Positions 1-64,000 of a DNA stretch of 64,000 nucleotides are shown here, piece after piece. Location of the stretch: assembly GCF_007830265.1 (NCBI RefSeq), contig NZ_VLKE01000001.1, positions 4,960,001-5,024,000 on the forward strand, in the 5' to 3' direction. How positions within the stretch are numbered: the stretch's first letter is position 1; each line of letters starts with the position of its first letter. The DNA is from Micromonospora olivasterospora. Its GTDB lineage: Bacteria > Actinomycetota > Actinomycetes > Mycobacteriales > Micromonosporaceae. Below the pieces are notes generated by a model, which saw nothing but the letters and a program-made list of their open reading frames with translations, searched no databases and was not told the origin of the DNA. The translations under genes and the position numbers were made by a program.

Positions 1-2
1 CC

Positions 3-947
3 CGGCTGCTTGCCGGCAACCCGGACGTGCACGTCCGCCAGGTGCACTGCCCGGCCAGCCGCGGCGCACTGGCCGGCGCCACCGTCTCGCTCGCGGTGCG
101 CTGGCGGTCGCTGCCGGCGGCGTACGCCCGGTTCCTCGCCGAGCGGCTCGACCCGGGCGCCCCGGTGCTGCTGCTGCGCGACGCCCGCACCTGGCCGGTG
201 TACGACGCCGCCCCGGGGTACAGCTTCCAGGCCGGCTCCCCGGCCAGCGGCCTCGACCCGGTGGACTTCCACCCCGACTCGCACGCCCTGCGCCAGGTGC
301 TCCGCTCCGCCGGCGGGGACGGCGCCCGGTGGGAACCGCCGCGCGTCTCCGGACCGCAGGACCACGCCGAGCACGCCGTGGAGCCCGGCTTCGAGACCTC
401 CCTGCGGGACTGGGCCGTCCGGCGCGGGCACCCGCTGCACCGGGTGCTGTTTCCCCGGCCGGAGTCGCTCAGCGCCGTGATCGCCGACCTGTACCGGGGC
501 TGGCTGCGCCGGGCCGGCAAGAGCGGGGACCGGCTGGTGGTCGAGTGCGGCCGGCTGCTGGACCCGTGGCAGGTGGTGCGGGCGGGGCTGGTGCCGTACT
601 GGTGCGAGAACGCCACCCGGCGCTGCGTCGACGCCGTCGAGTGGTGGCTCGCCGGCAGCGAGCCGTTCAGCTCCGTGGACGTGCTGCCGGAGTCGCCGGG
701 GCTGCGCTCGCCCGCCCTGGCGGGGCTGCCGCAGTGGCTGGCCGTGGCCGCGTTCGGCCGCCGCCGCCGGGCGGTGGACCGCGCGGCCGCCCGGGGCTAC
801 CCGGTGGCGTCCGTGCCCACCCGCCGGGCCACCGAGGTGCTCCGGTCCCAGCCATACGACCTGCCGGCCCCGCCGCCGCTGCCCACCGCGACCGCCGTGG
901 CGGCGCTGCGGGCCGGTGCCGCCCACCAGGGACTCGTGGTGTGCTGA
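3..947 (+). CDS. Hypothetical protein, 5' end outside the window
   Basis: The reading frame is open from the first bases of the window, so the true start probably lies upstream; the first in-window start codon is a GTG at 27. About 314 codons are visible, ending at TGA 945-947. I do not recognise the family. The visible product looks soluble, rich in Arg, Ala and Pro with many Trp and Tyr, and has no membrane segment. Codon use matches the neighbouring core genes, which is the main reason to accept the frame. The next gene on this strand begins 265 bases later with its own ribosome-binding site, so no operon link is evident. Confidence 0.6.
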   Translation, partial: RLLAGNPDVHVRQVHCPASRGALAGATVSLAVRWRSLPAAYARFLAERLDPGAPVLLLRDARTWPVYDAAPGYSFQAGSPASGLDPVDFHPDSHALRQVLRSAGGDGARWEPPRVSGPQDHAEHAVEPGFETSLRDWAVRRGHPLHRVLFPRPESLSAVIADLYRGWLRRAGKSGDRLVVECGRLLDPWQVVRAGLVPYWCENATRRCVDAVEWWLAGSEPFSSVDVLPESPGLRSPALAGLPQWLAVAAFGRRRRAVDRAAARGYPVASVPTRRATEVLRSQPYDLPAPPPLPTATAVAALRAGAAHQGLVVC

Positions 948-1168
948 GCGCCTGACCCGCGCGGCCCGGTACGCCGCGCCGCGGCCGGCGCCACCAGCCG
1001 GCCGAAACATCCTCGCGAACCCGTGGTCGCGTGATTGAGTACCTACGGAGCGGGAACACCGCTGGCTCGACGGCCCGGCCAGGCCGCGCGGCCCGCGGTA
1101 GCCGCCCGTTGACGTTCCCGTCACCACCCACCTTTCCGGCCCGGTGCGTGGCTCGACCACGCGCACGA

Positions 1169-1184
1169 CCGGTTTCCGAACCGG
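1169..1184. promoter_or_regulatory. Short inverted repeat upstream of the sigma factor gene
   Basis: CCGGTT and AACCGG are separated by TCCG, about 30 bases before the sigma-factor start codon. It could be an operator or a small hairpin in the leader. I found no GTTT-N15/16-GGGTA promoter in the 265-base gap, so self-activation of this sigma gene is not supported by the sequence. Function is a guess. Confidence 0.25.
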
Positions 1185-1212
1185 GCGGGGGACCTTCCTG
1201 AGGGAGGCGCGG

Positions 1213-2100
1213 ATGTTCGGACAGACCACCACGACCACACCACCACCCACCGACCGGGGCCTGGAGGACCTCGACGCGGCGGCGCTGGCGTACGCGGCGC
1301 GGATCGAGGGCCTGCCCCCGGAACGGCGGCAGGAGGCGCGCGACGACCTGGTGCGCTTCGCGCTGCCGTTCGCCGGCCGGCTCGCCCGCCGGTACCGGGG
1401 GCGGGGTGAGCCGTTGGAGGATCTGGAGCAGGTGGCCCGCCTCGGCCTGGTCAACGCCGTCGACCGGTACGACCCGGAACGCGGCTCGTTCACCGCGTAC
1501 GCGGCCATCACCATCGTCGGGGAGATCAAGCGGCACTTCCGCGACCGGACCTGGGGCGTGCACGTGCCCCGCCGGCTGCGCGACCTGATCCTGGAGGTCG
1601 GGCAGGCCACCGCGGCGCTGACCAGCGAGCTGTCCCGGGCCCCCACGGTCGCCGAGTTGGCCGAGCGGCTGGAGACGCCGGAGGAGGAGATCCTCGCGGC
1701 GCTGGAGTCCGCCGCCGGGTACAGCCCGGCGTCGCTGAACGCGCCGGTCGGCGGGGAGAGCTCGGCGGAGTTCGGCGACCTGGTCGGGGAGTCCGACAAC
1801 GCCCTGGAGTCGGTCGACGACCGGGTGACCGTCAGCGGGCTGCTGCACCGGCTGCCCTGGCGGGAGCGGCGCATCCTGGCGATGCGCTTCTACGGCAACC
1901 AGACGCAGGCGGAGATAGCCGCCCGCTTCGGCATCTCCCAGATGCACGTCTCCCGGCTGCTGTCCCGGGCGTTGACCTGGCTGCGCCAGGCGATGCTGGC
2001 CGACGCCCCGCCGCCGTGGCAGAACGGCGCCGCCGAGGGAGAGCCGACGAGGACGCGAACGCGCCGGCGGCCGAGCCGGTCCGCCGCGACTGAGGTGTGA
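1213..2100 (+). CDS. RNA polymerase sigma factor, SigB/SigF/SigG family
   Basis: This is a 295-residue group 3 sigma factor that directs RNA polymerase to stress promoters. Region 2 covers about residues 46-115 (LEDLEQVARLGLVNAVDRYD, then the YAAITIVGEIKRHFRD type segment), region 3 about 118-195, and region 4 about 225-272 with the helix-turn-helix QAEIAARFGISQMHVSRLL. The tail is basic (RTRTRRR). I chose ATG 1213 because AGGGAGG lies five bases upstream; the frame is open further upstream but that part is unlike sigma factors. A STAS / anti-sigma kinase pair lies convergent just downstream, the usual partner-switching set. Family assignment is firm; the exact regulon is inferred from promoter matches in this window. 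Confidence 0.93.
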   Translation: MFGQTTTTTPPPTDRGLEDLDAAALAYAARIEGLPPERRQEARDDLVRFALPFAGRLARRYRGRGEPLEDLEQVARLGLVNAVDRYDPERGSFTAYAAITIVGEIKRHFRDRTWGVHVPRRLRDLILEVGQATAALTSELSRAPTVAELAERLETPEEEILAALESAAGYSPASLNAPVGGESSAEFGDLVGESDNALESVDDRVTVSGLLHRLPWRERRILAMRFYGNQTQAEIAARFGISQMHVSRLLSRALTWLRQAMLADAPPPWQNGAAEGEPTRTRTRRRPSRSAATEV

Positions 2101-2101
2101 G

Positions 2102-2151
2102 GAAGGGCCCCTGGTAACGCCTGAGGTGGAGAAGGGTTCCCCTCTCACCTC
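2102..2151. terminator. Hairpin between the convergent sigma and anti-sigma genes
   Basis: GAGGTG (2123-2128) pairs with CACCTC (2146-2151), and the bases between extend the stem imperfectly (GAGAAGGG against CCCCTCT). An upstream GGAAGGGCCCCT adds a second possible arm. The position between two convergent genes suits a bidirectional terminator. I have a general impression that similar GGAAGGGCCCCT elements recur in Micromonospora intergenic regions, but I see only this copy here. Confidence 0.5.
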
Positions 2152-2203
2152 GCCCGGCGTGACGAGGGGCCTCGTCGCGGCCTCGCGGGGTGGCCGGGCC
2201 GCC

Positions 2204-2548
2204 TCACGCCGCCGGCAGCAGGGCCCACACGACCTTCCCGTCGCCCAGCGGGGCAATGCCCCAGCGGCGGGCCAACTCCCGTACCAGCAGCAGTCCCCGG
2301 CCGCCCTCGGCGCGCACATCGGGCGCCGGCACGGGCCGGATGTCCCGCCGGCTGCCGTCGGTGACGGCCACCTGCAGGTACGGCCGGCGCAGCGTGAGGG
2401 TCACCTGCATCGGCGTCCCGGCGTGCCGGACGACGTTGCCGACCAGTTCGGTGAGCACGACCGAGGCCGGGGCGACCAACTCCGGCAGGTGCCACCGCGC
2501 ACAGGCGTCGGAGACCAGCTCGCGGGCCCGCCGGCAGGCGCCGGTCAC
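2204..2548 (-). CDS. Anti-sigma regulatory factor, RsbW-like ATP-binding (HATPase) domain
   Basis: This 114-residue GHKL-type ATPase domain probably binds and holds a sigma factor, or phosphorylates the adjacent STAS protein. The N-box is visible at about residues 34-42 (ELVGNVVRH) with the ATP-lid glycine motif near 83-87 (GRGLL). The start is GTG 2548, whose GTGA overlaps the TGA of the upstream STAS gene, a sign of translational coupling. The frame is open much further upstream, but that part is only the antisense reading of the STAS gene. The convergent SigB-family gene is the obvious client; that pairing is inference from position. Confidence 0.85.
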   Translation of the reverse strand: MTGACRRARELVSDACARWHLPELVAPASVVLTELVGNVVRHAGTPMQVTLTLRRPYLQVAVTDGSRRDIRPVPAPDVRAEGGRGLLLVRELARRWGIAPLGDGKVVWALLPAA

Positions 2549-2931
2549 GGGCTCCAGCCGGGCCCGTAGGCGGGGCGCGGCGGCGCCCCGGCCGTGCGGG
2601 CGGCCTCGGCGACGTCGCGCCGGACGGGCACCGCACGGCCGGCGGTTGACTCGGCCAGCCAACTCGCCGCCTCCGGCGGCGGGGCGCAGAGCACGAACGG
2701 CACGGCCGGCCAGCCGGCCGCCCGGCGGGCGGCCGCGGCGAACACCGACAGCGCCAGCCGATCCCGGACCGTGACGTCGCCCAGGTCGACCACCAGCGCG
2801 TCCGGCTGGGCGACGAGGCACCGGTCCAGGGCGCGGTGCACCGACCGCATGCTGCTCAGGTCGAGGCCGCCGTGCAGCCGTACGACGGTCACGGGCGAGC
2901 CCTCGCGGACCTCGCACGTCATCCGGCTCAT
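2545..2931 (-). CDS. STAS-domain protein (anti-sigma factor antagonist-like)
   Basis: This 128-residue protein has the STAS pattern: a beta-rich N-terminus, LHGGLDLSSM (19-28), then ALVVDLGDVTV (45-55). In classical antagonists the next segment is an acidic residue followed by a phosphorylatable serine and glycine (DSSG). Here it reads D57-R58-L59-A60-L61, so the regulatory serine is absent. It may therefore bind its partner constitutively or play another role. The gene is translationally coupled to the HATPase gene and has a GTTT-N16-GGGTAC promoter 115 bases upstream. The start ATG 2931 gives a family-typical length. Confidence 0.8.
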   Translation of the reverse strand: MSRMTCEVREGSPVTVVRLHGGLDLSSMRSVHRALDRCLVAQPDALVVDLGDVTVRDRLALSVFAAAARRAAGWPAVPFVLCAPPPEAASWLAESTAGRAVPVRRDVAEAARTAGAPPRPAYGPGWSP

Positions 2932-3045
2932 GCCGGTACCTCGCTCCGCTCGGCGCCATCATGACCGGTGGCACCGAGCGGGCTGGTTCGCTCGCTGTGC
3001 TCGCCCATTGCCTGGTCCTCGTCTCCTCCTCCGGGTGACCCGGAG

Positions 3046-3071
3046 GTACCCGGCGGACCGCGGGGCGAAAC
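3046..3071 (-). promoter_or_regulatory. SigB/SigF-type promoter for the STAS-HATPase operon
   Basis: On the minus strand GTTT (3071-3068) is followed by 16 bases and GGGTAC (3051-3046). This matches the GTTT-N15/17-GGGTA pattern known for actinobacterial SigB/SigF-family promoters. It points at the STAS gene. The -35 half belongs to the first copy of the neighbouring 28-bp tandem repeat. Confidence 0.7.
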
Positions 3072-3228
3072 GGAGCGGCCCGCGGCCGCGGGGCGAAACG
3101 GAGCGGCCGGCCGCCGCGGGGCGAAACGGAGGGCCGGCCGCCGCGGGGCGAAACGGAGGGGCCGGCCGCCGCGGGGCGAAACAGAGGGGCCGGCCGCCGC
3201 GGGGCGAAACGGAGGGGCCGGCGGGCCG
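3057..3228. repeat. Tandem array of six ~28-bp units carrying GTTTCG boxes
   Basis: The core GGGCGAAAC starts at 3063, 3091, 3119, 3146, 3174 and 3202, so the period is 28, 28, 27, 28 and 28 bases. Units are nearly identical (GCGGGGCGAAACGGAG plus a GGCCGGCCGCC spacer). On the minus strand each unit shows GTTTCGCCCC, the -35 element of a SigB-type promoter, but only the unit nearest the STAS gene has a GGGTA box at the right distance. It is not a CRISPR: there are no unique spacers. The 27-base step breaks a reading frame, so the array is unlikely to be coding. Confidence 0.9.
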
Positions 3229-3236
3229 GGCACGGC

Positions 3237-3695
3237 TCAGCGGCGGCCGCGGGTGGTGGCCACCCCGAGGGCGATCATCCCGACGCCGAGGCCGAGGTGC
3301 AGCCAGTTGTCGGCGCTGTTGACCGGGATGAAGTTGGCCGCCGTCTTGTGGTCGATGGCCAGGCCGTAGAGCCACAGCACGAGGTAGATCGCGCCGCCGC
3401 CGACGAGGAACGTCCGGGCGCCGTGCACGGTGCGCGACAGCACCAGGCCGGCGACGCCGAAGGCCAGGTGCACGATGTTGTGCAGGATCGAGACCTGGAA
3501 CACCCCGAGCAGCTTCGCCTCGGAGGTGTGCCCGGCGAAGTACAGGTCGTCGTACCGGGTGGTGATGCCGGGGATGAAGCCGAGGATCCCGACCACCAGG
3601 AACACCACGCCGACGACGGCGGCGGTCCGCTGCACGAGGGCGCGGCCGTCCGCGGGGTTGCGGCGGGCCCGGGAGTGGGCCATCGATCCGGTCAC
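3237..3695 (-). CDS. DUF4383 domain integral membrane protein
   Basis: The 152-residue product has four hydrophobic segments, at about residues 25-45, 67-87, 92-113 and 130-147, and matches the actinobacterial DUF4383 pattern (VVGVVFLVVGILGFIPGITT, then HNIVHLAFGVAGL). Its biochemical role is unknown. The start is GTG 3695 with GAGGAG six bases upstream; ATG 3683 is an alternative. A GTTT-N15-GGGTAG promoter lies 43 bases upstream, which suggests stress induction by the SigB-type sigma factor. Confidence 0.85.
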   Translation of the reverse strand: MTGSMAHSRARRNPADGRALVQRTAAVVGVVFLVVGILGFIPGITTRYDDLYFAGHTSEAKLLGVFQVSILHNIVHLAFGVAGLVLSRTVHGARTFLVGGGAIYLVLWLYGLAIDHKTAANFIPVNSADNWLHLGLGVGMIALGVATTRGRR

Positions 3696-3737
3696 CTCGA
3701 TCTCCTCACTGTGCGGGCGAAGCTCCGACGGCGGCGG

Positions 3738-3762
3738 CTACCCGCCCCCGGCCCGTCGAAAC
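3738..3762 (-). promoter_or_regulatory. SigB/SigF-type promoter for the DUF4383 gene
   Basis: On the minus strand GTTT (3762-3759), a 15-base spacer and GGGTAG (3743-3738) point at the DUF4383 gene. Confidence 0.7.
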
Positions 3763-3888
3763 CCGCGCCGGCAGGCAGGTTGCGGTTCGCCGGCATCGTC
3801 GCCCCGCCGCCGGCCGGGCGGATGTTCGCCCGGACCCACCCGCCGCGGGGCGGCCCTGCCCACGCCGGCCGGGGCGGTCCTGCCCGCG

Positions 3889-5046
3889 TCAGGCGGCCTG
3901 CGGGTGGCGGGCGGCGGCGAGCCGGCGGACCGCGTCGTACAGGCCGACGTAGTGCTCGGCCATCACCGCCGGGGTGAACCGCGCCGCGGCCTCGCGCCGG
4001 CACTCGGCGGCGTCCAGCAGGCCGGCGGCCAGCACCAGGTCGGCCAGCTCCTCCTCGGCGTCGGCGAGCAGCCCGGTGCGGCCGTGCTCGACCAGCTCCG
4101 GCAGGCAGCCCCGGGCGGTGGCCACCACCGGGGTGCCCAGGGCCAGCGCCTCCACCACGGCCGTGCCGCCGGGTTCCTCCCAGCGCAGCGGGAACAGCGC
4201 GGCGCGGGCGCCCGCCACCAGGTCGTCGCGCTCCCGCCCGGCGACCGTGCCGACCCAGCGCACCAGGTCGCCGTCGATGTGCGGGGCCACCTCGTCGTAG
4301 AAGAACCGCACGTCCGGGTTCTGCCGGGCCTCCTCGCCCGCCGCGGCCAGGTCCTCCGGCCGGTGGTACGGCCCGACCGGCCCGGCGAGCACCAGCGGCA
4401 CGCCGACCGTCCGGGCGATGCGGGCGGCCAGGTCCTGGCCCTTGCCGGGATAGATCCGGCCGAGCGTCACGAGGTGGTCGCCCTTGCCCACCGGGCGGCG
4501 GCCGGCCGCCCCGACCGCCAGCGGGGTGGCCAGGTACACGTGGCCGACCGAGTGCTCGCGCAGCGCCCGCGGGGCACGCGCCAGCTGGGCGGCGGACACC
4601 CCGTTGACCCGGAGCCGGTCGCCGCCGTCGAGGTTGCCGTACAGCTCGGGGTGCTTGGCCAGGTCCCAGTGCAGGGTGTGCAGCACCGGCGGGGCGTCCG
4701 GGCCCATGGCGGCGAGGGTGGCCAGGCCGACGGCCTCGACGTGGTCGTGCACCAGGTCGATGTCGTCGCGGGTACGCAGCAGCCGCGCCACCCCGCCGAG
4801 GTGCGCCTGGGAGACGCCGCAGACCTGGTTGTACGGCCGTTGCAGGGCGGGGAACTGCCCGTCGTCGAAGACGTGGAAGCGCTCGTCCGCCGGCAGGGTG
4901 CTGGCGGCCACCGAGGCGAGCACCACCCGTACGCCGAGCCGCCGCAGCTCCGGCACGAGGGTGGCGATGACGTTCTCGATCCCGCCGTAGCCGGGCGGCG
5001 GCACGGACAGCCACGGGCCGGCGTTCATCAGCACGGTCAGGCTCAT
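3889..5046 (-). CDS. Glycosyltransferase family 4 (GT-B fold)
   Basis: The 385-residue cytoplasmic enzyme should transfer a sugar from an activated donor. The N-terminal acceptor lobe begins with LMNAGPWLSVPPPGYGGIEN, where GYGGIE is the glycine-rich loop of this family. The C-terminal donor lobe carries LVTLGRIYPGKGQDLAARIA near 190-210 and the EX7E-type motif EEPGGTAVVEALALGTP near 295-311. The substrate cannot be read from sequence. The start ATG 5046 has GGGGAG upstream. The gene lies 42 bases after gpgS on the same strand, so the two probably form an operon for a glucosylglycerate-related or storage glycan; that link is inference. Confidence 0.88.
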   Translation of the reverse strand: MSLTVLMNAGPWLSVPPPGYGGIENVIATLVPELRRLGVRVVLASVAASTLPADERFHVFDDGQFPALQRPYNQVCGVSQAHLGGVARLLRTRDDIDLVHDHVEAVGLATLAAMGPDAPPVLHTLHWDLAKHPELYGNLDGGDRLRVNGVSAAQLARAPRALREHSVGHVYLATPLAVGAAGRRPVGKGDHLVTLGRIYPGKGQDLAARIARTVGVPLVLAGPVGPYHRPEDLAAAGEEARQNPDVRFFYDEVAPHIDGDLVRWVGTVAGRERDDLVAGARAALFPLRWEEPGGTAVVEALALGTPVVATARGCLPELVEHGRTGLLADAEEELADLVLAAGLLDAAECRREAAARFTPAVMAEHYVGLYDAVRRLAAARHPQAA

Positions 5047-5088
5047 GCCTGGCTCCCCTCTCTCGGCGGGCCCCGGCGGGCACGCGCC

Positions 5089-6105
5089 TCACGCCGCGGC
5101 GACCCGCCGGCGGGGTATCCGGTGGCGCAGCTGCGCCAGCGGCGGACGCTCCTCCACGGAGACGTCGCTGACCACGATCTCCCGCTCCAGGGCGGGCAGC
5201 GCGTCGGAGCCGCCCCGCCGGAACTGGGTGAGCAGGGCCGCCGGCGCGGTGCCCGGACTGGCCCACCCGCGCCGCTGCAACCGCGACCACGCGGTCAGCA
5301 TGATCTGCGCCGACATCCGGCCCAGCGCGGCGGTGTCCTGGTGGCGGTGCGTGCGCTCGCCGAGATCCACCTGGGCCAACGCGTCCAGGCCGACCAGGTC
5401 GAGCAGGTCGATCAGCATCGCCGTCTCCACCCCGTACCCGGAGACGAACGGGACCTGTTCCAGCACGTCACGCCGGCCCGCGTACTCGCCGGCGAGGGGC
5501 TGGACGAACCCGGCCAGCTCCGGCCAGAACAGGTTGAGCAGCGGGCGGGCCATCAGCTCGGTCACCCGCCCGCCGCCGTCGGCCTCCACGCTGGCCGCGC
5601 CGACCAGCGGCCGGTGGTAGAAGCCCTTCACGAAGTCCACCGAGGGGTCGGTCAGCAGCGGCCCGAGCAGGCCCACCACGAAGTGCGACCGGAAGTCGCG
5701 CAGGTCGGCGTCGACGAACGCGACCACGTCCCCCTCGGCCGCCGCCAGGCCCGCCCACAGCGCGTCGCCCTTGCCGGTCAGCCGGGGCAGCCCACTGGTC
5801 ATCTCGTCCTGGCTGACCACCTCCGCGCCGGCCGCCCGGGCCACCCGCGCCGTCTGGTCGGTCGACCGCGAGTCCACCACGATCAGCTCGTCGACCAGGG
5901 CCACCCGGTCCATCAGGTGCTGGCGGATCGTCGACACGATCGCCCCGACCGTCGCCTCCTCGTTGCGGGCCGGCAGCACCACGCTGACCCGGCTGTCACC
6001 CTTGGCGCGCAGCAGCCGACCCGGCGCCCAATCGGCCGCCGAGCTGGTCCGGTACGTCGCCCATGCCTCCACCACCGGAGTCACGCCCGCCTCTGTCTTC
6101 CGCAC
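5089..6105 (-). CDS. gpgS: Glucosyl-3-phosphoglycerate synthase (GT2/GT81, GT-A fold)
   Basis: The predicted reaction is transfer of glucose from a nucleotide donor to 3-phosphoglycerate, the first step to glucosylglycerate. The nucleotide-binding start RVSVVLPARNEEATVG lies at about 39-54 and the metal-binding DxD is in FVDADLRDF (about 130-138). PLAGEYAGRRDVLEQVPFVS and GYGVETAMLID resemble actinobacterial GpgS. Length is 338 residues from GTG 6105, chosen for the TGGGGGTG sequence seven bases upstream; the frame is open back to 6159. The product and the adjacent GT4 could act in sequence. Confidence 0.85.
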   Translation of the reverse strand: MRKTEAGVTPVVEAWATYRTSSAADWAPGRLLRAKGDSRVSVVLPARNEEATVGAIVSTIRQHLMDRVALVDELIVVDSRSTDQTARVARAAGAEVVSQDEMTSGLPRLTGKGDALWAGLAAAEGDVVAFVDADLRDFRSHFVVGLLGPLLTDPSVDFVKGFYHRPLVGAASVEADGGGRVTELMARPLLNLFWPELAGFVQPLAGEYAGRRDVLEQVPFVSGYGVETAMLIDLLDLVGLDALAQVDLGERTHRHQDTAALGRMSAQIMLTAWSRLQRRGWASPGTAPAALLTQFRRGGSDALPALEREIVVSDVSVEERPPLAQLRHRIPRRRVAAA

Positions 6106-6291
6106 TGAGACACCCCCAGATCGTGGCGGAAACCGGGACCGTGTTTCCCCGGCCCCCACCGCACGCTAACCCGATCATCCCCAACAGCCTGATCACGAGC
6201 CCGGTGCCGCCCCGTTCGCGCCGCGACGTTTGGCCGTCCCCACGACGGGGAGTGGTCGTGGGTCGGCGACCGCGACGGAGAGGTCTGGTTC

Positions 6292-7323
6292 ATGCGCGCG
6301 TGCCGGGTGGGACTGGTGGGGGCCGGCGGGGTGGCGCAGCGCCACGCCCGGGTGTTGGACGGCTTCGCCGACGTGGAGATCCTCGGCGTCACCGACGTGA
6401 CGCGGGACGCGGCGGCCGAGCTGGCCGACGCGTACGGTGCGCGGGCCTTCCTCGACGTGGACGAGCTGCTGGCGGCCGGGCCCGACGCCGTCTACGTGTG
6501 CGTGCCGCCGTTCGCGCACGGGCCGGTGGAGGAGGCGGTGGTGGCCGCCGGGGTGCCGATGTTCGTGGAGAAGCCGGTCGCGCTGGACCTGGACACCGCC
6601 GAGCGGATCGCCGACCTGGTGGCCCGGCGCGGGCTGCTCACCGGCGTCGGGCACCACTGGCGGTACCTGCACGTGGTGGAGCAGGCCCGGGAACTGCTCG
6701 CCGACCGGCCGGTGCGCATGGTCGGCGGCTCCTGGCTGGACCGGGTGCCCCCGGTGGCCTGGTGGGCCCGGCGGGACCGCTCCGGCGGCCCGGTGGTCGA
6801 GCAGGCCGCGCACGTGCTGGACCTGATGCGCCTGCTGGTCGGCGAGGTGGCCGAGGTCAGCGCGTACGGCGACGGCACCCCGCCGCCGGTCGAGGGAGCC
6901 GACGTCGACTCGGTCACCACCGCCGCGCTGCGCTTCGCCGAGGGGGCGGTGGGCACCCTCGCCGCGGCCTGCGTGCTCGGCTGGAAGCACCGGGCGGGCC
7001 TGGAGATCGTGGCCGACGGGCTGGCCCTGTCGCTGGCCGAGGACGGGCTGACAATCTGCGCCGAGGACGGCGAGCGGTACCTGCCCGCCGACCCCGACGG
7101 CGCCCGGGTGGCCGTCGACCGGGCCTTCGTCGACGCGGTCCGCGGGGTGGGCGACGACGTCCGTGTCCCGTACGCCGAGGCGCTCGGCACCCAGCGGCTG
7201 GCCCTCGCGGTGGCCGAGTCGGCCCGCACCGGCCGCCCCGTGTCGCTGCCCACCGGGCCGGCGGGGTTGCCGCGGGTCGCCGTCACCGGGCCGGCGCCGT
7301 CCGGGGTGGGCTTCGATGCGTGA
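6292..7323 (+). CDS. Gfo/Idh/MocA-family NAD(P)-dependent oxidoreductase
   Basis: The 343-residue enzyme has an N-terminal Rossmann fold with GLVGAGGVAQRH (7-18) and the family EKP signature at 93-95 (FVEKPVALD), followed by the C-terminal alpha/beta dimerisation domain. Members oxidise or reduce sugars, inositols or related cyclic alcohols; the substrate here is unknown. Its last eight bases (ATGCGTGA) contain the start codon of the following dehydrogenase gene, so the two are translationally coupled and probably act on one pathway. Confidence 0.88.
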   Translation: MRACRVGLVGAGGVAQRHARVLDGFADVEILGVTDVTRDAAAELADAYGARAFLDVDELLAAGPDAVYVCVPPFAHGPVEEAVVAAGVPMFVEKPVALDLDTAERIADLVARRGLLTGVGHHWRYLHVVEQARELLADRPVRMVGGSWLDRVPPVAWWARRDRSGGPVVEQAAHVLDLMRLLVGEVAEVSAYGDGTPPPVEGADVDSVTTAALRFAEGAVGTLAAACVLGWKHRAGLEIVADGLALSLAEDGLTICAEDGERYLPADPDGARVAVDRAFVDAVRGVGDDVRVPYAEALGTQRLALAVAESARTGRPVSLPTGPAGLPRVAVTGPAPSGVGFDA

Positions 7324-8404
7324 CCGGGTCGTGGTGGTCGGCGGCCCGGGGCGGGTGGAGGTGGTCGAGCAGGACGCCGACGAGCTGCGCGACGGCACGT
7401 TCCGGGTGGAGACGCTGCACAGCGGGGTCTCCAGCGGCACCGAGCTGAGCTACGTCAAGGGCACCAACCCGTACCTCGCCGCCGCCTGGGACGCCGACCT
7501 GGGGCTGTTCCAGCCGGGTCCGGCCAGCAGCCCGTACCCGGTGACCCGGCTCGGCTACATGCAGGTCGGCCGGGTCGTGGAGAGCCGCAGCCCCGCCGTC
7601 GCCGTCGGTACCGTCGCGGCCATGGCCTACGGCCACCGCACCGGGTACGTCGCCGACCCCGTCGCCGAGCGGTTCGTCCCGCTCCCCGCAGACCTGGACC
7701 CGCTGCTCGGCGTCTACGTCGCGCACATGGGCCCGATCTGCGCCAACGGGCTGCTGCACGCCGCCGCCGACCTGTGCGGCACGGACGTCCGGTCGCTGGG
7801 CGACGGGGTGCGCGGCCGGCGGGTGGCCGTCGTCGGCTCCGGGGTGGTGGCTCTGCTCACCGCCCTGTTCGCCCAGCGGCACGGCGCCGCGTCGGTGGTG
7901 GTGCTCGACCCCACGCCGCGGCGCCGGGCGGTCGCCGAGGCGCTCGGCCTGGAGACCCTCGACCCGGGCGCCGACGACGCGGCCGTGGTGCTGAAGACCC
8001 GGTGGAACCACGCCGCGGGCGACCGGGGCGCCGACGTCGTCTTCCAGTGCCGGGGGCAGGCGTGGGCGCTCCACCTGGCGCTGCGCCTGCTGCGACCCCA
8101 GGGCACCGTGATCGACCTGGCCTTCTACCAGGCGGGCGCGGACGAGGTCCGGTTCGGCGAGGAGTTCCACCACAACGGGCTGTCGCTGCGCTGCGCCCAG
8201 ATCGGGCGCGTCCCGCGGGGGCTCGCCCCGATCTGGGACCGGGAGCGGCTGTCGGCCGAGACGATCGAGCTGCTGCGGGCGCACGGCGGGGCGATCCGGA
8301 AGCACCTGGTGTCCGCCGTCGTACCGTTCGAGCAGGCCCCGGCCCTGCTGACCGATCTGGCCGCGCGTCGCCGCCAGGAGCTCCAGGTGGTGTTGACGGC
8401 CTGA
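7316..8404 (+). CDS. Zinc-type alcohol dehydrogenase-like (MDR) protein
   Basis: The 362-residue product has the medium-chain dehydrogenase layout: a GroES-like N-terminal domain (VETLHSGVSSGTELSYVKG, then LGYMQVGRVVE) and a nucleotide-binding domain with VAVVGSGVVALLTALFAQRHG. The usual catalytic-zinc cysteine region is replaced by SGVSSGTE, and the structural-zinc four-cysteine loop is not apparent, so it may be a zinc-independent member. Similar proteins pair with Gfo/Idh enzymes in sugar or polyol metabolism. The start ATG 7316 overlaps the upstream stop by eight bases. Confidence 0.82.
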   Translation: MRDRVVVVGGPGRVEVVEQDADELRDGTFRVETLHSGVSSGTELSYVKGTNPYLAAAWDADLGLFQPGPASSPYPVTRLGYMQVGRVVESRSPAVAVGTVAAMAYGHRTGYVADPVAERFVPLPADLDPLLGVYVAHMGPICANGLLHAAADLCGTDVRSLGDGVRGRRVAVVGSGVVALLTALFAQRHGAASVVVLDPTPRRRAVAEALGLETLDPGADDAAVVLKTRWNHAAGDRGADVVFQCRGQAWALHLALRLLRPQGTVIDLAFYQAGADEVRFGEEFHHNGLSLRCAQIGRVPRGLAPIWDRERLSAETIELLRAHGGAIRKHLVSAVVPFEQAPALLTDLAARRRQELQVVLTA

Positions 8405-8468
8405 GCCGGCCCGCCGCGGCCGGCCGGGGGGAGCAAAAGTCGGCCCGAGTCGCGTACCGTTGCGGCTC

Positions 8469-10763
8469 ATGGGTGTGTCGCAACGGTTGAAGAGCAGGTT
8501 CCGGCGGTTCCTCCAGCGGCCCGGCACCACGGTCGACCTGGCCCCGCTGGAGAAGCTGCTGCCGGCCATCGAGGCGCGCGAGGAGGAGCTGTCGGCGCTG
8601 ACCGACGCCGAGCTCACCGAGGCCGCCGGCGCAGCCTCGGGATACGAGGAGATCTGCGCCCTCGGCCGGGAGGCCGCCCGTCGCGGGCTGGACCAGCGGC
8701 CGTACGACGTGCAGCTGCTCGGCGCCATGTCCCTGCTGTCGGGCAAGGTCGCCGAGATGGCCACCGGTGAGGGCAAGACCCTGACCGCCACGATCGCCGC
8801 GTACGGGCACGTCCGGCTGGGCAACGGGCCGGTGCACGTGCTCACCGTCAACGACTACCTGGCCCGCCGGGACGCCCAGTGGATGGAGCCGATCTACACC
8901 CTGCTGGGGCTGACCGTCGGCTGGGTCAACGAGGCGTCCACGCCGCAGGAGCGGCGCGAGGCGTACGCCTGCGACGTCACCTACGTCTCCGTCAGCGAGG
9001 CCGGCTTCGACTACCTGCGCGACCAGCTCGTCACCGACCTCGCCGACCGGGTCCAGCCAAAGCTGAAGACCGCGATCGTCGACGAGGCCGACTCGATCCT
9101 CATCGACGAGGCCCGGGTGCCGATGGTGCTCGCGGGCGCGATCTCCGACGAGCAGGACCCGGTGCACGCCGCCGCCGCGCTGGTCCGCGGCCTGCGCAAG
9201 GGCAAGCACTACACGGTGGCCGAGGACGGCCGCAGCGTCGCGTTCACCTCCGCCGGCCTGGCTGCCGTCGAGGCCAAGCTCGGCGGCATCGACCTGTACG
9301 ACGAGGAGCACGTCGGGCAGCTCTCCGCGGTCAACGTGGCGCTGCACGCGCACGCCCTGCTGCACCGCGACGTCGACTACATCGTCCGCGACGACAGCGT
9401 GGAGCTGATCGACGAGATGCGCGGCCGGGTGGCCCAGCGCCGCCGCTGGCCCGACGGCCTCCAGGCGGCCGTCGAGGCCAAGGAGGGGCTGGACGCCACC
9501 GCCGAGGGCGAGGTGCTCGGCACCATCGCCGTGCAGGCGTACATCGCCCTGTACCCGACGGTCTGCGGCATGACCGCGACCGCCGTGCTGGTCGGCGACC
9601 AGCTGCGCGAGTTCTTCGGCCTCGAGGTCGCGGTGATCCCGCCGAACACCCCCTGCGTCCGGGAGGACGAGCCGGACCGGATCTACGCCACCCGCGCCGA
9701 GAAGGACGAGGCGCTGGTCGACGAGATCCGGCGCTGCCACTCCGCGGGCCGCCCCGTGCTGGTCGGCACCCTCGACGTCAAGGAGTCCGAGCAGCTCGCC
9801 ACCGGCCTGAACGCCGCCGGGGTGCCCTGCGTGGTGCTCAACGCCAAGAACGACGACGAGGAGGCGGCGATCATCGCCGAGGCCGGCAAGTTCGGCGCGG
9901 TGACCGTCTCCACCCAGATGGCCGGCCGGGGCGTCGACATCCGGCTCGGCGGCAGCGACCAGACCGACCGGGACCGGGTCGCCGAACTGGGCGGCCTGTA
10001 CGTCATCGGCAGCGGCCGGCACGACAGCCGCCGCGTCGACGACCAGCTGCGCGGCCGGGCCGGGCGGCAGGGCGACCCGGGCGGCTCGGTGTTCTTCGTC
10101 AGCCTGGAGGACGACCTGGTGGTCCGGCACGCCGGCGACGCCGTCCCCGCGTCGCCGCGGATGAACGCCGACGGCCTGGTCACGGACCCGCAGGTGGACT
10201 ACGCGGTGGAGCACGCCCAGCGGGTCGCCGAGGGCGTCAACCACGAGATCCACCGCAACACCTGGCGCTACAGCGTGGTGATCGAGCAGCAGCGCAAGGC
10301 GCTCGCCGAGCGGCGGGAGCGGCTGCTGACCAGCGACGTCGCCGCGATCATGCTGTTGGAGCGGGTGCCGGACAAGGCCGGCGAGATGGACGAGGACCTG
10401 CTCGCGCGGGTCGCCCGGTCGATCGCCCTGTACCACCTCGACCGGCTCTGGGCCGCGCACCTGGCCGAGCTGTCCGAGGTGCGCGAGGGCGTGCACCTGC
10501 GGGCGCTGGGGCGCCTCGACCCGCTCGACGAGTTCCACCGGGCGGCCGTGCCGGCGTTCAACGCGCTGGTCCCCGAGATCGAGACGCGCACCATCGACAC
10601 GTTCACGGAGACCGAATTCGACGAGGACTGGGAGCCGGACGCCTCGAAGCTGGTGCGGCCCAGCGCCACCTGGACGTACCTGGTGCACGACAACCCGTTC
10701 GGCTCCGAGCTGGACCGCCTGATCGCCTCGGTCGGCCGCCGGCTCAGCTCCGCCTCGCGCTGA
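8469..10763 (+). CDS. secA2: Accessory Sec translocase ATPase SecA2 (actinobacterial type)
   Basis: This 764-residue SecA homologue drives ATP-dependent export of a subset of proteins through SecYEG. Walker A is ATGEGKT (98-104), the DEAD-type Walker B appears as VDEADSILIDEAR, and the second helicase half contains DQLRGRAGRQGDPGGS, the SecA motif VI. The C-terminal metal-binding tail of SecA1 is missing and the protein is shorter than housekeeping SecA (about 900 residues or more), as is usual for actinobacterial SecA2. A TACCGT box ends eight bases before ATG 8469 and no ribosome-binding site is visible, so the mRNA is probably leaderless. A strong hairpin follows the stop. Confidence 0.9.
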   Translation: MGVSQRLKSRFRRFLQRPGTTVDLAPLEKLLPAIEAREEELSALTDAELTEAAGAASGYEEICALGREAARRGLDQRPYDVQLLGAMSLLSGKVAEMATGEGKTLTATIAAYGHVRLGNGPVHVLTVNDYLARRDAQWMEPIYTLLGLTVGWVNEASTPQERREAYACDVTYVSVSEAGFDYLRDQLVTDLADRVQPKLKTAIVDEADSILIDEARVPMVLAGAISDEQDPVHAAAALVRGLRKGKHYTVAEDGRSVAFTSAGLAAVEAKLGGIDLYDEEHVGQLSAVNVALHAHALLHRDVDYIVRDDSVELIDEMRGRVAQRRRWPDGLQAAVEAKEGLDATAEGEVLGTIAVQAYIALYPTVCGMTATAVLVGDQLREFFGLEVAVIPPNTPCVREDEPDRIYATRAEKDEALVDEIRRCHSAGRPVLVGTLDVKESEQLATGLNAAGVPCVVLNAKNDDEEAAIIAEAGKFGAVTVSTQMAGRGVDIRLGGSDQTDRDRVAELGGLYVIGSGRHDSRRVDDQLRGRAGRQGDPGGSVFFVSLEDDLVVRHAGDAVPASPRMNADGLVTDPQVDYAVEHAQRVAEGVNHEIHRNTWRYSVVIEQQRKALAERRERLLTSDVAAIMLLERVPDKAGEMDEDLLARVARSIALYHLDRLWAAHLAELSEVREGVHLRALGRLDPLDEFHRAAVPAFNALVPEIETRTIDTFTETEFDEDWEPDASKLVRPSATWTYLVHDNPFGSELDRLIASVGRRLSSASR

Positions 10764-10765
10764 CC

Positions 10766-10803
10766 GCGGGCGCCGGCCGCGACATGCCGCGGCCGGCGCC
10801 CGC
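10766..10803 (+). terminator. Strong GC hairpin after secA2
   Basis: A perfect 16-bp stem (10766-10781 with 10788-10803) closes on a six-base loop, three bases after the secA2 stop codon. There is no clean T-run, as is common in high-GC actinobacteria. Confidence 0.75.
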
Positions 10804-10854
10804 GCGACCCGCCCTTTCTGGCCGCTGACCAGGAACGCCAGGCTGTTTTCGGTC

Positions 10855-10880
10855 GTTTCGACCCTTGTTGGCCGGGGTAG
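10855..10880 (+). promoter_or_regulatory. SigB/SigF-type promoter for the GAF-ANTAR gene
   Basis: GTTT (10855-10858), a 16-base spacer and GGGTAG (10875-10880) lie 36 bases before the short leader frame at 10916 and 104 bases before the preferred GAF-ANTAR start. Confidence 0.7.
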
Positions 10881-10915
10881 TAGGCCGGGGCCGATGAACC
10901 GGGAGAGAACTGACG

Positions 10916-10987
10916 ATGAGACACCCGAAGGCCGGCGCGTCGCCGTGCGCGCCGGCCTCTGCGACGGCGGGGGCAGTGGCCCGGTGA
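10916..10987 (+). CDS. Possible 23-residue leader peptide coupled to the GAF-ANTAR gene
   Basis: An ATG with a good GGGAGAG site eight bases upstream opens a 23-codon frame (starting MRHPKAGASPCAPAS). Its TGA overlaps a GTG in GTGA form, and that GTG begins the GAF-ANTAR frame. This would make the regulator depend on translation of the leader. The alternative is that the GAF-ANTAR protein starts at ATG 10894 and this frame is a chance shadow. The peptide has no recognisable motif. Confidence 0.4.
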   Translation: MRHPKAGASPCAPASATAGAVAR

Positions 10988-11724
10988 ACCTGGAGACGCA
11001 GGCGCCCGGCACCGGGACCCTGAGTGTGCTGGAGACCGCGGCGCTGCTGCGGGAGCTGACCGCCGGCCTGATCGCCGTGACCGATTTCGACGAGGCGCTG
11101 GTCCACCTGGTGCGGATCGCCCGGGAGGCCGTGGCCGGCGTCGCGTGGTGCGGCTTCACCGCCCTGCGGGCCGGGGAACCGGCCGGGGCGGCCGCGTCCG
11201 ACCCCGCCCTCGCGGGCCTGGACGACCTGAGCCACGGTCCCGACTCGCCGGCGATGAGCGCGATCCACCGCCGGGAGATGGTTCTCTCGGAGGACCTGCG
11301 GCGGGAGGAGCGCTGGCCGGCCTGGACGGCCCGGGCCCGCGAGCTGGGGGTGCGGGGGGTGATCTCCGCGCCGGTGGACGTCGACGAGCAGGTCATCGGG
11401 GCGATCAACCTGTACGCCTCGGCGGCCGAGCCGTTGACCACCCGGCACCAGCTCACCGCGATGCTGCTCGCCGAGCACGCCGGGCTGCTGCTCGCCGCCG
11501 TGCGGGGACGGGAGCGGCAGGCGGCCCGGGCCGACGAGCTGGACGCGGCGCTGCTCGGCGAGGGGGTGGTGGGTCAGGCCATCGGCGTGATCATGACCCA
11601 GCGCGGCTGCCCGGCGCCCGAGGCGCTGCAGGTGCTGCGCAGCGCCGCCGCGTCGCTGGACATCCCGCTGCGCGAGGTGGCCGAGCGGCTGGTCGTGACC
11701 GTGTCCCGTCCCCGGGACAGCTGA
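10984..11724 (+). CDS. GAF and ANTAR domain RNA-binding antiterminator
   Basis: The product senses a signal through an N-terminal GAF domain (about residues 20-165 from GTG 10984) and acts through a C-terminal ANTAR domain (about 185-240: VGQAIGVIMTQRGCPAPEAL, then LREVAERLV). ANTAR proteins bind paired RNA hairpins to prevent termination. I prefer the start GTG 10984 (246 residues) because of the GTGA overlap with the leader; ATG 10894 would add 30 low-complexity residues. A SigB-type promoter lies upstream, so it is probably a stress-induced regulator. The RNA targets are not visible here. Confidence 0.85.
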   Translation: MNLETQAPGTGTLSVLETAALLRELTAGLIAVTDFDEALVHLVRIAREAVAGVAWCGFTALRAGEPAGAAASDPALAGLDDLSHGPDSPAMSAIHRREMVLSEDLRREERWPAWTARARELGVRGVISAPVDVDEQVIGAINLYASAAEPLTTRHQLTAMLLAEHAGLLLAAVRGRERQAARADELDAALLGEGVVGQAIGVIMTQRGCPAPEALQVLRSAAASLDIPLREVAERLVVTVSRPRDS

Positions 11725-11776
11725 TCCCTGCGCGACGGGCGGTGTCCGATGTCCGTCGCCTCCCGTTCGGCCCGTC

Positions 11777-11802
11777 GTTTCCCATCCGGTACCCGCGGGT
11801 AG
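11777..11802 (+). promoter_or_regulatory. SigB/SigF-type promoter for the DUF2231 gene
   Basis: GTTT (11777-11780), a 16-base spacer and GGGTAG (11797-11802) lie 40 bases upstream of the DUF2231 start codon. Confidence 0.72.
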
Positions 11803-11842
11803 CACCCTGGACTGGGAAGCTGACGCGAGCAGGGGAGGCGCC

Positions 11843-12328
11843 ATGGAGAGCCGGCTGCGGGTGCAGGGGCAACCGATCCAACCGATGCTGGTGACGTTCC
11901 CGTACGGGCTCTTCGTCTGCGCCACGATCTTCGACCTGGCCGACGTCGTCGGCGGGCCGGCCTTCCTCGGCGAGGTCGGCTACTGGACGTGCGTCGCCGC
12001 CCTGGTGGCGGCGGGGCTGTCCACGGTGGCCGGCATGGTCGACCTGTGGGACGCCACGGGCGGCCGGACGCGGCGCACGAAGATCACGTTCAACCTGGTC
12101 AACGCCGCGATGGCCGGGCTGTTCCTGCTGACCTGCCTGGGCCGGGCACAGTCGCCGCAGCGCGGCGCGTCCGGCATCGTGCTCGCGATCGAGCTGGTCG
12201 CCCTCGGCGTCGGCGGGGTCGGCGTGTGGCTGGGCTCCCGGCTGTTGCGCCAGTTCGAGGCGGGTCGCGCCGACGCGAGCAGCATCGGGGCGCTGGCCGA
12301 CGTCGCCGGCTCCACCCGGGCGGGTTGA
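11843..12328 (+). CDS. DUF2231 domain integral membrane protein
   Basis: The 161-residue product has four hydrophobic segments, at about 15-37, 47-66, 88-104 and 112-132, and the DUF2231 hallmark of an early Pro-His/Pro-rich turn (QPIQPMLVTFPYGLF). The function is unknown; relatives often sit beside haem or stress genes. The start ATG 11843 follows GGGGAGG. The gene has its own SigB-type promoter. Its stop codon lies inside the first bases of a dispersed two-palindrome repeat. Confidence 0.83.
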   Translation: MESRLRVQGQPIQPMLVTFPYGLFVCATIFDLADVVGGPAFLGEVGYWTCVAALVAAGLSTVAGMVDLWDATGGRTRRTKITFNLVNAAMAGLFLLTCLGRAQSPQRGASGIVLAIELVALGVGGVGVWLGSRLLRQFEAGRADASSIGALADVAGSTRAG

Positions 12329-12394
12329 TCCACACCCGTGTCGCCGACATGGGGGTGTCCGAGCCGGGCGGATGCCGCCATGTCGGCGACATGG
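12325..12394. repeat. Dispersed two-palindrome repeat element, copy A
   Basis: TTGATCCACACC is followed by CGTGTCGCCGACATG (12337-12351), a 26-base spacer reading GGGTGTCCGAGCC and GGATGCCG, then the near-perfect palindrome CCATGTCGGCGACATGG (12378-12394). Copy B at 48061-48130 has the same parts with the spacer in the opposite orientation. The element replaces the 5' end of a methyltransferase gene. Confidence 0.85.
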
Positions 12395-12933
12395 CGCACG
12401 CCACCGAGGCGTGGCCGCCCAACGTCGAGGTGGCCCGGCGGACGCTGCGCCCGCTGGGCGCGACCGTGCTGTGGGTCGCCGAGAACGCGGCCCTGCCGCT
12501 GCGGGACGCCTCGCTCGACCTCGTCGTCAGCCGCCATCCCGTGCACACCCCGTGGGACGAGATCGCCCGGGTGCTGCGGCCGGGCGGCACGTACCTGTCC
12601 CAGCAGATCCGCGGCGGCACCGTACGGGAGCTGAGCGAGGCCCTGCTCGGCCCCCTGCCGCCGCCCACCCGGCAACTGCCCGAGCAGGCCGCGGCCGCCG
12701 CGCGGGCGGCCGGCCTGACGGTGGTCGACCTGCGCGAGGCCACGCTGCGCACCGTCTTCCACGACATCGCCGCGGTGGTCTACTTCCTCCGCAAGGTGGT
12801 GTGGACCGTCCCCGGTTTCACCGTCGAGCGGTACCGCCCACAGCTCGCCCGCCTGCACGCCCGGATGGTCGCCGAGGGCCCGTTCGTCGCCCACGCCCGG
12901 CGGTTTTTGATCGAGGCGGTCAAGCCGGCCTGA
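12391..12933 (+). pseudogene. Class I SAM-dependent methyltransferase, N-terminus lost
   Basis: The frame after the repeat encodes the later part of a small methyltransferase: TEAWPPNVEVARRTLRPLGA, LPLRDASLDLVVSRHPVHTP (motif IV region) and EIARVLRPGGTYLSQQIRGG (motif V region). The glycine-rich SAM-binding motif I (usually E/DxGxGxG) that should precede it is missing; its place is taken by the palindromic repeat. The only convenient start codon, ATG 12391, is supplied by the repeat itself and has no ribosome-binding site. I infer a dead gene truncated by or at the repeat, although a 180-residue product could still be made. Confidence 0.7.
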
Positions 12934-12953
12934 GGCGGGCCGCGCCGGGCAGG

Positions 12954-13904
12954 TCAGCCGTGCGCGTCGGCGTGGTGCTCGGCCAGCACGTCCGCGCCGA
13001 AGTCGCTGGCCGGCCGGCGCAGCACGGTGTGCGCGTGGTTGCCGTCGTCGGTGGTGTTGTCGTACTCGATCAGCAGGTCGTCGCCCTGCACCCGGTAGTA
13101 GTGGCGCTGGCCCGGCCGGGTCGGGCCAGCCCAGGCGAAGTGCAGCGGCCCGCCGGCGACCCGGCGGGCCTCGCGCGCGGCCAGCTCCGGCGGGAGCCGG
13201 TCGAGGTAGAGCGCGACGAGCTGGTCCAGCAGCGCCCGGCCGGTGGGGCCGAGGCGGTCGCCCGGCACCCCGAGCGGCGCGATCGGCCCGGGCACCCGGG
13301 CCCGGGTGGCGCTGACGATGTCCCCCGGTGCCTCGTCCGCGACGATCGCGGCAGCGCGGCCGGCCTGCCCCATCGCGTCCAGCAGCGCCCGGGCCAGGTC
13401 CTCCTCGGGGCCGAGCGGTCGGGACACCGGATGGCCGGCGTGCCGCACGGTGGCCGGGTTGGCGCCGAGGAAGATCGGCGCGGGGGAGACCTGGTCGTCG
13501 ACGACGGTCATGCTCACCGACAGGTGGTGGCCCTCGAACCGCCAGGCCCACCGGTCGTCGCGGCCCGGGTCGCCGAAGACGGCCACCCAGTAGTCGCCGC
13601 TGTGCCGGCCCCGGTGCCAGCCCTCGGCCCGGTCCAGCACCTCCTCCAGCGCGACGACCGCCATGGCCTGGGCGTACGCCGCCGGGCTGAGCGCCGTGGC
13701 CAGCAGCCGGTGCGCGGCCTTGCGGCCGGCCCGGTCCAGGTCGGCCAGGCAGGCGCCGGGTCGGGGGCGCGGCCGGTACTCCAGCCACCGCCGGGCCGCG
13801 TCGTCGTCGAACGGGTACGCCGCGCGGGCCCGCGCCGGCTCGTCGAGCGCGCCCAGCAGCGCGGTGGCCGCCGCGCGCATCTGCTCCGGTAGGGGATCCT
13901 CCAC
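12954..13904 (-). CDS. DUF3500 domain protein
   Basis: The 316-residue product matches DUF3500: MRAAATALLGALDEPARARA near the start, WRFEGHHLSVSMTVVDD and APIFLGANPATV in the middle, and HYYRVQGDDLLIEYDNTTDD plus NHAHTVLR near the end. The His and Asp/Glu clusters suggest a metal-dependent catalytic role, but the activity is unknown to me. The start GTG 13904 is chosen because TATACA on the minus strand ends six bases before it, giving a leaderless transcript; no Shine-Dalgarno is seen. Confidence 0.85.
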   Translation of the reverse strand: MEDPLPEQMRAAATALLGALDEPARARAAYPFDDDAARRWLEYRPRPRPGACLADLDRAGRKAAHRLLATALSPAAYAQAMAVVALEEVLDRAEGWHRGRHSGDYWVAVFGDPGRDDRWAWRFEGHHLSVSMTVVDDQVSPAPIFLGANPATVRHAGHPVSRPLGPEEDLARALLDAMGQAGRAAAIVADEAPGDIVSATRARVPGPIAPLGVPGDRLGPTGRALLDQLVALYLDRLPPELAAREARRVAGGPLHFAWAGPTRPGQRHYYRVQGDDLLIEYDNTTDDGNHAHTVLRRPASDFGADVLAEHHADAHG

Positions 13905-13999
13905 CGCCCCTGTATACCGTGGCCCCGCCCCGGACGGGGTCAACCCTCGGCTGGCGGCACCGGCTGGTAGCTTGCCGAGCCGGTGCGCGGGGAGGGGCG

Positions 14000-14377
14000 A
14001 TGGACGACAGCGTGTACGTGGGCAAGGCCGGGCCGGACGGTGCGGCCGAGGGCGGCTGGCTGCTCGGGCACTTCCGGCTGCCCGGCGACCCCCGGCACAG
14101 CACGGACGTCGAGGTGAAGTGGGGCGTGCACCCGCCGGGGGAGGCCCGCTCGCGGTGGGCGACCGGCGAGCGGCGTACGGCGCTGCTGGTGCTGGTCAGC
14201 GGCAGGTTCCGCGTCGAGTTGCCGGACCGCACGGTGGTGCTGTCCGAGCCGGGCGACTACGTGGTGTGGGGCCGGGACGTGGACCACTCCTGGTACGCCG
14301 AGCGCGAGTCCGTGGTGCTGACCGTGCGCTGGCCGTCGGTGCCCGGCTACCGGGTGGCGCCGCCGGTCCGCCGCTGA
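14000..14377 (+). CDS. Cupin-fold small protein
   Basis: The 125-residue product looks like a single cupin barrel: EVKWGVHPPGEAR, LLVLVSGRFRVELPDRTVVL (the GxF strand pair) and GDYVVWGRDVDHSWYAERES (second motif with a histidine). Such proteins act as small-molecule sensors or carriers; the ligand is unknown. The start ATG 14000 follows GGAGGGG. The first cupin motif lacks the usual HxH, so metal binding is uncertain. Confidence 0.7.
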   Translation: MDDSVYVGKAGPDGAAEGGWLLGHFRLPGDPRHSTDVEVKWGVHPPGEARSRWATGERRTALLVLVSGRFRVELPDRTVVLSEPGDYVVWGRDVDHSWYAERESVVLTVRWPSVPGYRVAPPVRR

Positions 14378-14460
14378 GCCGGGCCGGCGCCACGTCCGGT
14401 GCCGCCCCCGGCCGGACCCGACACCCGGGGGAACGGGGCCCGTCCCAGCATCTGGTATTA

Positions 14461-14493
14461 CCTACTAAACCTATAGGCTTTCCCTCCTATAGT
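14461..14493 (+). promoter_or_regulatory. Promoter and repeated CCTATAG operator of the cysteine dioxygenase operon
   Basis: This is a strikingly AT-rich patch. CCTATAGG (14470-14477, self-palindromic) and CCTATAG (14486-14492) lie 16 bases apart, and the second contains a TATAGT -10 box (14488-14493). The expected -35 position reads CTAAAC, far from consensus, which suggests regulator dependence. Because the downstream genes are sulfur-related, a cysteine or sulfur-responsive regulator is a reasonable guess, not a demonstrated fact. Confidence 0.55.
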
Positions 14494-14532
14494 GGTGGTG
14501 CCCGCGCCGCCCGATCCCCGCGAGGTCCGCCG

Positions 14533-14994
14533 ATGCACACCAGCCGCCGCCCCGAGGCCGACCTGCTCGCCGTCGCCGCCCGGTACGCCGCCGACCCCAC
14601 CGGCTGGCCGGTGCCGGTGCGCTTCGACCCCGAGCAGCGGTGGTACGCGCGCCTGGCCACCGGCCCCGACCACGAGGTGTGGGCGCTGAGCTGGCTGCCC
14701 GGCCAGGGCACCGACCTGCACGACCACGGCGGCGCCTCCGGGGCGTTCCTGGTCGTCGCAGGCGTCCTCACCGAGGAGACGGTCGGCGGCGGCCGGCTGC
14801 GCCCGCGCCGGCTCGTCACCGGTGCCGGCCGGCGGTTCGGCCCCGCCCACGTGCACGTGGTGACCAACCGCGACGACCAGCCCGCGGTCAGCGTGCACGT
14901 CTACCGGCCCGCCCTGCGCCGGATGACCCGCTACCAGCTCGAGGACGGGCTGCTGCGGGCCGCCGAGGTGGCCGAGGCCGGCGTCGCCTGGTGA
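14533..14994 (+). CDS. Cysteine dioxygenase family protein
   Basis: The predicted reaction is oxidation of L-cysteine (or a related thiol) to the sulfinic acid with O2 and non-haem iron. The 153-residue cupin shows the iron-binding His pair in DLHDHGGASGAF (H63, H65) and the third ligand in FGPAHVHVV (H106 or H108). It lacks an obvious Cys-Tyr crosslink pair, as in many bacterial homologues; 3-mercaptopropionate dioxygenase activity is an alternative. The start ATG 14533 is about 40 bases after the TATAGT box. A rhodanese gene follows 65 bases downstream, which fits thiol catabolism. Confidence 0.85.
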   Translation: MHTSRRPEADLLAVAARYAADPTGWPVPVRFDPEQRWYARLATGPDHEVWALSWLPGQGTDLHDHGGASGAFLVVAGVLTEETVGGGRLRPRRLVTGAGRRFGPAHVHVVTNRDDQPAVSVHVYRPALRRMTRYQLEDGLLRAAEVAEAGVAW

Positions 14995-15059
14995 CACGAA
15001 GAACCGACCCCGCCCGGGCGGGCACGACCGCCCGGGCGTTCCCGGAAGGACACCGAGAA

Positions 15060-15557
15060 ATGCCGCACCTTTCCGCTCCCACCCAGGCGTGTCCCGCGCC
15101 GGTGCCGCCGCCCGGCTCCCGCGGGATCGACGAGATCCTCGCCGCGGCCCGGTCCCGGCTGCGCCGGCTCGATCCGGAGGAGGCGCACCTGGCGTACCGC
15201 GGCGGCGCGCTGCTGGTCGACATCCGGCCGGCCGCGCAGCGTGCCGCGCACGGCACGGTGCCCGGCGCCCTCGCCGTCGAGCGCAACGTGCTGGAGTGGC
15301 GGTTCGACCCGCGCTGCCCGTCCCGCCTCCCGGAGGCCGTCGACTACGACCTGCGGGTGGTGATCCTCTGCCAGGAGGGCTACACCTCCTCCCTCGCCGC
15401 CGCGGCGCTACAGGACCTCGGGCTGCACCACGCCACCGACGTGGTCGGCGGCTTCGCCGCCTGGCGCATCACCGGCCTGCCCACCCTCGGCCCCACGCCC
15501 CCGCTGCGACCCTCGCCTGTCGCGCCGCCGGTGACCGCCGGCTCGGCGCGCCACTGA
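15060..15557 (+). CDS. Rhodanese-like sulfurtransferase
   Basis: The 165-residue single rhodanese domain carries its sulfur-accepting cysteine in [11 protein letters not shown] (C104), with the structural [15 protein letters not shown] strand and [18 protein letters not shown] near the end. It could move sulfane sulfur released from cysteine or thiosulfate. GGAAGGAC precedes ATG 15060. It lies in tandem with the cysteine dioxygenase-like gene, so I read the pair as one sulfur-handling operon under the CCTATAG element. Confidence 0.85.
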
Positions 15558-15583
15558 CCGCCGCGCCCCGCCAAACGCGGCGG
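15558..15583 (+). terminator. Hairpin after the rhodanese gene
   Basis: CCGCCGCG (15558-15565) pairs with CGCGGCGG (15576-15583) immediately after the stop codon. Confidence 0.45.
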
Positions 15584-15609
15584 GCGGCACCGCCATCCCA
15601 GGAGGCACC

Positions 15610-16302
15610 ATGTCCGTCGTCGCCATCTCTCCCCGTCCCGAGCCGGCAGGCCGGGCCGAGCGTTCCCCGCAGGGCCGCCCCGACCGCGCGCCGGTGTGCC
15701 GCGCCGACCGCGTCCCGCCGCGTCACCCCCGGTCCGCGCCGACGCTGACCGTCACCGTCGAGCTCACGCCCGGCGCTCTGACACCCCGGCTCGCCCGGCT
15801 CGTCGAGCTGCTGCGGGAACTCGCCGAGTCGGGGGAGGGTCGGCTGCTGACCGGCCCGGCGGAACCGCAGAGCCCGGGTGGGTCGTGGCCCGGCCCCGCC
15901 GAGGGGCCGCCGGGCGCGGCGGTAGGGGTGGTCGGGTCGCCCGTCGGGGCGGCTCCGGCAGCGCCCCGGCCCCTCGCCGTCGTCCCGCCGCCGGAGGACC
16001 CGAGCGAGGTACGCATCCTGGCCGCGTCCCGGGTGGTCCGGCAGGGCCGCCGCGTGATCCCGCTGACCCGCATCGAGTTCGACCTGCTGCTCTTCCTGGC
16101 GCAGCACCCCCGGCGGGTGTTCACCCGGGTCCAACTGCTCTCCAACGTGTGGGGCTACGAGCACGCGGTGGCCCGCACCGTGGACGTACACGTGCGCCGG
16201 CTGCGGGCCAAGCTCGACGCCACGCCGGTGGTCACCACCGTGTACGGCATCGGCTACCGGCTCGCCGACGAGGCCCGGATCAGCGTGGACCCGGACCGCT
16301 GA
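15610..16302 (+). CDS. Winged-helix (OmpR/PhoB-type) DNA-binding protein without receiver domain, copy 1
   Basis: The 230-residue protein ends in an OmpR/PhoB effector domain (about 130-225): [51 protein letters not shown] and [11 protein letters not shown]. The N-terminus has no phospho-receiver; instead it has [20 protein letters not shown] and a low-complexity Pro/Gly linker. The start ATG 15610 follows AGGAGG. A paralogue lies 310 bases downstream. DNA target and signal are unknown; the shared N-terminal segment could be a small sensor or dimerisation element. Confidence 0.82.
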
Positions 16303-16320
16303 GCCCGTCCTGCGGCGACC

Positions 16321-16353
16321 GCGCGGCGCACCCCACCCCGGGGTGCGCCGCGC
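16321..16353 (+). terminator. Perfect 14-bp hairpin after regulator copy 1
   Basis: 16321-16334 pairs exactly with 16340-16353 around ACCCC, separating the two regulator genes into different transcripts. The remaining gap to 16612 holds AT-richer patches (for example TGTAATCATCAAAC near 16448), where the promoter of copy 2 probably lies, but I cannot assign boxes. Confidence 0.7.
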
Positions 16354-16612
16354 GCGCGTACCGGGGGCCGCCCGGCGGGCCGGGCCGGACAATGCGCTCC
16401 GCCCGGGTACGTACCCCCCCGTATCCGGCCGGCCCGGCGGCTCTGCTGTAATCATCAAACGTCGTACGCAGAGCGAGCATGCGGCTCCGATGTGTTCGCC
16501 AAGTGTCACGTGCAGGCAACGCTGCCGCCCCTTGACCCTCCTCAGGGCCGCCGGGACGCGTCGACCAGCGGCGTCCCGGGCCGTGGGGGAACCGGACCAA
16601 CCAAGGAGGACC

Positions 16613-17203
16613 ATGTCGGTCAGCCCCGCCTCGTCGCGCGCCGGATGGCATACGTCCCAGCCTTCGGTCCCCGGTCGTCCCCCGGGTGGCCAGCGCCGCC
16701 CCACCAACAGCCCGGCCCCCGTGCTCACCGTGACGCTCACCATCCCGTTGGCCGGCGAGGAGCCGTTGACACCCGCCGCGCGCCGGCTGCTCGACGCGGC
16801 CCGGGAGATGCTGGAGCGGGGCGAGGGCGAGGGCGTCGTGTCGACCGGCACGCAGGTGCCCGCCGGGCGCACCCCGCCCCGGCCGGTGGCCCCGCCGGTG
16901 CCCACGCTGCACATCCTCGCGTCGTCCCGGTCGGTGCTGCGCGACGGCGAGCCGCTGCCGCTGACCCGGCTGGAGTTCGACCTCCTGCTGCACCTCGTCG
17001 CCCACCCCCGGCGGGTGTTCACCCGGCTGCAACTGCTCAACGCCGTCTGGGGGTACGAGCACGCCGGGGTGCGCACCGTCGACGTGCACGTACGCCGGCT
17101 GCGCGGCAAGGTCGGGGTGGAGGTCCCCCTGGTCACCACGGTGTACGGCGTCGGCTACCGGCTCGCCGACGAAGCCCGGGTGACCATCGACCGCAGCGGC
17201 TGA
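16613..17203 (+). CDS. Winged-helix (OmpR/PhoB-type) DNA-binding protein without receiver domain, copy 2
   Basis: The 196-residue paralogue of the preceding regulator shares an N-terminal LTVTLTIPL...LTPAARRLLD element and the C-terminal effector domain [49 protein letters not shown] and [13 protein letters not shown]. The start ATG 16613 has AAGGAGGA four bases upstream. The recognition helix region is almost identical to copy 1, so both may bind similar sites. No histidine kinase is nearby. Confidence 0.83.
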   Translation: MSVSPASSRAGWHTSQPSVPGRPPGGQRRPTNSPAPVLTVTLTIPLAGEEPLTPAARRLLDAAREMLERGEGEGVVSTGTQVPAGRTPPRPVAPPVPTLHILASSRSVLRDGEPLPLTRLEFDLLLHLVAHPRRVFTRLQLLNAVWGYEHAGVRTVDVHVRRLRGKVGVEVPLVTTVYGVGYRLADEARVTIDRSG

Positions 17204-17220
17204 CCGGGCACCATGGTCGG

Positions 17221-17859
17221 GTGCGCGTACGACCCATCTCGCCCGACCGACTCGTCACCGAACTGGCCGACCGGCTGGCCGTCACCCGCACCCCGGGGCG
17301 GCTGCGGGTGGCGGTCGACGGCGCGCCCGCCGCCGCCCCCGACGCGCTGGCCGACGCGCTGGTCGCCCCGCTGCGGGCGCTGGGCCGGCCCGTGCTGCAC
17401 GTGCGGGCCGAGGACTTCCTGCGGCCGGCATCGGTCCGCCTGGAGCGCGGCCGGACCAACCCCGACGCCTACTACGAGGGCTGGGTCGACGAGCCGGGAC
17501 TGCGCCGGGAGGTGCTCGACCCGGCCGGGCCGGGCGGCTCGGGGCGGCTGCTGCCGACCCTGTGGGACGCGCGCACCGACCGGGCCAGCCGGGCGGAGTA
17601 CGTCACCCTCCCGCCCGAGGGCGTCGTGCTCGTCAGCGGGCCGCTGCTGCTCGGCGCCGGGCTGCCCTTCGACGTCGCCGTGCACCTGGACCTCTCCGCG
17701 GCCGCCCTGGCCCGGCGCACCGACCCCGGCCTGCGCTGGACCCTGCCGGCCTTCGCCCGGTACGCCGACGAGGTGGCCCCCGCGGCCTTCGCCGACGTCG
17801 TGGTACGCGCCGACGACCCGCGCCACCCGGCGCTGGTGGAGCCGGACGGCCCGGGCTGA
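17221..17859 (+). CDS. Uridine kinase-like protein with degenerate P-loop
   Basis: The 212-residue product resembles actinobacterial uridine/nucleoside-kinase-like proteins: RLRVAVDGAPAAAPDALADA at the start, VRAEDFLRPASVRLERGRTN and PDAYYEGWVDEPGLRREVLD, then LARRTDPGLRWTLPAFARY. The expected Walker A glycine-lysine-threonine is absent: the loop reads DGAPAAAPDA instead of DGxxxAGKTT. Kinase activity is therefore doubtful. The start GTG 17221 lies 18 bases after the regulator stop, so it may be co-transcribed. Confidence 0.7.
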   Translation: MRVRPISPDRLVTELADRLAVTRTPGRLRVAVDGAPAAAPDALADALVAPLRALGRPVLHVRAEDFLRPASVRLERGRTNPDAYYEGWVDEPGLRREVLDPAGPGGSGRLLPTLWDARTDRASRAEYVTLPPEGVVLVSGPLLLGAGLPFDVAVHLDLSAAALARRTDPGLRWTLPAFARYADEVAPAAFADVVVRADDPRHPALVEPDGPG

Positions 17860-17935
17860 GCGCCGAGCCGGCGACCGGCCCCCGCGGGACCGGGAGGCCG
17901 GCGGCGCATCGACGGAGCGCCCGGTGATTTCGCCG

Positions 17936-17961
17936 GTTTGACGCGCACGGGCGCCGGGTAA
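17936..17961 (+). promoter_or_regulatory. SigB/SigF-type promoter for the TraR/DksA gene
   Basis: GTTT (17936-17939), a 16-base spacer and GGGTAA (17956-17961) lie 103 bases upstream of the TraR/DksA start. Confidence 0.7.
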
Positions 17962-17977
17962 TCGCCCGGCTCACAGA

Positions 17978-17999
17978 GCGCGGGTGAGATCACCCGCGC
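17978..17999 (+). promoter_or_regulatory. Perfect 10-bp inverted repeat in the TraR/DksA leader
   Basis: GCGCGGGTGA (17978-17987) and TCACCCGCGC (17990-17999) flank two bases. It begins just after the predicted transcription start, so it could be a repressor site or an RNA hairpin in the leader. There is no direct evidence for either. Confidence 0.45.
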
Positions 18000-18064
18000 G
18001 CGTCTCATCGTCCGGAACCGGGGCCCGCCCCCGGCGTTACCAGGCCCACGAAAGGCAGGCAGCG

Positions 18065-18463
18065 ATGCTCGTCCACGACACGGTTGACACCGGCCGATCG
18101 CAGGCGGAGACCGACCAGATCCGGTCGGCCCTGCGGGCGCGCTACGACGAGCTCACCGCGGAGTACGAGCAGGCGGTGCTGCAGAGCCAGGTGCTGCGGC
18201 TGGTCGAGGTCGGCGACACCGCCGGCGACGACCAGGCAGACAGCGGCACCAAGACCGCCGAGCGGGACACCGCGCAGTCCCTGCTGCGCACCATCCTCGA
18301 CCGCCGGGCCCAGTTCGAGCACGCCCTGACCCGGCTGGAGGAGGGCACCTACGGCTACTGCGAGGGCTGCTCGGGGCCGATCCCGGTGGAGCGGCTGGAG
18401 ATCTTTCCATCCGCCACGTCCTGTGTGTCCTGCAAGCAGAACCGGGAGCGGCGGGCGGCCTGA
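18065..18463 (+). CDS. TraR/DksA-family zinc-finger protein
   Basis: The 132-residue product has an N-terminal coiled coil and a C-terminal four-cysteine finger: YCEGCSGPIP (C99, C102) and SCVSCKQ (C120, C123). DksA-type proteins bind the RNA polymerase secondary channel and adjust transcription under stress; some actinobacterial members are RbpA/CarD-unrelated stress proteins of unclear role. The start ATG 18065 has an AAAGGCAGG-type site upstream. A SigB-type promoter and a perfect inverted repeat precede it. Confidence 0.85.
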   Translation: MLVHDTVDTGRSQAETDQIRSALRARYDELTAEYEQAVLQSQVLRLVEVGDTAGDDQADSGTKTAERDTAQSLLRTILDRRAQFEHALTRLEEGTYGYCEGCSGPIPVERLEIFPSATSCVSCKQNRERRAA

Positions 18464-18507
18464 GACGTACGGATCGTCGGTCGGGCGGGACGCGGTGGAC
18501 GCCAGTC

Positions 18508-19395
18508 ATGGGTGAGATCAAGGTGGGCACCGCGTCCTGGACCGACCGGACCCTGCTGGACTCCGGCTGGTATCCGCCGACCGCGGACACGCCGGAGCAG
18601 CGACTGTCCTGGTACGCCCGGCAGTTCCCGCTGGTCGAGGTGGACGCCACCTACTACTCGCCGCCCGCCGAGCGCACCGCCCGGCTGTGGGTGGACCGCA
18701 CACCGCCCGGATTCACCTTCAACGTCAAGGCGTTCAGCCTGCTCACCGGCCACCCCACGCGGGTGGCCGCGCTGTACAAGGACCTGCGGCCGGACACCGA
18801 CAAGCGCAACGTCTACCCCGACGACCTACCCGCGCAGGCGTACGAGGAGGTGTGGACGCGTTTCCTCTCGGCGCTGGACCCGCTGGTCGAGGCGGGCCGG
18901 CTCGGCGCCCTGCTGTTCCAGTTCCCGCCCTGGTTCACCATCCGGCGCGACAACAAGCAGTACCTGCTCGAGGTCGCCGGGCGCTGCGCGCCGCTGCGGC
19001 CGGCCTTCGAGTTCCGGCACGCCTCCTGGTTCGACGGGGCCAACCGGGAGGAGACCCTGGACTTCCTGCGCCGCCACGAACTGGCGTACGTCTGCGTGGA
19101 CATGCCCCAGGGCCATCGCTCGTCCGTGCCGCCCGTGCTGGAGGCCACCGCCGACCTCGCGGTGGTCCGCTTCCACGGGCACAGCGACAGGTGGACGAGC
19201 CGGGACATCCACGAGAAGTTCGGCTACGACTACTCGGAGCGGGAGCTGGCCGACTGGGCGCCGAAGCTGCGCGAGCTGGCCGACCGGGCCGGCCGGACCC
19301 ACGTCCTCATGAACAACTGCTACCGCGACTACGCCCAGCGCAACGGGCAGCGCCTCCAGTCCCTCCTCGGTGAGGAAGTCACCCGCACCGGGTGA
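18508..19395 (+). CDS. DUF72 domain protein
   Basis: The 295-residue TIM-barrel-like protein shows the DUF72 pattern: IKVGTASWTDRTLL, WYARQFPLVEVDATYYSPP, FTFNVKAFSLLTGHP, LGALLFQFPPWF, RPAFEFRHASWFD and VVRFHGHSDRW. The family has no settled biochemical function. It is a different subfamily from the fragment at 20197-20444. No clear ribosome-binding site precedes ATG 18508; the start is chosen because the conserved first strand begins at residue 4. Confidence 0.88.
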   Translation: MGEIKVGTASWTDRTLLDSGWYPPTADTPEQRLSWYARQFPLVEVDATYYSPPAERTARLWVDRTPPGFTFNVKAFSLLTGHPTRVAALYKDLRPDTDKRNVYPDDLPAQAYEEVWTRFLSALDPLVEAGRLGALLFQFPPWFTIRRDNKQYLLEVAGRCAPLRPAFEFRHASWFDGANREETLDFLRRHELAYVCVDMPQGHRSSVPPVLEATADLAVVRFHGHSDRWTSRDIHEKFGYDYSERELADWAPKLRELADRAGRTHVLMNNCYRDYAQRNGQRLQSLLGEEVTRTG

Positions 19396-19478
19396 GGCCC
19401 GCTCACCCCGGCGCCGCGCAGCATGGGCGTGTGCGTGGTCCGCCGTGGCCGCGACGCCGACAGTCAGGGGGTGCGCAG

Positions 19479-19670
19479 ATGACGGTTCGGGACGTACCGG
19501 ATCGCCGGCGCGGCAGGGTGCTGCACGTCGTCGGATCGGCCGGCGCCCGCCGCGGGGCGCGGCCCGGCCGGGTCAGCCCGACCCGGCAGTGGCGGGGCCC
19601 GGCGGGGCCGCCGCCGCGCGACGACGACCGACGGTGGCATACCGACCTACGGGGGTGGGCAGATGGCTGA
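19479..19670 (+). CDS. Possible 63-residue small protein overlapping DUF2267
   Basis: A short Arg/Gly-rich frame starts at ATG 19479 and ends in TGA within the start of the DUF2267 gene (ATGGCTGA overlap). Both start codons are preceded by the similar sequence GGTGNGCAG. The composition is not distinctive and there is no recognised motif, so it could be a chance frame. The overlap is what makes it worth listing. Confidence 0.3.
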   Translation: MTVRDVPDRRRGRVLHVVGSAGARRGARPGRVSPTRQWRGPAGPPPRDDDRRWHTDLRGWADG

Positions 19671-20091
19671 GCAGCTGGAATCCGCGGTGGAGTCCTCGAT
19701 CCAGAAGACGAACCTGATCCTCAAGGACATCGAGGCCGCCTACGGCTGGCCCAAGTCGCAACGCAACCAGTCCTACTGCGCGCTGCGCACGGTGCTGCAC
19801 CTGCTGCGGGACCGGATGCCGGTGCAGGAGAGCGTGGAGTTCGCCGCGCAGCTGCCGGTGCTGGTGCGGGGGATCTACTTCGACGGCTGGCAGCCGATGG
19901 ACGTGCCGGTCAAGCTGAACCGGGACGACTTCCTGTTCGAGGTGCGGCAGCGCTTTCCGTACGACGTCGAGGGTGGCACCGAGCGCGTCGTGCAGGTGGT
20001 GCTGGACGCCCTGAGCCGGCACGTCACCCCGGGCCAGATGAACGACGTGAAGGACAACATGCCCCGGGACCTGGCGAAGATCTTTCCCTGA
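19663..20091 (+). CDS. DUF2267 domain protein
   Basis: The 142-residue protein matches DUF2267: AYGWPKSQRNQSYCALRTVL, HLLRDRMPVQESVEFAAQLP, LVRGIYFDGWQP and RDDFLFEVRQRFP. The fold is two helical repeats of unknown function; relatives often belong to stress regulons. It is soluble and contains a single cysteine. The start ATG 19663 gives the family length. Confidence 0.87.
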   Translation: MAEQLESAVESSIQKTNLILKDIEAAYGWPKSQRNQSYCALRTVLHLLRDRMPVQESVEFAAQLPVLVRGIYFDGWQPMDVPVKLNRDDFLFEVRQRFPYDVEGGTERVVQVVLDALSRHVTPGQMNDVKDNMPRDLAKIFP

Positions 20092-20104
20092 CCGCAGACC
20101 CGAC

Positions 20105-20134
20105 CGGCCCGCCCACGACCCGTGGAGCGGGCCG
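20105..20134 (+). terminator. Hairpin after the DUF2267 gene
   Basis: CGGCCCGCCCACG pairs with CGTGGAGCGGGCCG with one bulged base, 13 bases after the stop. Confidence 0.55.
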
Positions 20135-20196
20135 TCCGCGTCAGCCGCGCGCCGGTTCACCCGGCGTACGGCTGACCGGCCGTCCCGCCCGGCGGG

Positions 20197-20444
20197 CCAG
20201 GTCGCCGTCCGCCACAGCGGGGCGATCGGGCGGCTGCCCCGGTCGGCCCAGACCAGCGCGGCCCGGCGCCGCTCCAGCACCCGCCGGGTGGCGTCGGTCC
20301 ACCAGCTCGGGTGCCGGGGCTCGACCGCGACCCGCACGCCCGGCGGAAAGAGCCGCAGCGTCGCGTCGAGCGCCTCGGCGTCGGCCGGCAGGTTCGGGGG
20401 CAGCTGCACCAGAACCGGACCGAGCCGGTCGCCCGTGGGGAACC
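20197..20444 (-). pseudogene. Fragment of a second DUF72 gene
   Basis: About 80 codons on the minus strand read LGPVLVQLPPNLPADAEALD, GVRVAVEPRHPSWW, RRAALVWADRGSRPIAP and LWRTATW, the central part of a DUF72 protein. The N-terminal third and the C-terminal VRxHG segment are missing on both sides, so this is a remnant of a roughly 240-residue gene. It fills most of the gap between the DUF2267 gene and the repeat-protein gene. Confidence 0.75.
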
Positions 20445-20478
20445 GGCCGTATGGTCCGGTCCGGGCGTCTACCGTGTG

Positions 20479-20504
20479 GTTAGAGAAGATCGTGCGTGGG
20501 GTAC
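20479..20504 (+). promoter_or_regulatory. Candidate SigB/SigF-type promoter (GTTA variant)
   Basis: GTTA (20479-20482), a 16-base spacer and GGGTAC (20499-20504) lie 62 bases upstream of the repeat-protein start. One base differs from the GTTT consensus. Confidence 0.5.
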
Positions 20505-20565
20505 CACCCGCTCCACGACGAACCCCCGCCGCCCGGTCGGGCGGCACGTGGCGAGGGAGCACCGG

Positions 20566-20854
20566 ATGGCACTCAACGACGACGACATGCAGACGACCGG
20601 CGGCGCGAGCGCGGAGGGACCGGCCGACGGCGGTGCCACCGTCGGCCAGCGCGACGGTGGCGCCGACGGCGGCGCGGACCGCGGCGCGGAGCGCGGGGCC
20701 GACCGCGGGCCGACCAGGGCGCCGAGGCCCGGCCGACGGCGGCGCGACCCCGGGCCAGCACGACGGCGGCGCGGACGGCAGCGCGGAGGGCCCGGCCGAC
20801 GGCGGCGCCAGCCCCGGGCAGCGCGACGGCGGCGCCGACGGCAACGCCCGCTGA
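20566..20854 (+). pseudogene. Gly/Ala/Asp-rich repeat protein, frame broken twice
   Basis: From ATG 20566 (GAGGGAG upstream) the protein starts MALNDDDMQTT and then repeats a unit like AEGPADGGATVGQRDGGADG. Units begin at about 20611, 20721 and 20783. The frame is lost near 20707-20709 (CGCGGGCC where neighbouring units suggest CGCGGGGCC) and again at 20726-20727 (GAGGCCC where the other units have GAGGG), one G missing each time. Adding the two bases restores one frame to the TGA at 20852. The intact product would be about 96 residues, acidic and probably disordered. The JmjC gene starts nine bases later. Confidence 0.65.
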
Positions 20855-20863
20855 CCGAGCGCC

Positions 20864-22141
20864 GTGACGAGCACCCAGCCGCCGGGCGGCCCCGTCCGCC
20901 CGGCGGTGTCGTCCGCCGCCACGGAGGCCCTCGCACGCTGCGTCGCGGTCGAGCCCGCGAAGTTCGCCGCCGCCCACTGGGGACGCACCCCGCTGCTGTC
21001 CCGCGCCGCGGAACTGCCCAACCCCGCCGGCTTCACCGACCTGTTCAGCCCCGCCGACGCCGACGAGCTGCTCAGCCGCCGCGGCCTGCGTACCCCGTTC
21101 CTGCGGGTGGCCCAGGACGGCCAGCTCGTGCCGGCGGCGCGGTACACCGGCGGTGGCGGTGCCGGCGCCGAGATCGCCGACCAGGTCCTCGACGAGCGGG
21201 TCCTGGAGCTGTACGCCTCCGGCGCCACCCTCGTGCTGCAGGGACTGCACCGCACCTGGCCCGCCCTGGTCGACCTCGCCCGGGACCTCGGCGCCGCCCT
21301 CGCGCAGCCCGTTCAGGTCAACGCCTACCTGACCCCGGCCGGCAACCAGGGCTTCGCCACCCACTACGACACCCACGACGTCTTCGTGCTCCAGGTCGAC
21401 GGCCGCAAGCACTGGCGCATCCACCCCCCGGTGCTGCCCGACCCCCTGGAACGGCAGCCCTGGGGCGGGCTGGCCGACGAGGTCTCCGCCACCGCCGACG
21501 GACCGGCCGCGCTCGACGTCGTCCTCGAACCGGGCGACGCCCTCTACCTGCCGCGGGGCTGGCTGCACAGCGCCCAGGCCCAGGAGTCCAGCTCGCTGCA
21601 CCTGACCGTCGGCGTCCGCGCGCTGACCCGGTACGCCATCGTCGAGGAACTGCTGGCCCTCGCCGCCGGGGACCCGCGGCTGCGCGCCGGGCTGCCGTTC
21701 GGCACCGACGTCGCCGACCCCGACGCGATCGAGCCGGAGCTGACCGAAACCGTGGAGGCGCTGCGTGACTGGCTGCTGCGCGCCGACCCCGCCGCGGTCG
21801 CCGCGCGGCTGCGGGCCCGGGCCTGGCCGGCGGCCCGGCCCGCGCCGATCCGGCCCCTCGCGCAGGCCGCCGCCCTGTCCACCCTCGACGTCGACACCCG
21901 GCTCACCGCCCGCCCCGGGCTGCGCTGGCGGCTCGAACCGCAGGGGCCCGACCGGGTCGCGCTGCGCCTGTTCGACCGTACGATCACCCTGCCCACCCGG
22001 TGCGGGCCGGCGGTACGCGCGCTGCTGACCGGCGCGGTCACCCGGGTCGGCGACCTGCCCGGCCTCGACGACGACGCCGACCGGGTGGTGCTGGCCCGCC
22101 GCCTGCTCCGCGAGGCCGTCGCCGTTCCCGCCGAGGGCTAG
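20864..22141 (+). CDS. JmjC/cupin-like Fe(II)/2-oxoglutarate oxygenase (ROXA/NO66-like)
   Basis: The 425-residue enzyme resembles bacterial ribosomal-protein arginyl hydroxylases. Iron ligands are visible in FATHYDTHDVFVLQ (H167, D169) and GDALYLPRGWLHSA (H235), and KHWRIHPP follows the first strand as in the family. The C-terminal part should be the dimerisation and winged-helix region. The predicted reaction is hydroxylation of a ribosomal protein side chain; the substrate is not known. The start GTG 20864 lies nine bases after the repeat-protein stop, so the two are co-transcribed. Confidence 0.85.
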   Translation: MTSTQPPGGPVRPAVSSAATEALARCVAVEPAKFAAAHWGRTPLLSRAAELPNPAGFTDLFSPADADELLSRRGLRTPFLRVAQDGQLVPAARYTGGGGAGAEIADQVLDERVLELYASGATLVLQGLHRTWPALVDLARDLGAALAQPVQVNAYLTPAGNQGFATHYDTHDVFVLQVDGRKHWRIHPPVLPDPLERQPWGGLADEVSATADGPAALDVVLEPGDALYLPRGWLHSAQAQESSSLHLTVGVRALTRYAIVEELLALAAGDPRLRAGLPFGTDVADPDAIEPELTETVEALRDWLLRADPAAVAARLRARAWPAARPAPIRPLAQAAALSTLDVDTRLTARPGLRWRLEPQGPDRVALRLFDRTITLPTRCGPAVRALLTGAVTRVGDLPGLDDDADRVVLARRLLREAVAVPAEG

Positions 22142-22154
22142 GCGGTCGCGCCGG

Positions 22155-22820
22155 TCAGCGGGCGACGACCAGCAGCAGCACGGTGGTGACCAGGCCCGCC
22201 GCCAGCACGACCGTGACCGGGCGGGGCGCCAGCACCGCATGCTGGCGGTCGGCCAGCCGCTTGGCCAGGGCCAGCCCGATCAGCGGGCCGAGCAGCGTCA
22301 CGACCAGCGCCAGCACGGGCAGCCCCACCGCCAGGTCGCCGCCGTAGCGGGCGCCGGCCGCCCGGGCGCCCGCGCCGACGGCGAACATCACCGCCGCGCC
22401 CACGATCCCGCAGAGCGCCAGGAGCGGATTGGCGGACGCCGGCAGCTCGCCCGGCTGCTTCGCCCGGTCCAGCAGCCCGCGTACCCCGTGCAGCAGCAGC
22501 AGGGGGTCGCCGGCGCCGTCCCGTCCCGGGCCGGGCGGGTTGCCCAGCCGGCGGGCGCCGGAGCCCAGCCGTGCCCGCAACTGCTGCCACAGGTGGGCCG
22601 CCTCGGCGTCCACCCGCTCCACCAGCTCGCGCGCCGCCACGACCTCCTGCTCGGCGTACCGGAGGTGCTCCTCGGCCTCGGCCACCGCCCGGTCGGCGGC
22701 CGCGCACTGCTGCGCGTGCCAGGTGTGGGCCTCGGCGCGCTGGACGCGCACCTGCTCGGTCAGCTCCGCCAACCGGCGCAGCTGCGCCGCGTACGTCTCG
22801 CTGGTCACCGGCTCGTTCAC
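22155..22820 (-). CDS. Coiled-coil membrane protein, fourth gene of the FtsK-ATPase operon
   Basis: The 221-residue product has an N-terminal coiled coil (about 10-85, rich in Glu, Arg and Ala), a short Gly/Pro linker and three hydrophobic segments (about 132-152, 163-186 and 201-219). I do not recognise a family. The start GTG 22820 overlaps the ATPase stop as GTGA, so it is translationally coupled. The topology suits a membrane anchor or channel component for the ATPase; this is inference from context. Confidence 0.75.
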   Translation of the reverse strand: MNEPVTSETYAAQLRRLAELTEQVRVQRAEAHTWHAQQCAAADRAVAEAEEHLRYAEQEVVAARELVERVDAEAAHLWQQLRARLGSGARRLGNPPGPGRDGAGDPLLLLHGVRGLLDRAKQPGELPASANPLLALCGIVGAAVMFAVGAGARAAGARYGGDLAVGLPVLALVVTLLGPLIGLALAKRLADRQHAVLAPRPVTVVLAAGLVTTVLLLVVAR

Positions 22821-25501
22821 CGCGTCGATCCGTAGGGGATGATCACCTGGCCGGTGCGGTGCACCGCCCGGTCGAAGAAGAGCCCGCGCCACGGGCGTGG
22901 GTACCAGTCCGGGCCGCCCGTGCCCGGGTAGAGCGACGAGCCCAGCTCGGCGCCCTGCACGTCCAGCGCCACCCACGCCCCGATCTGGTCGGTGCGGGCG
23001 GCCGGCCCGCCGAGGTCCACGCGCATCCGGGCCACGCCCCGCCACCAGGCCAGCACGTGCGTACGCCGCTCCGGCCCGTCGTGCAGGATCCGCCGCAGGT
23101 GCTCCAGCCCGGTACGCGCACCGGCGCGCGCCGCCAGCCGGCCGGCCGCCGCGTCGACGGCGTACAGCAGCAGGTAGTGCGGGACGCCCGAGGCGCCGGG
23201 GCGGTCCAGTCCCGCCGCGGTCTCGGCCATCAGCTCGCCGACCGTCTCCTCGTCGTACCACGCCGCGTCGTCGGCGAGGTCGGCGTAGAGCTCCCGGGCG
23301 GCCGGATCGGCGTCCGGGTCGAGGCAGGCGAGGGAGAACCGGGCGGTGCCGGGCGGGTGCTGGCGGGCCAGGGACCGGGCGGCGGCGTCCAGCACGGCGC
23401 ACGCCTCGTCGACGCGGGTGCCGAGCACGGCCAGGTTCCGCCCGGGCGCCCGGGGCAGCCGCAGCGCCGCCGAGCGGGCCTGCACGTCGATGATCTCCCC
23501 GAGCAGCGCCACCGGGCTGCGCGGCGGCCCGCCGCCGTCGGGCGGGGTCAGCGCCCGGAAATCCGGGGCGTCGGCCAGCCGGGGGATGGCGTCGCCGTCG
23601 AAGAGGCGGGCCGGCTTCGCGTCCTGCGGGCGCATCCGCCACAGCCGGTGCTGCAGCTCGCTCCAGGCCTCCCAGTCGCTGGCCGACGGAATCCGGGCCA
23701 CCTGGTTGCCCTCGACGAGGCCGGACTCGGCGTTGACCACCGCGTGGTGGCGCGGCAGCGACTGGGCCGCGTCGTTGCGCTCGGCGAGGATGCGCAGCGC
23801 CTTGGGCAGCGCGATCCGCAGGGTGAACTGGGCGACCAGGGCGGGCCGCCCCCACAGCGCCTCGATGCCGCGGACGTCCTGCGACGCCAGCACCAGGTGG
23901 ATGCCCTGCGAGCGGCCCCGCCGCGCCAGGTCCTCCAGCAGGTCGGCGGCCTCCCGGGCCACCACGTCCCGGCCCGCCAGCAGGGCCTGGAACTCGTCCA
24001 CCACGGCGACGATCCGCGGCCAGTGCCCGGTCGGGTCGACCGCCCGCAGCTCGGCGAGCTTGGTCACCTCGTGCTTCTTCGCCGCGTCGGCCCGTCGGCG
24101 CAGCTCCTCGGCGAGGAAGCGCAGCAGGGCCAGGCCGAACTCCCGGTCGGTGTTGACGTTGATGCCGACCAGCCGCATGTGCGGCAGCCAGCTCGGGTCC
24201 CGCCGGCCCTGCGCGAACCGGGCGAAGGAGACCCCCTCCTTGAAGTCGAGCAGGTAGAACTCCAGCTCCGCCGGGGAGTAGCGGGAGGCCAGCGCGCCGA
24301 TCCAGGCGAAGATCAGGTTGGTCTTGCCGGTGCCGGACGGGCCGCCGATCAGCGCGTGCGGCGGGTAGTCGCCCAGGGTGAGCAGGACGGGCCGGCCGTG
24401 CGGGCCCTCGCCGATCGGCGCGGTCAGGCCGCCGGACGAGTCCTCCCGCCACATCAGCTCCGGCGGGGGGAGCAGATCCGTGAACGGTGCCGGCGGAGGT
24501 CCGGCGTTGACCCGGGCGGCGAGCTGCCGGCACGTCTCGGTGACCAGCGCGGGCGGGGGCGGCGGGTCCAGGGCCACCGGCAGGCCGGACGGGCCGCCGA
24601 CACGGGCCCCGTCGGGCTCCACCGCGATCCGGGTCACCGTCGGGTCGTCGGGCACGGGCACGCCGCGTACGACCAGGTGCACGCCGCACGCCGCGCCCGT
24701 GCGTACCACCCGGTCGAGTTGGCCGCGTTCGTGGCGGGACAGCTCGTCGCCGCCGAGCAGCACGGCCACCCGCCACGGCTCGGGGCGGCGGCCCGTGGCG
24801 GCGGCCAGTTCCCGCAGGGAGCGGTACTCGCCGGCGAGGACCGTCTCGTTGATCCGGCGGATCTGCTCCACCAGGTCGTCCAGCAGCCGGCCCAGCCCGC
24901 CCGGCCCCACGAAGGTCAGCAGCCCGGCCGTGCCGAGCGGCGCGAACCCGGCCAGCCCGCCGCCGAGGTGCTCCGGGTCGTACCCGAACAGCCGCACGGT
25001 GCCCGCGTCGGCCCGGCCGAGGCTGCGCAGCAGCAGGGCCGGCACCAGCGCGGCGCCGCCGTCGGCCTCGGCCCCGGACAGGTGCACGTGGCCGGCGTCG
25101 AGCAGGGGCACGAGCGCCGGCACCGGCTCCGCGCCGGGAACGCGGACCATGCCGACCCGTACGGCTCCGGGCGGCTCGCCCCGACCGGCCGGCGCGGCCC
25201 GCCACTCCGCCCAGTCCGCCGACGCCGCGCCGGGCGCCTCCCGGCGGGCCGCCTCGACGGCCCGGCGGGCCAGCTCGGCGATCCGGCTGGCGTGCCGGGC
25301 GTCGATCTCGGCCAGCCGCCGGTCCCGCTCGGCCCCCACCCGCTCCGGTACGGCCGCCGCCGCCCGGCGGACGCGGGCCAGCCGGTCCCGTGCGGCGGCC
25401 GACTCGGCCTCGGCGTCGGCCAGCCGGCTCCGGGTGGCGCCCATCGCGTCGGAGAGCATTCCCCGCACCCGGGTCACCAGTTGGGCGCGCCGGTCAGCCA
25501 T
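22817..25501 (-). CDS. FtsK/SpoIIIE-type three-lobed ATPase
   Basis: The 894-residue protein starts with a coiled coil (about 20-90). A first RecA-like lobe (about 110-300) has no P-loop (HVHLSGAEADGGA). The middle lobe has intact Walker A GGPSGTGKT (386-394), LLDFKEG (417-423) and Walker B IVAVVDEF (497-504), then VLASQDVRGIE and FTLRIALPKALRILAERNDA. A third lobe from about 680 is again degenerate (NLAVLGTRVDEACAVL). This triple arrangement with one active site recalls EccC of type VII secretion more than chromosomal FtsK, and no membrane segment is present. The start overlaps the upstream stop by eight bases. Confidence 0.85.
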   Translation of the reverse strand: MADRRAQLVTRVRGMLSDAMGATRSRLADAEAESAAARDRLARVRRAAAAVPERVGAERDRRLAEIDARHASRIAELARRAVEAARREAPGAASADWAEWRAAPAGRGEPPGAVRVGMVRVPGAEPVPALVPLLDAGHVHLSGAEADGGAALVPALLLRSLGRADAGTVRLFGYDPEHLGGGLAGFAPLGTAGLLTFVGPGGLGRLLDDLVEQIRRINETVLAGEYRSLRELAAATGRRPEPWRVAVLLGGDELSRHERGQLDRVVRTGAACGVHLVVRGVPVPDDPTVTRIAVEPDGARVGGPSGLPVALDPPPPPALVTETCRQLAARVNAGPPPAPFTDLLPPPELMWREDSSGGLTAPIGEGPHGRPVLLTLGDYPPHALIGGPSGTGKTNLIFAWIGALASRYSPAELEFYLLDFKEGVSFARFAQGRRDPSWLPHMRLVGINVNTDREFGLALLRFLAEELRRRADAAKKHEVTKLAELRAVDPTGHWPRIVAVVDEFQALLAGRDVVAREAADLLEDLARRGRSQGIHLVLASQDVRGIEALWGRPALVAQFTLRIALPKALRILAERNDAAQSLPRHHAVVNAESGLVEGNQVARIPSASDWEAWSELQHRLWRMRPQDAKPARLFDGDAIPRLADAPDFRALTPPDGGGPPRSPVALLGEIIDVQARSAALRLPRAPGRNLAVLGTRVDEACAVLDAAARSLARQHPPGTARFSLACLDPDADPAARELYADLADDAAWYDEETVGELMAETAAGLDRPGASGVPHYLLLYAVDAAAGRLAARAGARTGLEHLRRILHDGPERRTHVLAWWRGVARMRVDLGGPAARTDQIGAWVALDVQGAELGSSLYPGTGGPDWYPRPWRGLFFDRAVHRTGQVIIPYGSTR

Positions 25502-26486
25502 CGGAACCCCGGCGCGTGGAGCCGTGGGGAGCGGGCCGGCCGCCCGTCGGCGCGGCCGACCCGCCGCCGTCGCCCACAGGACGGTCCGTGCCGGGGCGAC
25601 CGCCGTCGGCGGGGGGCTTCCCGGCGGCGGGCTCCTCGGTGTCGCGGGGCAGATTCCTGCCGAGCCGGGCCAGCAGCACGCCGGTCACCACGCCGGCGGT
25701 CACCGCCGGATCGGCGGCGTGCGGCTGCTCCCCGGAGCGCTGCGGCGGGGGCATCCGGCACACCCTGGTCAGCAGAGTGTCCAGCACCGGCGCGGGCAGG
25801 CCGGGCAGCAGGTCCCGGACCCGGCCGTCCAGCTCCCGCCGGAGCCGGGCCAGATCGTCGGCGCGGGGCGGGTGGCCGAGCAGCTCCCCGGCCAGCTCGC
25901 GCAGCAGCGGCGGCGCGATCGCGGCCAGCCCCAGACCGACGTCGGCGTGCGCGGCGCGCAGCTCGCGGTGCAGCCGGTCCCGGTCGCCGGCGCGGACCCC
26001 GTCGGCCACCCGGCGCAGCAGCTCCCGGGAGTCGCCGACCTGCTCGTCCGGCTCGTCCGGGCCGCCCTCCCGGCCGCCGGTCAGCTCCGCCACCCGGACC
26101 GCCCACCAGCGGCGCAGCACCGGGTTGTCGTCCCCGGCGGCCGGCGGCGGCGCGGCGCCGGGCGGGGCGTCGCGGGGCGCGTCGTGCGCCGGCCGCCGGT
26201 CGCCGGACGGCCGCGGGGCGGGCGCGCCGTCGGGGGCCAGCCCGATCGCGGCCAGGTACGCCGACAGCTGCTCCTGGGCGACCCGCAGCGCGTGCCCAGC
26301 GGACTCGGCGTGCTCGGTCGCGGCGGACAGCTCGGGCACCCCCAGCGGGTTCGCCGACTCCTGTCGCACCCAGCGCAGCCGCTCGGTGGCCTGGCCGAAC
26401 TTCTCCAGCGCCAGGGCGAGCTGGGCCAGCGGCAGTTCCTCGGACGCGGCCCGCAGCCGTGCCCCGATGTCCTCGACGATGGACAT
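25494..26486 (-). CDS. Unrecognised 330-residue helical protein, second gene of the FtsK-ATPase operon
   Basis: The product begins with a helical region (SIVEDIGARLRAASEELPLA, then ALALEKFGQATERLRWVRQE), has a Pro/Ala-rich linker near 105-125, a second helical domain (about 130-270) and a disordered, Pro/Gly-rich tail. There is no signal peptide. The N-terminal ~95 residues resemble the length and helicity of secreted helical-hairpin proteins, but I see no WxG motif. The start ATG 26486 is eight bases after the stop of the small first gene. Confidence 0.7.
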   Translation of the reverse strand: MSIVEDIGARLRAASEELPLAQLALALEKFGQATERLRWVRQESANPLGVPELSAATEHAESAGHALRVAQEQLSAYLAAIGLAPDGAPAPRPSGDRRPAHDAPRDAPPGAAPPPAAGDDNPVLRRWWAVRVAELTGGREGGPDEPDEQVGDSRELLRRVADGVRAGDRDRLHRELRAAHADVGLGLAAIAPPLLRELAGELLGHPPRADDLARLRRELDGRVRDLLPGLPAPVLDTLLTRVCRMPPPQRSGEQPHAADPAVTAGVVTGVLLARLGRNLPRDTEEPAAGKPPADGGRPGTDRPVGDGGGSAAPTGGRPAPHGSTRRGSDG

Positions 26487-26494
26487 GCGCGCCC

Positions 26495-26755
26495 CTACAG
26501 CGTGGAGATGTAGAGCTGCGCCTGCTCCACCGCGACCAGGGTGGCCGCGAGGCACTCCTCCAACTCCTGGCTGGCCTGTGTCAGCGCGGCCTGCGCCGCC
26601 TCGACCGTCTCGTGGCCGCTGCCCTCCAGCGCCCCGGCCAGGGTCTGCTGTGCCTCGGCCAGCTTCTCGCCGGCCGCCTGTACGGCTGTCTGTCCCTCGC
26701 CGATCTGTTGGAGGGCGACATCGATGGCTGCCTTCAGCTCGGCGACGCTCGCCAC
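26495..26755 (-). CDS. Small helical protein, first gene of the FtsK-ATPase operon
   Basis: The 86-residue protein is almost entirely helical (ASVAELKAAIDVALQQIGEG, QTAVQAAGEKLAEAQQTL, ETVEAAQAALTQASQELEE), ending YISTL. Size and shape recall WXG100/ESX-type partners, but the WxG turn is replaced by GALEGSGHET. The start GTG 26755 is well supported by AGGAGG four to five bases upstream; an ATG at 26785 is less likely. As the first gene of an operon with an EccC-like ATPase it is a candidate substrate or adaptor. Confidence 0.72.
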   Translation of the reverse strand: MASVAELKAAIDVALQQIGEGQTAVQAAGEKLAEAQQTLAGALEGSGHETVEAAQAALTQASQELEECLAATLVAVEQAQLYISTL

Positions 26756-26944
26756 TGGACCTCCTGGGGGCGGGGAGATCTCCATTACAACCCATCCCCG
26801 TCGGGGAGAGAACATCCGCCCTGTGGGTCTTGCTGCCCCGGTGTCCGGTTGCGGCCCTGACGTGCGCGAAGTCTGTTCCCGGGCGCGGGGGCGGTCTCGT
26901 CGAGGGGCCACCCGGTTTCGTCGGCGGGACCCGATCCCGGCGCC

Positions 26945-27185
26945 GACCCCGCCATGCCGCCGACATCGCGGGGGGTCGGTTGGGTTGGGTCGGGTTGATC
27001 CCGCCATGTCGCCGGCATGGTGGGGTCTGGTTGGTGTTGACTCCGCTATGTCGCCGATACTGCGGGATCTGGTTGGCGTCGGCTCCGCCGGTCACCCGGC
27101 ATGGCAGGCGGTTCGGTTGGCGTTGACTCCGCCGTGTCGCCGGCATCGCTCGGTCGGTGATCCCCGCCGTGTCGGCGATACCGGG
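26945..27185. repeat. Degenerate tandem repeat, ~42-bp period, same palindrome family
   Basis: Units start at about 26945, 26994, 27036, 27078, 27122 and 27157 and follow GTTGAYTCCGCCATGTCGCC, GGCAT and GGGGTCTGGTTGG. The core CATGTCGCCGGCATG is a variant of the palindrome CATGTCGCCGACATG found at 12.3 and 48.1 kb. The gap from 26756 to 27198 holds these repeats and no credible gene. Several spurious short frames beginning at the palindrome ATG arise here. Confidence 0.75.
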
Positions 27186-27198
27186 CCGGGCCCGTGCC

Positions 27199-27582
27199 TT
27201 ACGCCTCGCCCCGCAGCCAACGGGGGCCGTACACCTCGGCGCCCAGCGCGCCTACCCGCTCGCGCAGCTCCCGGTCGGCCGTGACCACCAGCCGGCGACG
27301 ATCCGGTGCCGCCTCGACCAACTCGACCACGGTGTCGTCGCCGGATCCCCGCGCGGCCACCACCCGCACGCCCGGCGCACCTGGCACACTCCGGGCGGCC
27401 CCCTCGACGACGAGCACGACCTCGGTGGGTCCGGTCAGCCGCGGCGGCACCCCGTGTTCGGCCACCGGCGCGAGGGCGTCGCGGAGCCGGGCCGCCGCCC
27501 CGGCCCGGTCCCGCCACCAGCCGTCGGGGCGGGAACCGACGACGTTGGCGGCGTCCACGATCAGCAGCGGCCTCGGGTCCAT
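27199..27582 (-). CDS. NYN/PIN-like domain protein
   Basis: The 127-residue protein has the NYN/PIN acid pattern: LLIVDAANVVGSRPDGWWRD at the start (D10, N13), VVLVVEGAAR in the middle and RRLVVTADRELRERVGALGA with the late acidic residue, ending VYGPRWL. NYN proteins are metal-dependent RNases or nucleic-acid processing proteins; the target is unknown. The start ATG 27582 is preceded by GAGGG. It is divergent from the Clp gene across a repeat-rich gap. Confidence 0.78.
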   Translation of the reverse strand: MDPRPLLIVDAANVVGSRPDGWWRDRAGAAARLRDALAPVAEHGVPPRLTGPTEVVLVVEGAARSVPGAPGVRVVAARGSGDDTVVELVEAAPDRRRLVVTADRELRERVGALGAEVYGPRWLRGEA

Positions 27583-27697
27583 GCCCTCAGCCTGCCACCT
27601 GGGCCCCGACGCGCCGTGTACCCGCCCCCCGCCCCGTGCCCGCGTGTCCGCCCGTACCCCGCGCCCATGTGCCCCGGTCTCCGCCTGCCCCCGTGTC

Positions 27698-27827
27698 CGC
27701 CTGGCGTCCCGGGCCCGCGTGCGCGCCTGGCGTCCCGGGCCCGCGTGCGCGCCTGGCGTCCCGGGCCCGCGTGCGCGCCTGGCGTCCCGGGCCCGCGTGC
27801 GCGCCTGGCGTCCCGGGCCTGCCTGCC
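27698..27827. repeat. 26-bp tandem repeat, about five copies
   Basis: CGCCTGGCGTCCCGGGC starts at 27698, 27724, 27750, 27776 and 27802; the last copy diverges at its end. The 26-base period is not a multiple of three, so no repeat protein is encoded. It sits between the divergent NYN and Clp genes, in a gap (27583-27998) that otherwise contains only the Clp promoter. Each unit contains the self-complementary CCCGGG. Confidence 0.88.
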
Positions 27828-27909
27828 CGCGCGCTCCCGTGCCCGCCCGGCGCCCCGTGCCCGTGCGCCCCCGCCGCGTCCGGCGGCGGGGCGGCGGCGG
27901 TGGGCGGGC

Positions 27910-27934
27910 GTTTGTCGCTCCCACCGTCGGGTAG
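27910..27934 (+). promoter_or_regulatory. SigB/SigF-type promoter for the ClpC-like operon
   Basis: GTTT (27910-27913), a 15-base spacer and GGGTAG (27929-27934) lie 64 bases before the Clp start. No HspR-type (HAIR) or CtsR-type repeat was seen. Confidence 0.7.
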
Positions 27935-27998
27935 CCACGGCCGACCGTGCCGGCCCGACGGTACGGCGAGCGCGCCGACCCGACCGCGGAGGGCAGAG

Positions 27999-30550
<2,552 letters not shown>

Positions 30551-30554
<4 letters not shown>

Positions 30555-30748
30555 GCGAGCGGAGGGCGGAGATGACCGAGCCCGAGGAGAGCCGCGAGGA
30601 GACCGAACCCGAGTCGGAACGATCCGCGCCCATCGTGACGCCGCCGACGGCCAACCCAGGCCGGGTGCGGGTGCCGCCGGAGGGCGTGGGTCCCCAGCAC
30701 GGCGGCGAGCCGGAGCGACCCGGCCCGCCGTCCGGAGAGGAGGCGTGA
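30551..30748 (+). CDS. Small acidic protein overlapping the ClpC-like gene
   Basis: A 65-codon frame opens with ATG 30551 in the ATGA overlap of the Clp stop; ATG 30572 with GGAGGGCGGAG upstream is an equally good start (58 residues). The product is Glu/Pro-rich (PEESREETEPESERS) and probably disordered. No family is recognised. It lies between the Clp and DUF3140 genes with no gaps, so all three form an operon; an adaptor role for the unfoldase is only a guess. Confidence 0.5.
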
Positions 30749-31098
30749 TGGCACGAGAGCAGCGGATCGACCCGGAGGTCGACGTGCTCTGGGACGACTT
30801 CCACGCCGAGGTGAACGTCCCCTCGGAGCAACTGCGGCGCTGGCTGCTCACCCGCGGCTCCGGAGAGGAGGCGTTCGGGCCGGACCCGGACCTGGGCCTG
30901 CCCGAACCGGGCCGGCAGATCCTGCACGTGCTGGGCAAGCGCAAGGTCGACCTGACCCGGGAGGACGTCGAGGTGATGCGGGAGACGGTCGACCGCATCC
31001 GGGCCCTGACGGCCGAGCGGCCCGAGCGCGGCAACGCCGACGACGAGTGGCGGCGCGCCCTGCTCGACCTCGGCCACGACGTGCTCATCGAGCGCTGA
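30748..31098 (+). CDS. DUF3140 domain protein
   Basis: The 116-residue protein matches DUF3140: DVLWDDFHAEVNVPSEQLRR, WLLTRGS and GRQILHVLGKRKVDLTRED. Function is unknown. The start ATG 30748 has GGAGAGGAGG upstream. It is the last gene of the ClpC-like operon, and a hairpin follows. Confidence 0.82.
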   Translation: MAREQRIDPEVDVLWDDFHAEVNVPSEQLRRWLLTRGSGEEAFGPDPDLGLPEPGRQILHVLGKRKVDLTREDVEVMRETVDRIRALTAERPERGNADDEWRRALLDLGHDVLIER

Positions 31099-31135
31099 AC
31101 ACGTCCTCAGTGACGCCGAGCCGGGCCTGGACCGG

Positions 31136-31163
31136 CGGCACCCGGGCCGCGTCCCGGGTGCCG
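31136..31163. terminator. Hairpin between convergent DUF3140 and small minus-strand gene
   Basis: CGGCACCCGGG (31136-31146) pairs exactly with CCCGGGTGCCG (31153-31163) around a six-base loop. Confidence 0.65.
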
Positions 31164-31179
31164 GCCGCGTTGCCGGCAG

Positions 31180-31416
31180 CTATTCGGACTCCCTACTGGG
31201 CAGTTGCAGCCCGGCCGCGTCGGCGGCGGCCTGCCGGTCGGCGCGGGCCAGCTCCTCCCGGCTGAGCAGGTTGGCGTACTCGGTGATGTCGGCCGGGTTG
31301 GGCACCTCCGGCAGCCGGCGCAGAAAGGTCTCCACGTCGTCGGAGGCGGCGGTATGCGCGGCGGCTGCCTGACGTAGCAGCTCGCGCTCGTCCGCGGCGG
31401 GGTGCAGATCAGTCAT
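31180..31416 (-). CDS. Hypothetical 78-residue protein
   Basis: The frame encodes a small acidic, helical protein (HPAADERELLRQAAAAHTAA, then VETFLRRLPEVPNPADITEY). I do not know the family. Codon use fits the host genome, unlike the AT-richer island that starts immediately upstream of it. It faces the DUF3140 gene across a terminator hairpin. Confidence 0.5.
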   Translation of the reverse strand: MTDLHPAADERELLRQAAAAHTAASDDVETFLRRLPEVPNPADITEYANLLSREELARADRQAAADAAGLQLPSRESE

Positions 31417-31801
31417 GTCGCCCGGATACCCGCACTCGGACGATCTGCACCTGACTGCCGGATTGCGGATCCCCCGAGGAGGACAAGCGTCGGTGCGCTG
31501 CTGGGTGATATGTCAGCCTTTGTGGTCTTATGGCGTGGCGGTCCACCCGATCAAGGGTCGCCGTGCTAACTTCTTGTCGTTGTCCAACGGGGTGTAGTGA
31601 GGAAGGGTAACCGTCCACTCCCTTCGGGCCTCGATTCGGTCGTGGCTGGGAGTGGCTTTCATCTTTTTGGCACCTCTCGGCTTGATTCTCGATCGGCTCT
31701 CTGTGTCTGGCTGTTGACTAAGAAACGACATTGACAACCATCAATATATTGCATAGAGTTTCCTTGGCTCCCAAAAGTGGAGACCGAGGAGAGGGGCTAT
31801 T
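31417..31801. other. AT-richer intergenic start of the foreign island
   Basis: Base composition drops sharply here compared with the rest of the window. I find no convincing gene: short frames on both strands lack host-like codon use and ribosome-binding sites. The only clear signal is the sigma-70 type promoter at its right end. This may be the junction of a transferred segment. Confidence 0.6.
31731..31759 (+). promoter_or_regulatory. Consensus sigma-70 promoter of the secreted-protein gene
   Basis: TTGACA (31731-31736), a 17-base spacer and TAGAGT (31754-31759) precede the TTG start of the secreted protein by about 42 bases. This near-perfect housekeeping promoter is unusual in this GC-rich window. 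Confidence 0.7.
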
Positions 31802-32220
31802 TTGGAGAAAAAGAGAGCGGCTGGCGTGACGGCCCTGATGGTCGCCCTGTTCGTCGGGGGTATGGCCAGTGCCGCCTACGCCCGCAGTGGCAGCGGACCC
31901 ATTTAGGTCGGTAACACCTATGCCCACATCGACGGCAATGTCTACTGGTACCCGAACGGCAACAACCACGGCGGGATGCGGGTCTACGGTAACCTGTACG
32001 ACGACGAGGCCGACAGCAACAGCGTCAAGGTGAACGGCAGGGTCGCTGGATACAGCTACACCACGTTGTGGACCAACAGTAACGGCAACGGGAGTTACGT
32101 ATACGGCGCAAGGTCGTATACGACCCGCAGGCGACCATCGTTTATAGCGGCGACGTCCAGACCTGCCGCTATAACAGCCTTGGCGCCGACCAGTGCACCT
32201 CCGAGTACATGTCAAGGTGA
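31802..32220 (+). pseudogene. Secreted small protein, disrupted by a stop and a frameshift
   Basis: TTG 31802 (GAGGAGAGGGG upstream) opens a signal peptide (EKKRAAGVTALMVALFVGG, cleavage near AYA). The frame meets TAG at 31904-31906 but continues beyond it as good protein: GNTYAHIDGNVYWYPNG, MRVYGNLYDDEADSNSVKVN, then GRVAGYSYTTLWTNSNGNG. Near 32107 one base appears lost (GGCGC for GGCCGC), after which the next frame gives KVVYDPQATIVYSGDVQTC and ends at TGA 32218. The intact mature part would be about 105 residues, beta-rich with two cysteines. It probably was exported cargo of the neighbouring system. Family unknown. Confidence 0.7.
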
Positions 32221-33219
32221 GAGTGAGCTGATCTCAGCGACGCGAATGTGTTGATTGGTGCGACACGGATGAAGGCACTCAGGCCGGACAGTGCTGGAAG
32301 TGGACGTGAGGTCCTCGGTAGGTAGTTCTCACCACAAGATCACCCACACGGTGAGGACCCCACGTGATCGCATATCGTGCCATGGTCGACGTCCCGAGGG
32401 AACTCGTGCGGTACCTCAGCCGGCTGCTTGCCGCGGAACGCCGAGCCAAGGGGACACGGCGCGGCACCCGCGCGTTGACCTGCTTCTACCAGGCACTGCT
32501 GGTGCTGGTCTGGTTCCGCAAGGCCGAGGACGTGACCCTGCTCGGCGCCGGGTTCGGCATCTCCCGGGCGACCGCGTACCGCTACCGCGACGAGGGCATC
32601 GCCGTGCTCGCCGCGCAGGCGCAGGATCTGCACACCGCGCTGCGCCGAGTCGCCGACGACGGCTGGTCCCACGTGATCCTCGACGGCAAGCTGTTCGACT
32701 GCGACCGGCTCACCGAGACCACCCTGTCGGTCAAGGGCGAGATCATCGACGCCTGGTACTCCGGAAAGCACCGCGACTTCGGCGCGAACATCCAAGCGAT
32801 CATCCGCCCGGACGGACTGCCGATCTGGACATCGGCGGCGATGCCCGGGCACCTGCACGACACCAGCTGCGCCCGCGAACTCGGGGTGACCGCCGCGCTG
32901 AACTGGTCCGCCGCCGAACTGGACCTACCCGCACTGGCCGACTCCGGCTACGAAAGCGCAGGCCACGGCATCAAGACCCCAGTCAAGCAGCCTACTGACG
33001 GCAGCCGGCTCGCACCCGACAACCGCGCCTACAACCGGCTGCTGCGCGGGCTGCGCTGGCAAGGCGAACGCGGCTTCGCCATCCTGATCGGACGCTGGAA
33101 AACGCTACGCCATACCACCGCCAGCCCACGCCGGATCGGCGACGTCGTCGCCGCCGCGCTGCATCTGACTCATTTCGAGTACAAGTACCTACCCGAATCT
33201 TGTTGAGATCACTTCAGTG
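32221..33219 (+). mobile_element. IS5-type insertion sequence
   Basis: A transposase gene is bracketed by short inverted ends that share TGATCTCA (32229-32236, and reversed at 33204-33211). GTGA occurs at both outer edges (32217-32220 and 33217-33220) and could be the target duplication. Boundaries are accurate to a few bases only. The left edge abuts the stop of the secreted-protein pseudogene; the right edge stops about 11 bases before the ABC ATPase start codon. Confidence 0.65.
32364..33206 (+). CDS. IS5-family transposase
   Basis: The 280-residue DDE transposase has an N-terminal helix-turn-helix (GFGISRATAYRYRDEGIAVL) and a catalytic core with HVILDGKLFDCDRL (first Asp), LPALADSGYESAGHGIKTP (second Asp) and a late Glu in LLRGLRWQGERGFAIL. 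It appears full length and intact. The start is GTG 32364; GTG/ATG codons near 32382 are alternatives. Confidence 0.85.
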   Translation: MIAYRAMVDVPRELVRYLSRLLAAERRAKGTRRGTRALTCFYQALLVLVWFRKAEDVTLLGAGFGISRATAYRYRDEGIAVLAAQAQDLHTALRRVADDGWSHVILDGKLFDCDRLTETTLSVKGEIIDAWYSGKHRDFGANIQAIIRPDGLPIWTSAAMPGHLHDTSCARELGVTAALNWSAAELDLPALADSGYESAGHGIKTPVKQPTDGSRLAPDNRAYNRLLRGLRWQGERGFAILIGRWKTLRHTTASPRRIGDVVAAALHLTHFEYKYLPESC

Positions 33220-33229
33220 ACCCGAACTT

Positions 33230-33898
33230 ATGCTGAACGCGATTGACGTCCGGTATTCGTTCGGTCAGACGGTGGCGCTCGCTGACGCGAGCGCCACCGT
33301 CGCGCCGGGCGAAAAAGTCGCCCTGGTTGGGCCCAGCGGATCCGGTAAGACCACTTTCCTCTATTGTCTCGCCGGATTACTCAGGCCCGGCCGCGGGCAG
33401 GTGCTATTCAATGGCAAGGACTTGGCGAAAATGTCGGACGAGGAGCGGTCGGACCTTCGACTTCGCTCTTTCGGGTTCGTCTTCCAGTTTGCGGAACTTG
33501 TGCCGGAACTGACGATTCGCGAGAATGTCGCGCTTCCGTTGGACCTCGCCGGCGTTGATCGCGCGGAACGGGCCGAGCGGGTCGCACTGTTGCTCGACCG
33601 GCTTGGCCTCACCAGTGAGGCGGGTCGGCGGCCCGCGCAGGTCTCCGGCGGGCAGGCGCAGCGTGCGGCGGTTGCGCGGGCGATCGTGCACCGGCCGTCC
33701 GTCGTCTTCGCCGACGAACCGACCGGATCGCTGGACACCGCCAACGGCGAGGCGGTCATCGACCTGCTGTTCGGCCTGTCCGAAGAACAGGGATCCGCGG
33801 TGGTTCTGGTCACCCACGACCCGAAGATCGCCTGCCGCGCAGACCGCGTGCTGGAGCTGCGAGACGGTCGCCTGCTGGCGGAGGTACCGTCCCCGTGA
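33230..33898 (+). CDS. ABC transporter ATP-binding protein (LolD/MacB type)
   Basis: The 222-residue ATPase has Walker A GPSGSGKT (34-41), the Q-loop GFVFQFAEL, signature VSGGQAQR, Walker B VVFADEPTGSLD and the switch His in LVTHDP. It should power the following FtsX-type permease. No Shine-Dalgarno precedes ATG 33230, because the IS5 element ends about 11 bases upstream; its original leader may have been lost. The stop overlaps the permease start (GTGA), so the two are coupled. Codon use is less GC-biased than the core genes. Confidence 0.87.
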   Translation: MLNAIDVRYSFGQTVALADASATVAPGEKVALVGPSGSGKTTFLYCLAGLLRPGRGQVLFNGKDLAKMSDEERSDLRLRSFGFVFQFAELVPELTIRENVALPLDLAGVDRAERAERVALLLDRLGLTSEAGRRPAQVSGGQAQRAAVARAIVHRPSVVFADEPTGSLDTANGEAVIDLLFGLSEEQGSAVVLVTHDPKIACRADRVLELRDGRLLAEVPSP

Positions 33899-35821
33899 CC
33901 AACGATCTGCGCCTTGCGGTACGGCTGATTCGGGGCGGCGGCGCCGGCGGCTATGTCCGACTTGCTCTCATGGCCATCGGCTACGGCCTTGGCGCTGTGG
34001 TGGTGCTGCTGTTGGCGGCCCTGCCCGCAGTGCTTCGCGAGCGGGGTGACATCACGGCAGCCAGGCAGCCGATATCCGCGGAGGACTCGGTCTCCTTCCG
34101 GTCGAACTTCAACTTCGGCTCCTGGCGCGGGGTTCGGTTCACCCGGGTGCTCATCGCGGATGCGGCGCCGAACGCTCCGCTGCCTGCCGGTGTCGCCGCG
34201 CTGCCAGAGCCGGGCGAGACCGTGCTGTCGCCAGCAGCGGCCCGGCTCGCTCGCCACGACGCCAACTTCGGGGCTCTGCTCCCGGGGCGTCAAGTGGGGC
34301 GCATCGACGAGTCCGGGCTACTCGGACCAGACGAGCTCTACGCGTATGTGGGCGTCACCATCGATGAGATGCCCAGCGGTTCGCCGAGCCGCGGTTGGGG
34401 TGGATTCGCCACCGACGAGGAGATGCGCGACCAGTTCTCCACAGTGCCGCTGCAACTGTTGCTCATCGTCTCCGCGCCGGCGGTGCTTTACTTCGCGGTC
34501 TGTTCCCGCCTCTCCGCCGCGAGTAGACGGCGCCGGTACGCCGCGCTCCGATTGGTCGGCATGAACAGGCGGAGGGTTTTGCGGCTGGCTGCAATCGAGG
34601 CGGCTGCGGCCGGGCTGGCCGGCGGCCTGCTGGGGCTCGCGGCCTACGCCGCGCTCAACCGGGTGATCGGCCCCTCCGGCATTCTCGGATTCACCTGGTA
34701 CCCCGAGGCCTCCGCGTTCTCGCTCGTCGGGGGTGTGGCGATGGTGCTGGTCCTCGGCCTCCTAGCGGGGGCGGTCGGCGGCGCCAGCAGCGCCCGTGCG
34801 CTGTTTCGGCCCGTCGAGGCGCGCTTCGACGCGGCCGACCGCCCGCCTCGGTGGTGGCAGGTCGCACCCCTGGTCTTCGGTTTGGGTCTGATCGTCTATC
34901 CGCTGCTCCTGGACAACCGTCCGCCAGGCCAGGCAATGGACCAGACGAGCGGCATTCTGCTGCTGCTCGGCGTGGTCCTGTCTGCGCTGGGTCTGCTCAT
35001 CTCACTGCGGACCGTCCTGGTGGCGATCGCCCGCACCGTTGCCAACAACCGCGCGCCGCTGGTTCTCCGCCTGGCTGCTCGCCGGGTAGAGTACGAGTCG
35101 GTCGGGACGGCCCGGCACCTGGCCGGGTTGTGCAGCCTTGTTCTGGTCGCGACCGTCGGTGCGGGAGTGCTGCGCCAGACGGAACTCTCCGCGACCCCGG
35201 TTGCCGAACGGTTGATCGTCAAGGTCAACGGCCAGGACGTGCCGGTGGCCGCGCGGGAACGGATGGCGGAACTTCCGGCCCAGGGCCACTGGGTCCAGCA
35301 GCGTAGCGTCACGTCGCCCCCACCACTGGGCGCGATGCCCTCCACACCGGAGGACTTCATACGCTTTCAGGGCGTGGAACTCGTCGTCGCCACCTGTCAG
35401 TCGCTCCGACGCAACACTCGGCAGCCTCTCGAGGGATGCCGGGACGGCGCCGCCTACCGCATCCAGCAGGGCGGTCCGTCAGCGCTGTCGCTGTCGCCGG
35501 GACTCGACGTGACGTTCCAGAATGCCCAGAAGCAGCCGGTGACCATCAAGACGCCTGAGCAGACGATCGACCTTGGCGCGGGGGAGGGACTTCCCCGCGG
35601 GATGGCTATCCTTGTCACGGGCGACTCGTCTCCGCTCGGCCTGACCGAGGAGAGCTTTCTCTTCTACCAACTCTCGGCCGAGGTGGCAGAGGTCGATCGC
35701 TTCGTAACTGGTATTGGCACGGCCGCGCCAGCGGCCACCCTGACCGTGTTCGGCCTGGACCTGCCGGCACTGGAGACATACCGTGTGCATCGGGGTGTCG
35801 TGGGTGTGGGCCTTCTGCTGG

Positions 35822-37232
35822 CCTTTTTGGGGTCTACTGCCGTTCTCGTGGGTCGGGTTCATGATCGTCCGGGTAGTGGTGGGCAGAGGCCGCCGCGGCG
35901 GAGGTTGGCCATGGTGATCAACGCTTTGGCGCTGTGGTAGCCGTAGGCCTGGCGGGTCAGCACGCGCAGGTGGACGTTGTTGGCCTCGATGCGGGCGTTG
36001 GACAGTCCGCTGTCGAGCATGTTGTGGATCGCGGGCAGGTGACGGCGGATCGTCTTGGCCAGCTTGACGAACGGGGCCAGCTTCGACCGGCTCGCCCAGC
36101 GTAGCCACGCCTGTAGCAGGAGCCTGCCGTCGGCGCCCTTGACCGCGATGATCTCCCGGAACTGTTCCTTGAGTAGGTACGCCCGGTACAGCGGCCGGTT
36201 GGTGGCCTGGATCGTGGCCAGGGTCGCCTTCTGCTTGTCGGTCAGGTTCGGCGGGTTCTTCCACAGCGCCCACCGGGCGTCTTTGAGGGTCTTGGACGCC
36301 TCGGTGCGGCCGCCTTTGCCGCCACGGGCGGTGTTCCACACCGCCCGGCGTACCTCGTCGAGGGCGTCGGTGACCCAGGCGACCAGGTGATAGGGGTCAA
36401 GGCAGCGGACCGCCTGCGGCGCCCGCTCGGCCACCACGTCACCGATCCAGGCGGCGGCGTCGGCCGACACGTGGGTCAGCGCCGCGGCCCGCTGCGCGCC
36501 CAGCTCGTCGAAGAACGCGGCGACGGTGGCCTTGTCCCGCCCGTCGGCGGCCCACACCAGGCGGCCGGTGTCGTGATCGACGACCAGGGTCAGGTAGCGC
36601 TGGCCCTTGCGGTAGGCGACCTCGTCGATACCGATCCGTTTGAGTCCGGCCAGTCGATCGGTGCCGGCGGCGGCAGCGTCGACGACCCGGCCGACGATAG
36701 CGACCACGCTGCGCCAGGCGATGCGCAGCAGCCCGGTCACCGCCGACGCGGACGTGCGCGCGGCCAGCCACGCCGCGGTGTCCTCGAACGCCGTGGTGAA
36801 CCGGGCACCGTGACGCGCCCACGGCACCGCGATCACCGTCGGCCCGTGCTCGGCACAGTCGACCCGAGGCACGGCGGCCTCGATGACCACCCGCAGCGTG
36901 CCGAAGTCCAGGTGCCGCCACCGCCGCCTGCCCCAGCCGCGGTCGTACCACGGCGCGCGAGCCCGGCAGCGCCCGCAGCGACGCGCCGCGCCCTTGCGCG
37001 GCCGGGCAGAGATCACCAAGACCTCACCGTCGGTGTCGTCATCGAGGCGCACGCCCTCGACGACGGCCCGTTCCAGCCCTGCCTGTCGATGCAATACCCT
37101 GGTCAAACGCACGCCGTTTCCCGATCTTCAGTTTCTGACCTTCGACAAGCCAGAAACCTAGACGGGACACGGCGTGCCCTGTCGATCAGGGCGTCAACCC
37201 ACCCACGAGAACATCACAAGAGCCCCTTTTTG
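35822..37232 (-). mobile_element. ISL3-family insertion sequence with 8-bp target duplication
   Basis: The element proper spans 35830-37224 (1395 bp). Its ends match at 19 of 24 positions and share GTTCTCGTGGGT. The flanks are the direct repeat CCTTTTTG at 35822-35829 and 37225-37232. It carries one transposase gene, antisense to the permease. The intact ends, duplication and clean reconstruction of the host gene indicate a recent insertion. Confidence 0.93.
35859..37112 (-). CDS. ISL3-family transposase
   Basis: The 417-residue transposase starts with a four-cysteine/histidine zinc-finger-like region (RRCGRCRARAPWYDRG, then VDCAEHGP), has a helix-turn-helix and a DDE core (RIGIDEVAYRKGQRYLTLVV, HVSADAAAWIGDVVAERAP, RCLDPYHLVAW) and ends with SNARIEANNVHLRVLTRQAY, where the catalytic Glu lies. 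It is full length and looks active. Confidence 0.92.
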   Translation of the reverse strand: MRLTRVLHRQAGLERAVVEGVRLDDDTDGEVLVISARPRKGAARRCGRCRARAPWYDRGWGRRRWRHLDFGTLRVVIEAAVPRVDCAEHGPTVIAVPWARHGARFTTAFEDTAAWLAARTSASAVTGLLRIAWRSVVAIVGRVVDAAAAGTDRLAGLKRIGIDEVAYRKGQRYLTLVVDHDTGRLVWAADGRDKATVAAFFDELGAQRAAALTHVSADAAAWIGDVVAERAPQAVRCLDPYHLVAWVTDALDEVRRAVWNTARGGKGGRTEASKTLKDARWALWKNPPNLTDKQKATLATIQATNRPLYRAYLLKEQFREIIAVKGADGRLLLQAWLRWASRSKLAPFVKLAKTIRRHLPAIHNMLDSGLSNARIEANNVHLRVLTRQAYGYHSAKALITMANLRRGGLCPPLPGRS

Positions 37233-37570
37233 CTCGGAATCGGTGCGTTTCTCATCAGCTCGGTGGTCCGGGTCGTGGACCGGCGGCGTGACGTGGTCGC
37301 TCTGGTGGTCGTCGGGGCGCGGCGGCGAACACTGCGACTGGTCCAGCTCGCACAGACGCTCGGCCCACTGTCGATTGCCCTGACGGTCTCCATGGTCGTC
37401 GGTCATCTGGGAGGAAACGCTCTGCTCCGACTGCAGGGCAAGCAGGTGGGTTGGTACGACGGGACGCTGCAGGCCGCGTGGCCGATGGTCTTGGTTGCCG
37501 TCCTGGCCGCGTGCGCGGTGGGTGTGATCGTGGTGGGTCTCCGGCCCAAAACAGAGGATCTTCGACGACA

Positions 37571-38281
37571 ATGAGGTCAGGAGCGAGCATGCCGGTGACT
37601 GGCGTTACCAGCACGAGGCGGTCGAACCGTTACGTTTGGATCTTAGGACTGATCGCCTTGGCGGCGGGTCTGGGTGTCCTGATCCCCCAGTACAGCACCC
37701 ACGTCGTCGGCACGCCGGTGATGGGACCGGCCATCCATGCGGGTGAGCGAGTCGTGCTGCGAGACGGGGGCGAGGTCCGCCGGAATTCGATCGTGGCGAT
37801 TCGGGCCTGGGACGACCTCACCTTCACGGTGCGGGTCGTCGCGGTGGGCGGCGACGAGGTGGTGTGTTGCGGAGATAGCGGCAGGCTGCAGGTCAACGGT
37901 AAGGAGGTCGTCGAACCGTACGCGCATGGGAATACGGCCGCTTTCGGGGCCTTCTCTGTGCAGGTGCCGCCGGGCCGGGTCTTCGTCCTGGGTGACTCGC
38001 GCGACGTTTCCGTGGACTCTCGCTCCCACCTGAACGACAACGGCGGGACGTTGCCGGCGGACCAGATTCAAGGTGCCGCAGTGGCGGTCTCCTCACCCCC
38101 GTGGCGCGCCCGGTTGCTTACCGGCGTCTCCGAGGCGCCATTACTGATTCTCGGTCTCGTGCTGACCGGTGCCGGGCTGGTGGCACTGGTGGTGATCGGG
38201 CGGCCGGTGCTGTTCCGGGCGGTTGCTGGGCTCCGGCGCAGGGGGAAGCCCTCTCTCGAGGTCGACGAACAGTTGGTGTGA
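37571..38281 (+). CDS. Signal peptidase I-like membrane protein lacking the catalytic Ser and Lys
   Basis: The 236-residue product has the S26 layout: an N-terminal membrane segment (about 22-40), box B VGTPVMGPAIHAGERVVL (46-63), box D TFTVRVVAVGGDEVV (84-98), box E VLGDSRDVSVDSRSH, and a second membrane segment near the C-terminus. The nucleophile position (usually S in SMxP) is V50 and the general-base Lys before RVV is V87, so peptidase activity is not expected. The N-terminus overlaps the permease stop (ATGA). It belongs to the decayed export cassette. A binding or scaffold role is possible; so is mutational decay. Confidence 0.8.
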   Translation: MRSGASMPVTGVTSTRRSNRYVWILGLIALAAGLGVLIPQYSTHVVGTPVMGPAIHAGERVVLRDGGEVRRNSIVAIRAWDDLTFTVRVVAVGGDEVVCCGDSGRLQVNGKEVVEPYAHGNTAAFGAFSVQVPPGRVFVLGDSRDVSVDSRSHLNDNGGTLPADQIQGAAVAVSSPPWRARLLTGVSEAPLLILGLVLTGAGLVALVVIGRPVLFRAVAGLRRRGKPSLEVDEQLV

Positions 38282-38363
38282 CGAGCTGCCGCACCGGCAC
38301 AGTCCCGCGCAGGGGCGTCCCCAGCATGTCCCGGCGCGGGAACGCCGTATTGTCACTTGTTGA

Positions 38364-39319
38364 TCACTGTACGCCGAAGTCCGGGTTGTGCAGCAGCCAG
38401 GCCAGGTAGTCCGGGTGCGCGGCCAGCGAGTCCCGGTACCCCGCTACCGCCGCCTCCAGCACCCCGTCGGCGAAGTCCGCCCCGACCGAGTCCGGGTGCC
38501 AGCCGAGCAGCAGCCGCCAGCGCAGAGGCGCCCCGGCCAGGCGGCGGGTGACCAGCCCGGGCACCGGGCGGAACGTGGCCTGGCACAGCCCCACCGCCAC
38601 GCCCGCGTCCACCAGGTCCACGCAGCCGCGTACGTCGGCCTCGTACATCTTCCGGGGGGTGAAGCCGGCGCGGGCGCACGCGGCGGCGAAGCAGTCGCCG
38701 AAGCAACCGTCGCCCGGGGCGACGGCCCACTGCTCCCGGCGCAGGTCCGCCAGCCGCACCTCGACCCGGTCGGCCAGCGGATGTCGCTCCGGCAGCAGCA
38801 CCTGCACCGGTTCGAGGGCCACCTCCTGCCAGGTCAGTCCGTACCCGGCCGGGGGGACCGCGTCGCCGCACACGCCGATCAGCGCGTAGTCCAGCCGGCC
38901 CCCGCCGACCTGCTGCGCCAGTTCGTCGGCCGACCAGGAGGCGTACGTGGTGATCTGGGCCTGGGGGTGCTCGGCGGCGAGCCGGCGCACCAGCGGGCCC
39001 AGGATCGGGCTGTTCACCCCGCCGAAGCGGTACCGGGCGGGCGTGGGCCAGCGCCGGCCAGCCGGGCCGCCTCGTCCTGCAGTCCCTGCATGGCCGGCAG
39101 CAGCACCCGGGCCCGGGCCAGCACCAGCTCGCCGAGGGCGGTGGGTCGGGCACCCCGCCGGTCCCGCTCGAACAGCGGGCCGCCCAGCGCCCGCTCGATG
39201 CGTTGGAGCTGGGCCGTGAGCGCCGGCTGGGCCAGGCCGAGCGTGGACGCCGCCTTGGTCACGCTCCCCGTCTCCGCGATGGCGCAGACCGCCCGCAGGT
39301 GTCGCAGCTCCAGATTCAT
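38364..39319 (-). pseudogene. LysR-family regulator with a single-base frameshift
   Basis: The N-terminal helix-turn-helix is intact (LRHLRAVCAIAETGSVTKAA, LGLAQPALTAQLQRIERAL). After about 90 residues the frame breaks at 39045-39047; a C-run of three where four would restore the frame leads into the effector domain (RYRFGGVNSPILGPLVRRLA, then LDYALIGVCGDAVPP) ending at 38364. The repaired protein would be about 318 residues, normal for LysR. Either a recent inactivating deletion or a sequencing error explains it. The target gene is not evident. Confidence 0.8.
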
Positions 39320-39409
39320 ACGGTGACCGTAGGGCCACGCGGGGATCCATGGAAGGGTCGAAATTGATCGGGCTCGACCGATATCTCTGGCTGTCCGGCC
39401 GGTGCCGCC

Positions 39410-40024
39410 TCAGGCCGGGGGCTGCTCCAGGTCCGACAGGTAGGTCGGCCGGCCCGTCACCGCGTCGCGGACCTTGTCCACCACGCCCACCGCCGGTTCG
39501 ACGATCCGGTTCCACGGAGGGGTGGCCGGCGTGCCCGGGTGCGGCCGGGTGGGCGCGGCCTCCTCGGCGATCTCCCACCGGTTGCCCAGCCGGATCAGCT
39601 CGGCCTCGGTGGCCACCCCGCGCAGCGCCGCGAGCACGGCGGCGGTGCCGTCGACGTGCCGGCGTACCCGGTCGGCGACCTCGGCCAGCGCGGGGTCGGC
39701 GGGGCCGCTGAGGGCCTTGAGGGCGGTCAGCAGGCCGGCGTCCGCGCCGATCTCCCGGTTCACCTGGTCCGCCCACTCGGGCAGCGCCGCCCGGGCGGCG
39801 GGGAACAGGTACTGCTCCTCCGCAGACAGGTGCCGGGACAGCGCGGCGATCAGCACCTCGACCGCCTCGCGCAGCCGCTCCGGTGCGATCCCCGGGTCGG
39901 TGACCCGGTACGACAGCTCGCGCAGCTGCCGGTGTTCGCGCTCGACGATGTCGACGAGACTGCGTCCGCCGGGCCGGTAGCCCTCCTCGGGCACGGGCGG
40001 CAGCGGGGGCAGGGGGACGGTCAT
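39410..40024 (-). CDS. Hemerythrin (HHE) domain protein
   Basis: The 204-residue protein has the HHE pattern: LVDIVEREHRQLRELSYRV (first His), LIAALSRHLSAEEQYLFPAA (His and Glu ligands) and DRVRRHVDGTAAVLAALRG. Such proteins bind O2, NO or serve in iron/oxidative-stress sensing through a di-iron site. The C-terminal 50 residues are Pro-rich and unlike the core. A SigB-type promoter lies 82 bases upstream, which fits a stress role. The start is ATG 40024. Confidence 0.85.
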   Translation of the reverse strand: MTVPLPPLPPVPEEGYRPGGRSLVDIVEREHRQLRELSYRVTDPGIAPERLREAVEVLIAALSRHLSAEEQYLFPAARAALPEWADQVNREIGADAGLLTALKALSGPADPALAEVADRVRRHVDGTAAVLAALRGVATEAELIRLGNRWEIAEEAAPTRPHPGTPATPPWNRIVEPAVGVVDKVRDAVTGRPTYLSDLEQPPA

Positions 40025-40105
40025 GTGCCCTCCTCGGCTGGCGGGCGGGGCGCCCGGGAACGGGGGAGCGGGGGCGCCCGGCGGGGGTGTCGGACGGCAG
40101 CGGCG

Positions 40106-40131
40106 GTACCCGCCGCGCGCCCGCGCGAAAC
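40106..40131 (-). promoter_or_regulatory. SigB/SigF-type promoter for the hemerythrin gene
   Basis: On the minus strand GTTT (40131-40128), a 16-base spacer and GGGTAC (40111-40106) point at the hemerythrin gene. Confidence 0.7.
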
Positions 40132-40184
40132 GGGGGCGCCGGCCGGGCGACCTGCCGGGGCCTCCCGGCTGGTATGAAGAACCG

Positions 40185-40330
40185 TTGACATCCTCCCCGT
40201 CCTAATGGGCGAGGGTTCCCGTGGTCGCCCTTGGGTTTTCCTGCTTCATCGCCGGTCGCCCCGTCCGGGAGGACTCCCGTCGAGGTCTTACACCAGCTCC
40301 ACAGGCAGACACCGCCAGCCCGGCGGCCAA
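40185..40330 (-). ncRNA. Candidate omegaRNA and right end of the TnpB element
   Basis: Immediately after the tnpB stop (40202-40204) the minus strand reads GGACGGGGAGGATGTCAA, ending at 40185. TnpB-associated guide RNAs come from the 3' end of tnpB through the right end, with the guide copied from flanking DNA. TCAA at the boundary is the right-end motif of IS608-type elements. The predicted guide would start with CGGTTCTTCATACCAGCCGG. The 5' limit given is arbitrary. Confidence 0.4.
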
Positions 40331-41407
40331 AATGTTGCGGGCCGCATTGACGTCGCGGTCGTGGGCGGCGCCGCACCGGCACGTCCACGACCTTACGTTC
40401 AGCGGCAGCTTCTCGGCCAGCTTCCCGCAGGCCGAGCACAGCTTGGAGGACGGAAACCAGCGGTCGACGGTGATCAGGTCGCGTCCGTACCAGTTGGTTT
40501 TGTACTCCAGCATGGTGCGGAACTGCCGCCACGCCGCATCCGAGATGGCACGGGCCAACGTATGGTTGGTGACCATGTTGCGGACGGTCAGGTCTTCGAT
40601 CACGATCGTTTGGTTGTCACGAACGAGTCGAGTGGTCAGCTTGTGCAGGTGATCCCGGCGCCGGTCAGTGATCCGGGCGTAGACGCGGGCGACCTTCAGC
40701 CGCGCCTTGGCCCGGTTGTGGGAGTCCTTCTCCTTACGAGCCAGCGCCCGCTGGGCGCGGGCCAGCCGCGCCCGGTCGGCGCGTTCATACCGCGGGTTGA
40801 CGACCTTCTCCCCGGTGGAGAGGGTGAGCAGGCTGTCGAGCCCGACGTCGATCCCGACCGCGCCGGACGTGGGGGCAACGTTGACCCGGTCGTCGCACAG
40901 GAGGGACACGAACCAGCGTCCGGCCGAATCCTGCGACACGGTCACCGTCGACGGTGTCGCCCCGTCGGGCAGCGGCCGGGACCACACGATGTCCAACGGT
41001 GCGGTCATCTTCGCCAACGTCAATCGGCCGTCACGGTAGCGGAACGCGCTGGTGGTGTACTCCGCCGACTTCCGGGATTTCTTCCGGCTCTTGAACCGGG
41101 GGTAGCGGGCCCGGCCGGCGAAGAAACTCGTGAACCCCGTCTGGAGGTGCCGCAGCGCCTGCTGCAGCGGTACCGACGACACGTCGTTGAGGAACGCCAG
41201 TTCGTCGGTCTTCTTCCATTCGGTCAGCATCGCCGAGGTGGTGTTGTAGTTGATCCGCTCCTGGCGCAACGTCCACGCCTCGGTGCGGGCGGCCAGCGCC
41301 AGGTTGTAGACCTTTCGGACGCAGCCGAACGTGCGCACCAGCTCAGCGGCCTGCCCGCCGGTCGGGTAGAAGCGGTACTCGAACGCCCGCTTCACGGCCT
41401 TGATCAC
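40202..41407 (-). CDS. tnpB: RNA-guided endonuclease TnpB (IS200/IS605 OrfB)
   Basis: The 401-residue protein has the OrfB helix-turn-helix start (AFEYRFYPTGGQAAELVRTF), RuvC motifs GIDVGLDSLLTLSTGEKV (D187), IVIEDLTVRNM (E271) and HDRDVNAARNILAAG (D350/D352), and the zinc finger CSACG...CRCG (C324, C327, C343, C345). All catalytic parts are intact. The start is GTG 41407. No tnpA gene accompanies it, so it is a TnpB-only element, mobile only in trans if at all. Confidence 0.92.
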   Translation of the reverse strand: MIKAVKRAFEYRFYPTGGQAAELVRTFGCVRKVYNLALAARTEAWTLRQERINYNTTSAMLTEWKKTDELAFLNDVSSVPLQQALRHLQTGFTSFFAGRARYPRFKSRKKSRKSAEYTTSAFRYRDGRLTLAKMTAPLDIVWSRPLPDGATPSTVTVSQDSAGRWFVSLLCDDRVNVAPTSGAVGIDVGLDSLLTLSTGEKVVNPRYERADRARLARAQRALARKEKDSHNRAKARLKVARVYARITDRRRDHLHKLTTRLVRDNQTIVIEDLTVRNMVTNHTLARAISDAAWRQFRTMLEYKTNWYGRDLITVDRWFPSSKLCSACGKLAEKLPLNVRSWTCRCGAAHDRDVNAARNILAAGLAVSACGAGVRPRRESSRTGRPAMKQENPRATTGTLAH

Positions 41408-41551
41408 GCCTCACAAACTAGCAAGCCAACCAGTGAACGTAACGTTGGCGCGCCGGTCCGCCTGGGCGGCGCATCGGCTGCCCCTGCCCTGCTCCGCAGG
41501 GTTCGGTTTCCTTCCCGGCCTGAAGGTCGGGTATCCACGGAAGGTGATCTG

Positions 41552-42880
41552 ATGACGAGCGACGCCGCCCCCGCCCGACCCGATCCCACCGACGAGGTCG
41601 TCGACCTCTGCCGCGACCTGCTGCGCATCGACACCACGAACACCGGGGACAACGACACCAGCGCCGGGGAACGCGCCGCGGCCGAGTACGTCGCGGAGAG
41701 GCTGGCCGAGGTCGGCGTCGACGCGCAGCTCATCGAGTCCGCCCCGGGCCGGGCCAACCTCGTCGCCCGCATCCCCGGCACCGACCCGGGCCGGGACGCG
41801 CTGCTGGTCCACGGCCACCTCGACGTGGTGCCCGCCGACGCCGACGAGTGGTCCGTGCACCCGTTCTCCGGGGAGATCCGCGACGGCTACCTGTGGGGCC
41901 GGGGCGCGATCGACATGAAGGACTTCGACGCCATGGTGCTGGCCGTGGTGCGGCACTGGCAGCGCGCCGGCGTCCGCCCGGCCCGCGACATCGTGCTGGC
42001 CTTCACCGCGGACGAGGAGGCCGGCAGCGACTACGGGGCGCACTTCCTCGTCCAGCGCCACCGCGGCCTGTTCGACGGCTGCACCGAGGCGGTCGGCGAG
42101 GTCGGCGGCTTCTCGTACTCGATCGACCAGCAGCAGCGGCTCTACCTGATCGAGACGGCCGAGAAGGGCATCGACTGGCTGCGGCTGCACGCCAAGGGCC
42201 GGCCCGGCCACGGCTCGTTCGTCCACGACGACAACGCCGTGACCGCGCTCGCCGAGGCGGTCGCCCGTATCGGCCGGCACCGCTTCCCGGTCACCGTCAC
42301 CCCGACCGTGCGGGCCTTCCTCGAGGAGGTCTCCGAGGCGCTCGGCGTGGAGGTGGACCCGAACGACCCGGAGACCGCGATCGCCAAACTCGGCCCGATC
42401 GCCAACATCATCGGCGCGACCATCCGCAGCACCGCCAACCCGACCCGCCTCGCCGCCGGCTACAAGGACAACGTCATCCCCGGCCGGGCCACCGCCACCA
42501 TCGACTGCCGCAGCCTGCCCGGGCAGTCGGAGATGCTGGAGGCGCAGCTGCGCGAGCTGGTCGGCCCCGACATCGACATCGAGTACATCCAGCGCCAGCC
42601 CGCCCTGGAGACCACCTTCGACGGCGCGCTCGTCGAGGCCATGTCGGCGGCGCTGCGGGCGGAGGACCCGGGCGCCCGGCCCGTGCCGTACATGCTCTCC
42701 GGCGGCACCGACGCCAAGGCCTTCGCGCAGCTGGGCATCCGCTGCTTCGGGTTCGCGCCGCTGCGGCTGCCCCCGGACCTCAACTTCTCCGGCCTGTTCC
42801 ATGGCATCGACGAGCGGGTTCCGGTGGACGGACTACAGTTCGGCGTGCGAGTTCTCGACCGGTTCCTCCGGTCCTGCTGA
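41552..42880 (+). CDS. M20-family metallopeptidase (ArgE/DapE-like)
   Basis: The 442-residue enzyme has DALLVHGHLDVVPADADEW (metal His and catalytic Asp), LWGRGAIDMKDFDAM (bridging Asp), FTADEEAGSDYGAHFLV (catalytic Glu and metal Glu) and a late metal His in NFSGLFHGIDERVPVD. The central lid domain lies about 190-310. Substrates are N-acyl amino acids or dipeptides; which one is unknown. The start ATG 41552 follows GGAAGGTGATCTG. Confidence 0.9.
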   Translation: MTSDAAPARPDPTDEVVDLCRDLLRIDTTNTGDNDTSAGERAAAEYVAERLAEVGVDAQLIESAPGRANLVARIPGTDPGRDALLVHGHLDVVPADADEWSVHPFSGEIRDGYLWGRGAIDMKDFDAMVLAVVRHWQRAGVRPARDIVLAFTADEEAGSDYGAHFLVQRHRGLFDGCTEAVGEVGGFSYSIDQQQRLYLIETAEKGIDWLRLHAKGRPGHGSFVHDDNAVTALAEAVARIGRHRFPVTVTPTVRAFLEEVSEALGVEVDPNDPETAIAKLGPIANIIGATIRSTANPTRLAAGYKDNVIPGRATATIDCRSLPGQSEMLEAQLRELVGPDIDIEYIQRQPALETTFDGALVEAMSAALRAEDPGARPVPYMLSGGTDAKAFAQLGIRCFGFAPLRLPPDLNFSGLFHGIDERVPVDGLQFGVRVLDRFLRSC

Positions 42881-42936
42881 CCGTGTCCGCCGCCCGGCCG
42901 CCCGGCGCGGATCATCCCCCATCGAAGGGAACGCAC

Positions 42937-43605
42937 ATGACCGACCAGCACGGAGAGCTGGACGCTGCCCTGGAGCGGGTGATCGACGCCGCCCGCCGCC
43001 ACCTGGCCGCCGTCCGGGCCGCCGAGGGGCGCATCGACGACGACGCCGTCTGGCAGGCGTACGTCGCCCTGAACAACGCCTCGTTCGCGTACGACGAGCT
43101 GCTGCTCGACGCGTTCGGCGAGGTCACACCCTGGGACGTGGAGTCCATCGACCCCGACGAGATCGACGAGCGCCTCGCCGGGGGGCCGGAGGGCGTCGAG
43201 CCGACCGACCCGCACCCGCGGGTCATCTCGGTGCGCCAGCGCCGCGACTACCGGGTCCCCAGCGTCGCCGCGCTGCTGCGCGTCGCCGAGGCGGCCCGCC
43301 GCGAGGGCACCCCCGAGGAGGAGGAGCCCGCGCCCGTGGAGGGCGTCGGCGAGGCCGTGCTGGAGCTGCTGCAGAGCGGTGACGGTTCGCTCAGCGCGCT
43401 GGACGTCCCGGAGTTGGAGCCGCTCGACGGGGTGGTGATGGTCAGCGAGGTCGCCAGCCCGGTCGACCTGGAGTCGTTCGACGACGACGACCCGGTGGGC
43501 CCGTTCCAGCCGGGCGCCGACGACCGGCTCGTCGGCCGCCTCGACGAGCACCCCTTCCTCGGCCTCGGCGACGAGGAGCACGACCACGCGGGGCACCGCC
43601 ACTAG
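42937..43605 (+). CDS. Hypothetical acidic protein, 222 residues
   Basis: The N-terminal helical domain (LDAALERVIDAARRHLAAVR, DAVWQAYVALNNASFAYDEL) is followed by an acidic, probably disordered C-terminus ending HDHAGHRH. I recognise it as an actinobacterial hypothetical often found near cell-division or core loci but can give no function. The start ATG 42937 has GAAGGGA upstream. It may share a transcript with the M20 gene (56-base gap). Confidence 0.7.
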   Translation: MTDQHGELDAALERVIDAARRHLAAVRAAEGRIDDDAVWQAYVALNNASFAYDELLLDAFGEVTPWDVESIDPDEIDERLAGGPEGVEPTDPHPRVISVRQRRDYRVPSVAALLRVAEAARREGTPEEEEPAPVEGVGEAVLELLQSGDGSLSALDVPELEPLDGVVMVSEVASPVDLESFDDDDPVGPFQPGADDRLVGRLDEHPFLGLGDEEHDHAGHRH

Positions 43606-43614
43606 GCCGCGAAC

Positions 43615-43649
43615 GCCCCGGCGCCCGACCACCGGCCGGGCGCCGGGGC
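43615..43649. terminator. Perfect 13-bp bidirectional hairpin
   Basis: GCCCCGGCGCCCG (43615-43627) pairs with CGGGCGCCGGGGC (43637-43649) between convergent genes. Confidence 0.75.
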
Positions 43650-43684
43650 CTCCCCGCGCGCCGGCCGCCCGGGGCGATCCGACC

Positions 43685-43876
43685 TCAGTACGACAGGCCG
43701 GGCTGGGGCTGGTTGACCCGGCGACGACGCAGCACCACCTGCCGCGTGCCGTCCCGGTACAGCCGGACCCGGGCCAGCTCCCATCCGGAGAACTCCGCCT
43801 GGATCGCCAACTGCGCCGCGGCGGTCAACCGGTCGACGTTCGAGGGCAACCGCAGCGGCGCGTATTCGTAGTCCAT
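43685..43876 (-). CDS. DUF5703 family protein
   Basis: The 63-residue product (MDYEYAPLRLPSNVDRLTAA, then AIQAEFSGWELARVRLYRDG, TRQVVLRRRR) matches the short actinobacterial DUF5703 family, typically located beside M20 peptidase genes. I start at ATG 43876, where the conserved sequence begins; ATG 43894 would add MGSMEP. Function unknown. Confidence 0.82.
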   Translation of the reverse strand: MDYEYAPLRLPSNVDRLTAAAQLAIQAEFSGWELARVRLYRDGTRQVVLRRRRVNQPQPGLSY

Positions 43877-43957
43877 GGGTTCCATGCTGCCCAAGCCGGG
43901 TGGCCCTCCGCCACCCCCGCCGCCGGTCGGCGACAGCCGCCGCGCGCGCCGCCCGGA

Positions 43958-44928
43958 TCAGCCGTCCCGTTCCGGGTAGCCGACCGGCACCGCCGACACG
44001 TCGTCCAGCGCCACGATGATCTCCTCGGGCAGGGTCATCCGCTCCACCTGCAGCGCCCCGAGCAGCTGCCCGACCGTCCGGGCGCCCAGGATCGGCGCGG
44101 TCACCCCCGGCCGGTCCCGGATCCAGGCCAGCGCCACCTCGAGCGGCGACACCCCCAGCCCGCCGGCCGCCGTGGCCACCGCCTCCACGATGCTCGAGCA
44201 GCGCGGCTCCAGGTACGTCGCCACGAACCGCTCGAAGTGCGGCGACGCCGCCCGCGAGTCGGCCGGCCGGCCGTGCCGGTACTTGCCGGTGAGCACCCCC
44301 CGGCCGAGCGGCGACCAGGGCAGCACGCCGAGGCCCAGCGCGGCGCAGGCGGGCAGGACCTCCCGCTCCACCCCCGCTCCAGCAGCGAGTACTCCACCTG
44401 GGCGGCCACCACGGGGGCCCGCCCCGGCCAGGCGGCCTGCCACGCCGCCGCCCGCGCGGTCTGCCAGCCCGAGAAGTTGGACACCCCCACGTAGCGGACC
44501 CGGCCGCTGGCCACCGCATGGTCCAGCGCCGCCAGGGTCTCCTCCAGCGGGGTGTCCGGGTCGTACCCGTGGACCTGCCACAGGTCGACGTGGTCCGTGC
44601 CGAGGCGGCGCAGCGAGGCGTCCAGCGTACGCAGCAGGTGGCCCCGGGAGTTGTCCCGGCGCCGGCCGCTGCCGGGCCGCAGCCCCGCCTTGGTGGCGAT
44701 GAGCACCTCGTCGCGGGGGACCAGGCTGCCCAGCAGCGACCCGATCACCGACTCCGCGTCCCCGTCGCCGTACACGTCGGCGGTGTCCACCAGGTTGCCG
44801 CCCGCGTCGAGGTAACTCTTCAGCTGGGCGGCTGCGTCGTCGGCGTCGGTGTCCCGGCCCCAGGTCATGGTGCCGAGCGCGAGCCGGGAAACCGCCAGCC
44901 CGCTTCGGCCGAGCGGTCGCTGTTGCAT
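43958..44928 (-). pseudogene. Aldo/keto reductase with a single-base frameshift
   Basis: The first part (44928 to about 44376) encodes RPLGRSGLAVSRLALGTMTW, the catalytic LVDTADVYGDGDAESVIG (Asp, Tyr), VLIATKAG (Lys) and LWQVHGYD (His). At the C-run 44371-44375 one base is missing: the frame leaves VEYSLLERG and resumes one frame over as VEREVLPACAALGLGVLPWS and continues to TGA 43958. The repaired protein would be about 323 residues. TAAGGT ends six bases before ATG 44928, so the mRNA is leaderless. The lesion may be real or a sequencing error. Confidence 0.85.
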
Positions 44929-45126
44929 GGTTGAACCTTATTCCGAACCCGCCGCCACCGAATATCCTCGCCTCCGTCGAGTTCCTGCTCGCCCTACCGG
45001 CTGGGGCCGTTGCCCGGTCGGTTCCGGCCCGTCCCCGGTGCGGACGTTCGGGGTGAGCCGGTGATCGGCTCCGCCGTCGGCATTGCGTAACCTGGTGCGA
45101 CCTGTGGTGCGGGATGGGGAGGACCA

Positions 45127-46179
45127 GTGCGACTCGGGCTCAGCCTCGGATATCAGACAGCGTGGAGCACACCGGCCGACCACCTGGCGCTCGCCCAGGA
45201 GGCGGACCGGCTCGGCTACTCGGTGGTGTGGGCGGCGGAGGCCTACGGCTCGGACTCGCCCAGCATGCTGGCCTGGATCGCGGGCCAGACCGAGCGGATC
45301 GACGTGGGCAGCGCCGTGATGCAGATACCCGCCCGCACGCCGGCGACGACCGCGATGACGGCCGCGACGATCGACACGCTCTCCGGCGGCCGGTTCCGGC
45401 TCGGCCTGGGCGTCTCCGGCCCCCAGGTCTCCGAGGGCTGGCACGGGGTGCGGTTCGCCAAGCCCCTCGCACGCACGCGCGAGTACGTCGACGTCGTCCG
45501 GCTCGCCATGGCGCGCAAGGAGGTCGCGTACGACGGCGAGTTCCACACGCTGCCGCTGCCCGACGGCCCGGGCAAGGCGCTGCGGCTGGGCTTCCACCCG
45601 ACGCGCGAGCGGATCCCGATCTACCTCGCCGCCGTCGGCCCGAGGAACCTCGAACTGGCCGGCGAGATCGCCGACGGCTGGCTGGCGGTCTTCTACGCCC
45701 CCGACTTCGCCGACGAGCAGCTCGCGGCCGTCCGCGCCGGACGGGCGAAGGCCGGCAAGGAACTGGCCGGCTTCGACGTGGTGCCGTCGGTGCCGGTGGT
45801 GGTCGGCGACGACGTCGCCTCCTGCGCGGAGCTGGTCCGCTGGTACGCCGCGCTCTACGTGGGCGGCATGGGCAGCCGGCAGCAGAACTTCTACAACCAG
45901 CTCGCCACCCGGATGGGCTACGGCGACGCGGCCCGCGAGGTCCAGGACCTCTACCTGGCCAAGCGGCAGCGCGACGCGGCCGCCGCGGTGCCGCTGGAGT
46001 TCATCGACCGCACCTCGCTGCTCGGGCCCAGGGAGCGCATCGCCGAGCGGATGCGGGAGTACGCCGACGCCGGGGTCACCACCCTGTCGGTGACCCTCTT
46101 CGTCGCCGACCGGGACAGCGGCGTGCAGACCCTGCGTACGGTCGCCGAGGCGCTCGACCTCTCCGGGGTGGGCGAGTGA
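45127..46179 (+). CDS. LLM-class F420-dependent oxidoreductase
   Basis: The 350-residue TIM-barrel enzyme has [40 protein letters not shown] and [20 protein letters not shown], the pattern of luciferase-like F420 enzymes. The substrate cannot be inferred. The start GTG 45127 has GGGGAGGA upstream. Its stop overlaps the uppP start (GTGA), an arrangement I regard as common in actinobacteria although no metabolic link is obvious. Confidence 0.88.
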
Positions 46180-47012
46180 CCTGGGTAGAGGCAATCGTCC
46201 TGGGCGTCGTCCAGGGCCTGACCGAGTTCCTGCCGGTCAGCTCGTCGGGGCACCTGCGGATCACCTCCGCCCTCTTCTTCGACCGTGACGCCGGGGCGTC
46301 CTTCACGGCGGTCACCCAGCTCGGCACCGAGGCCGCCGTGCTGATCTACTTCGCCAAGGACATCTGGCGTATTGCCCGTACCTGGCTGGTCGGCATCGTC
46401 GACCGCTCGGTCCGCAGCAGCCTCGACTACCGGATGGGCTGGTACGTCATCATCGGCTCCATCCCGATCGGTCTGTTCGGTTTCCTGTTCAAGGACGCGA
46501 TCCGGGAGACGGCGCGCAACCTGTGGGTGGTGGCCACCACCTTGATCGTCTTCGCGTTCGTGCTGGCCTTCGCGGAGTACTGGGGCCGGCAGTCCCGCAC
46601 CCTGGAGCACTTCCGGATGCGCGACGGCGTGGTCATGGGCTTCGCCCAGGCGATGGCCCTGGTCCCCGGCGTGTCCCGCTCCGGCGGCACCCTGACGGCC
46701 GGCCTGCTGCTCAACCTCACCCGCGAGGCGGCGGCCCGGTACTCGTTCCTGCTCGCCATCCCGGCCGTGGTGATGTCCGGCGTGTTCAGCATTCCCGACG
46801 TGTTCGAGCCGGCCGCGACCGGCACGGCCGCGCCGAGCGGGGCGCAGATGGTGGTGGCGACCCTGATCGCCTTCGTCATCGGCTACGCCGCCATCGCCTG
46901 GCTGCTGCGCTACGTCGCGCATCACACCCTGTACGTCTTCGTGCTGTACCGGGTCGCGCTGGGCACCCTGGTCCTCGCCCTCCTGATGACCGGCACCATC
47001 GCCGCCACCTGA
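46176..47012 (+). CDS. uppP: Undecaprenyl-diphosphate phosphatase
   Basis: The 278-residue integral membrane enzyme recycles the C55 lipid carrier for peptidoglycan by removing one phosphate from undecaprenyl diphosphate. The catalytic motifs are [16 protein letters not shown] near residue 15-30 and [19 protein letters not shown] near 160-180. About eight membrane segments are present. The start GTG 46176 is coupled to the LLM gene. Overproduction of this family is associated with bacitracin tolerance. Confidence 0.95.
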
Positions 47013-47020
47013 CCCGATAC

Positions 47021-47063
47021 GCCGCTGGCCGGCACCCCGTGGTGTGGGGTGCCGGCCAGCGGC
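47021..47063. terminator. Perfect 18-bp bidirectional hairpin
   Basis: 47021-47038 pairs exactly with 47046-47063 around GTGGTGT, between convergent uppP and the secreted lysozyme-like gene. It is the strongest hairpin in the window and is followed on the plus strand by TGTTCGTTGT. Confidence 0.85.
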
Positions 47064-47082
47064 TGTTCGTTGTGTGCGGGTG

Positions 47083-47682
47083 TCAGCTGTTCCAGTGCTG
47101 GGCGACCAGGTCGGCGGCCTGCTGCTCCCACTGGGCGTACGCGTCCGGGTAGGCCGACACCTGCACCGTCTGCGCGGCCTGGGTCAGGGGCATGTCCTGC
47201 CACCCGTCGACCTGCCGCAGACCCTTCAGGAACGCGGTCGTCGAGTACTCGGGGTCGGTGATCTGCTCCGGGGTGCCCCAACCCGAGGACGGGCGCTGCT
47301 GGAACAGGCCCAGCGAGTCGTGGTCGTTGGCGTCGCCCAGGTGCCCCAGGTTCTCCAGCTTCGACTCCTGCAGGCTGGTGGCGATCGAGATCACCGCGGC
47401 CCGCTCGGGCAGACCGGCCTTCTTCGTCGCCGCGATGATCGCCTTCGCGTTGGCCGTCTGCTCGTCGTTCAGGTCGATGTGCGACTGCTGGCCCTGCACA
47501 CCGTGCGGGATCAGCTTGGTGTTGTCGGGCTTGTCGGCCTGCACCGTCACCGCGACCGGCTTGCCCTGCACCGGGGTCTCGGCGTGGGCGGCGGTGGCGT
47601 GCAGCGGACCAGCGGCCAGGCCACCGGCGAACGCCAGACCAGCGATACCGAGAACGCTCTTACGCAGCAGCATCGTGTTCAT
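47083..47682 (-). CDS. Secreted lysozyme-like (transglycosylase-fold) protein
   Basis: The 199-residue product has a Sec signal peptide (cleavage near AHA-ET, residues 34/35) and a C-terminal lysozyme-like domain: AAVISIATSLQESKLENLGH (candidate catalytic E106), DSLGLFQQRPSSGWGTPEQI and VQVSAYPDAYAQWEQQAADL. This pattern accompanies actinobacterial cell-wall hydrolases; activity is not proven. The start ATG 47682 follows GGAG. I looked for a c-di-AMP riboswitch upstream and did not find a convincing one. Confidence 0.8.
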   Translation of the reverse strand: MNTMLLRKSVLGIAGLAFAGGLAAGPLHATAAHAETPVQGKPVAVTVQADKPDNTKLIPHGVQGQQSHIDLNDEQTANAKAIIAATKKAGLPERAAVISIATSLQESKLENLGHLGDANDHDSLGLFQQRPSSGWGTPEQITDPEYSTTAFLKGLRQVDGWQDMPLTQAAQTVQVSAYPDAYAQWEQQAADLVAQHWNS

Positions 47683-48060
47683 CAGAGAAGCTCCATTCGG
47701 GGGTCGGCGCACACCAAAGGGGGGACGGCGTGCGCAAGCACCGTCAGGCGCTCGAAAGCTCGAAGGGGGAAGTCTTCTGCCCGGTGCGACCGCGGGGCAG
47801 GGATGCCTCGTCGCGGCGGGGTGCCTCGTCGGGGCGGGGGCCTCGTCGCGGCGTCGGGAACCATGTCCAACGACCGGCGGCCCACCATCATTCCGGGCCC
47901 AGCCACCCCGCCTCACCCGAGCGGGCGGCCCTCCTCCGGTCGCGCACCGGTGTTCAACGCCCCCACCCCGCCCCCGATTCCGCCTCCACGATGCCGCCGG
48001 TCACACCCCAGCACCCGGCCAGACCGGACATTCGGCGCACGACGCGCCACCGGGGCGGAC

Positions 48061-48130
48061 TGATCCACCCCCATGTCGCCGACATGGCGGCATCCCGCAG
48101 GCTCGGACACCCCCATGTCGCCGACATCGA
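48061..48130. repeat. Dispersed two-palindrome repeat element, copy B
   Basis: TGATCCACCC is followed by CCATGTCGCCGACATGG (48071-48087), a spacer reading CGGCATCC then GGCTCGGACACC, and CCATGTCGCCGACAT (48113-48127). Relative to the TGATCCAC flank, the spacer is the reverse complement of that in copy A at 12325-12394. Confidence 0.85.
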
Positions 48131-48215
48131 GTCGGATGACGCAGGCGGCGCATCCGGGCGGTGTCGGGGCGCGACGGACTCACCCCGGGAGAAACCATCC
48201 ACAGGGGGAACCACC

Positions 48216-48221
48216 TAGGGT
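48216..48221 (+). promoter_or_regulatory. -10 box of a leaderless phosphatase transcript
   Basis: TAGGGT ends seven bases before GTG 48229, and there is no ribosome-binding site. Confidence 0.5.
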
Positions 48222-48228
48222 GGGCAGG

Positions 48229-49053
48229 GTGGCGACACTTCTCCTGCTGCGACACGGCCGTACCACCGCCAACGCCGACGGCGGCCTCGCCGGCCGGCAG
48301 CCCGTGGAGCTGGACGACACCGGCCGGGCCCAGGCCGCGGCGGTGGGCGAGCGGCTGCGCGGCCTGCCGCTCGCGGCGGTGGTGAGCAGCCCGCTGGTCC
48401 GCTGCCGGCAGACCCTGGAGCTGGCGCTGCCCCAGGCCACGCCGGTCCTCGACGAGGGCCTGATCGAGTGCGGGTACGGCAGTTGGGAGGGGCAGCCGCT
48501 GAAGAAGCTGGCGAAGGAGCCGCTCTGGCCCGTCGTGCAGCAGCACCCGAGCGCCGCCGTCTTTCCCGAGGGCGAGTCGATGGCCGCGATGTCGGCTCGC
48601 GCGGTGGCGGCGGTACGCACCTGGGACGCCCGGGTCACCGCCGAGCACGGCTCGGAGGCGGTGTGGCTGGCGTGCAGCCACGGCGATGTGATCAAGGCCA
48701 TCGTGGCGGACGCGCTGGGCGTACACCTCGATCTCTTCCAGCGCATCGTGGCGGACCCGGCGTCGGTGACGGCGATCCGGTACACGCCGCTGCGGCCGTT
48801 CGTGCTCCGGCTCAACGACACCGGCGGCGACCTGGCCGCGCTCGTGCCCCCGCCCCGCAAGCGGCGCCGCCGGCCGGCGAAGCCGGCGGACTCCGACGCC
48901 GCGGTCGGCGGGGAGCGGGGCGGGGCGGTGAGGCCCCCTGGCGCGCGCGACCACGCCGGCCCGGGGCGGCGGGTACGACGGGCGCGGCCCGTGGGCGCGA
49001 TTCGGTGTCGGTGGGGTGCGCGACGGTGTGACGGGCCGGATAGGGTCGTGGGT
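48229..49053 (+). CDS. Histidine phosphatase (MSMEG_4193-type phosphomutase-like), no own stop codon
   Basis: The domain begins ATLLLLRHGRTTANADGG (catalytic RHG) and continues with LVRCRQTLELALPQATP, GYGSWEGQPLKKLAKEP and WLACSHGDVIKAIVADAL (second catalytic His). Homologues end near SDAAVGG, about residue 225. Here the frame does not stop: it runs through an Arg/Gly-rich stretch into the DUF3090 gene and ends only at 49632. Either a 467-residue fusion is made or an indel near 48900-49030 has removed the stop. This gene, DUF3090, SCO1664 and mshC form a conserved actinobacterial block. Confidence 0.82.
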
Positions 49054-49632
49054 ATGACCCACCAGGTGCACGCCTTCGAGCCGCCGGAGCGGTTCGTCGC
49101 CGGGACCGTCGGGCCGCCGGGGGAGCGCACGTTCTTCCTCCAGGCGCGCGGCGGCGGCCGGCTGGTCAGCGTCGCGCTGGAGAAGGTCCAGGTGGCGTTG
49201 CTCGCGGAGAAGCTGGAGGAGTTGCTCACCGAGGCCCAGCGCCGCTTCGGGGTGCAGCTGCCCGAGGCGCCGACCGCGGTGGGCGACAACGACCCGCTGG
49301 ACACCCCGGTCGACGAGGAGTTCCGGGTCGGCACCCTCGGGTTGGCCTTCGACGTGGACTCGGCGACGGTGGTGATCGAGGCGATCGCGGCCGGCGAGAC
49401 GGAGGCCGAGGTCGAGCTGGGCGACGACGCCGACGACGAGGACTCCGAGGACGAGGAGCCGGACGACGACCTCGACCGGCTGCGCGTCCGGCTGACCCCG
49501 GAGGCGACCCGCGAGTTCATCGAACGGGCCCGCCGTGTCGTCAACGCCGGTCGTCCGCCCTGCCCGCTCTGCGGCCAGCCGCTGGACCCCGCCGGGCACC
49601 TCTGCCCGCGGCACAACGGTTACCATCGGTGA
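49054..49632 (+). CDS. DUF3090 family protein
   Basis: The 192-residue protein matches DUF3090: HQVHAFEPPERFVAGTVGPP, GERTFFLQARGGGRLVSVAL, EKVQVALLAEKLEELL, an acidic middle (DDEDSEDEEPDDD) and a C-terminal zinc-ribbon-like PPCPLCGQPLDPAGHLCPRH. The role is unknown. TAGGGT (49041-49046) ends seven bases before ATG 49054, so it can be expressed on its own leaderless mRNA although the upstream phosphatase frame also runs into it. It overlaps the next gene as GTGA. Confidence 0.88.
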   Translation: MTHQVHAFEPPERFVAGTVGPPGERTFFLQARGGGRLVSVALEKVQVALLAEKLEELLTEAQRRFGVQLPEAPTAVGDNDPLDTPVDEEFRVGTLGLAFDVDSATVVIEAIAAGETEAEVELGDDADDEDSEDEEPDDDLDRLRVRLTPEATREFIERARRVVNAGRPPCPLCGQPLDPAGHLCPRHNGYHR

Positions 49633-50447
49633 CCTCGTCGGAGTTGCGACCCCTGCACGACGGCGCGGCGGCGCTGCGGCTGCTGCGCGACGGTGAGCTG
49701 TCCGTCGAGGGGCGGCTGGTGGACGCCTCCAACACCACGCTGCTCGGCACGCTCACCCTGGGCGGGGCCAGCGCCCGCTGCGTCTACAAGCCGGTGCGGG
49801 GCGAGCGGCCGCTCTGGGACTTCCCGGACGGGACGCTCGCCGGCCGGGAGGTGTCGGCGTACCTGGTCTCCCGGGCCACGGACTGGGACCTGATCCCGCC
49901 GACGGTGCTGCGGGACGGCCCGTTCGGGCCCGGTTCCTGCCAGTTGTGGATCGAGGAGCCGGCCGACGCCGAGCCGCTGGTCGGGTTCGTGCCGGCCGCC
50001 GAGCTGCCGCCGCGCTGGTTCCCGATCGCCGCGGCCCGTGACGACGACGGCACGCCGTACGCCCTCGCCCACGCCGACGACCCCCGGCTGGCCCGGCTCG
50101 CCGTCCTCGACGCGGTGATCAACAACGCCGACCGCAAGGGCGGCCACGTGCTCGTCGGCCCGGACGACCGGATCTACGGCGTCGACCACGGGGTGAGCTT
50201 CCACGTCGAGGTGAAGCTGCGTACGGTCCTGTGGGGCTGGGCGGGCCGGGAGCTGCCGCCGGACGCGCTCGAGATGCTCGCCGGCCTCGCCGGCCGGCTC
50301 GGCGGGGCGCTGGGCGAGGAGCTGGCCGAGCACCTGACGATCGGCGAGCTGGCGGCGCTGGCCGCCAGGGTGGACCGGCTGCGCGAGACGGGCCGGTTCC
50401 CGCAGCCGTCGGAGGACTGGCCCGCGGTGCCCTGGCCGCCCATGTGA
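49629..50447 (+). CDS. SCO1664 family protein (PI3/4-kinase-like fold)
   Basis: The 272-residue protein has ARCVYKPVRGERPLWDFPDG, LAGREVSAYLVSRATDWDLI, LAVLDAVINNADRKGGHVLV and RIYGVDHGVSFHVE, a kinase-like pattern with a catalytic-loop-like NNADRKGGH and a DHG in place of DFG. The family is conserved beside mshC in actinobacteria; its substrate is unknown. The start GTG 49629 is coupled to DUF3090. Confidence 0.88.
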   Translation: MTSSELRPLHDGAAALRLLRDGELSVEGRLVDASNTTLLGTLTLGGASARCVYKPVRGERPLWDFPDGTLAGREVSAYLVSRATDWDLIPPTVLRDGPFGPGSCQLWIEEPADAEPLVGFVPAAELPPRWFPIAAARDDDGTPYALAHADDPRLARLAVLDAVINNADRKGGHVLVGPDDRIYGVDHGVSFHVEVKLRTVLWGWAGRELPPDALEMLAGLAGRLGGALGEELAEHLTIGELAALAARVDRLRETGRFPQPSEDWPAVPWPPM

Positions 50448-50535
50448 CCCGATCGGGCCCGACGGGCGCGCGGTGTCGTGTTGATCACTACGGGGCCGGC
50501 TCCGGGGCCTGGGGCGGCTGGTTAGGCTGGCGGTC

Positions 50536-51774
50536 ATGGAGTCTTGGCTGGGGCACGAGGTGCCGCGGCTGCCCGGCAGGGGCGGCCCGCTGACGTTGTT
50601 CGACTCGGCGCGGCGCGGTGTCCATCCCAGTTCACCCGACGGCACGGCGACCATGTACGTCTGCGGCATCACCCCGTACGACGCCACCCACCTCGGCCAC
50701 GCCGCCACCATGATCAGTTTTGATCTCGTCCAGCGGATGTGGCGGGACGCCGGGCTGGGCGTCCGGTACGTGCAGAACGTCACCGACATCGACGACCCGC
50801 TGCTGGAGCGGGCCGAACGCGACGGTGAGGACTGGAAGGTCCTGGCGATGCGGGAGACCGCGCTGTTCCGCGAGGACATGGAGGCGCTGCGGATCATCCC
50901 GCCGGAGCACTACGTCGGCGCGGTGGAGTCGATCCCGGACATCGCCGAGAAGGTCCTGGTCCTGCTCAAGGACGGCGCCGCGTACCGGCTCGACGACGGC
51001 AGCGGCGACGTGTACTTCGACATCAGCGCCGCGCCGGCGTTCGGCTACGAGTCGAACCTGTCGCGCGCGGAGATGCTGGAAATCTTCCCGGAGCGCGGCG
51101 GCGACCCGGACCGCGCCGGCAAGCGTGACCCGCTGGACCCGCTGCTGTGGCGGGGCGCCCGGGCGGGCGAGCCGTCGTGGCCCGGCGGCGACCTCGGCCC
51201 TGGCCGGCCCGGCTGGCACATCGAGTGCGCCGTGATCGCGCTGAACCTGCTCGGCGAGACGATCGACGTGCAGGGCGGCGGGAACGACCTGCTCTTCCCG
51301 CACCACGAGTGCTCCGCGGCGCACGCCGAGCGGCTCACCGGGCGGGCGCCGTTCGCCAGCCACTACATGCACGCGGGCATGATCGGCCTGGACGGCGAGA
51401 AGATGTCGAAGTCCAAGGGGAACCTGGTCTTCGTCTCCCGGCTGCGCGCCGACCGGGTCGACCCGATGGCCGTCCGGCTCGGGCTGATGGCCGGCCACTA
51501 CCGCGCCGACCGCACCTGGACCGATGACGTGCTGACCGCGGCGCAGGACCGGCTGGCCCGCTGGCGCCGGGCGGTCGCGGCCCCGGCGGGGCCGTCGGGG
51601 GCCGAGCTGCTGGCCGCGGTACGCGATCGCCTCGCCGACGACCTCGACACCCCGGGCGCCCTCGCGGCCGTGGACGACTGGGCCGCGCGGGCCGTCGCGG
51701 GCACCGGGGACGACGCCGGCGCCCCGGCCGTCGTCGCCGACACCGTCGACGCCCTCCTCGGCGTCCGCCTCTGA
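50536..51774 (+). CDS. mshC: Mycothiol synthesis ligase MshC
   Basis: MshC joins cysteine to GlcN-inositol with ATP, the penultimate step of mycothiol synthesis. The 412-residue protein is a class I tRNA-synthetase relative: [20 protein letters not shown] carries the zinc Cys and HIGH-like [15 protein letters not shown] and [15 protein letters not shown] follow CysRS pattern, and [12 protein letters not shown] is the KMSKS loop. TAGGCT ends seven bases before ATG 50536, so the transcript is leaderless. Presence of this gene is strong evidence for an actinobacterial host. Confidence 0.96.
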
Positions 51775-51809
51775 CGGGGGCGGGCGCGGTCGTCCCGGCC
51801 GGGCCGGGT

Positions 51810-52601
51810 TCAGCCCAGGACGAGGCCCGGGTCGGGGTCCGGCTCCGGCGCCGGGGCGGGGACCCGGTACTCCTCGGTGAGCGTGGTGACCGGCCCGGGC
51901 CAGGTGGCCTGGGCCACCTCGATCGGCTTGCGCTGGGCGTCGTACGCGACGTGCAGCAGGTGCAGCACGGGGGTGTCGGGCCGGATCTGGAGGGTCTCCG
52001 CCTCCTCCCGGCTGGGCTGCCGCGCGGTGATGGTGTCGGTCGCGGTGACGTACCGCCGGCCGGTGGCCTCCTCGGCCTCCTGGTACAGCGGCCGGCCGAA
52101 CGCCTCGGCCCGCTCCAGCGACGTGCCGGCGGTGTCCGCCGGGAGGAACCAGGAGGCGCCGACCTCGACCGGGGAGTCCTCGGTGCGGACGAGGTGCCGC
52201 CGGCACAGCAGCTCGGTGCCGTCGGCGACGCCGAACGCGTCGGCCACCTCCGGCGGGGCGGGGGCCCGCCCGACGGAGACGAGCTGCTGCCGGTACCGGG
52301 CGGCCAGGTCGGTGTGGTAGCCGCGGAAGCCGCCGTACCGGCCGCGCGAGAGGCGGTTGAGCCGCCGCCGGGTGCCCCGCACGTACGTACCGGAACCGGG
52401 CTTGGTGATCAGGATGCCCTCGACCCGTAGCTGGTCGACGGCGCGCTGCACGGTCTGCTTCGCCACGCCGAACATCTCGGCGATGGCGGGGATGGACGGC
52501 AGGCGCTCGCCCGGCCCCCAGTCGCCGCGGCGTACCTGCGCCTTGAGCTGCGCGGCGATCTGCCGGTGGGGGAACTCGGCCGCGCCCGGGTTGATCTGCA
52601 T
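51810..52601 (-). CDS. GntR-family regulator with UTRA domain (HutC subfamily)
   Basis: The 263-residue regulator has an N-terminal winged helix (PHRQIAAQLKAQVRRGDW, LPSIPAIAEMFGVAKQTVQR, VEGILITKPGSGTYV) and a C-terminal UTRA ligand domain (about 85-245). The start ATG 52601 follows GGAGG. A palindromic CTAGGTTCCTAG site lies 22 bases upstream and is a candidate self-operator. The ligand is unknown. Confidence 0.9.
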   Translation of the reverse strand: MQINPGAAEFPHRQIAAQLKAQVRRGDWGPGERLPSIPAIAEMFGVAKQTVQRAVDQLRVEGILITKPGSGTYVRGTRRRLNRLSRGRYGGFRGYHTDLAARYRQQLVSVGRAPAPPEVADAFGVADGTELLCRRHLVRTEDSPVEVGASWFLPADTAGTSLERAEAFGRPLYQEAEEATGRRYVTATDTITARQPSREEAETLQIRPDTPVLHLLHVAYDAQRKPIEVAQATWPGPVTTLTEEYRVPAPAPEPDPDPGLVLG

Positions 52602-52622
52602 GCCCGACCTCCTGGCTGGCAG

Positions 52623-52635
52623 CTAGGTTCCTAGG
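52623..52635 (-). promoter_or_regulatory. Candidate GntR operator and -10 region
   Basis: CTAGG (52623-52627) and CCTAG (52630-52634) flank TT; on the minus strand this reads CTAGGAACCTAG and overlaps a TAGGAA -10-like box for the gntR gene. Placement suits autoregulation. Confidence 0.4.
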
Positions 52636-52673
52636 ATGCCCCAGCCGGGGTGATCGCGCCACCCCGGCACGCG

Positions 52674-52700
52674 AAAAGGGCCCCGGACATCCCGGGGCCC
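52674..52700 (-). terminator. Intrinsic terminator after the PAC2 gene
   Basis: GGGCCCCGG (52678-52686) pairs with CCGGGGCCC (52692-52700) around five bases; on the minus strand the stem is followed by TTTT. It is one of the few hairpins here with a T-run. Confidence 0.85.
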
Positions 52701-52737
52701 TCCGCGCGGGCGGCCCGACCGCCCGGGCGGCGACCGC

Positions 52738-53607
52738 CTACCAGGAACCGGCGGTGGGGCCGGCCGAGCCGCCGCGCCGGCGCAGGTACTTCTCGAACTC
52801 CTGGGCGATCTCGTCACCGGTCAGCGGGGTGATGCCCGCGTCGCCGACGCGCTCCTCCAGCTCGCGGACGTACTCGCCCAGCTCGGCGTCCTGCTCGGCG
52901 GCGCTGCGGACCCGCCGCTCCCACTCGGCGGCCTCCTCGGCCAGGTCGGCCATCGGCACCGGCAGGTCCAGCACCTCCTCCACCCGGTGCAGCAGCGCCA
53001 GGGTGGCCTTGGGGCAGGGCGGGTTGTTGGCGTAGTGCGGCACGTGCACCCAGAACGACACGGCGTCGACCTCGGCCCGGGCGCAGGCGTCGTGCAGCAC
53101 CCCGACGATGCCCGTCGGGCCGTCGTACCGGGTCGGGGTGAGCTGGTAGCGCTTGGCCGCGTCGGCGTCCGAGGCGCTGCCGCTGATCGGCAGCGGCCGG
53201 GTGTACGGCACGTCGGCGAGCAGCGCGCCGAGCAGCACCACCCGCTCCACCTCCAGGCTGTGGCAGATCTCCAGCACCTGCTCACAGAAGGTGCGCCAGC
53301 GCATGCTCGGCTCGATGCCCCGGATCAGCACGACGTCCCGCTCGGTGCCAGCCGGGCTGGCCACCATGAACCGGGTGGTGGGCCACTCGACCCGCCGGGT
53401 CTCGCCGTCGGCCATCGTGATCGTGGGCCGGCTGACCTGGAAGTCGTAGAAGTCCTCCGGGTCCAGTTCCGTCACCTGCCTCGCCTCCCAGACCTGCTCC
53501 AGGTGCTCGACGGCCGCGGTCGAGGCGTCCGCGGCGTCGTTCCAGCCCTCGAAGGCGGCGATGGCCACGGGGGACCGCAGCACCGGCAGTCCGTCGAACT
53601 CGGTCAC
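52738..53607 (-). CDS. PAC2 family protein (proteasome assembly chaperone-like)
   Basis: The 289-residue soluble protein matches actinobacterial PAC2: PVAIAAFEGWNDAADASTAA, RPTITMADGETRRVEWP, DVVLIRGIEPSMRWRTFCEQ, GALLADVPYTRPLPISGSAS, PTGIVGVLHDACARAEVDAV and HVPHYANNPPCPKATLALLH. The role is not settled in bacteria. The start is GTG 53607. It ends at an intrinsic terminator shared by no other gene. Confidence 0.9.
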   Translation of the reverse strand: MTEFDGLPVLRSPVAIAAFEGWNDAADASTAAVEHLEQVWEARQVTELDPEDFYDFQVSRPTITMADGETRRVEWPTTRFMVASPAGTERDVVLIRGIEPSMRWRTFCEQVLEICHSLEVERVVLLGALLADVPYTRPLPISGSASDADAAKRYQLTPTRYDGPTGIVGVLHDACARAEVDAVSFWVHVPHYANNPPCPKATLALLHRVEEVLDLPVPMADLAEEAAEWERRVRSAAEQDAELGEYVRELEERVGDAGITPLTGDEIAQEFEKYLRRRGGSAGPTAGSW

Positions 53608-53853
53608 GCCGTCACCTCACCCTGCTCGTCCGGGGCGGTCCCGGGCCCCGGCCCGGCCGTCCGCCCGCCGTGCACGGTGGCGTCCCTGTTGTCCTTCACG
53701 TCCGCCAGCCTACGTGCCGGGGCCGGACCCGGCCCGTCGGCCGCGCCGGTCCGGCCCATGGTACGGCCGGCTGCGGTCGTCATCCGGGTGGCACAATGTG
53801 GGAGGGCCAACTGGGGTCATCCGCCGGGCCCGGGCGCGCACTACCCTGAATCC

Positions 53854-56800
53854 GTGCGGACTTCGTTTCTGGATGTGCTGTCAGACCGGATTCTCGTCGC
53901 CGACGGCGCGATGGGGACGATGCTCCAGGCTGCCGACCTGACATTGGACGACTTCGACGGGCACGAGGGCTGCAACGAGGTCCTCAACGCCACCCGCCCG
54001 GACGTGGTCCGTGGGGTGCACGACGCGTACCTGGCCGCCGGAGCGGACTGCGTCGAGACGAACACGTTCGGGGCGAATCTGCCGAACCTCGCCGAGTACG
54101 GCATCGCGGCCCGGATCCGTGAGCTCTCCGAGGCGGGGGCCCGGCTGGCTCGCGAGGCTGCGGACGCGTACGCCACGCCCGAGCAGCCCCGCTACGTCCT
54201 TGGCTCGATGGGGCCGGGCACGAAGCTGCCCACGCTGGGGCACGCGGCGTACGCGTCGCTGCGGGACGCGTACCTGCAGAACGCCGCCGGCCTGATCGAG
54301 GGCGGGGCGGACGCGCTGATCATCGAGACCTGTCAGGACCTGCTCCAGGTCAAGGCCGCGGTCGTCGGGTCGAAGCGGGCGATGGCCGAGCTGGGGCGGG
54401 ACGTGCCGATCATCTGCCACGTCGCCGTCGAGACCACCGGCACCATGCTCCTGGGCAGTGAGATCGGGGCGGCGCTGACCGCGATCGAGCCGCTCGGGGT
54501 CGACCTGATCGGCCTGAACTGCTCGACCGGCCCGGCGGAGATGGGCGAGCACCTGCGCTACCTGTCGCAGTACTCCCGGATCCCGCTGTCCGTGATGCCG
54601 AACGCGGGGCTGCCCGTGCTGACCGCGGACGGGGCGTACTTCCCGCTGACCCCGGAGGAGATGGCCGACGCCCTGGACCGGTTCGTCACCGAGTACGGCG
54701 TCTCGCTGGTGGGCGGCTGCTGCGGCAGCACCCCCGAGCACATCCGGGTGCTCGTGCAGCGCCTGCGGGGCCGGACGCCGGTCGCCCGGGAGCCGCGTTC
54801 CGAGGCGGGCGTCGCCTCGATCTACCACCACGTCCCGTTCGCGCAGGAGGCGAGCGTGCTGATGGTGGGCGAGCGCACCAACGCCAACGGGTCCAAGGCG
54901 TTCCGGGACGCCATGCTCGCCGCCGACTGGCAGGCCTGTGTGGACATCGCCCGTGGTCAGGCCCGTGACGGTTCGCACCTGCTGGACCTGTGCGTCGACT
55001 ACGTCGGGCGGGACGGCACGGTCGACATGCGGGAGCTGGCCGGGCGCTTCGCCACCGCCAGCACGCTGCCGATCATGCTGGACTCCACGGAGCCGGCGGT
55101 GATCGAGGCCGGGCTGGAGATGCTCGGCGGGCGCTGCGTGGTCAACTCGGTCAACTTCGAGGACGGCGACGGCCCGGACTCCCGCTACGCCCGGGTGATG
55201 CCGGTCGTCAAGGAGCACGGCGCGGCGGTGGTGGCGCTGCTCATCGACGAGGAGGGGCAGGCCCGCACGAAGGACTGGAAGGTGCGGGTCGCGGCCCGGC
55301 TGATCGAGGACCTGACCGGCAGGTGGGGGCTGCGCCGGGAGGACATCCTGATCGACGCGCTGACCTTCCCGATCGCCACCGGGCAGGAGGAGACGCGCCG
55401 CGACGGCATCGAGACCATCGAGGCGATCCGGGAGATCACCCGCCGCTACCCGGGGGTGAACTTCACCCTCGGCATCTCGAACGTGTCGTTCGGCCTCAAC
55501 CCCGCGGCGCGGCAGGTGCTCAACTCGGTGTTCCTGCACGAGTGCGGGCAGGCCGGGTTGACCTCGGCGATCGTGCACGCGAGCAAGATCCTGCCGATGG
55601 CGAAGATCCCCGAGGAGCAGCGCGAGGTCGCCCTGGACCTGGTCTACGACCGGCGCCGCGAGGGGTACGACCCGGTGCAGCGGTTCATCGAGATCTTCGA
55701 GGGCGTGGACGCGGCGTCGGCGCGGGCCTCCCGGGCCGAGGAGTTGGCGGCGCTGCCGCTGGACGAGCGGCTCAGGCGGCGGATCGTCGACGGCGAGCGC
55801 AAGGGCCTGGAGGCCGACCTGGACGCGGCGATGGCCGGTGGCCGGTCCGCGCTGTCGATCATCAACGACCTGCTGCTGGACGGCATGAAGGTGGTCGGTG
55901 AGCTGTTCGGCTCGGGCCAGATGCAGCTGCCGTTCGTGCTCCAGTCGGCCGAGGTGATGAAGACCGCGGTGGCCTACCTGGAGCCGCACATGGAGAAGAC
56001 CGACGACGACGGCAAGGGCCGGATCGTGCTGGCGACCGTGAAGGGCGACGTGCACGACATCGGCAAGAACCTGGTGGACATCATCCTGTCCAACAACGGC
56101 TACGAGGTCGTCAACATCGGCATCAAGCAGCCGATCAACGCGATCCTGGAGGCGGCCGAGGAGCACCGGGCCGACGCCATCGGGATGTCCGGGCTGCTGG
56201 TCAAGAGCACGGTCATCATGAAGGAGAACCTGGCCGAGATGGCCGCGCGGGGCGTCGCCGAGCGCTGGCCGGTGCTGCTCGGCGGGGCGGCGCTGACCCG
56301 CGCGTACGTGGAGGACGACCTGCGGGCGCTGTTCCCCGGTCAGGTGCACTACGCGCGGGACGCGTTCGAGGGGCTGACCCTGATGGACCGGGTGATGGTG
56401 GCCAAGCGGGGTGGGGCCCCGGTGGTGGACCCGGAGCGGGAGGCGGCCCTGGCGGCGCGGCGGGAGCGCCGGGAGCGGCAGCGGGCGGTCGTCCGGGAGG
56501 CGCTGCCGGAGCTGGACGACGCGTCGGTGCGCTCGGACGTGGCCGTCGATGTGGAGGTGCCCACTCCGCCGTTCTTCGGCACCCGGGTGGTGAAGGGCGT
56601 GCCGTTGGCGGAGTACGCGGCGCTGCTGGACGAGCGGGCGACGTTCCTGGGCCAGTGGGGGCTGCGCGGGGCGCGGGGCGGCAAGGGCCCGTCGTACGAG
56701 GAGCTGGTGGAGACGGAGGGGCGGCCTCGGCTGCGGTACTGGCTGGACCGGCTGACCGCCGACAAGGTGCTCGAGGCGGCGGTGGTCTACGGATACTTCC

Positions 56801-57369
56801 CGGCGTACTCGGAGGGCAACGACCTGGTGGTGCTGGACGAGAACGGGAGCGCGGAGCGGGCCCGGTTCTCGTTCCCGCGGCAGCGGCAGGAGCGGCGGCT
56901 GTGCCTGGCCGACTACTTCCGGCCGCGGGGTGACGCGCTGGACGTGGTGGCGTTGCAGCTGGTCACGGTCGGGCAGCCGATCAGCGAGTACACGGCGAAG
57001 ATGTTCGCCGGCAACGAGTACCGCGACTACCTGGAGGTGCATGGCCTGTCGGTGCAGCTCACGGAGGCCCTGGCGGAGTACTGGCACCGGCGGATCCGGT
57101 CGGAGCTGACGCTGCCGGGCGACCGTACGGTGGCCGACGAAGACCCGGCGGACGTGGCGGGTCTGCTGCGTACGGACTACCGGGGCTGCCGGTACGCGTT
57201 CGGCTACCCGGCGTGCCCCGACCTGGAGGACCGGGCGAAGATCGTGGGGCTGCTGGGCGCGGAGCGGATCGGGGTGCAGCTGTCGGAGGAGTTCCAGCTG
57301 GTGCCGGAGCAGGCCACGGACGCGATCGTGGTGCACCACCCGGAGGCGAACTACTTCAACGCCAGGTGA
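53854..57369 (+). CDS. metH: Cobalamin-dependent methionine synthase
   Basis: MetH transfers a methyl group from methyltetrahydrofolate to homocysteine via cobalamin. The 1171-residue protein has the homocysteine-binding barrel with zinc ligands C223 (GLNCSTGP) and C289-C290 (VGGCCGST), the pterin barrel (about 335-610), the cap (about 640-720), the B12 domain with DVHDIGKN (D732, H734, G737) and the C-terminal AdoMet reactivation domain. The start GTG 53854 follows TACCCT by six bases, a leaderless start that leaves no room for a cobalamin riboswitch. Confidence 0.97.
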
Positions 57370-57439
57370 CGCCGCCACCCTTCTTGACCGGTGGTGGGCC
57401 GGCAGCCGGCCGGGCTGCGCGGCCACGAGCCCGCGCGGC

Positions 57440-57715
57440 GTAGGGAAGCGTGTGCTGCTCGTCGGCCTGGGCCTCAACAGCCTGTTCGGCTGGTCATGGG
57501 CCGATCCGCTGGCCGCGCTGGTCATCGCCGCCGTGGCGATCAGAGAGGGCCGAGAGGCATGGCGCGGCGACACCTGCTGCGCAGTACCCGTCAGCGGTGC
57601 CAACCCACTGACCGTCCAGGTTGAGGATGCCGACGCCTGCGGATGCAAGCCCGGCTGCTCCTGCTGCACAAGCCCGGAACGCCTGGGCGCTCTACCAGCG
57701 GAACGGCTTCCGTGA
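57440..57715 (+). pseudogene. C-terminal remnant of a cation-efflux (CDF-type) transporter
   Basis: A short frame reads [20 protein letters not shown] and [19 protein letters not shown], the last membrane segment and tail of a CDF-like cation transporter, followed by a Cys-rich tail ([12 protein letters not shown]). All upstream membrane segments are missing, and metH ends only 70 bases before. I read it as a truncated gene. Confidence 0.6.
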
Positions 57716-57791
57716 CACGGGTGAACTCGGCGACCTCATGCCCGACGGGGTGCGCCGCGAGCACATCATGACCAAGAGTCTCGTGGCCTAG
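57675..57791 (+). pseudogene. C-terminal remnant of a GNAT acetyltransferase
   Basis: The frame reads [38 protein letters not shown] and [13 protein letters not shown] is the acetyl-CoA-binding helix and strand of GNAT enzymes. Only about 38 codons remain. It overlaps the end of the transporter remnant in another frame. Confidence 0.65.
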
Positions 57792-57797
57792 TGCGGT

Positions 57798-58472
57798 GTG
57801 GCGGTCCGAAATGGGTGGCTGCGGGACGGCAACCGGGCGATGATCGCGGTCGTGTCAGTCCCGCAGCGGCAGATCCGCGCCGTGTACACCGCCGAGACGA
57901 TCACCGTGTACCAGGCGTACGCGCCGGAGATCGCGCTGCCGGCGCTGGCCGCCGGCCGGTTCGTCGCGCCGTTCAGGCGGGAACGGATGACGTGGATCAA
58001 GCCGTCGTTCCGGTGGATGATGTACCGCTGCGGCTGGGGCACCAAGCCCGGCCAGGAGCGCGTGCTGGCGATCGAGATCACCCGCGCCGGGTTCGAGTGG
58101 GCCCTCCTGCGCGCGTGCCTGAGCCACTATGACGCGCACCACCACGCGAGCCGGCAGGCCTGGAGCGCGCAGTTGAGGGCCAGCCCGGTCCGGGTGCAGT
58201 GGGACCCGGAACGCTCCCTGCGCCTGCGGCCGTTGTCCCACCGGTCGCTACAGGTGGGGCTGAGCAGCGAGGCCGTCGACCGGTACGTCGACGACTGGAC
58301 GGTCCGCATCACCGACGTCACCCCGACCGCGCGCGCCATCAGCGCCCTGCTGCGCGACGGGGACGACGGCGCGGCCGCCGCGATGCTGCCGCCGGAGCGG
58401 CCCTACCCGCTGCCGGAGCAGGTCGCGGCCGTCGTCGGCGCCGGCATCGGGCGGGTCGACGCCGATGAGTGA
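57798..58472 (+). CDS. DUF4291 domain protein
   Basis: The 224-residue protein shows DUF4291: RQIRAVYTAETITVYQAYAP, RRERMTWIKPSFRWMMYRCG, WGTKPGQERVLAIEITRAGF and VRVQWDPERSLRLRPLSHRS. The function is unknown. GTG 57798 is a possible start; ATG 57840 would still keep the conserved region. It overlaps the following nucleotidyltransferase gene by eight bases (ATGAGTGA). Confidence 0.85.
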   Translation: MAVRNGWLRDGNRAMIAVVSVPQRQIRAVYTAETITVYQAYAPEIALPALAAGRFVAPFRRERMTWIKPSFRWMMYRCGWGTKPGQERVLAIEITRAGFEWALLRACLSHYDAHHHASRQAWSAQLRASPVRVQWDPERSLRLRPLSHRSLQVGLSSEAVDRYVDDWTVRITDVTPTARAISALLRDGDDGAAAAMLPPERPYPLPEQVAAVVGAGIGRVDADE

Positions 58473-59259
58473 TTCCGGCCGGGCGGCCGACACGGGCGCG
58501 ACGGATCAGCTCCGGGGGATCGTGGGGCTGGTCGGCGACGTGCTGGGCGAGGCGGTGGTCGGCGCGTACCTCCACGGTTCCGCCGTGCTCGGCGGGCTCA
58601 GGCCGGCCAGCGATGTGGACGTCCTCGTCGTGTCGCGCCGGAGCATGGACGACACCGAGCGGCGGGCGCTCCTCGACGGGCTGTACCGGGTCTCCGGCTC
58701 CCGGGTCGGGGCCCGCCCGGTCGAGCTCACCGTGGTGGTGCGGTCCGAGGTGCGCCCGTGGCGGTTCCCGCCGACCGGCGACTTCCTGTACGGCGAGTGG
58801 CTGCGCGCCGAGTTCGAGGCCGGCGTGACGCCTCGGCCGGAGCCGATGCCGGACCTGGCGCTGCTGGTCACGATGGTGCTGGCCGGTGACCGCCCCCTGG
58901 CCGGCCCGCCGCCTGCCCGGGTGCTGGCCGCCGTCCCGCGCGCGGATCTGCTCCGGGCGAGTGTGGCGGGGATCCCCGGCCTGCTCGGCGACCTCGACGG
59001 CGACACCCGCAACGTCCTGCTGACGCTCGCCCGCGTCTGGTCGACCCTCGCGACCGGCGAGATCAGGCCCAAGGACGCCGCCGCCGACTGGGTCCTCGCC
59101 CGGCTGCCGCCGGAGCACCGCCCGGTCCTGCGGCACGCGCGGGAGCTGTATCTGACCCGCGGGTACGCCGACGAGACGTGGAGCGACGAGTTGACGGCCC
59201 GGGTGCGGCCGCACGTGGACCGGGTGCTGGCCGAGATCGGCCGGCTGTCGCAGCGCTGA
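58465..59259 (+). CDS. Aminoglycoside nucleotidyltransferase-like protein (AadA/ANT type)
   Basis: The 264-residue protein has the nucleotidyltransferase core GAYLHGSAVLGGLRPASDVD (GS at 38-39, metal Asp 50 and 52), a third acidic residue in RPVELTVVV, and the C-terminal helical half with RNVLLTLARVWSTLATGEIR and PKDAAADWVLARLP typical of AadA/ANT(9). It could adenylylate spectinomycin- or streptomycin-like drugs; a chromosomal intrinsic function is equally possible. The overlap with DUF4291 suggests joint expression. Confidence 0.8.
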   Translation: MSDSGRAADTGATDQLRGIVGLVGDVLGEAVVGAYLHGSAVLGGLRPASDVDVLVVSRRSMDDTERRALLDGLYRVSGSRVGARPVELTVVVRSEVRPWRFPPTGDFLYGEWLRAEFEAGVTPRPEPMPDLALLVTMVLAGDRPLAGPPPARVLAAVPRADLLRASVAGIPGLLGDLDGDTRNVLLTLARVWSTLATGEIRPKDAAADWVLARLPPEHRPVLRHARELYLTRGYADETWSDELTARVRPHVDRVLAEIGRLSQR

Positions 59260-59381
59260 GGCGGGGGGACGTACCGGACTCGGGGTGGCACGAGGCGCCC
59301 GGTCCGGCGCGGCGGCGGAGGCGACCGCCGCGGTGCCGCCGGGGGACCGTTCCGGCGGCACCGCAGCGGGCTGCCGAGGGC

Positions 59382-60056
59382 TCAGCCGGGCGCGGCGCCG
59401 GCCTCCAGCAGCGGCCCGCGTACCGATCGGCCGATGCGGCGGGCCTCGGCGAGGATGTGGGCGCGCCAGCGGCGCCACAGCGGGGCCAGCCGGGAGGTGA
59501 CCAGTACGACGTCGACGGCGTCGGCGGGCAGGACGGTGCGGATGCCGACGGCGTGGTGCGTCGGGTACGCCGGGTCGGCGGGCAGCCGCCGCAGCAGGTC
59601 GTCGTCCCCCACAGCACCTCCAGCACCGGCTCCGGGTGCTTGTGCAGGAACGTCAGGACGTTGCTGCGGTTGTCGCCGGGGTCCGGGGTCGAACTGCGCG
59701 GGTGCGGGGTGTCGACCGCCCAGCCGTCCCGGGTGGCCTCGAACTCCAGGCGGTGCCGGAACAGGCGGAATCCCAGTTCCGTGTCCTCACTGCCCCAGGC
59801 TCGGAAGTCCTCGTCGAATCCGCCGACGGCCCAGAATTCCTTCGCCGGGACGGAACAGTTGCACGACCAGAACAACTGCCAGGGCAGCGCCGTCTGCCGG
59901 GTGTCGTCGGTGGAGCCGTCGTCGGCGACGACGACCTCGAACATGTCCGCCGGTGTCCGTTGCCGCCAGCGCTGTCAGTGTGCCGCGCAGCAGGCGTGAC
60001 CGGTTGTAGGTGGGGATGATGACGGAGACGAGTGGCGTTGCGGCGCCAGGATTCAT
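59382..60056 (-). pseudogene. Family 2 glycosyltransferase with two frameshifts
   Basis: From ATG 60056 the start NPGAATPLVSVIIPTYNRSR is normal GT2. Near 59963-59970 two bases seem to be missing (GCGCTGGCGG for GCGCTGGCGCGG), after which RQRTPADMFEVVVADDGSTD continues in another frame with GGFDEDFRAWGSEDTELGFR. At the C-run 59606-59610 one more base is missing and the frame shifts to GDDDLLRRLPADPAYP, ending at 59382. The repaired protein would be about 225 residues. Confidence 0.75.
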
Positions 60057-60316
60057 CGTGGTGACTCCGGTGGTCGGGTATGACAACCTATCCGCCACCG
60101 GAGTCGCGGCTACGACTTTCCGAGGTCCATTCGTCTTTCTTCGCGCGATGCGGGAAGGCACTGTCCGACCGCCCCGGACGCTCTCCTCCCATCGTCCGGC
60201 GTGATTGGCGCAGGGGCACGTGCCCGCATCGCCGGCTCATCCGGGCGGAGCCGGCATCGGGGTCCGGCCGTCCCAGATCGTGGGCGATGATCGCGATTTC
60301 TGGCAGGGTTGACGGC

Positions 60317-61423
60317 ATGGCTGCCCTGCTCCGCTCCCGCGTGACCGACTGGACCGTCGTCGTACCCCTGCTCGCCGTGCTGGTGTTGGCACTGACGTGG
60401 GGTCGGGAACTGCCCCCGGTGCTCGTGGCGGTCGTGGCGGCGTTCCTCGCGGGGGCGGTGCTGGCGGCGGTCCACCACGCGGAGGTGGTCGCCCACAAGG
60501 TGGGCGAGCCGTTCGGGTCGCTGGTGCTGGCCGTCGCGGTGACGGTGATCGAGGTCGCCCTGATCGTCACCCTCATGATCAGCGGCGGGGACAAGGCGCA
60601 GGCGCTGGCCCGGGACACCGTCTTCGCCGCGGTGATGATCACCTGCAACGGCATCCTCGGGCTGTCCCTGCTGCTGGGCGCGCTGCGCCGCCGGGTGGCC
60701 GTGTTCAACCCGGAGGGCACCGGCGGGGCCCTGGCCACCGTCACCACCCTGGCCACCCTCAGCCTCGTGGTGCCGACCTTCACCACCAGCCGGCCCGGGC
60801 CGCAGTTCACCCCGGCCCAGCTCGCCTTCGCCGCCGTCGCCTCCCTGGCCCTGTACGGGCTGTTCGTGCTGGTGCAGACCGGCCGGCACCGGGACTACTT
60901 CCTCCCGGTGACCGCCGACGGGACGGTGGTCGACGCCGACGGCGACGGGCACGCCGACCCGCCGTCCACCAAGGCGGCCCTGGCCAGCCTGGCGTTGCTG
61001 CTGGTCGCGCTGGTCGCCGTGGTCGGCGACGCGAAGTCGGTGTCCCCGGCGATCGAGGCCGGGGTGTCCGCCGCGAACCTGCCGCAGGCGTTCGTCGGCG
61101 TGGTCATCGCCCTGCTGGTGCTGCTGCCCGAGACCCTGGCCGCGGCGCGCGCCGCCCGCCGGGACCGGGTGCAGATCAGCCTCAACCTGGCCCTCGGCTC
61201 GGCGATGGCCAGCATCGGGCTGACGATCCCCGCGATCGCCCTGGCGTCGATCTGGCTCGACGGGCCGCTGCTGCTCGGCCTCGGCGGCACCCAGCTGGCC
61301 CTGCTGGCGCTGACCGTCGTCACCGGGGTGCTGACCGTGGTGCCGGGCCGGGCCACCCTGCTGCAGGGCGGCGTGCACCTGGTGCTGCTCGCCGCGTTCG
61401 TCTTCCTCGCCGCGAGCCCCTGA
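60317..61423 (+). CDS. CAX-type cation/proton antiporter (ChaA-like)
   Basis: The 368-residue membrane protein has about eleven membrane segments in two homologous halves. The first-half alpha-repeat is GEPFGSLVLAVAVTVIEVAL with the essential Glu, and the second half shows VIALLVLLPETLAAARAARR. A hydrophilic loop with DADGDGHADPPS separates them. It probably exports calcium or sodium in exchange for protons. The start ATG 60317 is preceded by GGCAGGG. Confidence 0.9.
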   Translation: MAALLRSRVTDWTVVVPLLAVLVLALTWGRELPPVLVAVVAAFLAGAVLAAVHHAEVVAHKVGEPFGSLVLAVAVTVIEVALIVTLMISGGDKAQALARDTVFAAVMITCNGILGLSLLLGALRRRVAVFNPEGTGGALATVTTLATLSLVVPTFTTSRPGPQFTPAQLAFAAVASLALYGLFVLVQTGRHRDYFLPVTADGTVVDADGDGHADPPSTKAALASLALLLVALVAVVGDAKSVSPAIEAGVSAANLPQAFVGVVIALLVLLPETLAAARAARRDRVQISLNLALGSAMASIGLTIPAIALASIWLDGPLLLGLGGTQLALLALTVVTGVLTVVPGRATLLQGGVHLVLLAAFVFLAASP

Positions 61424-61567
61424 CCCGCGCCCGTCCACCCGCCTGCCCGCCGGTCGCCGGCGGCGGACGACCGGGCCGATCGGACGCTCGCCCGCGACGC
61501 CCGCGACGGGCATGATCGACCCGAGGCCGGGGTACCGCACCGGCAGGAACGATCCGTGGAGGCAACC

Positions 61568-62347
61568 GTGACGGCACGCTGCGTTCAGCCGGGACGAGTC
61601 GTCGGCGCGGCGGAACGTCGGCCCTGGGCCTCGCTGGCCGGCCTGCTGGCCGCGCTCGTGCTGACCGGCGGGTGCGTCGTCGGCGGGGCGGACCAGGACC
61701 AGCCGGGGCAGTCCCGCCCCGAGCGGCCCCGGCAGAGCGCCCCGTCCGGCGCCGACGGCACCCGCGCCGACGGCAGCACCAGCGTCGCCGAGTTCACCAA
61801 GGACTTCGAGGTCGCGGTGGACAAGGCGGAGCTGTACTGGACCGCCCAGTTCCGGGCCTCGGGCCGGCGGTTCCAGCCGATCCGGCGGATCGTCCCGTAC
61901 CAGCGCGAGGGCGAGGTCGCGTGCGGCGGGCAGGCGCTGCCCCGCAACAACGCGGTCTACTGCTCGGACGGCGACTTCATCGCGTACGACGTCAGGTGGT
62001 CGGTGGCGGCGTTCCGGCAGGTCGGCGACGCGTTCCTGTACTACCTGCTCGGCCACGAGTACGCCCACGGCGTGCAGGTGCGCCTCGGCATCCGCTACGA
62101 CTTCACCATCCAGCAGGAGTTGCAGGCCGACTGCATGGCCGGGGCGTACCTGGGCGGCTCGATCCAGGCCCGGCAGTTGGAGCTGGAGGACGGCGACCTC
62201 GACGAGTTCCGGGAGGGCCTCCTCGCCGTCGGCGACGACCCCGACCAGCCGTGGTTCGCCGAGGGCGCGCACGGCACCGCCGAGCAGCGCACCGACTACT
62301 TCTTCCGGGGGTACGAGTCCGGCCTGTCCGCCTGCGGCCTGAGCTGA
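61568..62347 (+). CDS. Neutral zinc metallopeptidase lipoprotein (YpfJ-like)
   Basis: The 259-residue protein has an N-terminal lipoprotein signal with lipobox LTGGC (Cys36), a Pro/Ser-rich linker and a metallopeptidase domain containing LLGHEYAHGVQ (HExxH 163-167), IQQELQADCMAGAY (third ligand Glu) and paired cysteines near 119 and 132. It should sit on the outer face of the membrane. The start GTG 61568 has GGAGG upstream; GTG 61556 is an alternative. Substrate unknown. Confidence 0.85.
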   Translation: MTARCVQPGRVVGAAERRPWASLAGLLAALVLTGGCVVGGADQDQPGQSRPERPRQSAPSGADGTRADGSTSVAEFTKDFEVAVDKAELYWTAQFRASGRRFQPIRRIVPYQREGEVACGGQALPRNNAVYCSDGDFIAYDVRWSVAAFRQVGDAFLYYLLGHEYAHGVQVRLGIRYDFTIQQELQADCMAGAYLGGSIQARQLELEDGDLDEFREGLLAVGDDPDQPWFAEGAHGTAEQRTDYFFRGYESGLSACGLS

Positions 62348-62513
62348 GCCCGACGGCGGGCGGGGCCGGCCTGCCCGGGCCGCCGCCGGCGGCGGTGTCG
62401 AGAGGCCGGCCGTGGGTAAGCGCCCGGCATGGAGCGCCCGGACATCGGGTTCACCCGAGACGCGGGGCGCGGGGACGCCCCGGCGTGGCCGGGGCGGGAC
62501 GGGAGGAACGACG

Positions 62514-62693
62514 ATGGCCGACGACGCGCCAGTCAGGGTCCCGCGGGCCACGACCACGATCGTCGGCGTGCCCGCCGACCCCGCTCCCGTGGAGCCGCCG
62601 AGCAGCCTGGACCTGTGGGCGCGGGGGCAGGAGCTGCACCGCTGCTTCGGCGACGACGACGGCGAGCCGCACATCCTGCGCGGCCTCGACTGA
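62514..62693 (+). CDS. Hypothetical 59-residue protein
   Basis: ATG 62514 has GGGAGGAACG upstream and opens a short frame with host codon use: ADDAPVRVPRATTTIVGVPA, then LDLWARGQELHRCFGDDDGE. It has no signal peptide or membrane segment. I recognise no family. Confidence 0.5.
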   Translation: MADDAPVRVPRATTTIVGVPADPAPVEPPSSLDLWARGQELHRCFGDDDGEPHILRGLD

Positions 62694-62816
62694 GGCGGGG
62701 CCGGGCCCGGCCGCTGGGCCCGCCGATGCCGTAGGTCACCCTCGCCGGGCACGGCTGACGGCCGCCGGGAGGAGGCTGGAAGGATCGGCGGGTACGCCCA
62801 CCGGAGGAGGCCCGCC

Positions 62817-63488
62817 CTGAGCAGCAAGCACCCCGCCGCCGTGCTCTTCGACATGGACGGCACCCTGGTCGACAGCGAGAAGCTGTGGGACGTCGCGTTG
62901 CAGGAGCTGGCGGCGGTGTACGGGGGCACGCTGTCCGGCGCCGCGCGCAAGGCGATGATCGGGACCAGCATGGCCGACTCGATGCGGTTGCTGCACGAGG
63001 ACCTGGGCCAGCCGCACCGGGACCCGCGGGCCAGCGCCGACTGGATCCACGAGCGGATCATGGACCTGTTCCGCAGCGGTCTGCGGTGGCGGCCCGGCGC
63101 GCTGGCCCTACTGGGGGCGGTCCGCGCGGCCGGCGTCCCGACCGCCCTGGTCACCTCCAGCGTCCGGCCGCTGGTCGAGGTCGCACTGGACACCCTGGGG
63201 CGGGACAGCTTCGACGTCGTGGTGTGCGGCGACGAGGTCGACGAGGCCAAGCCGCACCCCGAGCCGTACCTGACGGCCGCCCGGCTGCTCGGGGTGCCGA
63301 TCGCCCGCTGCGTGGCGATCGAGGACTCCCCGGCGGGGGTGGCCAGCGCGCTCGCCGCCGGCGCGGCGGTGCTGGCCGTGCCGGTGGAGGTGCCGATCGC
63401 GCCGGCCGACGGCGTACGCCAGCTGGAGAGCCTGACCGGCGCGGACCTGGAGCTGCTCTGCGCGCTGCTCGGCGAGCCGCCGGCCTGA
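62817..63488 (+). CDS. HAD-family phosphatase with probable CTG start
   Basis: The 223-residue HAD hydrolase has AAVLFDMDGTLVDSEKLWD (nucleophile Asp in DMDGT), LVTSSVRP (motif II), KPHPEPYLTAARLLG (motif III Lys) and CVAIEDSPAGVASALAAGAA (motif IV). Beta-phosphoglucomutase-like or sugar-phosphate phosphatase activity is plausible. No ATG or GTG fits well: GTG 62841 begins only three residues before the nucleophile and has no ribosome-binding site. CTG 62817 lies seven bases after GGAGGAGG and gives SSKHPAAVLFD, so I prefer it. Confidence 0.82.
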   Translation: MSSKHPAAVLFDMDGTLVDSEKLWDVALQELAAVYGGTLSGAARKAMIGTSMADSMRLLHEDLGQPHRDPRASADWIHERIMDLFRSGLRWRPGALALLGAVRAAGVPTALVTSSVRPLVEVALDTLGRDSFDVVVCGDEVDEAKPHPEPYLTAARLLGVPIARCVAIEDSPAGVASALAAGAAVLAVPVEVPIAPADGVRQLESLTGADLELLCALLGEPPA

Positions 63489-63506
63489 CGGGCCGGGGTG
63501 TCGACC

Positions 63507-63544
63507 GGGCCCCCTGCCACGCCGTGGGCGCGGACAGGGGGCCC
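63507..63544. terminator. Perfect 10-bp bidirectional hairpin
   Basis: GGGCCCCCTG (63507-63516) pairs with CAGGGGGCCC (63535-63544), between the convergent HAD and permease genes. Confidence 0.7.
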
Positions 63545-63554
63545 TCCGTGCACC

Positions 63555-64000
63555 TCAGTCGTGGGCGATCGCGCCCAGGACGTTGATCCGCGCCGCGCGG
63601 ATCGCCGGCAGCGCCGCGGCGACGACCCCGACCAGCGCGGCCAGCCCGAGGAAGAGGCCCATCTGGTTCCAGGGCAGCACCAGGTCGGTGATTCCCTCGT
63701 CCTTGAGCGCCTCGACCACGGCGGCGCCGAGACCCGTGCCGACCGCGACGCCGAGCAGCGCGCCGAAGACCGAGATCACCACGGCCTCCACGGTGATCAT
63801 CCGCATGGTCTGCGCCCGGCGCAGCCCGATCGCCCGCAGCAGGCCCAGCTCCCGGGTACGCTCCAGCACGGACAGCGCCAGGGTGTTGACGATGCCGAGG
63901 ACGGCGATCACGATCGCCAGCGCCAGCAGGATCTGAATCATCGTGAGCAGCGTGTCGAAGCCGCTGGTCTGCTGCTCGATGTAGCTGGCGCGGTCGACCA
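63555..64000 (-). CDS. FtsX-type ABC transporter permease, C-terminal part
   Basis: The frame enters from beyond the window and ends at 63555. It shows the last three membrane segments of an FtsX/MacB permease: LLALAIVIAVLGIVNTLALS, then the coupling segment ERTRELGLLRAIGLRRAQTM, VVISVFGALLGVAVGTGLGA and GLFLGLAALVGVVAAALPAI, ending VLGAIAHD. The ATPase partner should lie to the right of the window. Confidence 0.88.
   Translation of the reverse strand, partial: VDRASYIEQQTSGFDTLLTMIQILLALAIVIAVLGIVNTLALSVLERTRELGLLRAIGLRRAQTMRMITVEAVVISVFGALLGVAVGTGLGAAVVEALKDEGITDLVLPWNQMGLFLGLAALVGVVAAALPAIRAARINVLGAIAHD

Follow-up and report, generated by a model that had tools for sequence, protein, structure and literature searches.

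Conserved candidate SigB/SigF-type promoters clustered around a sigma factor gene in Micromonospora

The sigma factor locus and its promoter-like sites

The window, the entire 64-kb stretch of DNA from the soil bacterium Micromonospora olivasterospora analyzed here, encodes a sigma factor of the SigB/SigF/SigG family adjoined by genes for a STAS protein and a HATPase (Table 1). Pfam models recognized regions 2, 3, and 4 of the sigma factor, which scored 258.5 bits against TIGR02980 (curated cutoff, 234.35 bits). A preliminary description of this DNA had listed eight intergenic, gene-directed sites in which GTTT, or GTTA in one case, is separated by 15 or 16 bases (N15 or N16) from GGGTA. A pattern scan recovered seven exact GTTT-N15/16-GGGTA sites and one GTTA-N16-GGGTA site (site 8) at the positions given there, apart from some ends that had been placed a trivial one base beyond GGGTA. 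Shuffled sequence was expected to contain 0.06 exact matches (N15, 0.02; N16, 0.04), and for neither spacer was the observed count reached in any of 100 shuffles. Gene starts and coding status were taken from codon-usage gene calling with our own script. By these calls, the exact sites lie 41 to 115 bases before a start and overlap no called gene, as had been described. The site at 27910 falls within the mechanical open reading frame 27306-30554, yet the called start of the ClpC-like gene is 27999.

Table 1. Genes and promoter-like sites in the window
Feature	Position	Strand	Notes
SigB/SigF/SigG-family sigma factor	1144..2100	+	Sigma70 r2, r3, r4 (PF04542, PF04539, PF04545); TIGR02980
HATPase_c_2 anti-sigma-like domain protein	2204..2575 (start approximate)	-	PF13581 in frame 2204-2974; putative N-box ELVGNVVRHA
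STAS anti-anti-sigma-like protein, no canonical phosphoacceptor serine	2545..2931	-	PF01740, PF13466; alignment
Candidate promoter 1, N16	3047..3071	-	5' of STAS-HATPase pair; exact in 22/22 (window + 21 loci)
DUF4383 membrane protein	3237..3683	-	PF14325 on 3237-3695; start from codon usage
Candidate promoter 2, N15	3739..3762	-	5' of DUF4383 gene; exact
Extra candidate promoter, GTTT-N15-GGGGA	6228..6251	+	5' of GFO/IDH/MocA gene 6292-7323
Candidate promoter 3, N16	10855..10879	+	5' of GAF-ANTAR gene; exact
GAF-ANTAR regulator	10984..11724	+	PF13185, PF03861 on 10894-11724; start from codon usage
Candidate promoter 4, N16	11777..11801	+	5' of DUF2231 gene; exact
DUF2231 membrane protein	11843..12328	+	PF09990
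Candidate promoter 5, N16	17936..17960	+	5' of TraR/DksA gene; exact
TraR/DksA-type zinc-finger protein	18065..18463	+	PF01258 on 17984-18463; start from codon usage
Site 8, GTTA-N16-GGGTA	20479..20503	+	Conserved as block; weakest member; ends 62 bases before ATG 20566
Small repeat-protein gene	20566..20854	+	End placed where relatives stop
JmjC_2/cupin oxygenase	20864..22141	+	PF08007
Candidate promoter 6, N15	27910..27933	+	5' of ClpC-like gene; exact
ClpC-like AAA+ unfoldase	27999..30554	+	PF07724, PF02861, PF10431 on 27306-30554; start from codon usage
Hemerythrin-like protein	39410..40024	-	PF01814
Candidate promoter 7, N16	40107..40131	-	5' of hemerythrin gene; exact

Two of the genes downstream of these sites are less readily classified. 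The TraR/DksA-type protein scored below the cutoffs of the yteA and DksA models. The repeat protein matched no Pfam or NCBIfam model, and the later part of its gene is out of frame compared with relatives.

The sigma factor gene itself lacks a site: none was found, allowing one mismatch, within 250 bases of the gene in any of 24 cases (the window and 23 loci), so that no autoregulatory promoter was detected there. The same search found none at the gene preceding it in 22 cases. The HATPase contains ELVGNVVRHA, which we take to be the ATP-binding N-box. The STAS protein scored below the TIGR00377 cutoff and had no serine in six aligned columns around the phosphoacceptor position in any of 32 rows (23 from Micromonospora, including the window), if the motif is of the DSSG type and falls where we assume it does in the alignment. 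Because this serine is absent, we rejected the STAS protein as a canonical RsbV. The window had been said to encode the sigma factor and its regulators; the first part stands, but with no site at the sigma gene and no canonical serine in the STAS protein, regulation of this sigma factor by the STAS-HATPase pair is no more than plausible.

Spacer preference, distribution, and conservation of the motif

Genome-wide, the motif depends on its spacer. The main contig contains 2, 5, 8, 30, 19, 8, 8, and 8 matches for spacers of 12 to 19 bases, respectively, with clear enrichment at 15 and 16 only, and contig 2 adds 2 more. All spacers together gave 90 matches, compared with 33 for the pattern read backward; for N15/16 alone, the counts were 49 and 8. 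We dropped four of the 19 N16 matches as copies of one repeat (three of the four were fetched), leaving 45 nonrepeat N15/16 sites. A called gene begins no more than 250 bases downstream of 35 of these; another 7 lie farther away or have no called gene, and 3 are coding. Matches with other spacers served as a control, with 15 of 41 upstream and 14 of 41 coding (Fisher P = 0.0002 for upstream and 0.002 for coding versus N15/16). N15/16 sites exceed both the backward pattern and other spacers, and matches upstream of genes far outnumber those inside coding sequence. Sixteen of the 45 fall within one 0.31-Mb stretch, where 2.0 were expected, a count matched in none of 5,000 random trials. Similar clustering was seen in all three fully listed relatives (one repeat copy was dropped from the 39 matches of relative G019). 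Some families recur among the further targets: DUF2267 is found there three times, and DUF2231, hemerythrin, and HATPase_c_2 are each found once.

Spacer preference extends across the genus. In the 23 Micromonospora sigma loci, N15/16 accounts for 46 matches and the remaining spacers between 10 and 22 bases for 2 in total. No comparable excess was seen in 57 SigB-family loci from other genera and remoter relatives, where 7 matches had N15/16 and 6 had another spacer. Within the bacterial family, many genomes show enrichment of the motif, including ones that lack the window sigma.

We counted conserved sites in loci oriented by strand using tblastn. All 30 Micromonospora loci fetched for the ClpC-like gene keep the site 5' of it (in G014, one of the 31 genomes, the gene is cut by a contig end and contributed no locus), as do all 29 genus orthologues of TraR/DksA and all 28 hemerythrin orthologues that have an upstream region. 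It is exact in all 7 GAF-ANTAR and all 6 DUF2231 loci; for DUF4383, it is exact in 8 of 16 loci, has one mismatch (GGGAA or GGGGA) in 7, and is missing from 1. All 19 loci examined for the extra candidate before the MocA gene have it with one mismatch, and none has the exact form. Six nontarget neighbor genes put through the same check had no site in 118 cases. Incomplete loci L218 and L279 were left out of the ClpC, TraR, hemerythrin, and JmjC-side counts; three loci set aside as nonorthologous, L219 (a 49% fragment), L249 (a 59% paralogue), and L278 (a 27% match), have no site. For the STAS gene, L022 and L026 among the 23 sigma loci gave no hit. Averaged over pairs, sequence identity reaches 1.00 in each box, against 0.46 to 0.75 in the spacers, 0.41 to 0.49 in the 25 bases upstream, and 0.48 (hemerythrin) to 0.83 (TraR) in the 25 bases downstream. 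Each gene keeps its own spacer, 15 or 16, throughout the genus. Conservation is the strongest evidence that these sites would act as promoters.

Site 8 behaves differently. Among 28 genus orthologues, 25 have GTTA, 3 have no match, and none has GTTT, and because of this pattern it appears to be weaker evidence than the seven exact sites. The start of its spacer is conserved as well, GTTAGAGAAGATCG-N5-GGGGTA being exact in 19 of the 28. These features suggest that site 8 might be a different element that lies outside the promoter set, which we regard as a real possibility though not the favored one. The extended boxes, GTTAGA-N14-GGGTAC, argue for keeping it in the set, since they nearly match the Streptomyces promoter SCO5555p, given as GTTAGA-N13-GGGTAC and as read by SigG, SigK, and SigM in Table 2 of PMC8346170. 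The proposal of SigB/SigF-type promoters 5' of the named genes is supported by spacer specificity, clustering, position, and near-complete conservation, and less firmly so on the JmjC side.

Candidate readers of the sites

The window sites are most likely promoters of a SigB/SigF-type stress regulon. We propose with good confidence that they are -35 and -10 elements for a sigma factor of the SigB/SigF/SigG family, mainly the one encoded at 1144-2100, and that they belong to a stress-type regulon concentrated around its gene. RNA polymerase carrying such a sigma factor, most likely mainly this one, would read the sites, transcription would start from them, and the few dozen promoters would form one regulon, unusually dense around the sigma gene, with stress as the presumed inducing signal. 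Free sigma would turn on the STAS-HATPase pair, with feedback on sigma itself; the TraR/DksA-like and GAF-ANTAR regulators; and the ClpC-like unfoldase, the hemerythrin, and the DUF4383 and DUF2231 membrane proteins. It had earlier been suggested that several uncharacterized families could be assigned to the general stress response; the sites before the DUF genes are borne out, and the stress assignment would follow from these candidate promoters.

The genome contains two SigB-family hits at least 45% identical to the window sigma, itself included. The second, at C1:4670802-4671644, is 48% identical, also passes TIGR02980, and is nearly identical in the promoter-recognition segments, which we take to be regions 2.4 and 4.2. 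The sites could be genuine SigB-family promoters read mainly or equally by this paralogue, or by both sigma factors, an alternative that we consider less probable but serious. Five N15/16 sites lie about 20 to 41 kb from the paralogue gene, and a site also precedes a TraR gene in three genomes that lack a close orthologue of the window sigma. The densest cluster of sites, however, surrounds the window sigma. In 50 genomes of the family, moreover, the TraR site occurs in 18 of the 20 whose sigma hits score highest (at least 277 bits) and in 3 of the 30 whose hits are weaker, an association that linkage confounds. Cross-recognition of promoters is described among the nine SigB homologues of Streptomyces in the available part of PMC8346170. 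Because of this precedent and the near-identical recognition regions, we only infer that the sites depend on the window sigma.

A conserved two-box operator for a DNA-binding regulator would be inseparable from a promoter by computation alone; we consider it very improbable, given the gene-directed orientation of the sites, their one-base spacing tolerance, and their identity with the SigB/SigF consensus as it appears in the published accounts cited below. Chance matches in a GC-rich genome, such as the 41 with other spacers, 15 of them upstream of genes, were rejected as an explanation by the shuffles, the backward pattern, the other spacers, the conservation, and the nontarget genes.

Comparison with known regulons and significance

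The closest parallels, as far as the available parts of the cited papers describe them, are in other actinobacteria. SigF of M. smegmatis has the consensus GTTT-N14-19-GGGTA (PMC4694148; PMC7693655), its targets include two hemerythrin genes, recQ, and an rsbW homologue, and many lie near sigF (at least 28 rows from MSMEG_1758 to MSMEG_1804 in Table 1 of PMC4694148). Unlike in M. smegmatis, the Micromonospora sigma gene has no such promoter, the gene preceding it (27-947) has no Pfam hit, the STAS protein lacks the canonical serine, and the targets include ClpC-like, TraR, and GAF-ANTAR genes. Sigma-H of Actinoplanes sp. SE50/110, from the same bacterial family, shares the -35/-10 core (G/CGTTTA/C and GGGTAN3T), and BrkB/YihY membrane protein and MFS transporter genes appear both in its upregulated list and among the Micromonospora targets (PMC11205660). 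Sigma-H is autoregulated, unlike the Micromonospora sigma factor as far as its lack of a site indicates, and the T four bases past GGGTA in its reported motif occurs in none of 87 Micromonospora sites. The nine SigB homologues of S. coelicolor likewise use a GTTT or GNNT -35 element with a GGG-type -10 core and show cross-recognition and a GTTAGA-type member, SCO5555p (PMC8346170); this genome differs in having two such SigB-family hits and in the spacer fixed for each gene.

The locus is a well-supported further instance of a gene network of familiar type, not a new mechanism. More speculatively, and with considerable doubt, it might be a compact stress island, conserved across Micromonospora, in which a SigB-type sigma factor sits inside its own regulon and controls a partner-switch pair, the STAS member of which is not phosphorylatable in the usual way and would make this a rewired feedback switch independent of phosphorylation. 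Instead of its own gene, the sigma factor would then activate further regulators (TraR/DksA, GAF-ANTAR, and ClpC) as a second tier. Among the matches listed in a literature search of titles and abstract openings, which covers few subscription papers, we found no such Micromonospora regulon and nothing related on the DUF families or on regulon clustering.

The gene-fixed spacer and the promoterless sigma gene are features for specialist follow-up. A link to SigB-type control would be gained for the uncharacterized families DUF4383, DUF2231, and DUF2267, the first two of which are backed by conservation, and the regulon would provide a testable promoter-level map of stress control in the genus Micromonospora.

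Spacing, position, and clustering of the sites

The proposal that the window carries a set of SigB/SigF-type promoters proved real and well supported in tests of spacer, position, clustering, and conservation, and on these sequence grounds the set would belong to a known type of regulon. Among the literature matches listed for Micromonospora, no title described such a regulon; besides PMC4694148, PMC8346170, and PMC11205660, the literature basis included PMC7693655. A pattern scan of the window recovered seven of the eight sites as exact GTTT-N15/16-GGGTA (N denoting spacer length) and the eighth, referred to here as site 8, as GTTA-N16-GGGTA, with shuffled-sequence expectations of 0.02 (N15) and 0.04 (N16) matches. 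The orientation and distances given in the preliminary description were also borne out, with 41 to 115 bases separating the end of GGGTA from the start called with a codon-usage script.

We scanned the whole genome (7.07 Mb; GC content, 74%) for GTTT-N12 to N19-GGGTA. The main contig (C1) yielded 2, 5, 8, 30, 19, 8, 8, and 8 matches for spacers N12 through N19, and contig 2 yielded two more, both N13; the backward-read pattern matched 33 times versus 90 for the true pattern. Four N16 matches were removed as copies of one repeated sequence, leaving 45 N15/16 sites. The four copies are identical, are perhaps part of a mobile element, and are found also in further genomes of the genus and family. 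Placement in gaps rather than coding regions held genome-wide: 35 of the 45 sites had a called gene starting no more than 250 bases downstream, 3 were inside genes, and 7 were farther from any called gene or without one. The 41 control sites with other spacers were divided into 15 upstream, 14 coding, and 12 far. Because 7/8 N17 and 4/8 N14 sites were also upstream of genes, part of these may be functional too.

The window, which spans C1:4960001-5024000, holds 7 of the 45 sites versus 0.41 expected, and C1:4.69-5.001 Mb holds 16 versus 2.0 expected; 16 sites in any stretch of that length were reached in 0 of 5,000 random placements. All 39 other-spacer sites of that contig fall outside the interval, one of them, an N19 site at window 41506, lying 506 bases past the chosen boundary. 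In three relatives with full site lists, the densest 120 kb contained 9 or 10 sites (0 of 5,000 random placements each) and the densest 64 kb contained 6 (reached in 4, 0, and 2 of 5,000). Targets are likewise concentrated next to the sigma gene in M. smegmatis, for which at least 28 rows of the target table in PMC4694148 run from MSMEG_1758 to MSMEG_1804, the sigF gene. Three transposase genes of different families lie between and beside the ClpC-like and hemerythrin targets.

Conservation among relatives

Orthologous loci came from the window's own genome and others of its genus, at most 31 in all, with a maximum of 30 loci per gene, and were oriented by tblastn. The ClpC-like gene had a site upstream in 30/30 loci (N15 every time), TraR in 29/30 (N16 every time; the sole locus without it is a 59% paralogue), and the hemerythrin gene in 28/29 (N16 every time; the sole locus without it is a 49% fragment, and one further, incomplete locus was left out). 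Backward-pattern and reverse-strand controls at these loci gave no matches. Mean pairwise identity for ClpC, TraR, and hemerythrin, respectively, was 1.00 throughout in both boxes, 0.75, 0.46, and 0.51 in the spacer, and 0.78, 0.83, and 0.48 in the 25 bases downstream.

Sigma-gene loci with at least 92% identity numbered 23, all from Micromonospora, and the neighborhood comparison set the window beside as many as 23 Micromonospora loci. STAS was preceded by an exact site in 22/22 loci, GAF-ANTAR in 7/7, DUF2231 in 6/6, and DUF4383 in 8/16, with a GGGAA or GGGGA form in 7 more of the last. Before six other genes of the neighborhood, exact sites numbered 0/118 (gene before sigma, 22; sigma, 24; two glycosyltransferases, 21 and 22; ADH, 16; SecA2, 13). 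The SecA2 protein matches the mycobacterial-type model TIGR04221 (1210.8 bits), and its gene directly precedes the GAF-ANTAR target. Across 57 SigB-family loci from other genera and more distant relatives there was no similar excess (7 sites at N15/16 versus 6 at other spacers).

Further candidate targets and site 8

Outside the window, the 30 called genes at most 320 bases downstream of N15/16 sites in non-coding DNA were scanned with Pfam. The families found included DUF2267 (three), DUF2231, hemerythrin, HATPase_c_2, OsmC, BrkB, RecQ, AI-2E transporter, protein kinase, mechanosensitive channel, PEBP, FMN reductase, LtrA, erythromycin esterase, WhiB, and DUF2795; 7 of the 30 had no Pfam match. 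The RecQ and WhiB genes start 288 and 299 bases from their sites. The M. smegmatis SigF list of PMC4694148 likewise contains RecQ, hemerythrin, and a homologue of RsbW, and the Actinoplanes sigma-H list of PMC11205660 includes one BrkB protein and one MFS transporter.

Within the window, a GFO/IDH/MocA gene absent from the original eight is a likely further target: the exact site occurs in 0/19 loci and a one-mismatch form, mostly GGGGA, in 19/19. In some Micromonospora, the stretch separating the STAS-HATPase pair from the sigma gene carries an additional N15/16 site. At the one locus inspected (L007), this site lies before a gene for cytochrome oxidase subunit I (COX1, 530.8 bits); the window has no room for such a gene at the corresponding place.

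The evidence placing site 8 in the same promoter class is weaker. GTTT was absent there from every genus locus compared; GTTA-N-GGGTA was present in 25/28 orthologues (23 N16, one N14, one N15) and missing in 3, and the block GTTAGAGAAGATCG-N5-GGGGTA was exact in 19/28. Site 8 has the GTTAGA...GGGTAC form in common with Streptomyces SCO5555p, as that promoter is given in PMC8346170. Its GGGTA ends 62 bases before the ATG of a small repeat-protein gene followed directly by the JmjC oxygenase gene, an arrangement common to much of the genus (relatives L251-L276). The repeat protein begins MALNDDD, continues in near-perfect EGPADGGATPGQxDGGADGxA units, and has 165 homologues but no family match in Pfam or NCBIfam; the window copy is out of frame relative to relatives after ~47 residues. 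The two proteins look like a peptide substrate and its modifying enzyme.

Coordinates of features in the window, elsewhere on C1, and in loci of relatives (L numbers)
Feature	Coordinates	Remark
Sigma factor gene	window 1144-2100 (+)	SigB/SigF/SigG family
GTTT-N15-GGGGA	window 6228-6251	upstream of GFO/IDH/MocA gene
SecA2 gene	window 8460-10763	
Site 8	window 20479-20503 (+)	
Small repeat-protein gene	window 20566-20854	ATG at 20566
Transposase genes	window 32364-33206, 35859-37112, 40202-41407	
Sigma paralogue	C1:4670802-4671644	
Four-copy repeated sequence	C1:1183564, 2192829, 5059343, 6825030	
Sites between sigma and STAS-HATPase	L007:13304, L009:13331, L010:3795, L019:13356, L029:13067	

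Sigma factor and partner regulators

Both the window sigma and its paralogue, a second SigB-family sigma, pass the SigB/SigF/SigG model, and they are almost the same in the stretches that we take to be regions 2.4 and 4.2. Among 61 family genomes, the motif was enriched in many that lack a window-type sigma. The TraR site was found in 18/20 genomes with the best sigma hits (at least 277 bits, 51-92% identity) and in 3/30 with weaker hits, a comparison that covered 50 of the 61 genomes; three of the other 11 are Micromonospora. Because TraR and sigma are physically linked, this co-occurrence is only suggestive that the site tracks the window-type sigma. The sites are probably read mainly by the window sigma, and stress would be the signal.

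In an alignment of 32 STAS sequences (23 from Micromonospora, the window included), no sequence had a serine in any of the six columns surrounding the usual phosphorylation site, as placed by the expected DSSG-type motif; the HATPase retains its N-box. The STAS and HATPase genes adjoin the sigma gene and have a putative promoter site in front, and the sigma gene has no site of its own in 24/24 loci. Feedback thus appears to act by way of the partner pair, not the sigma gene.
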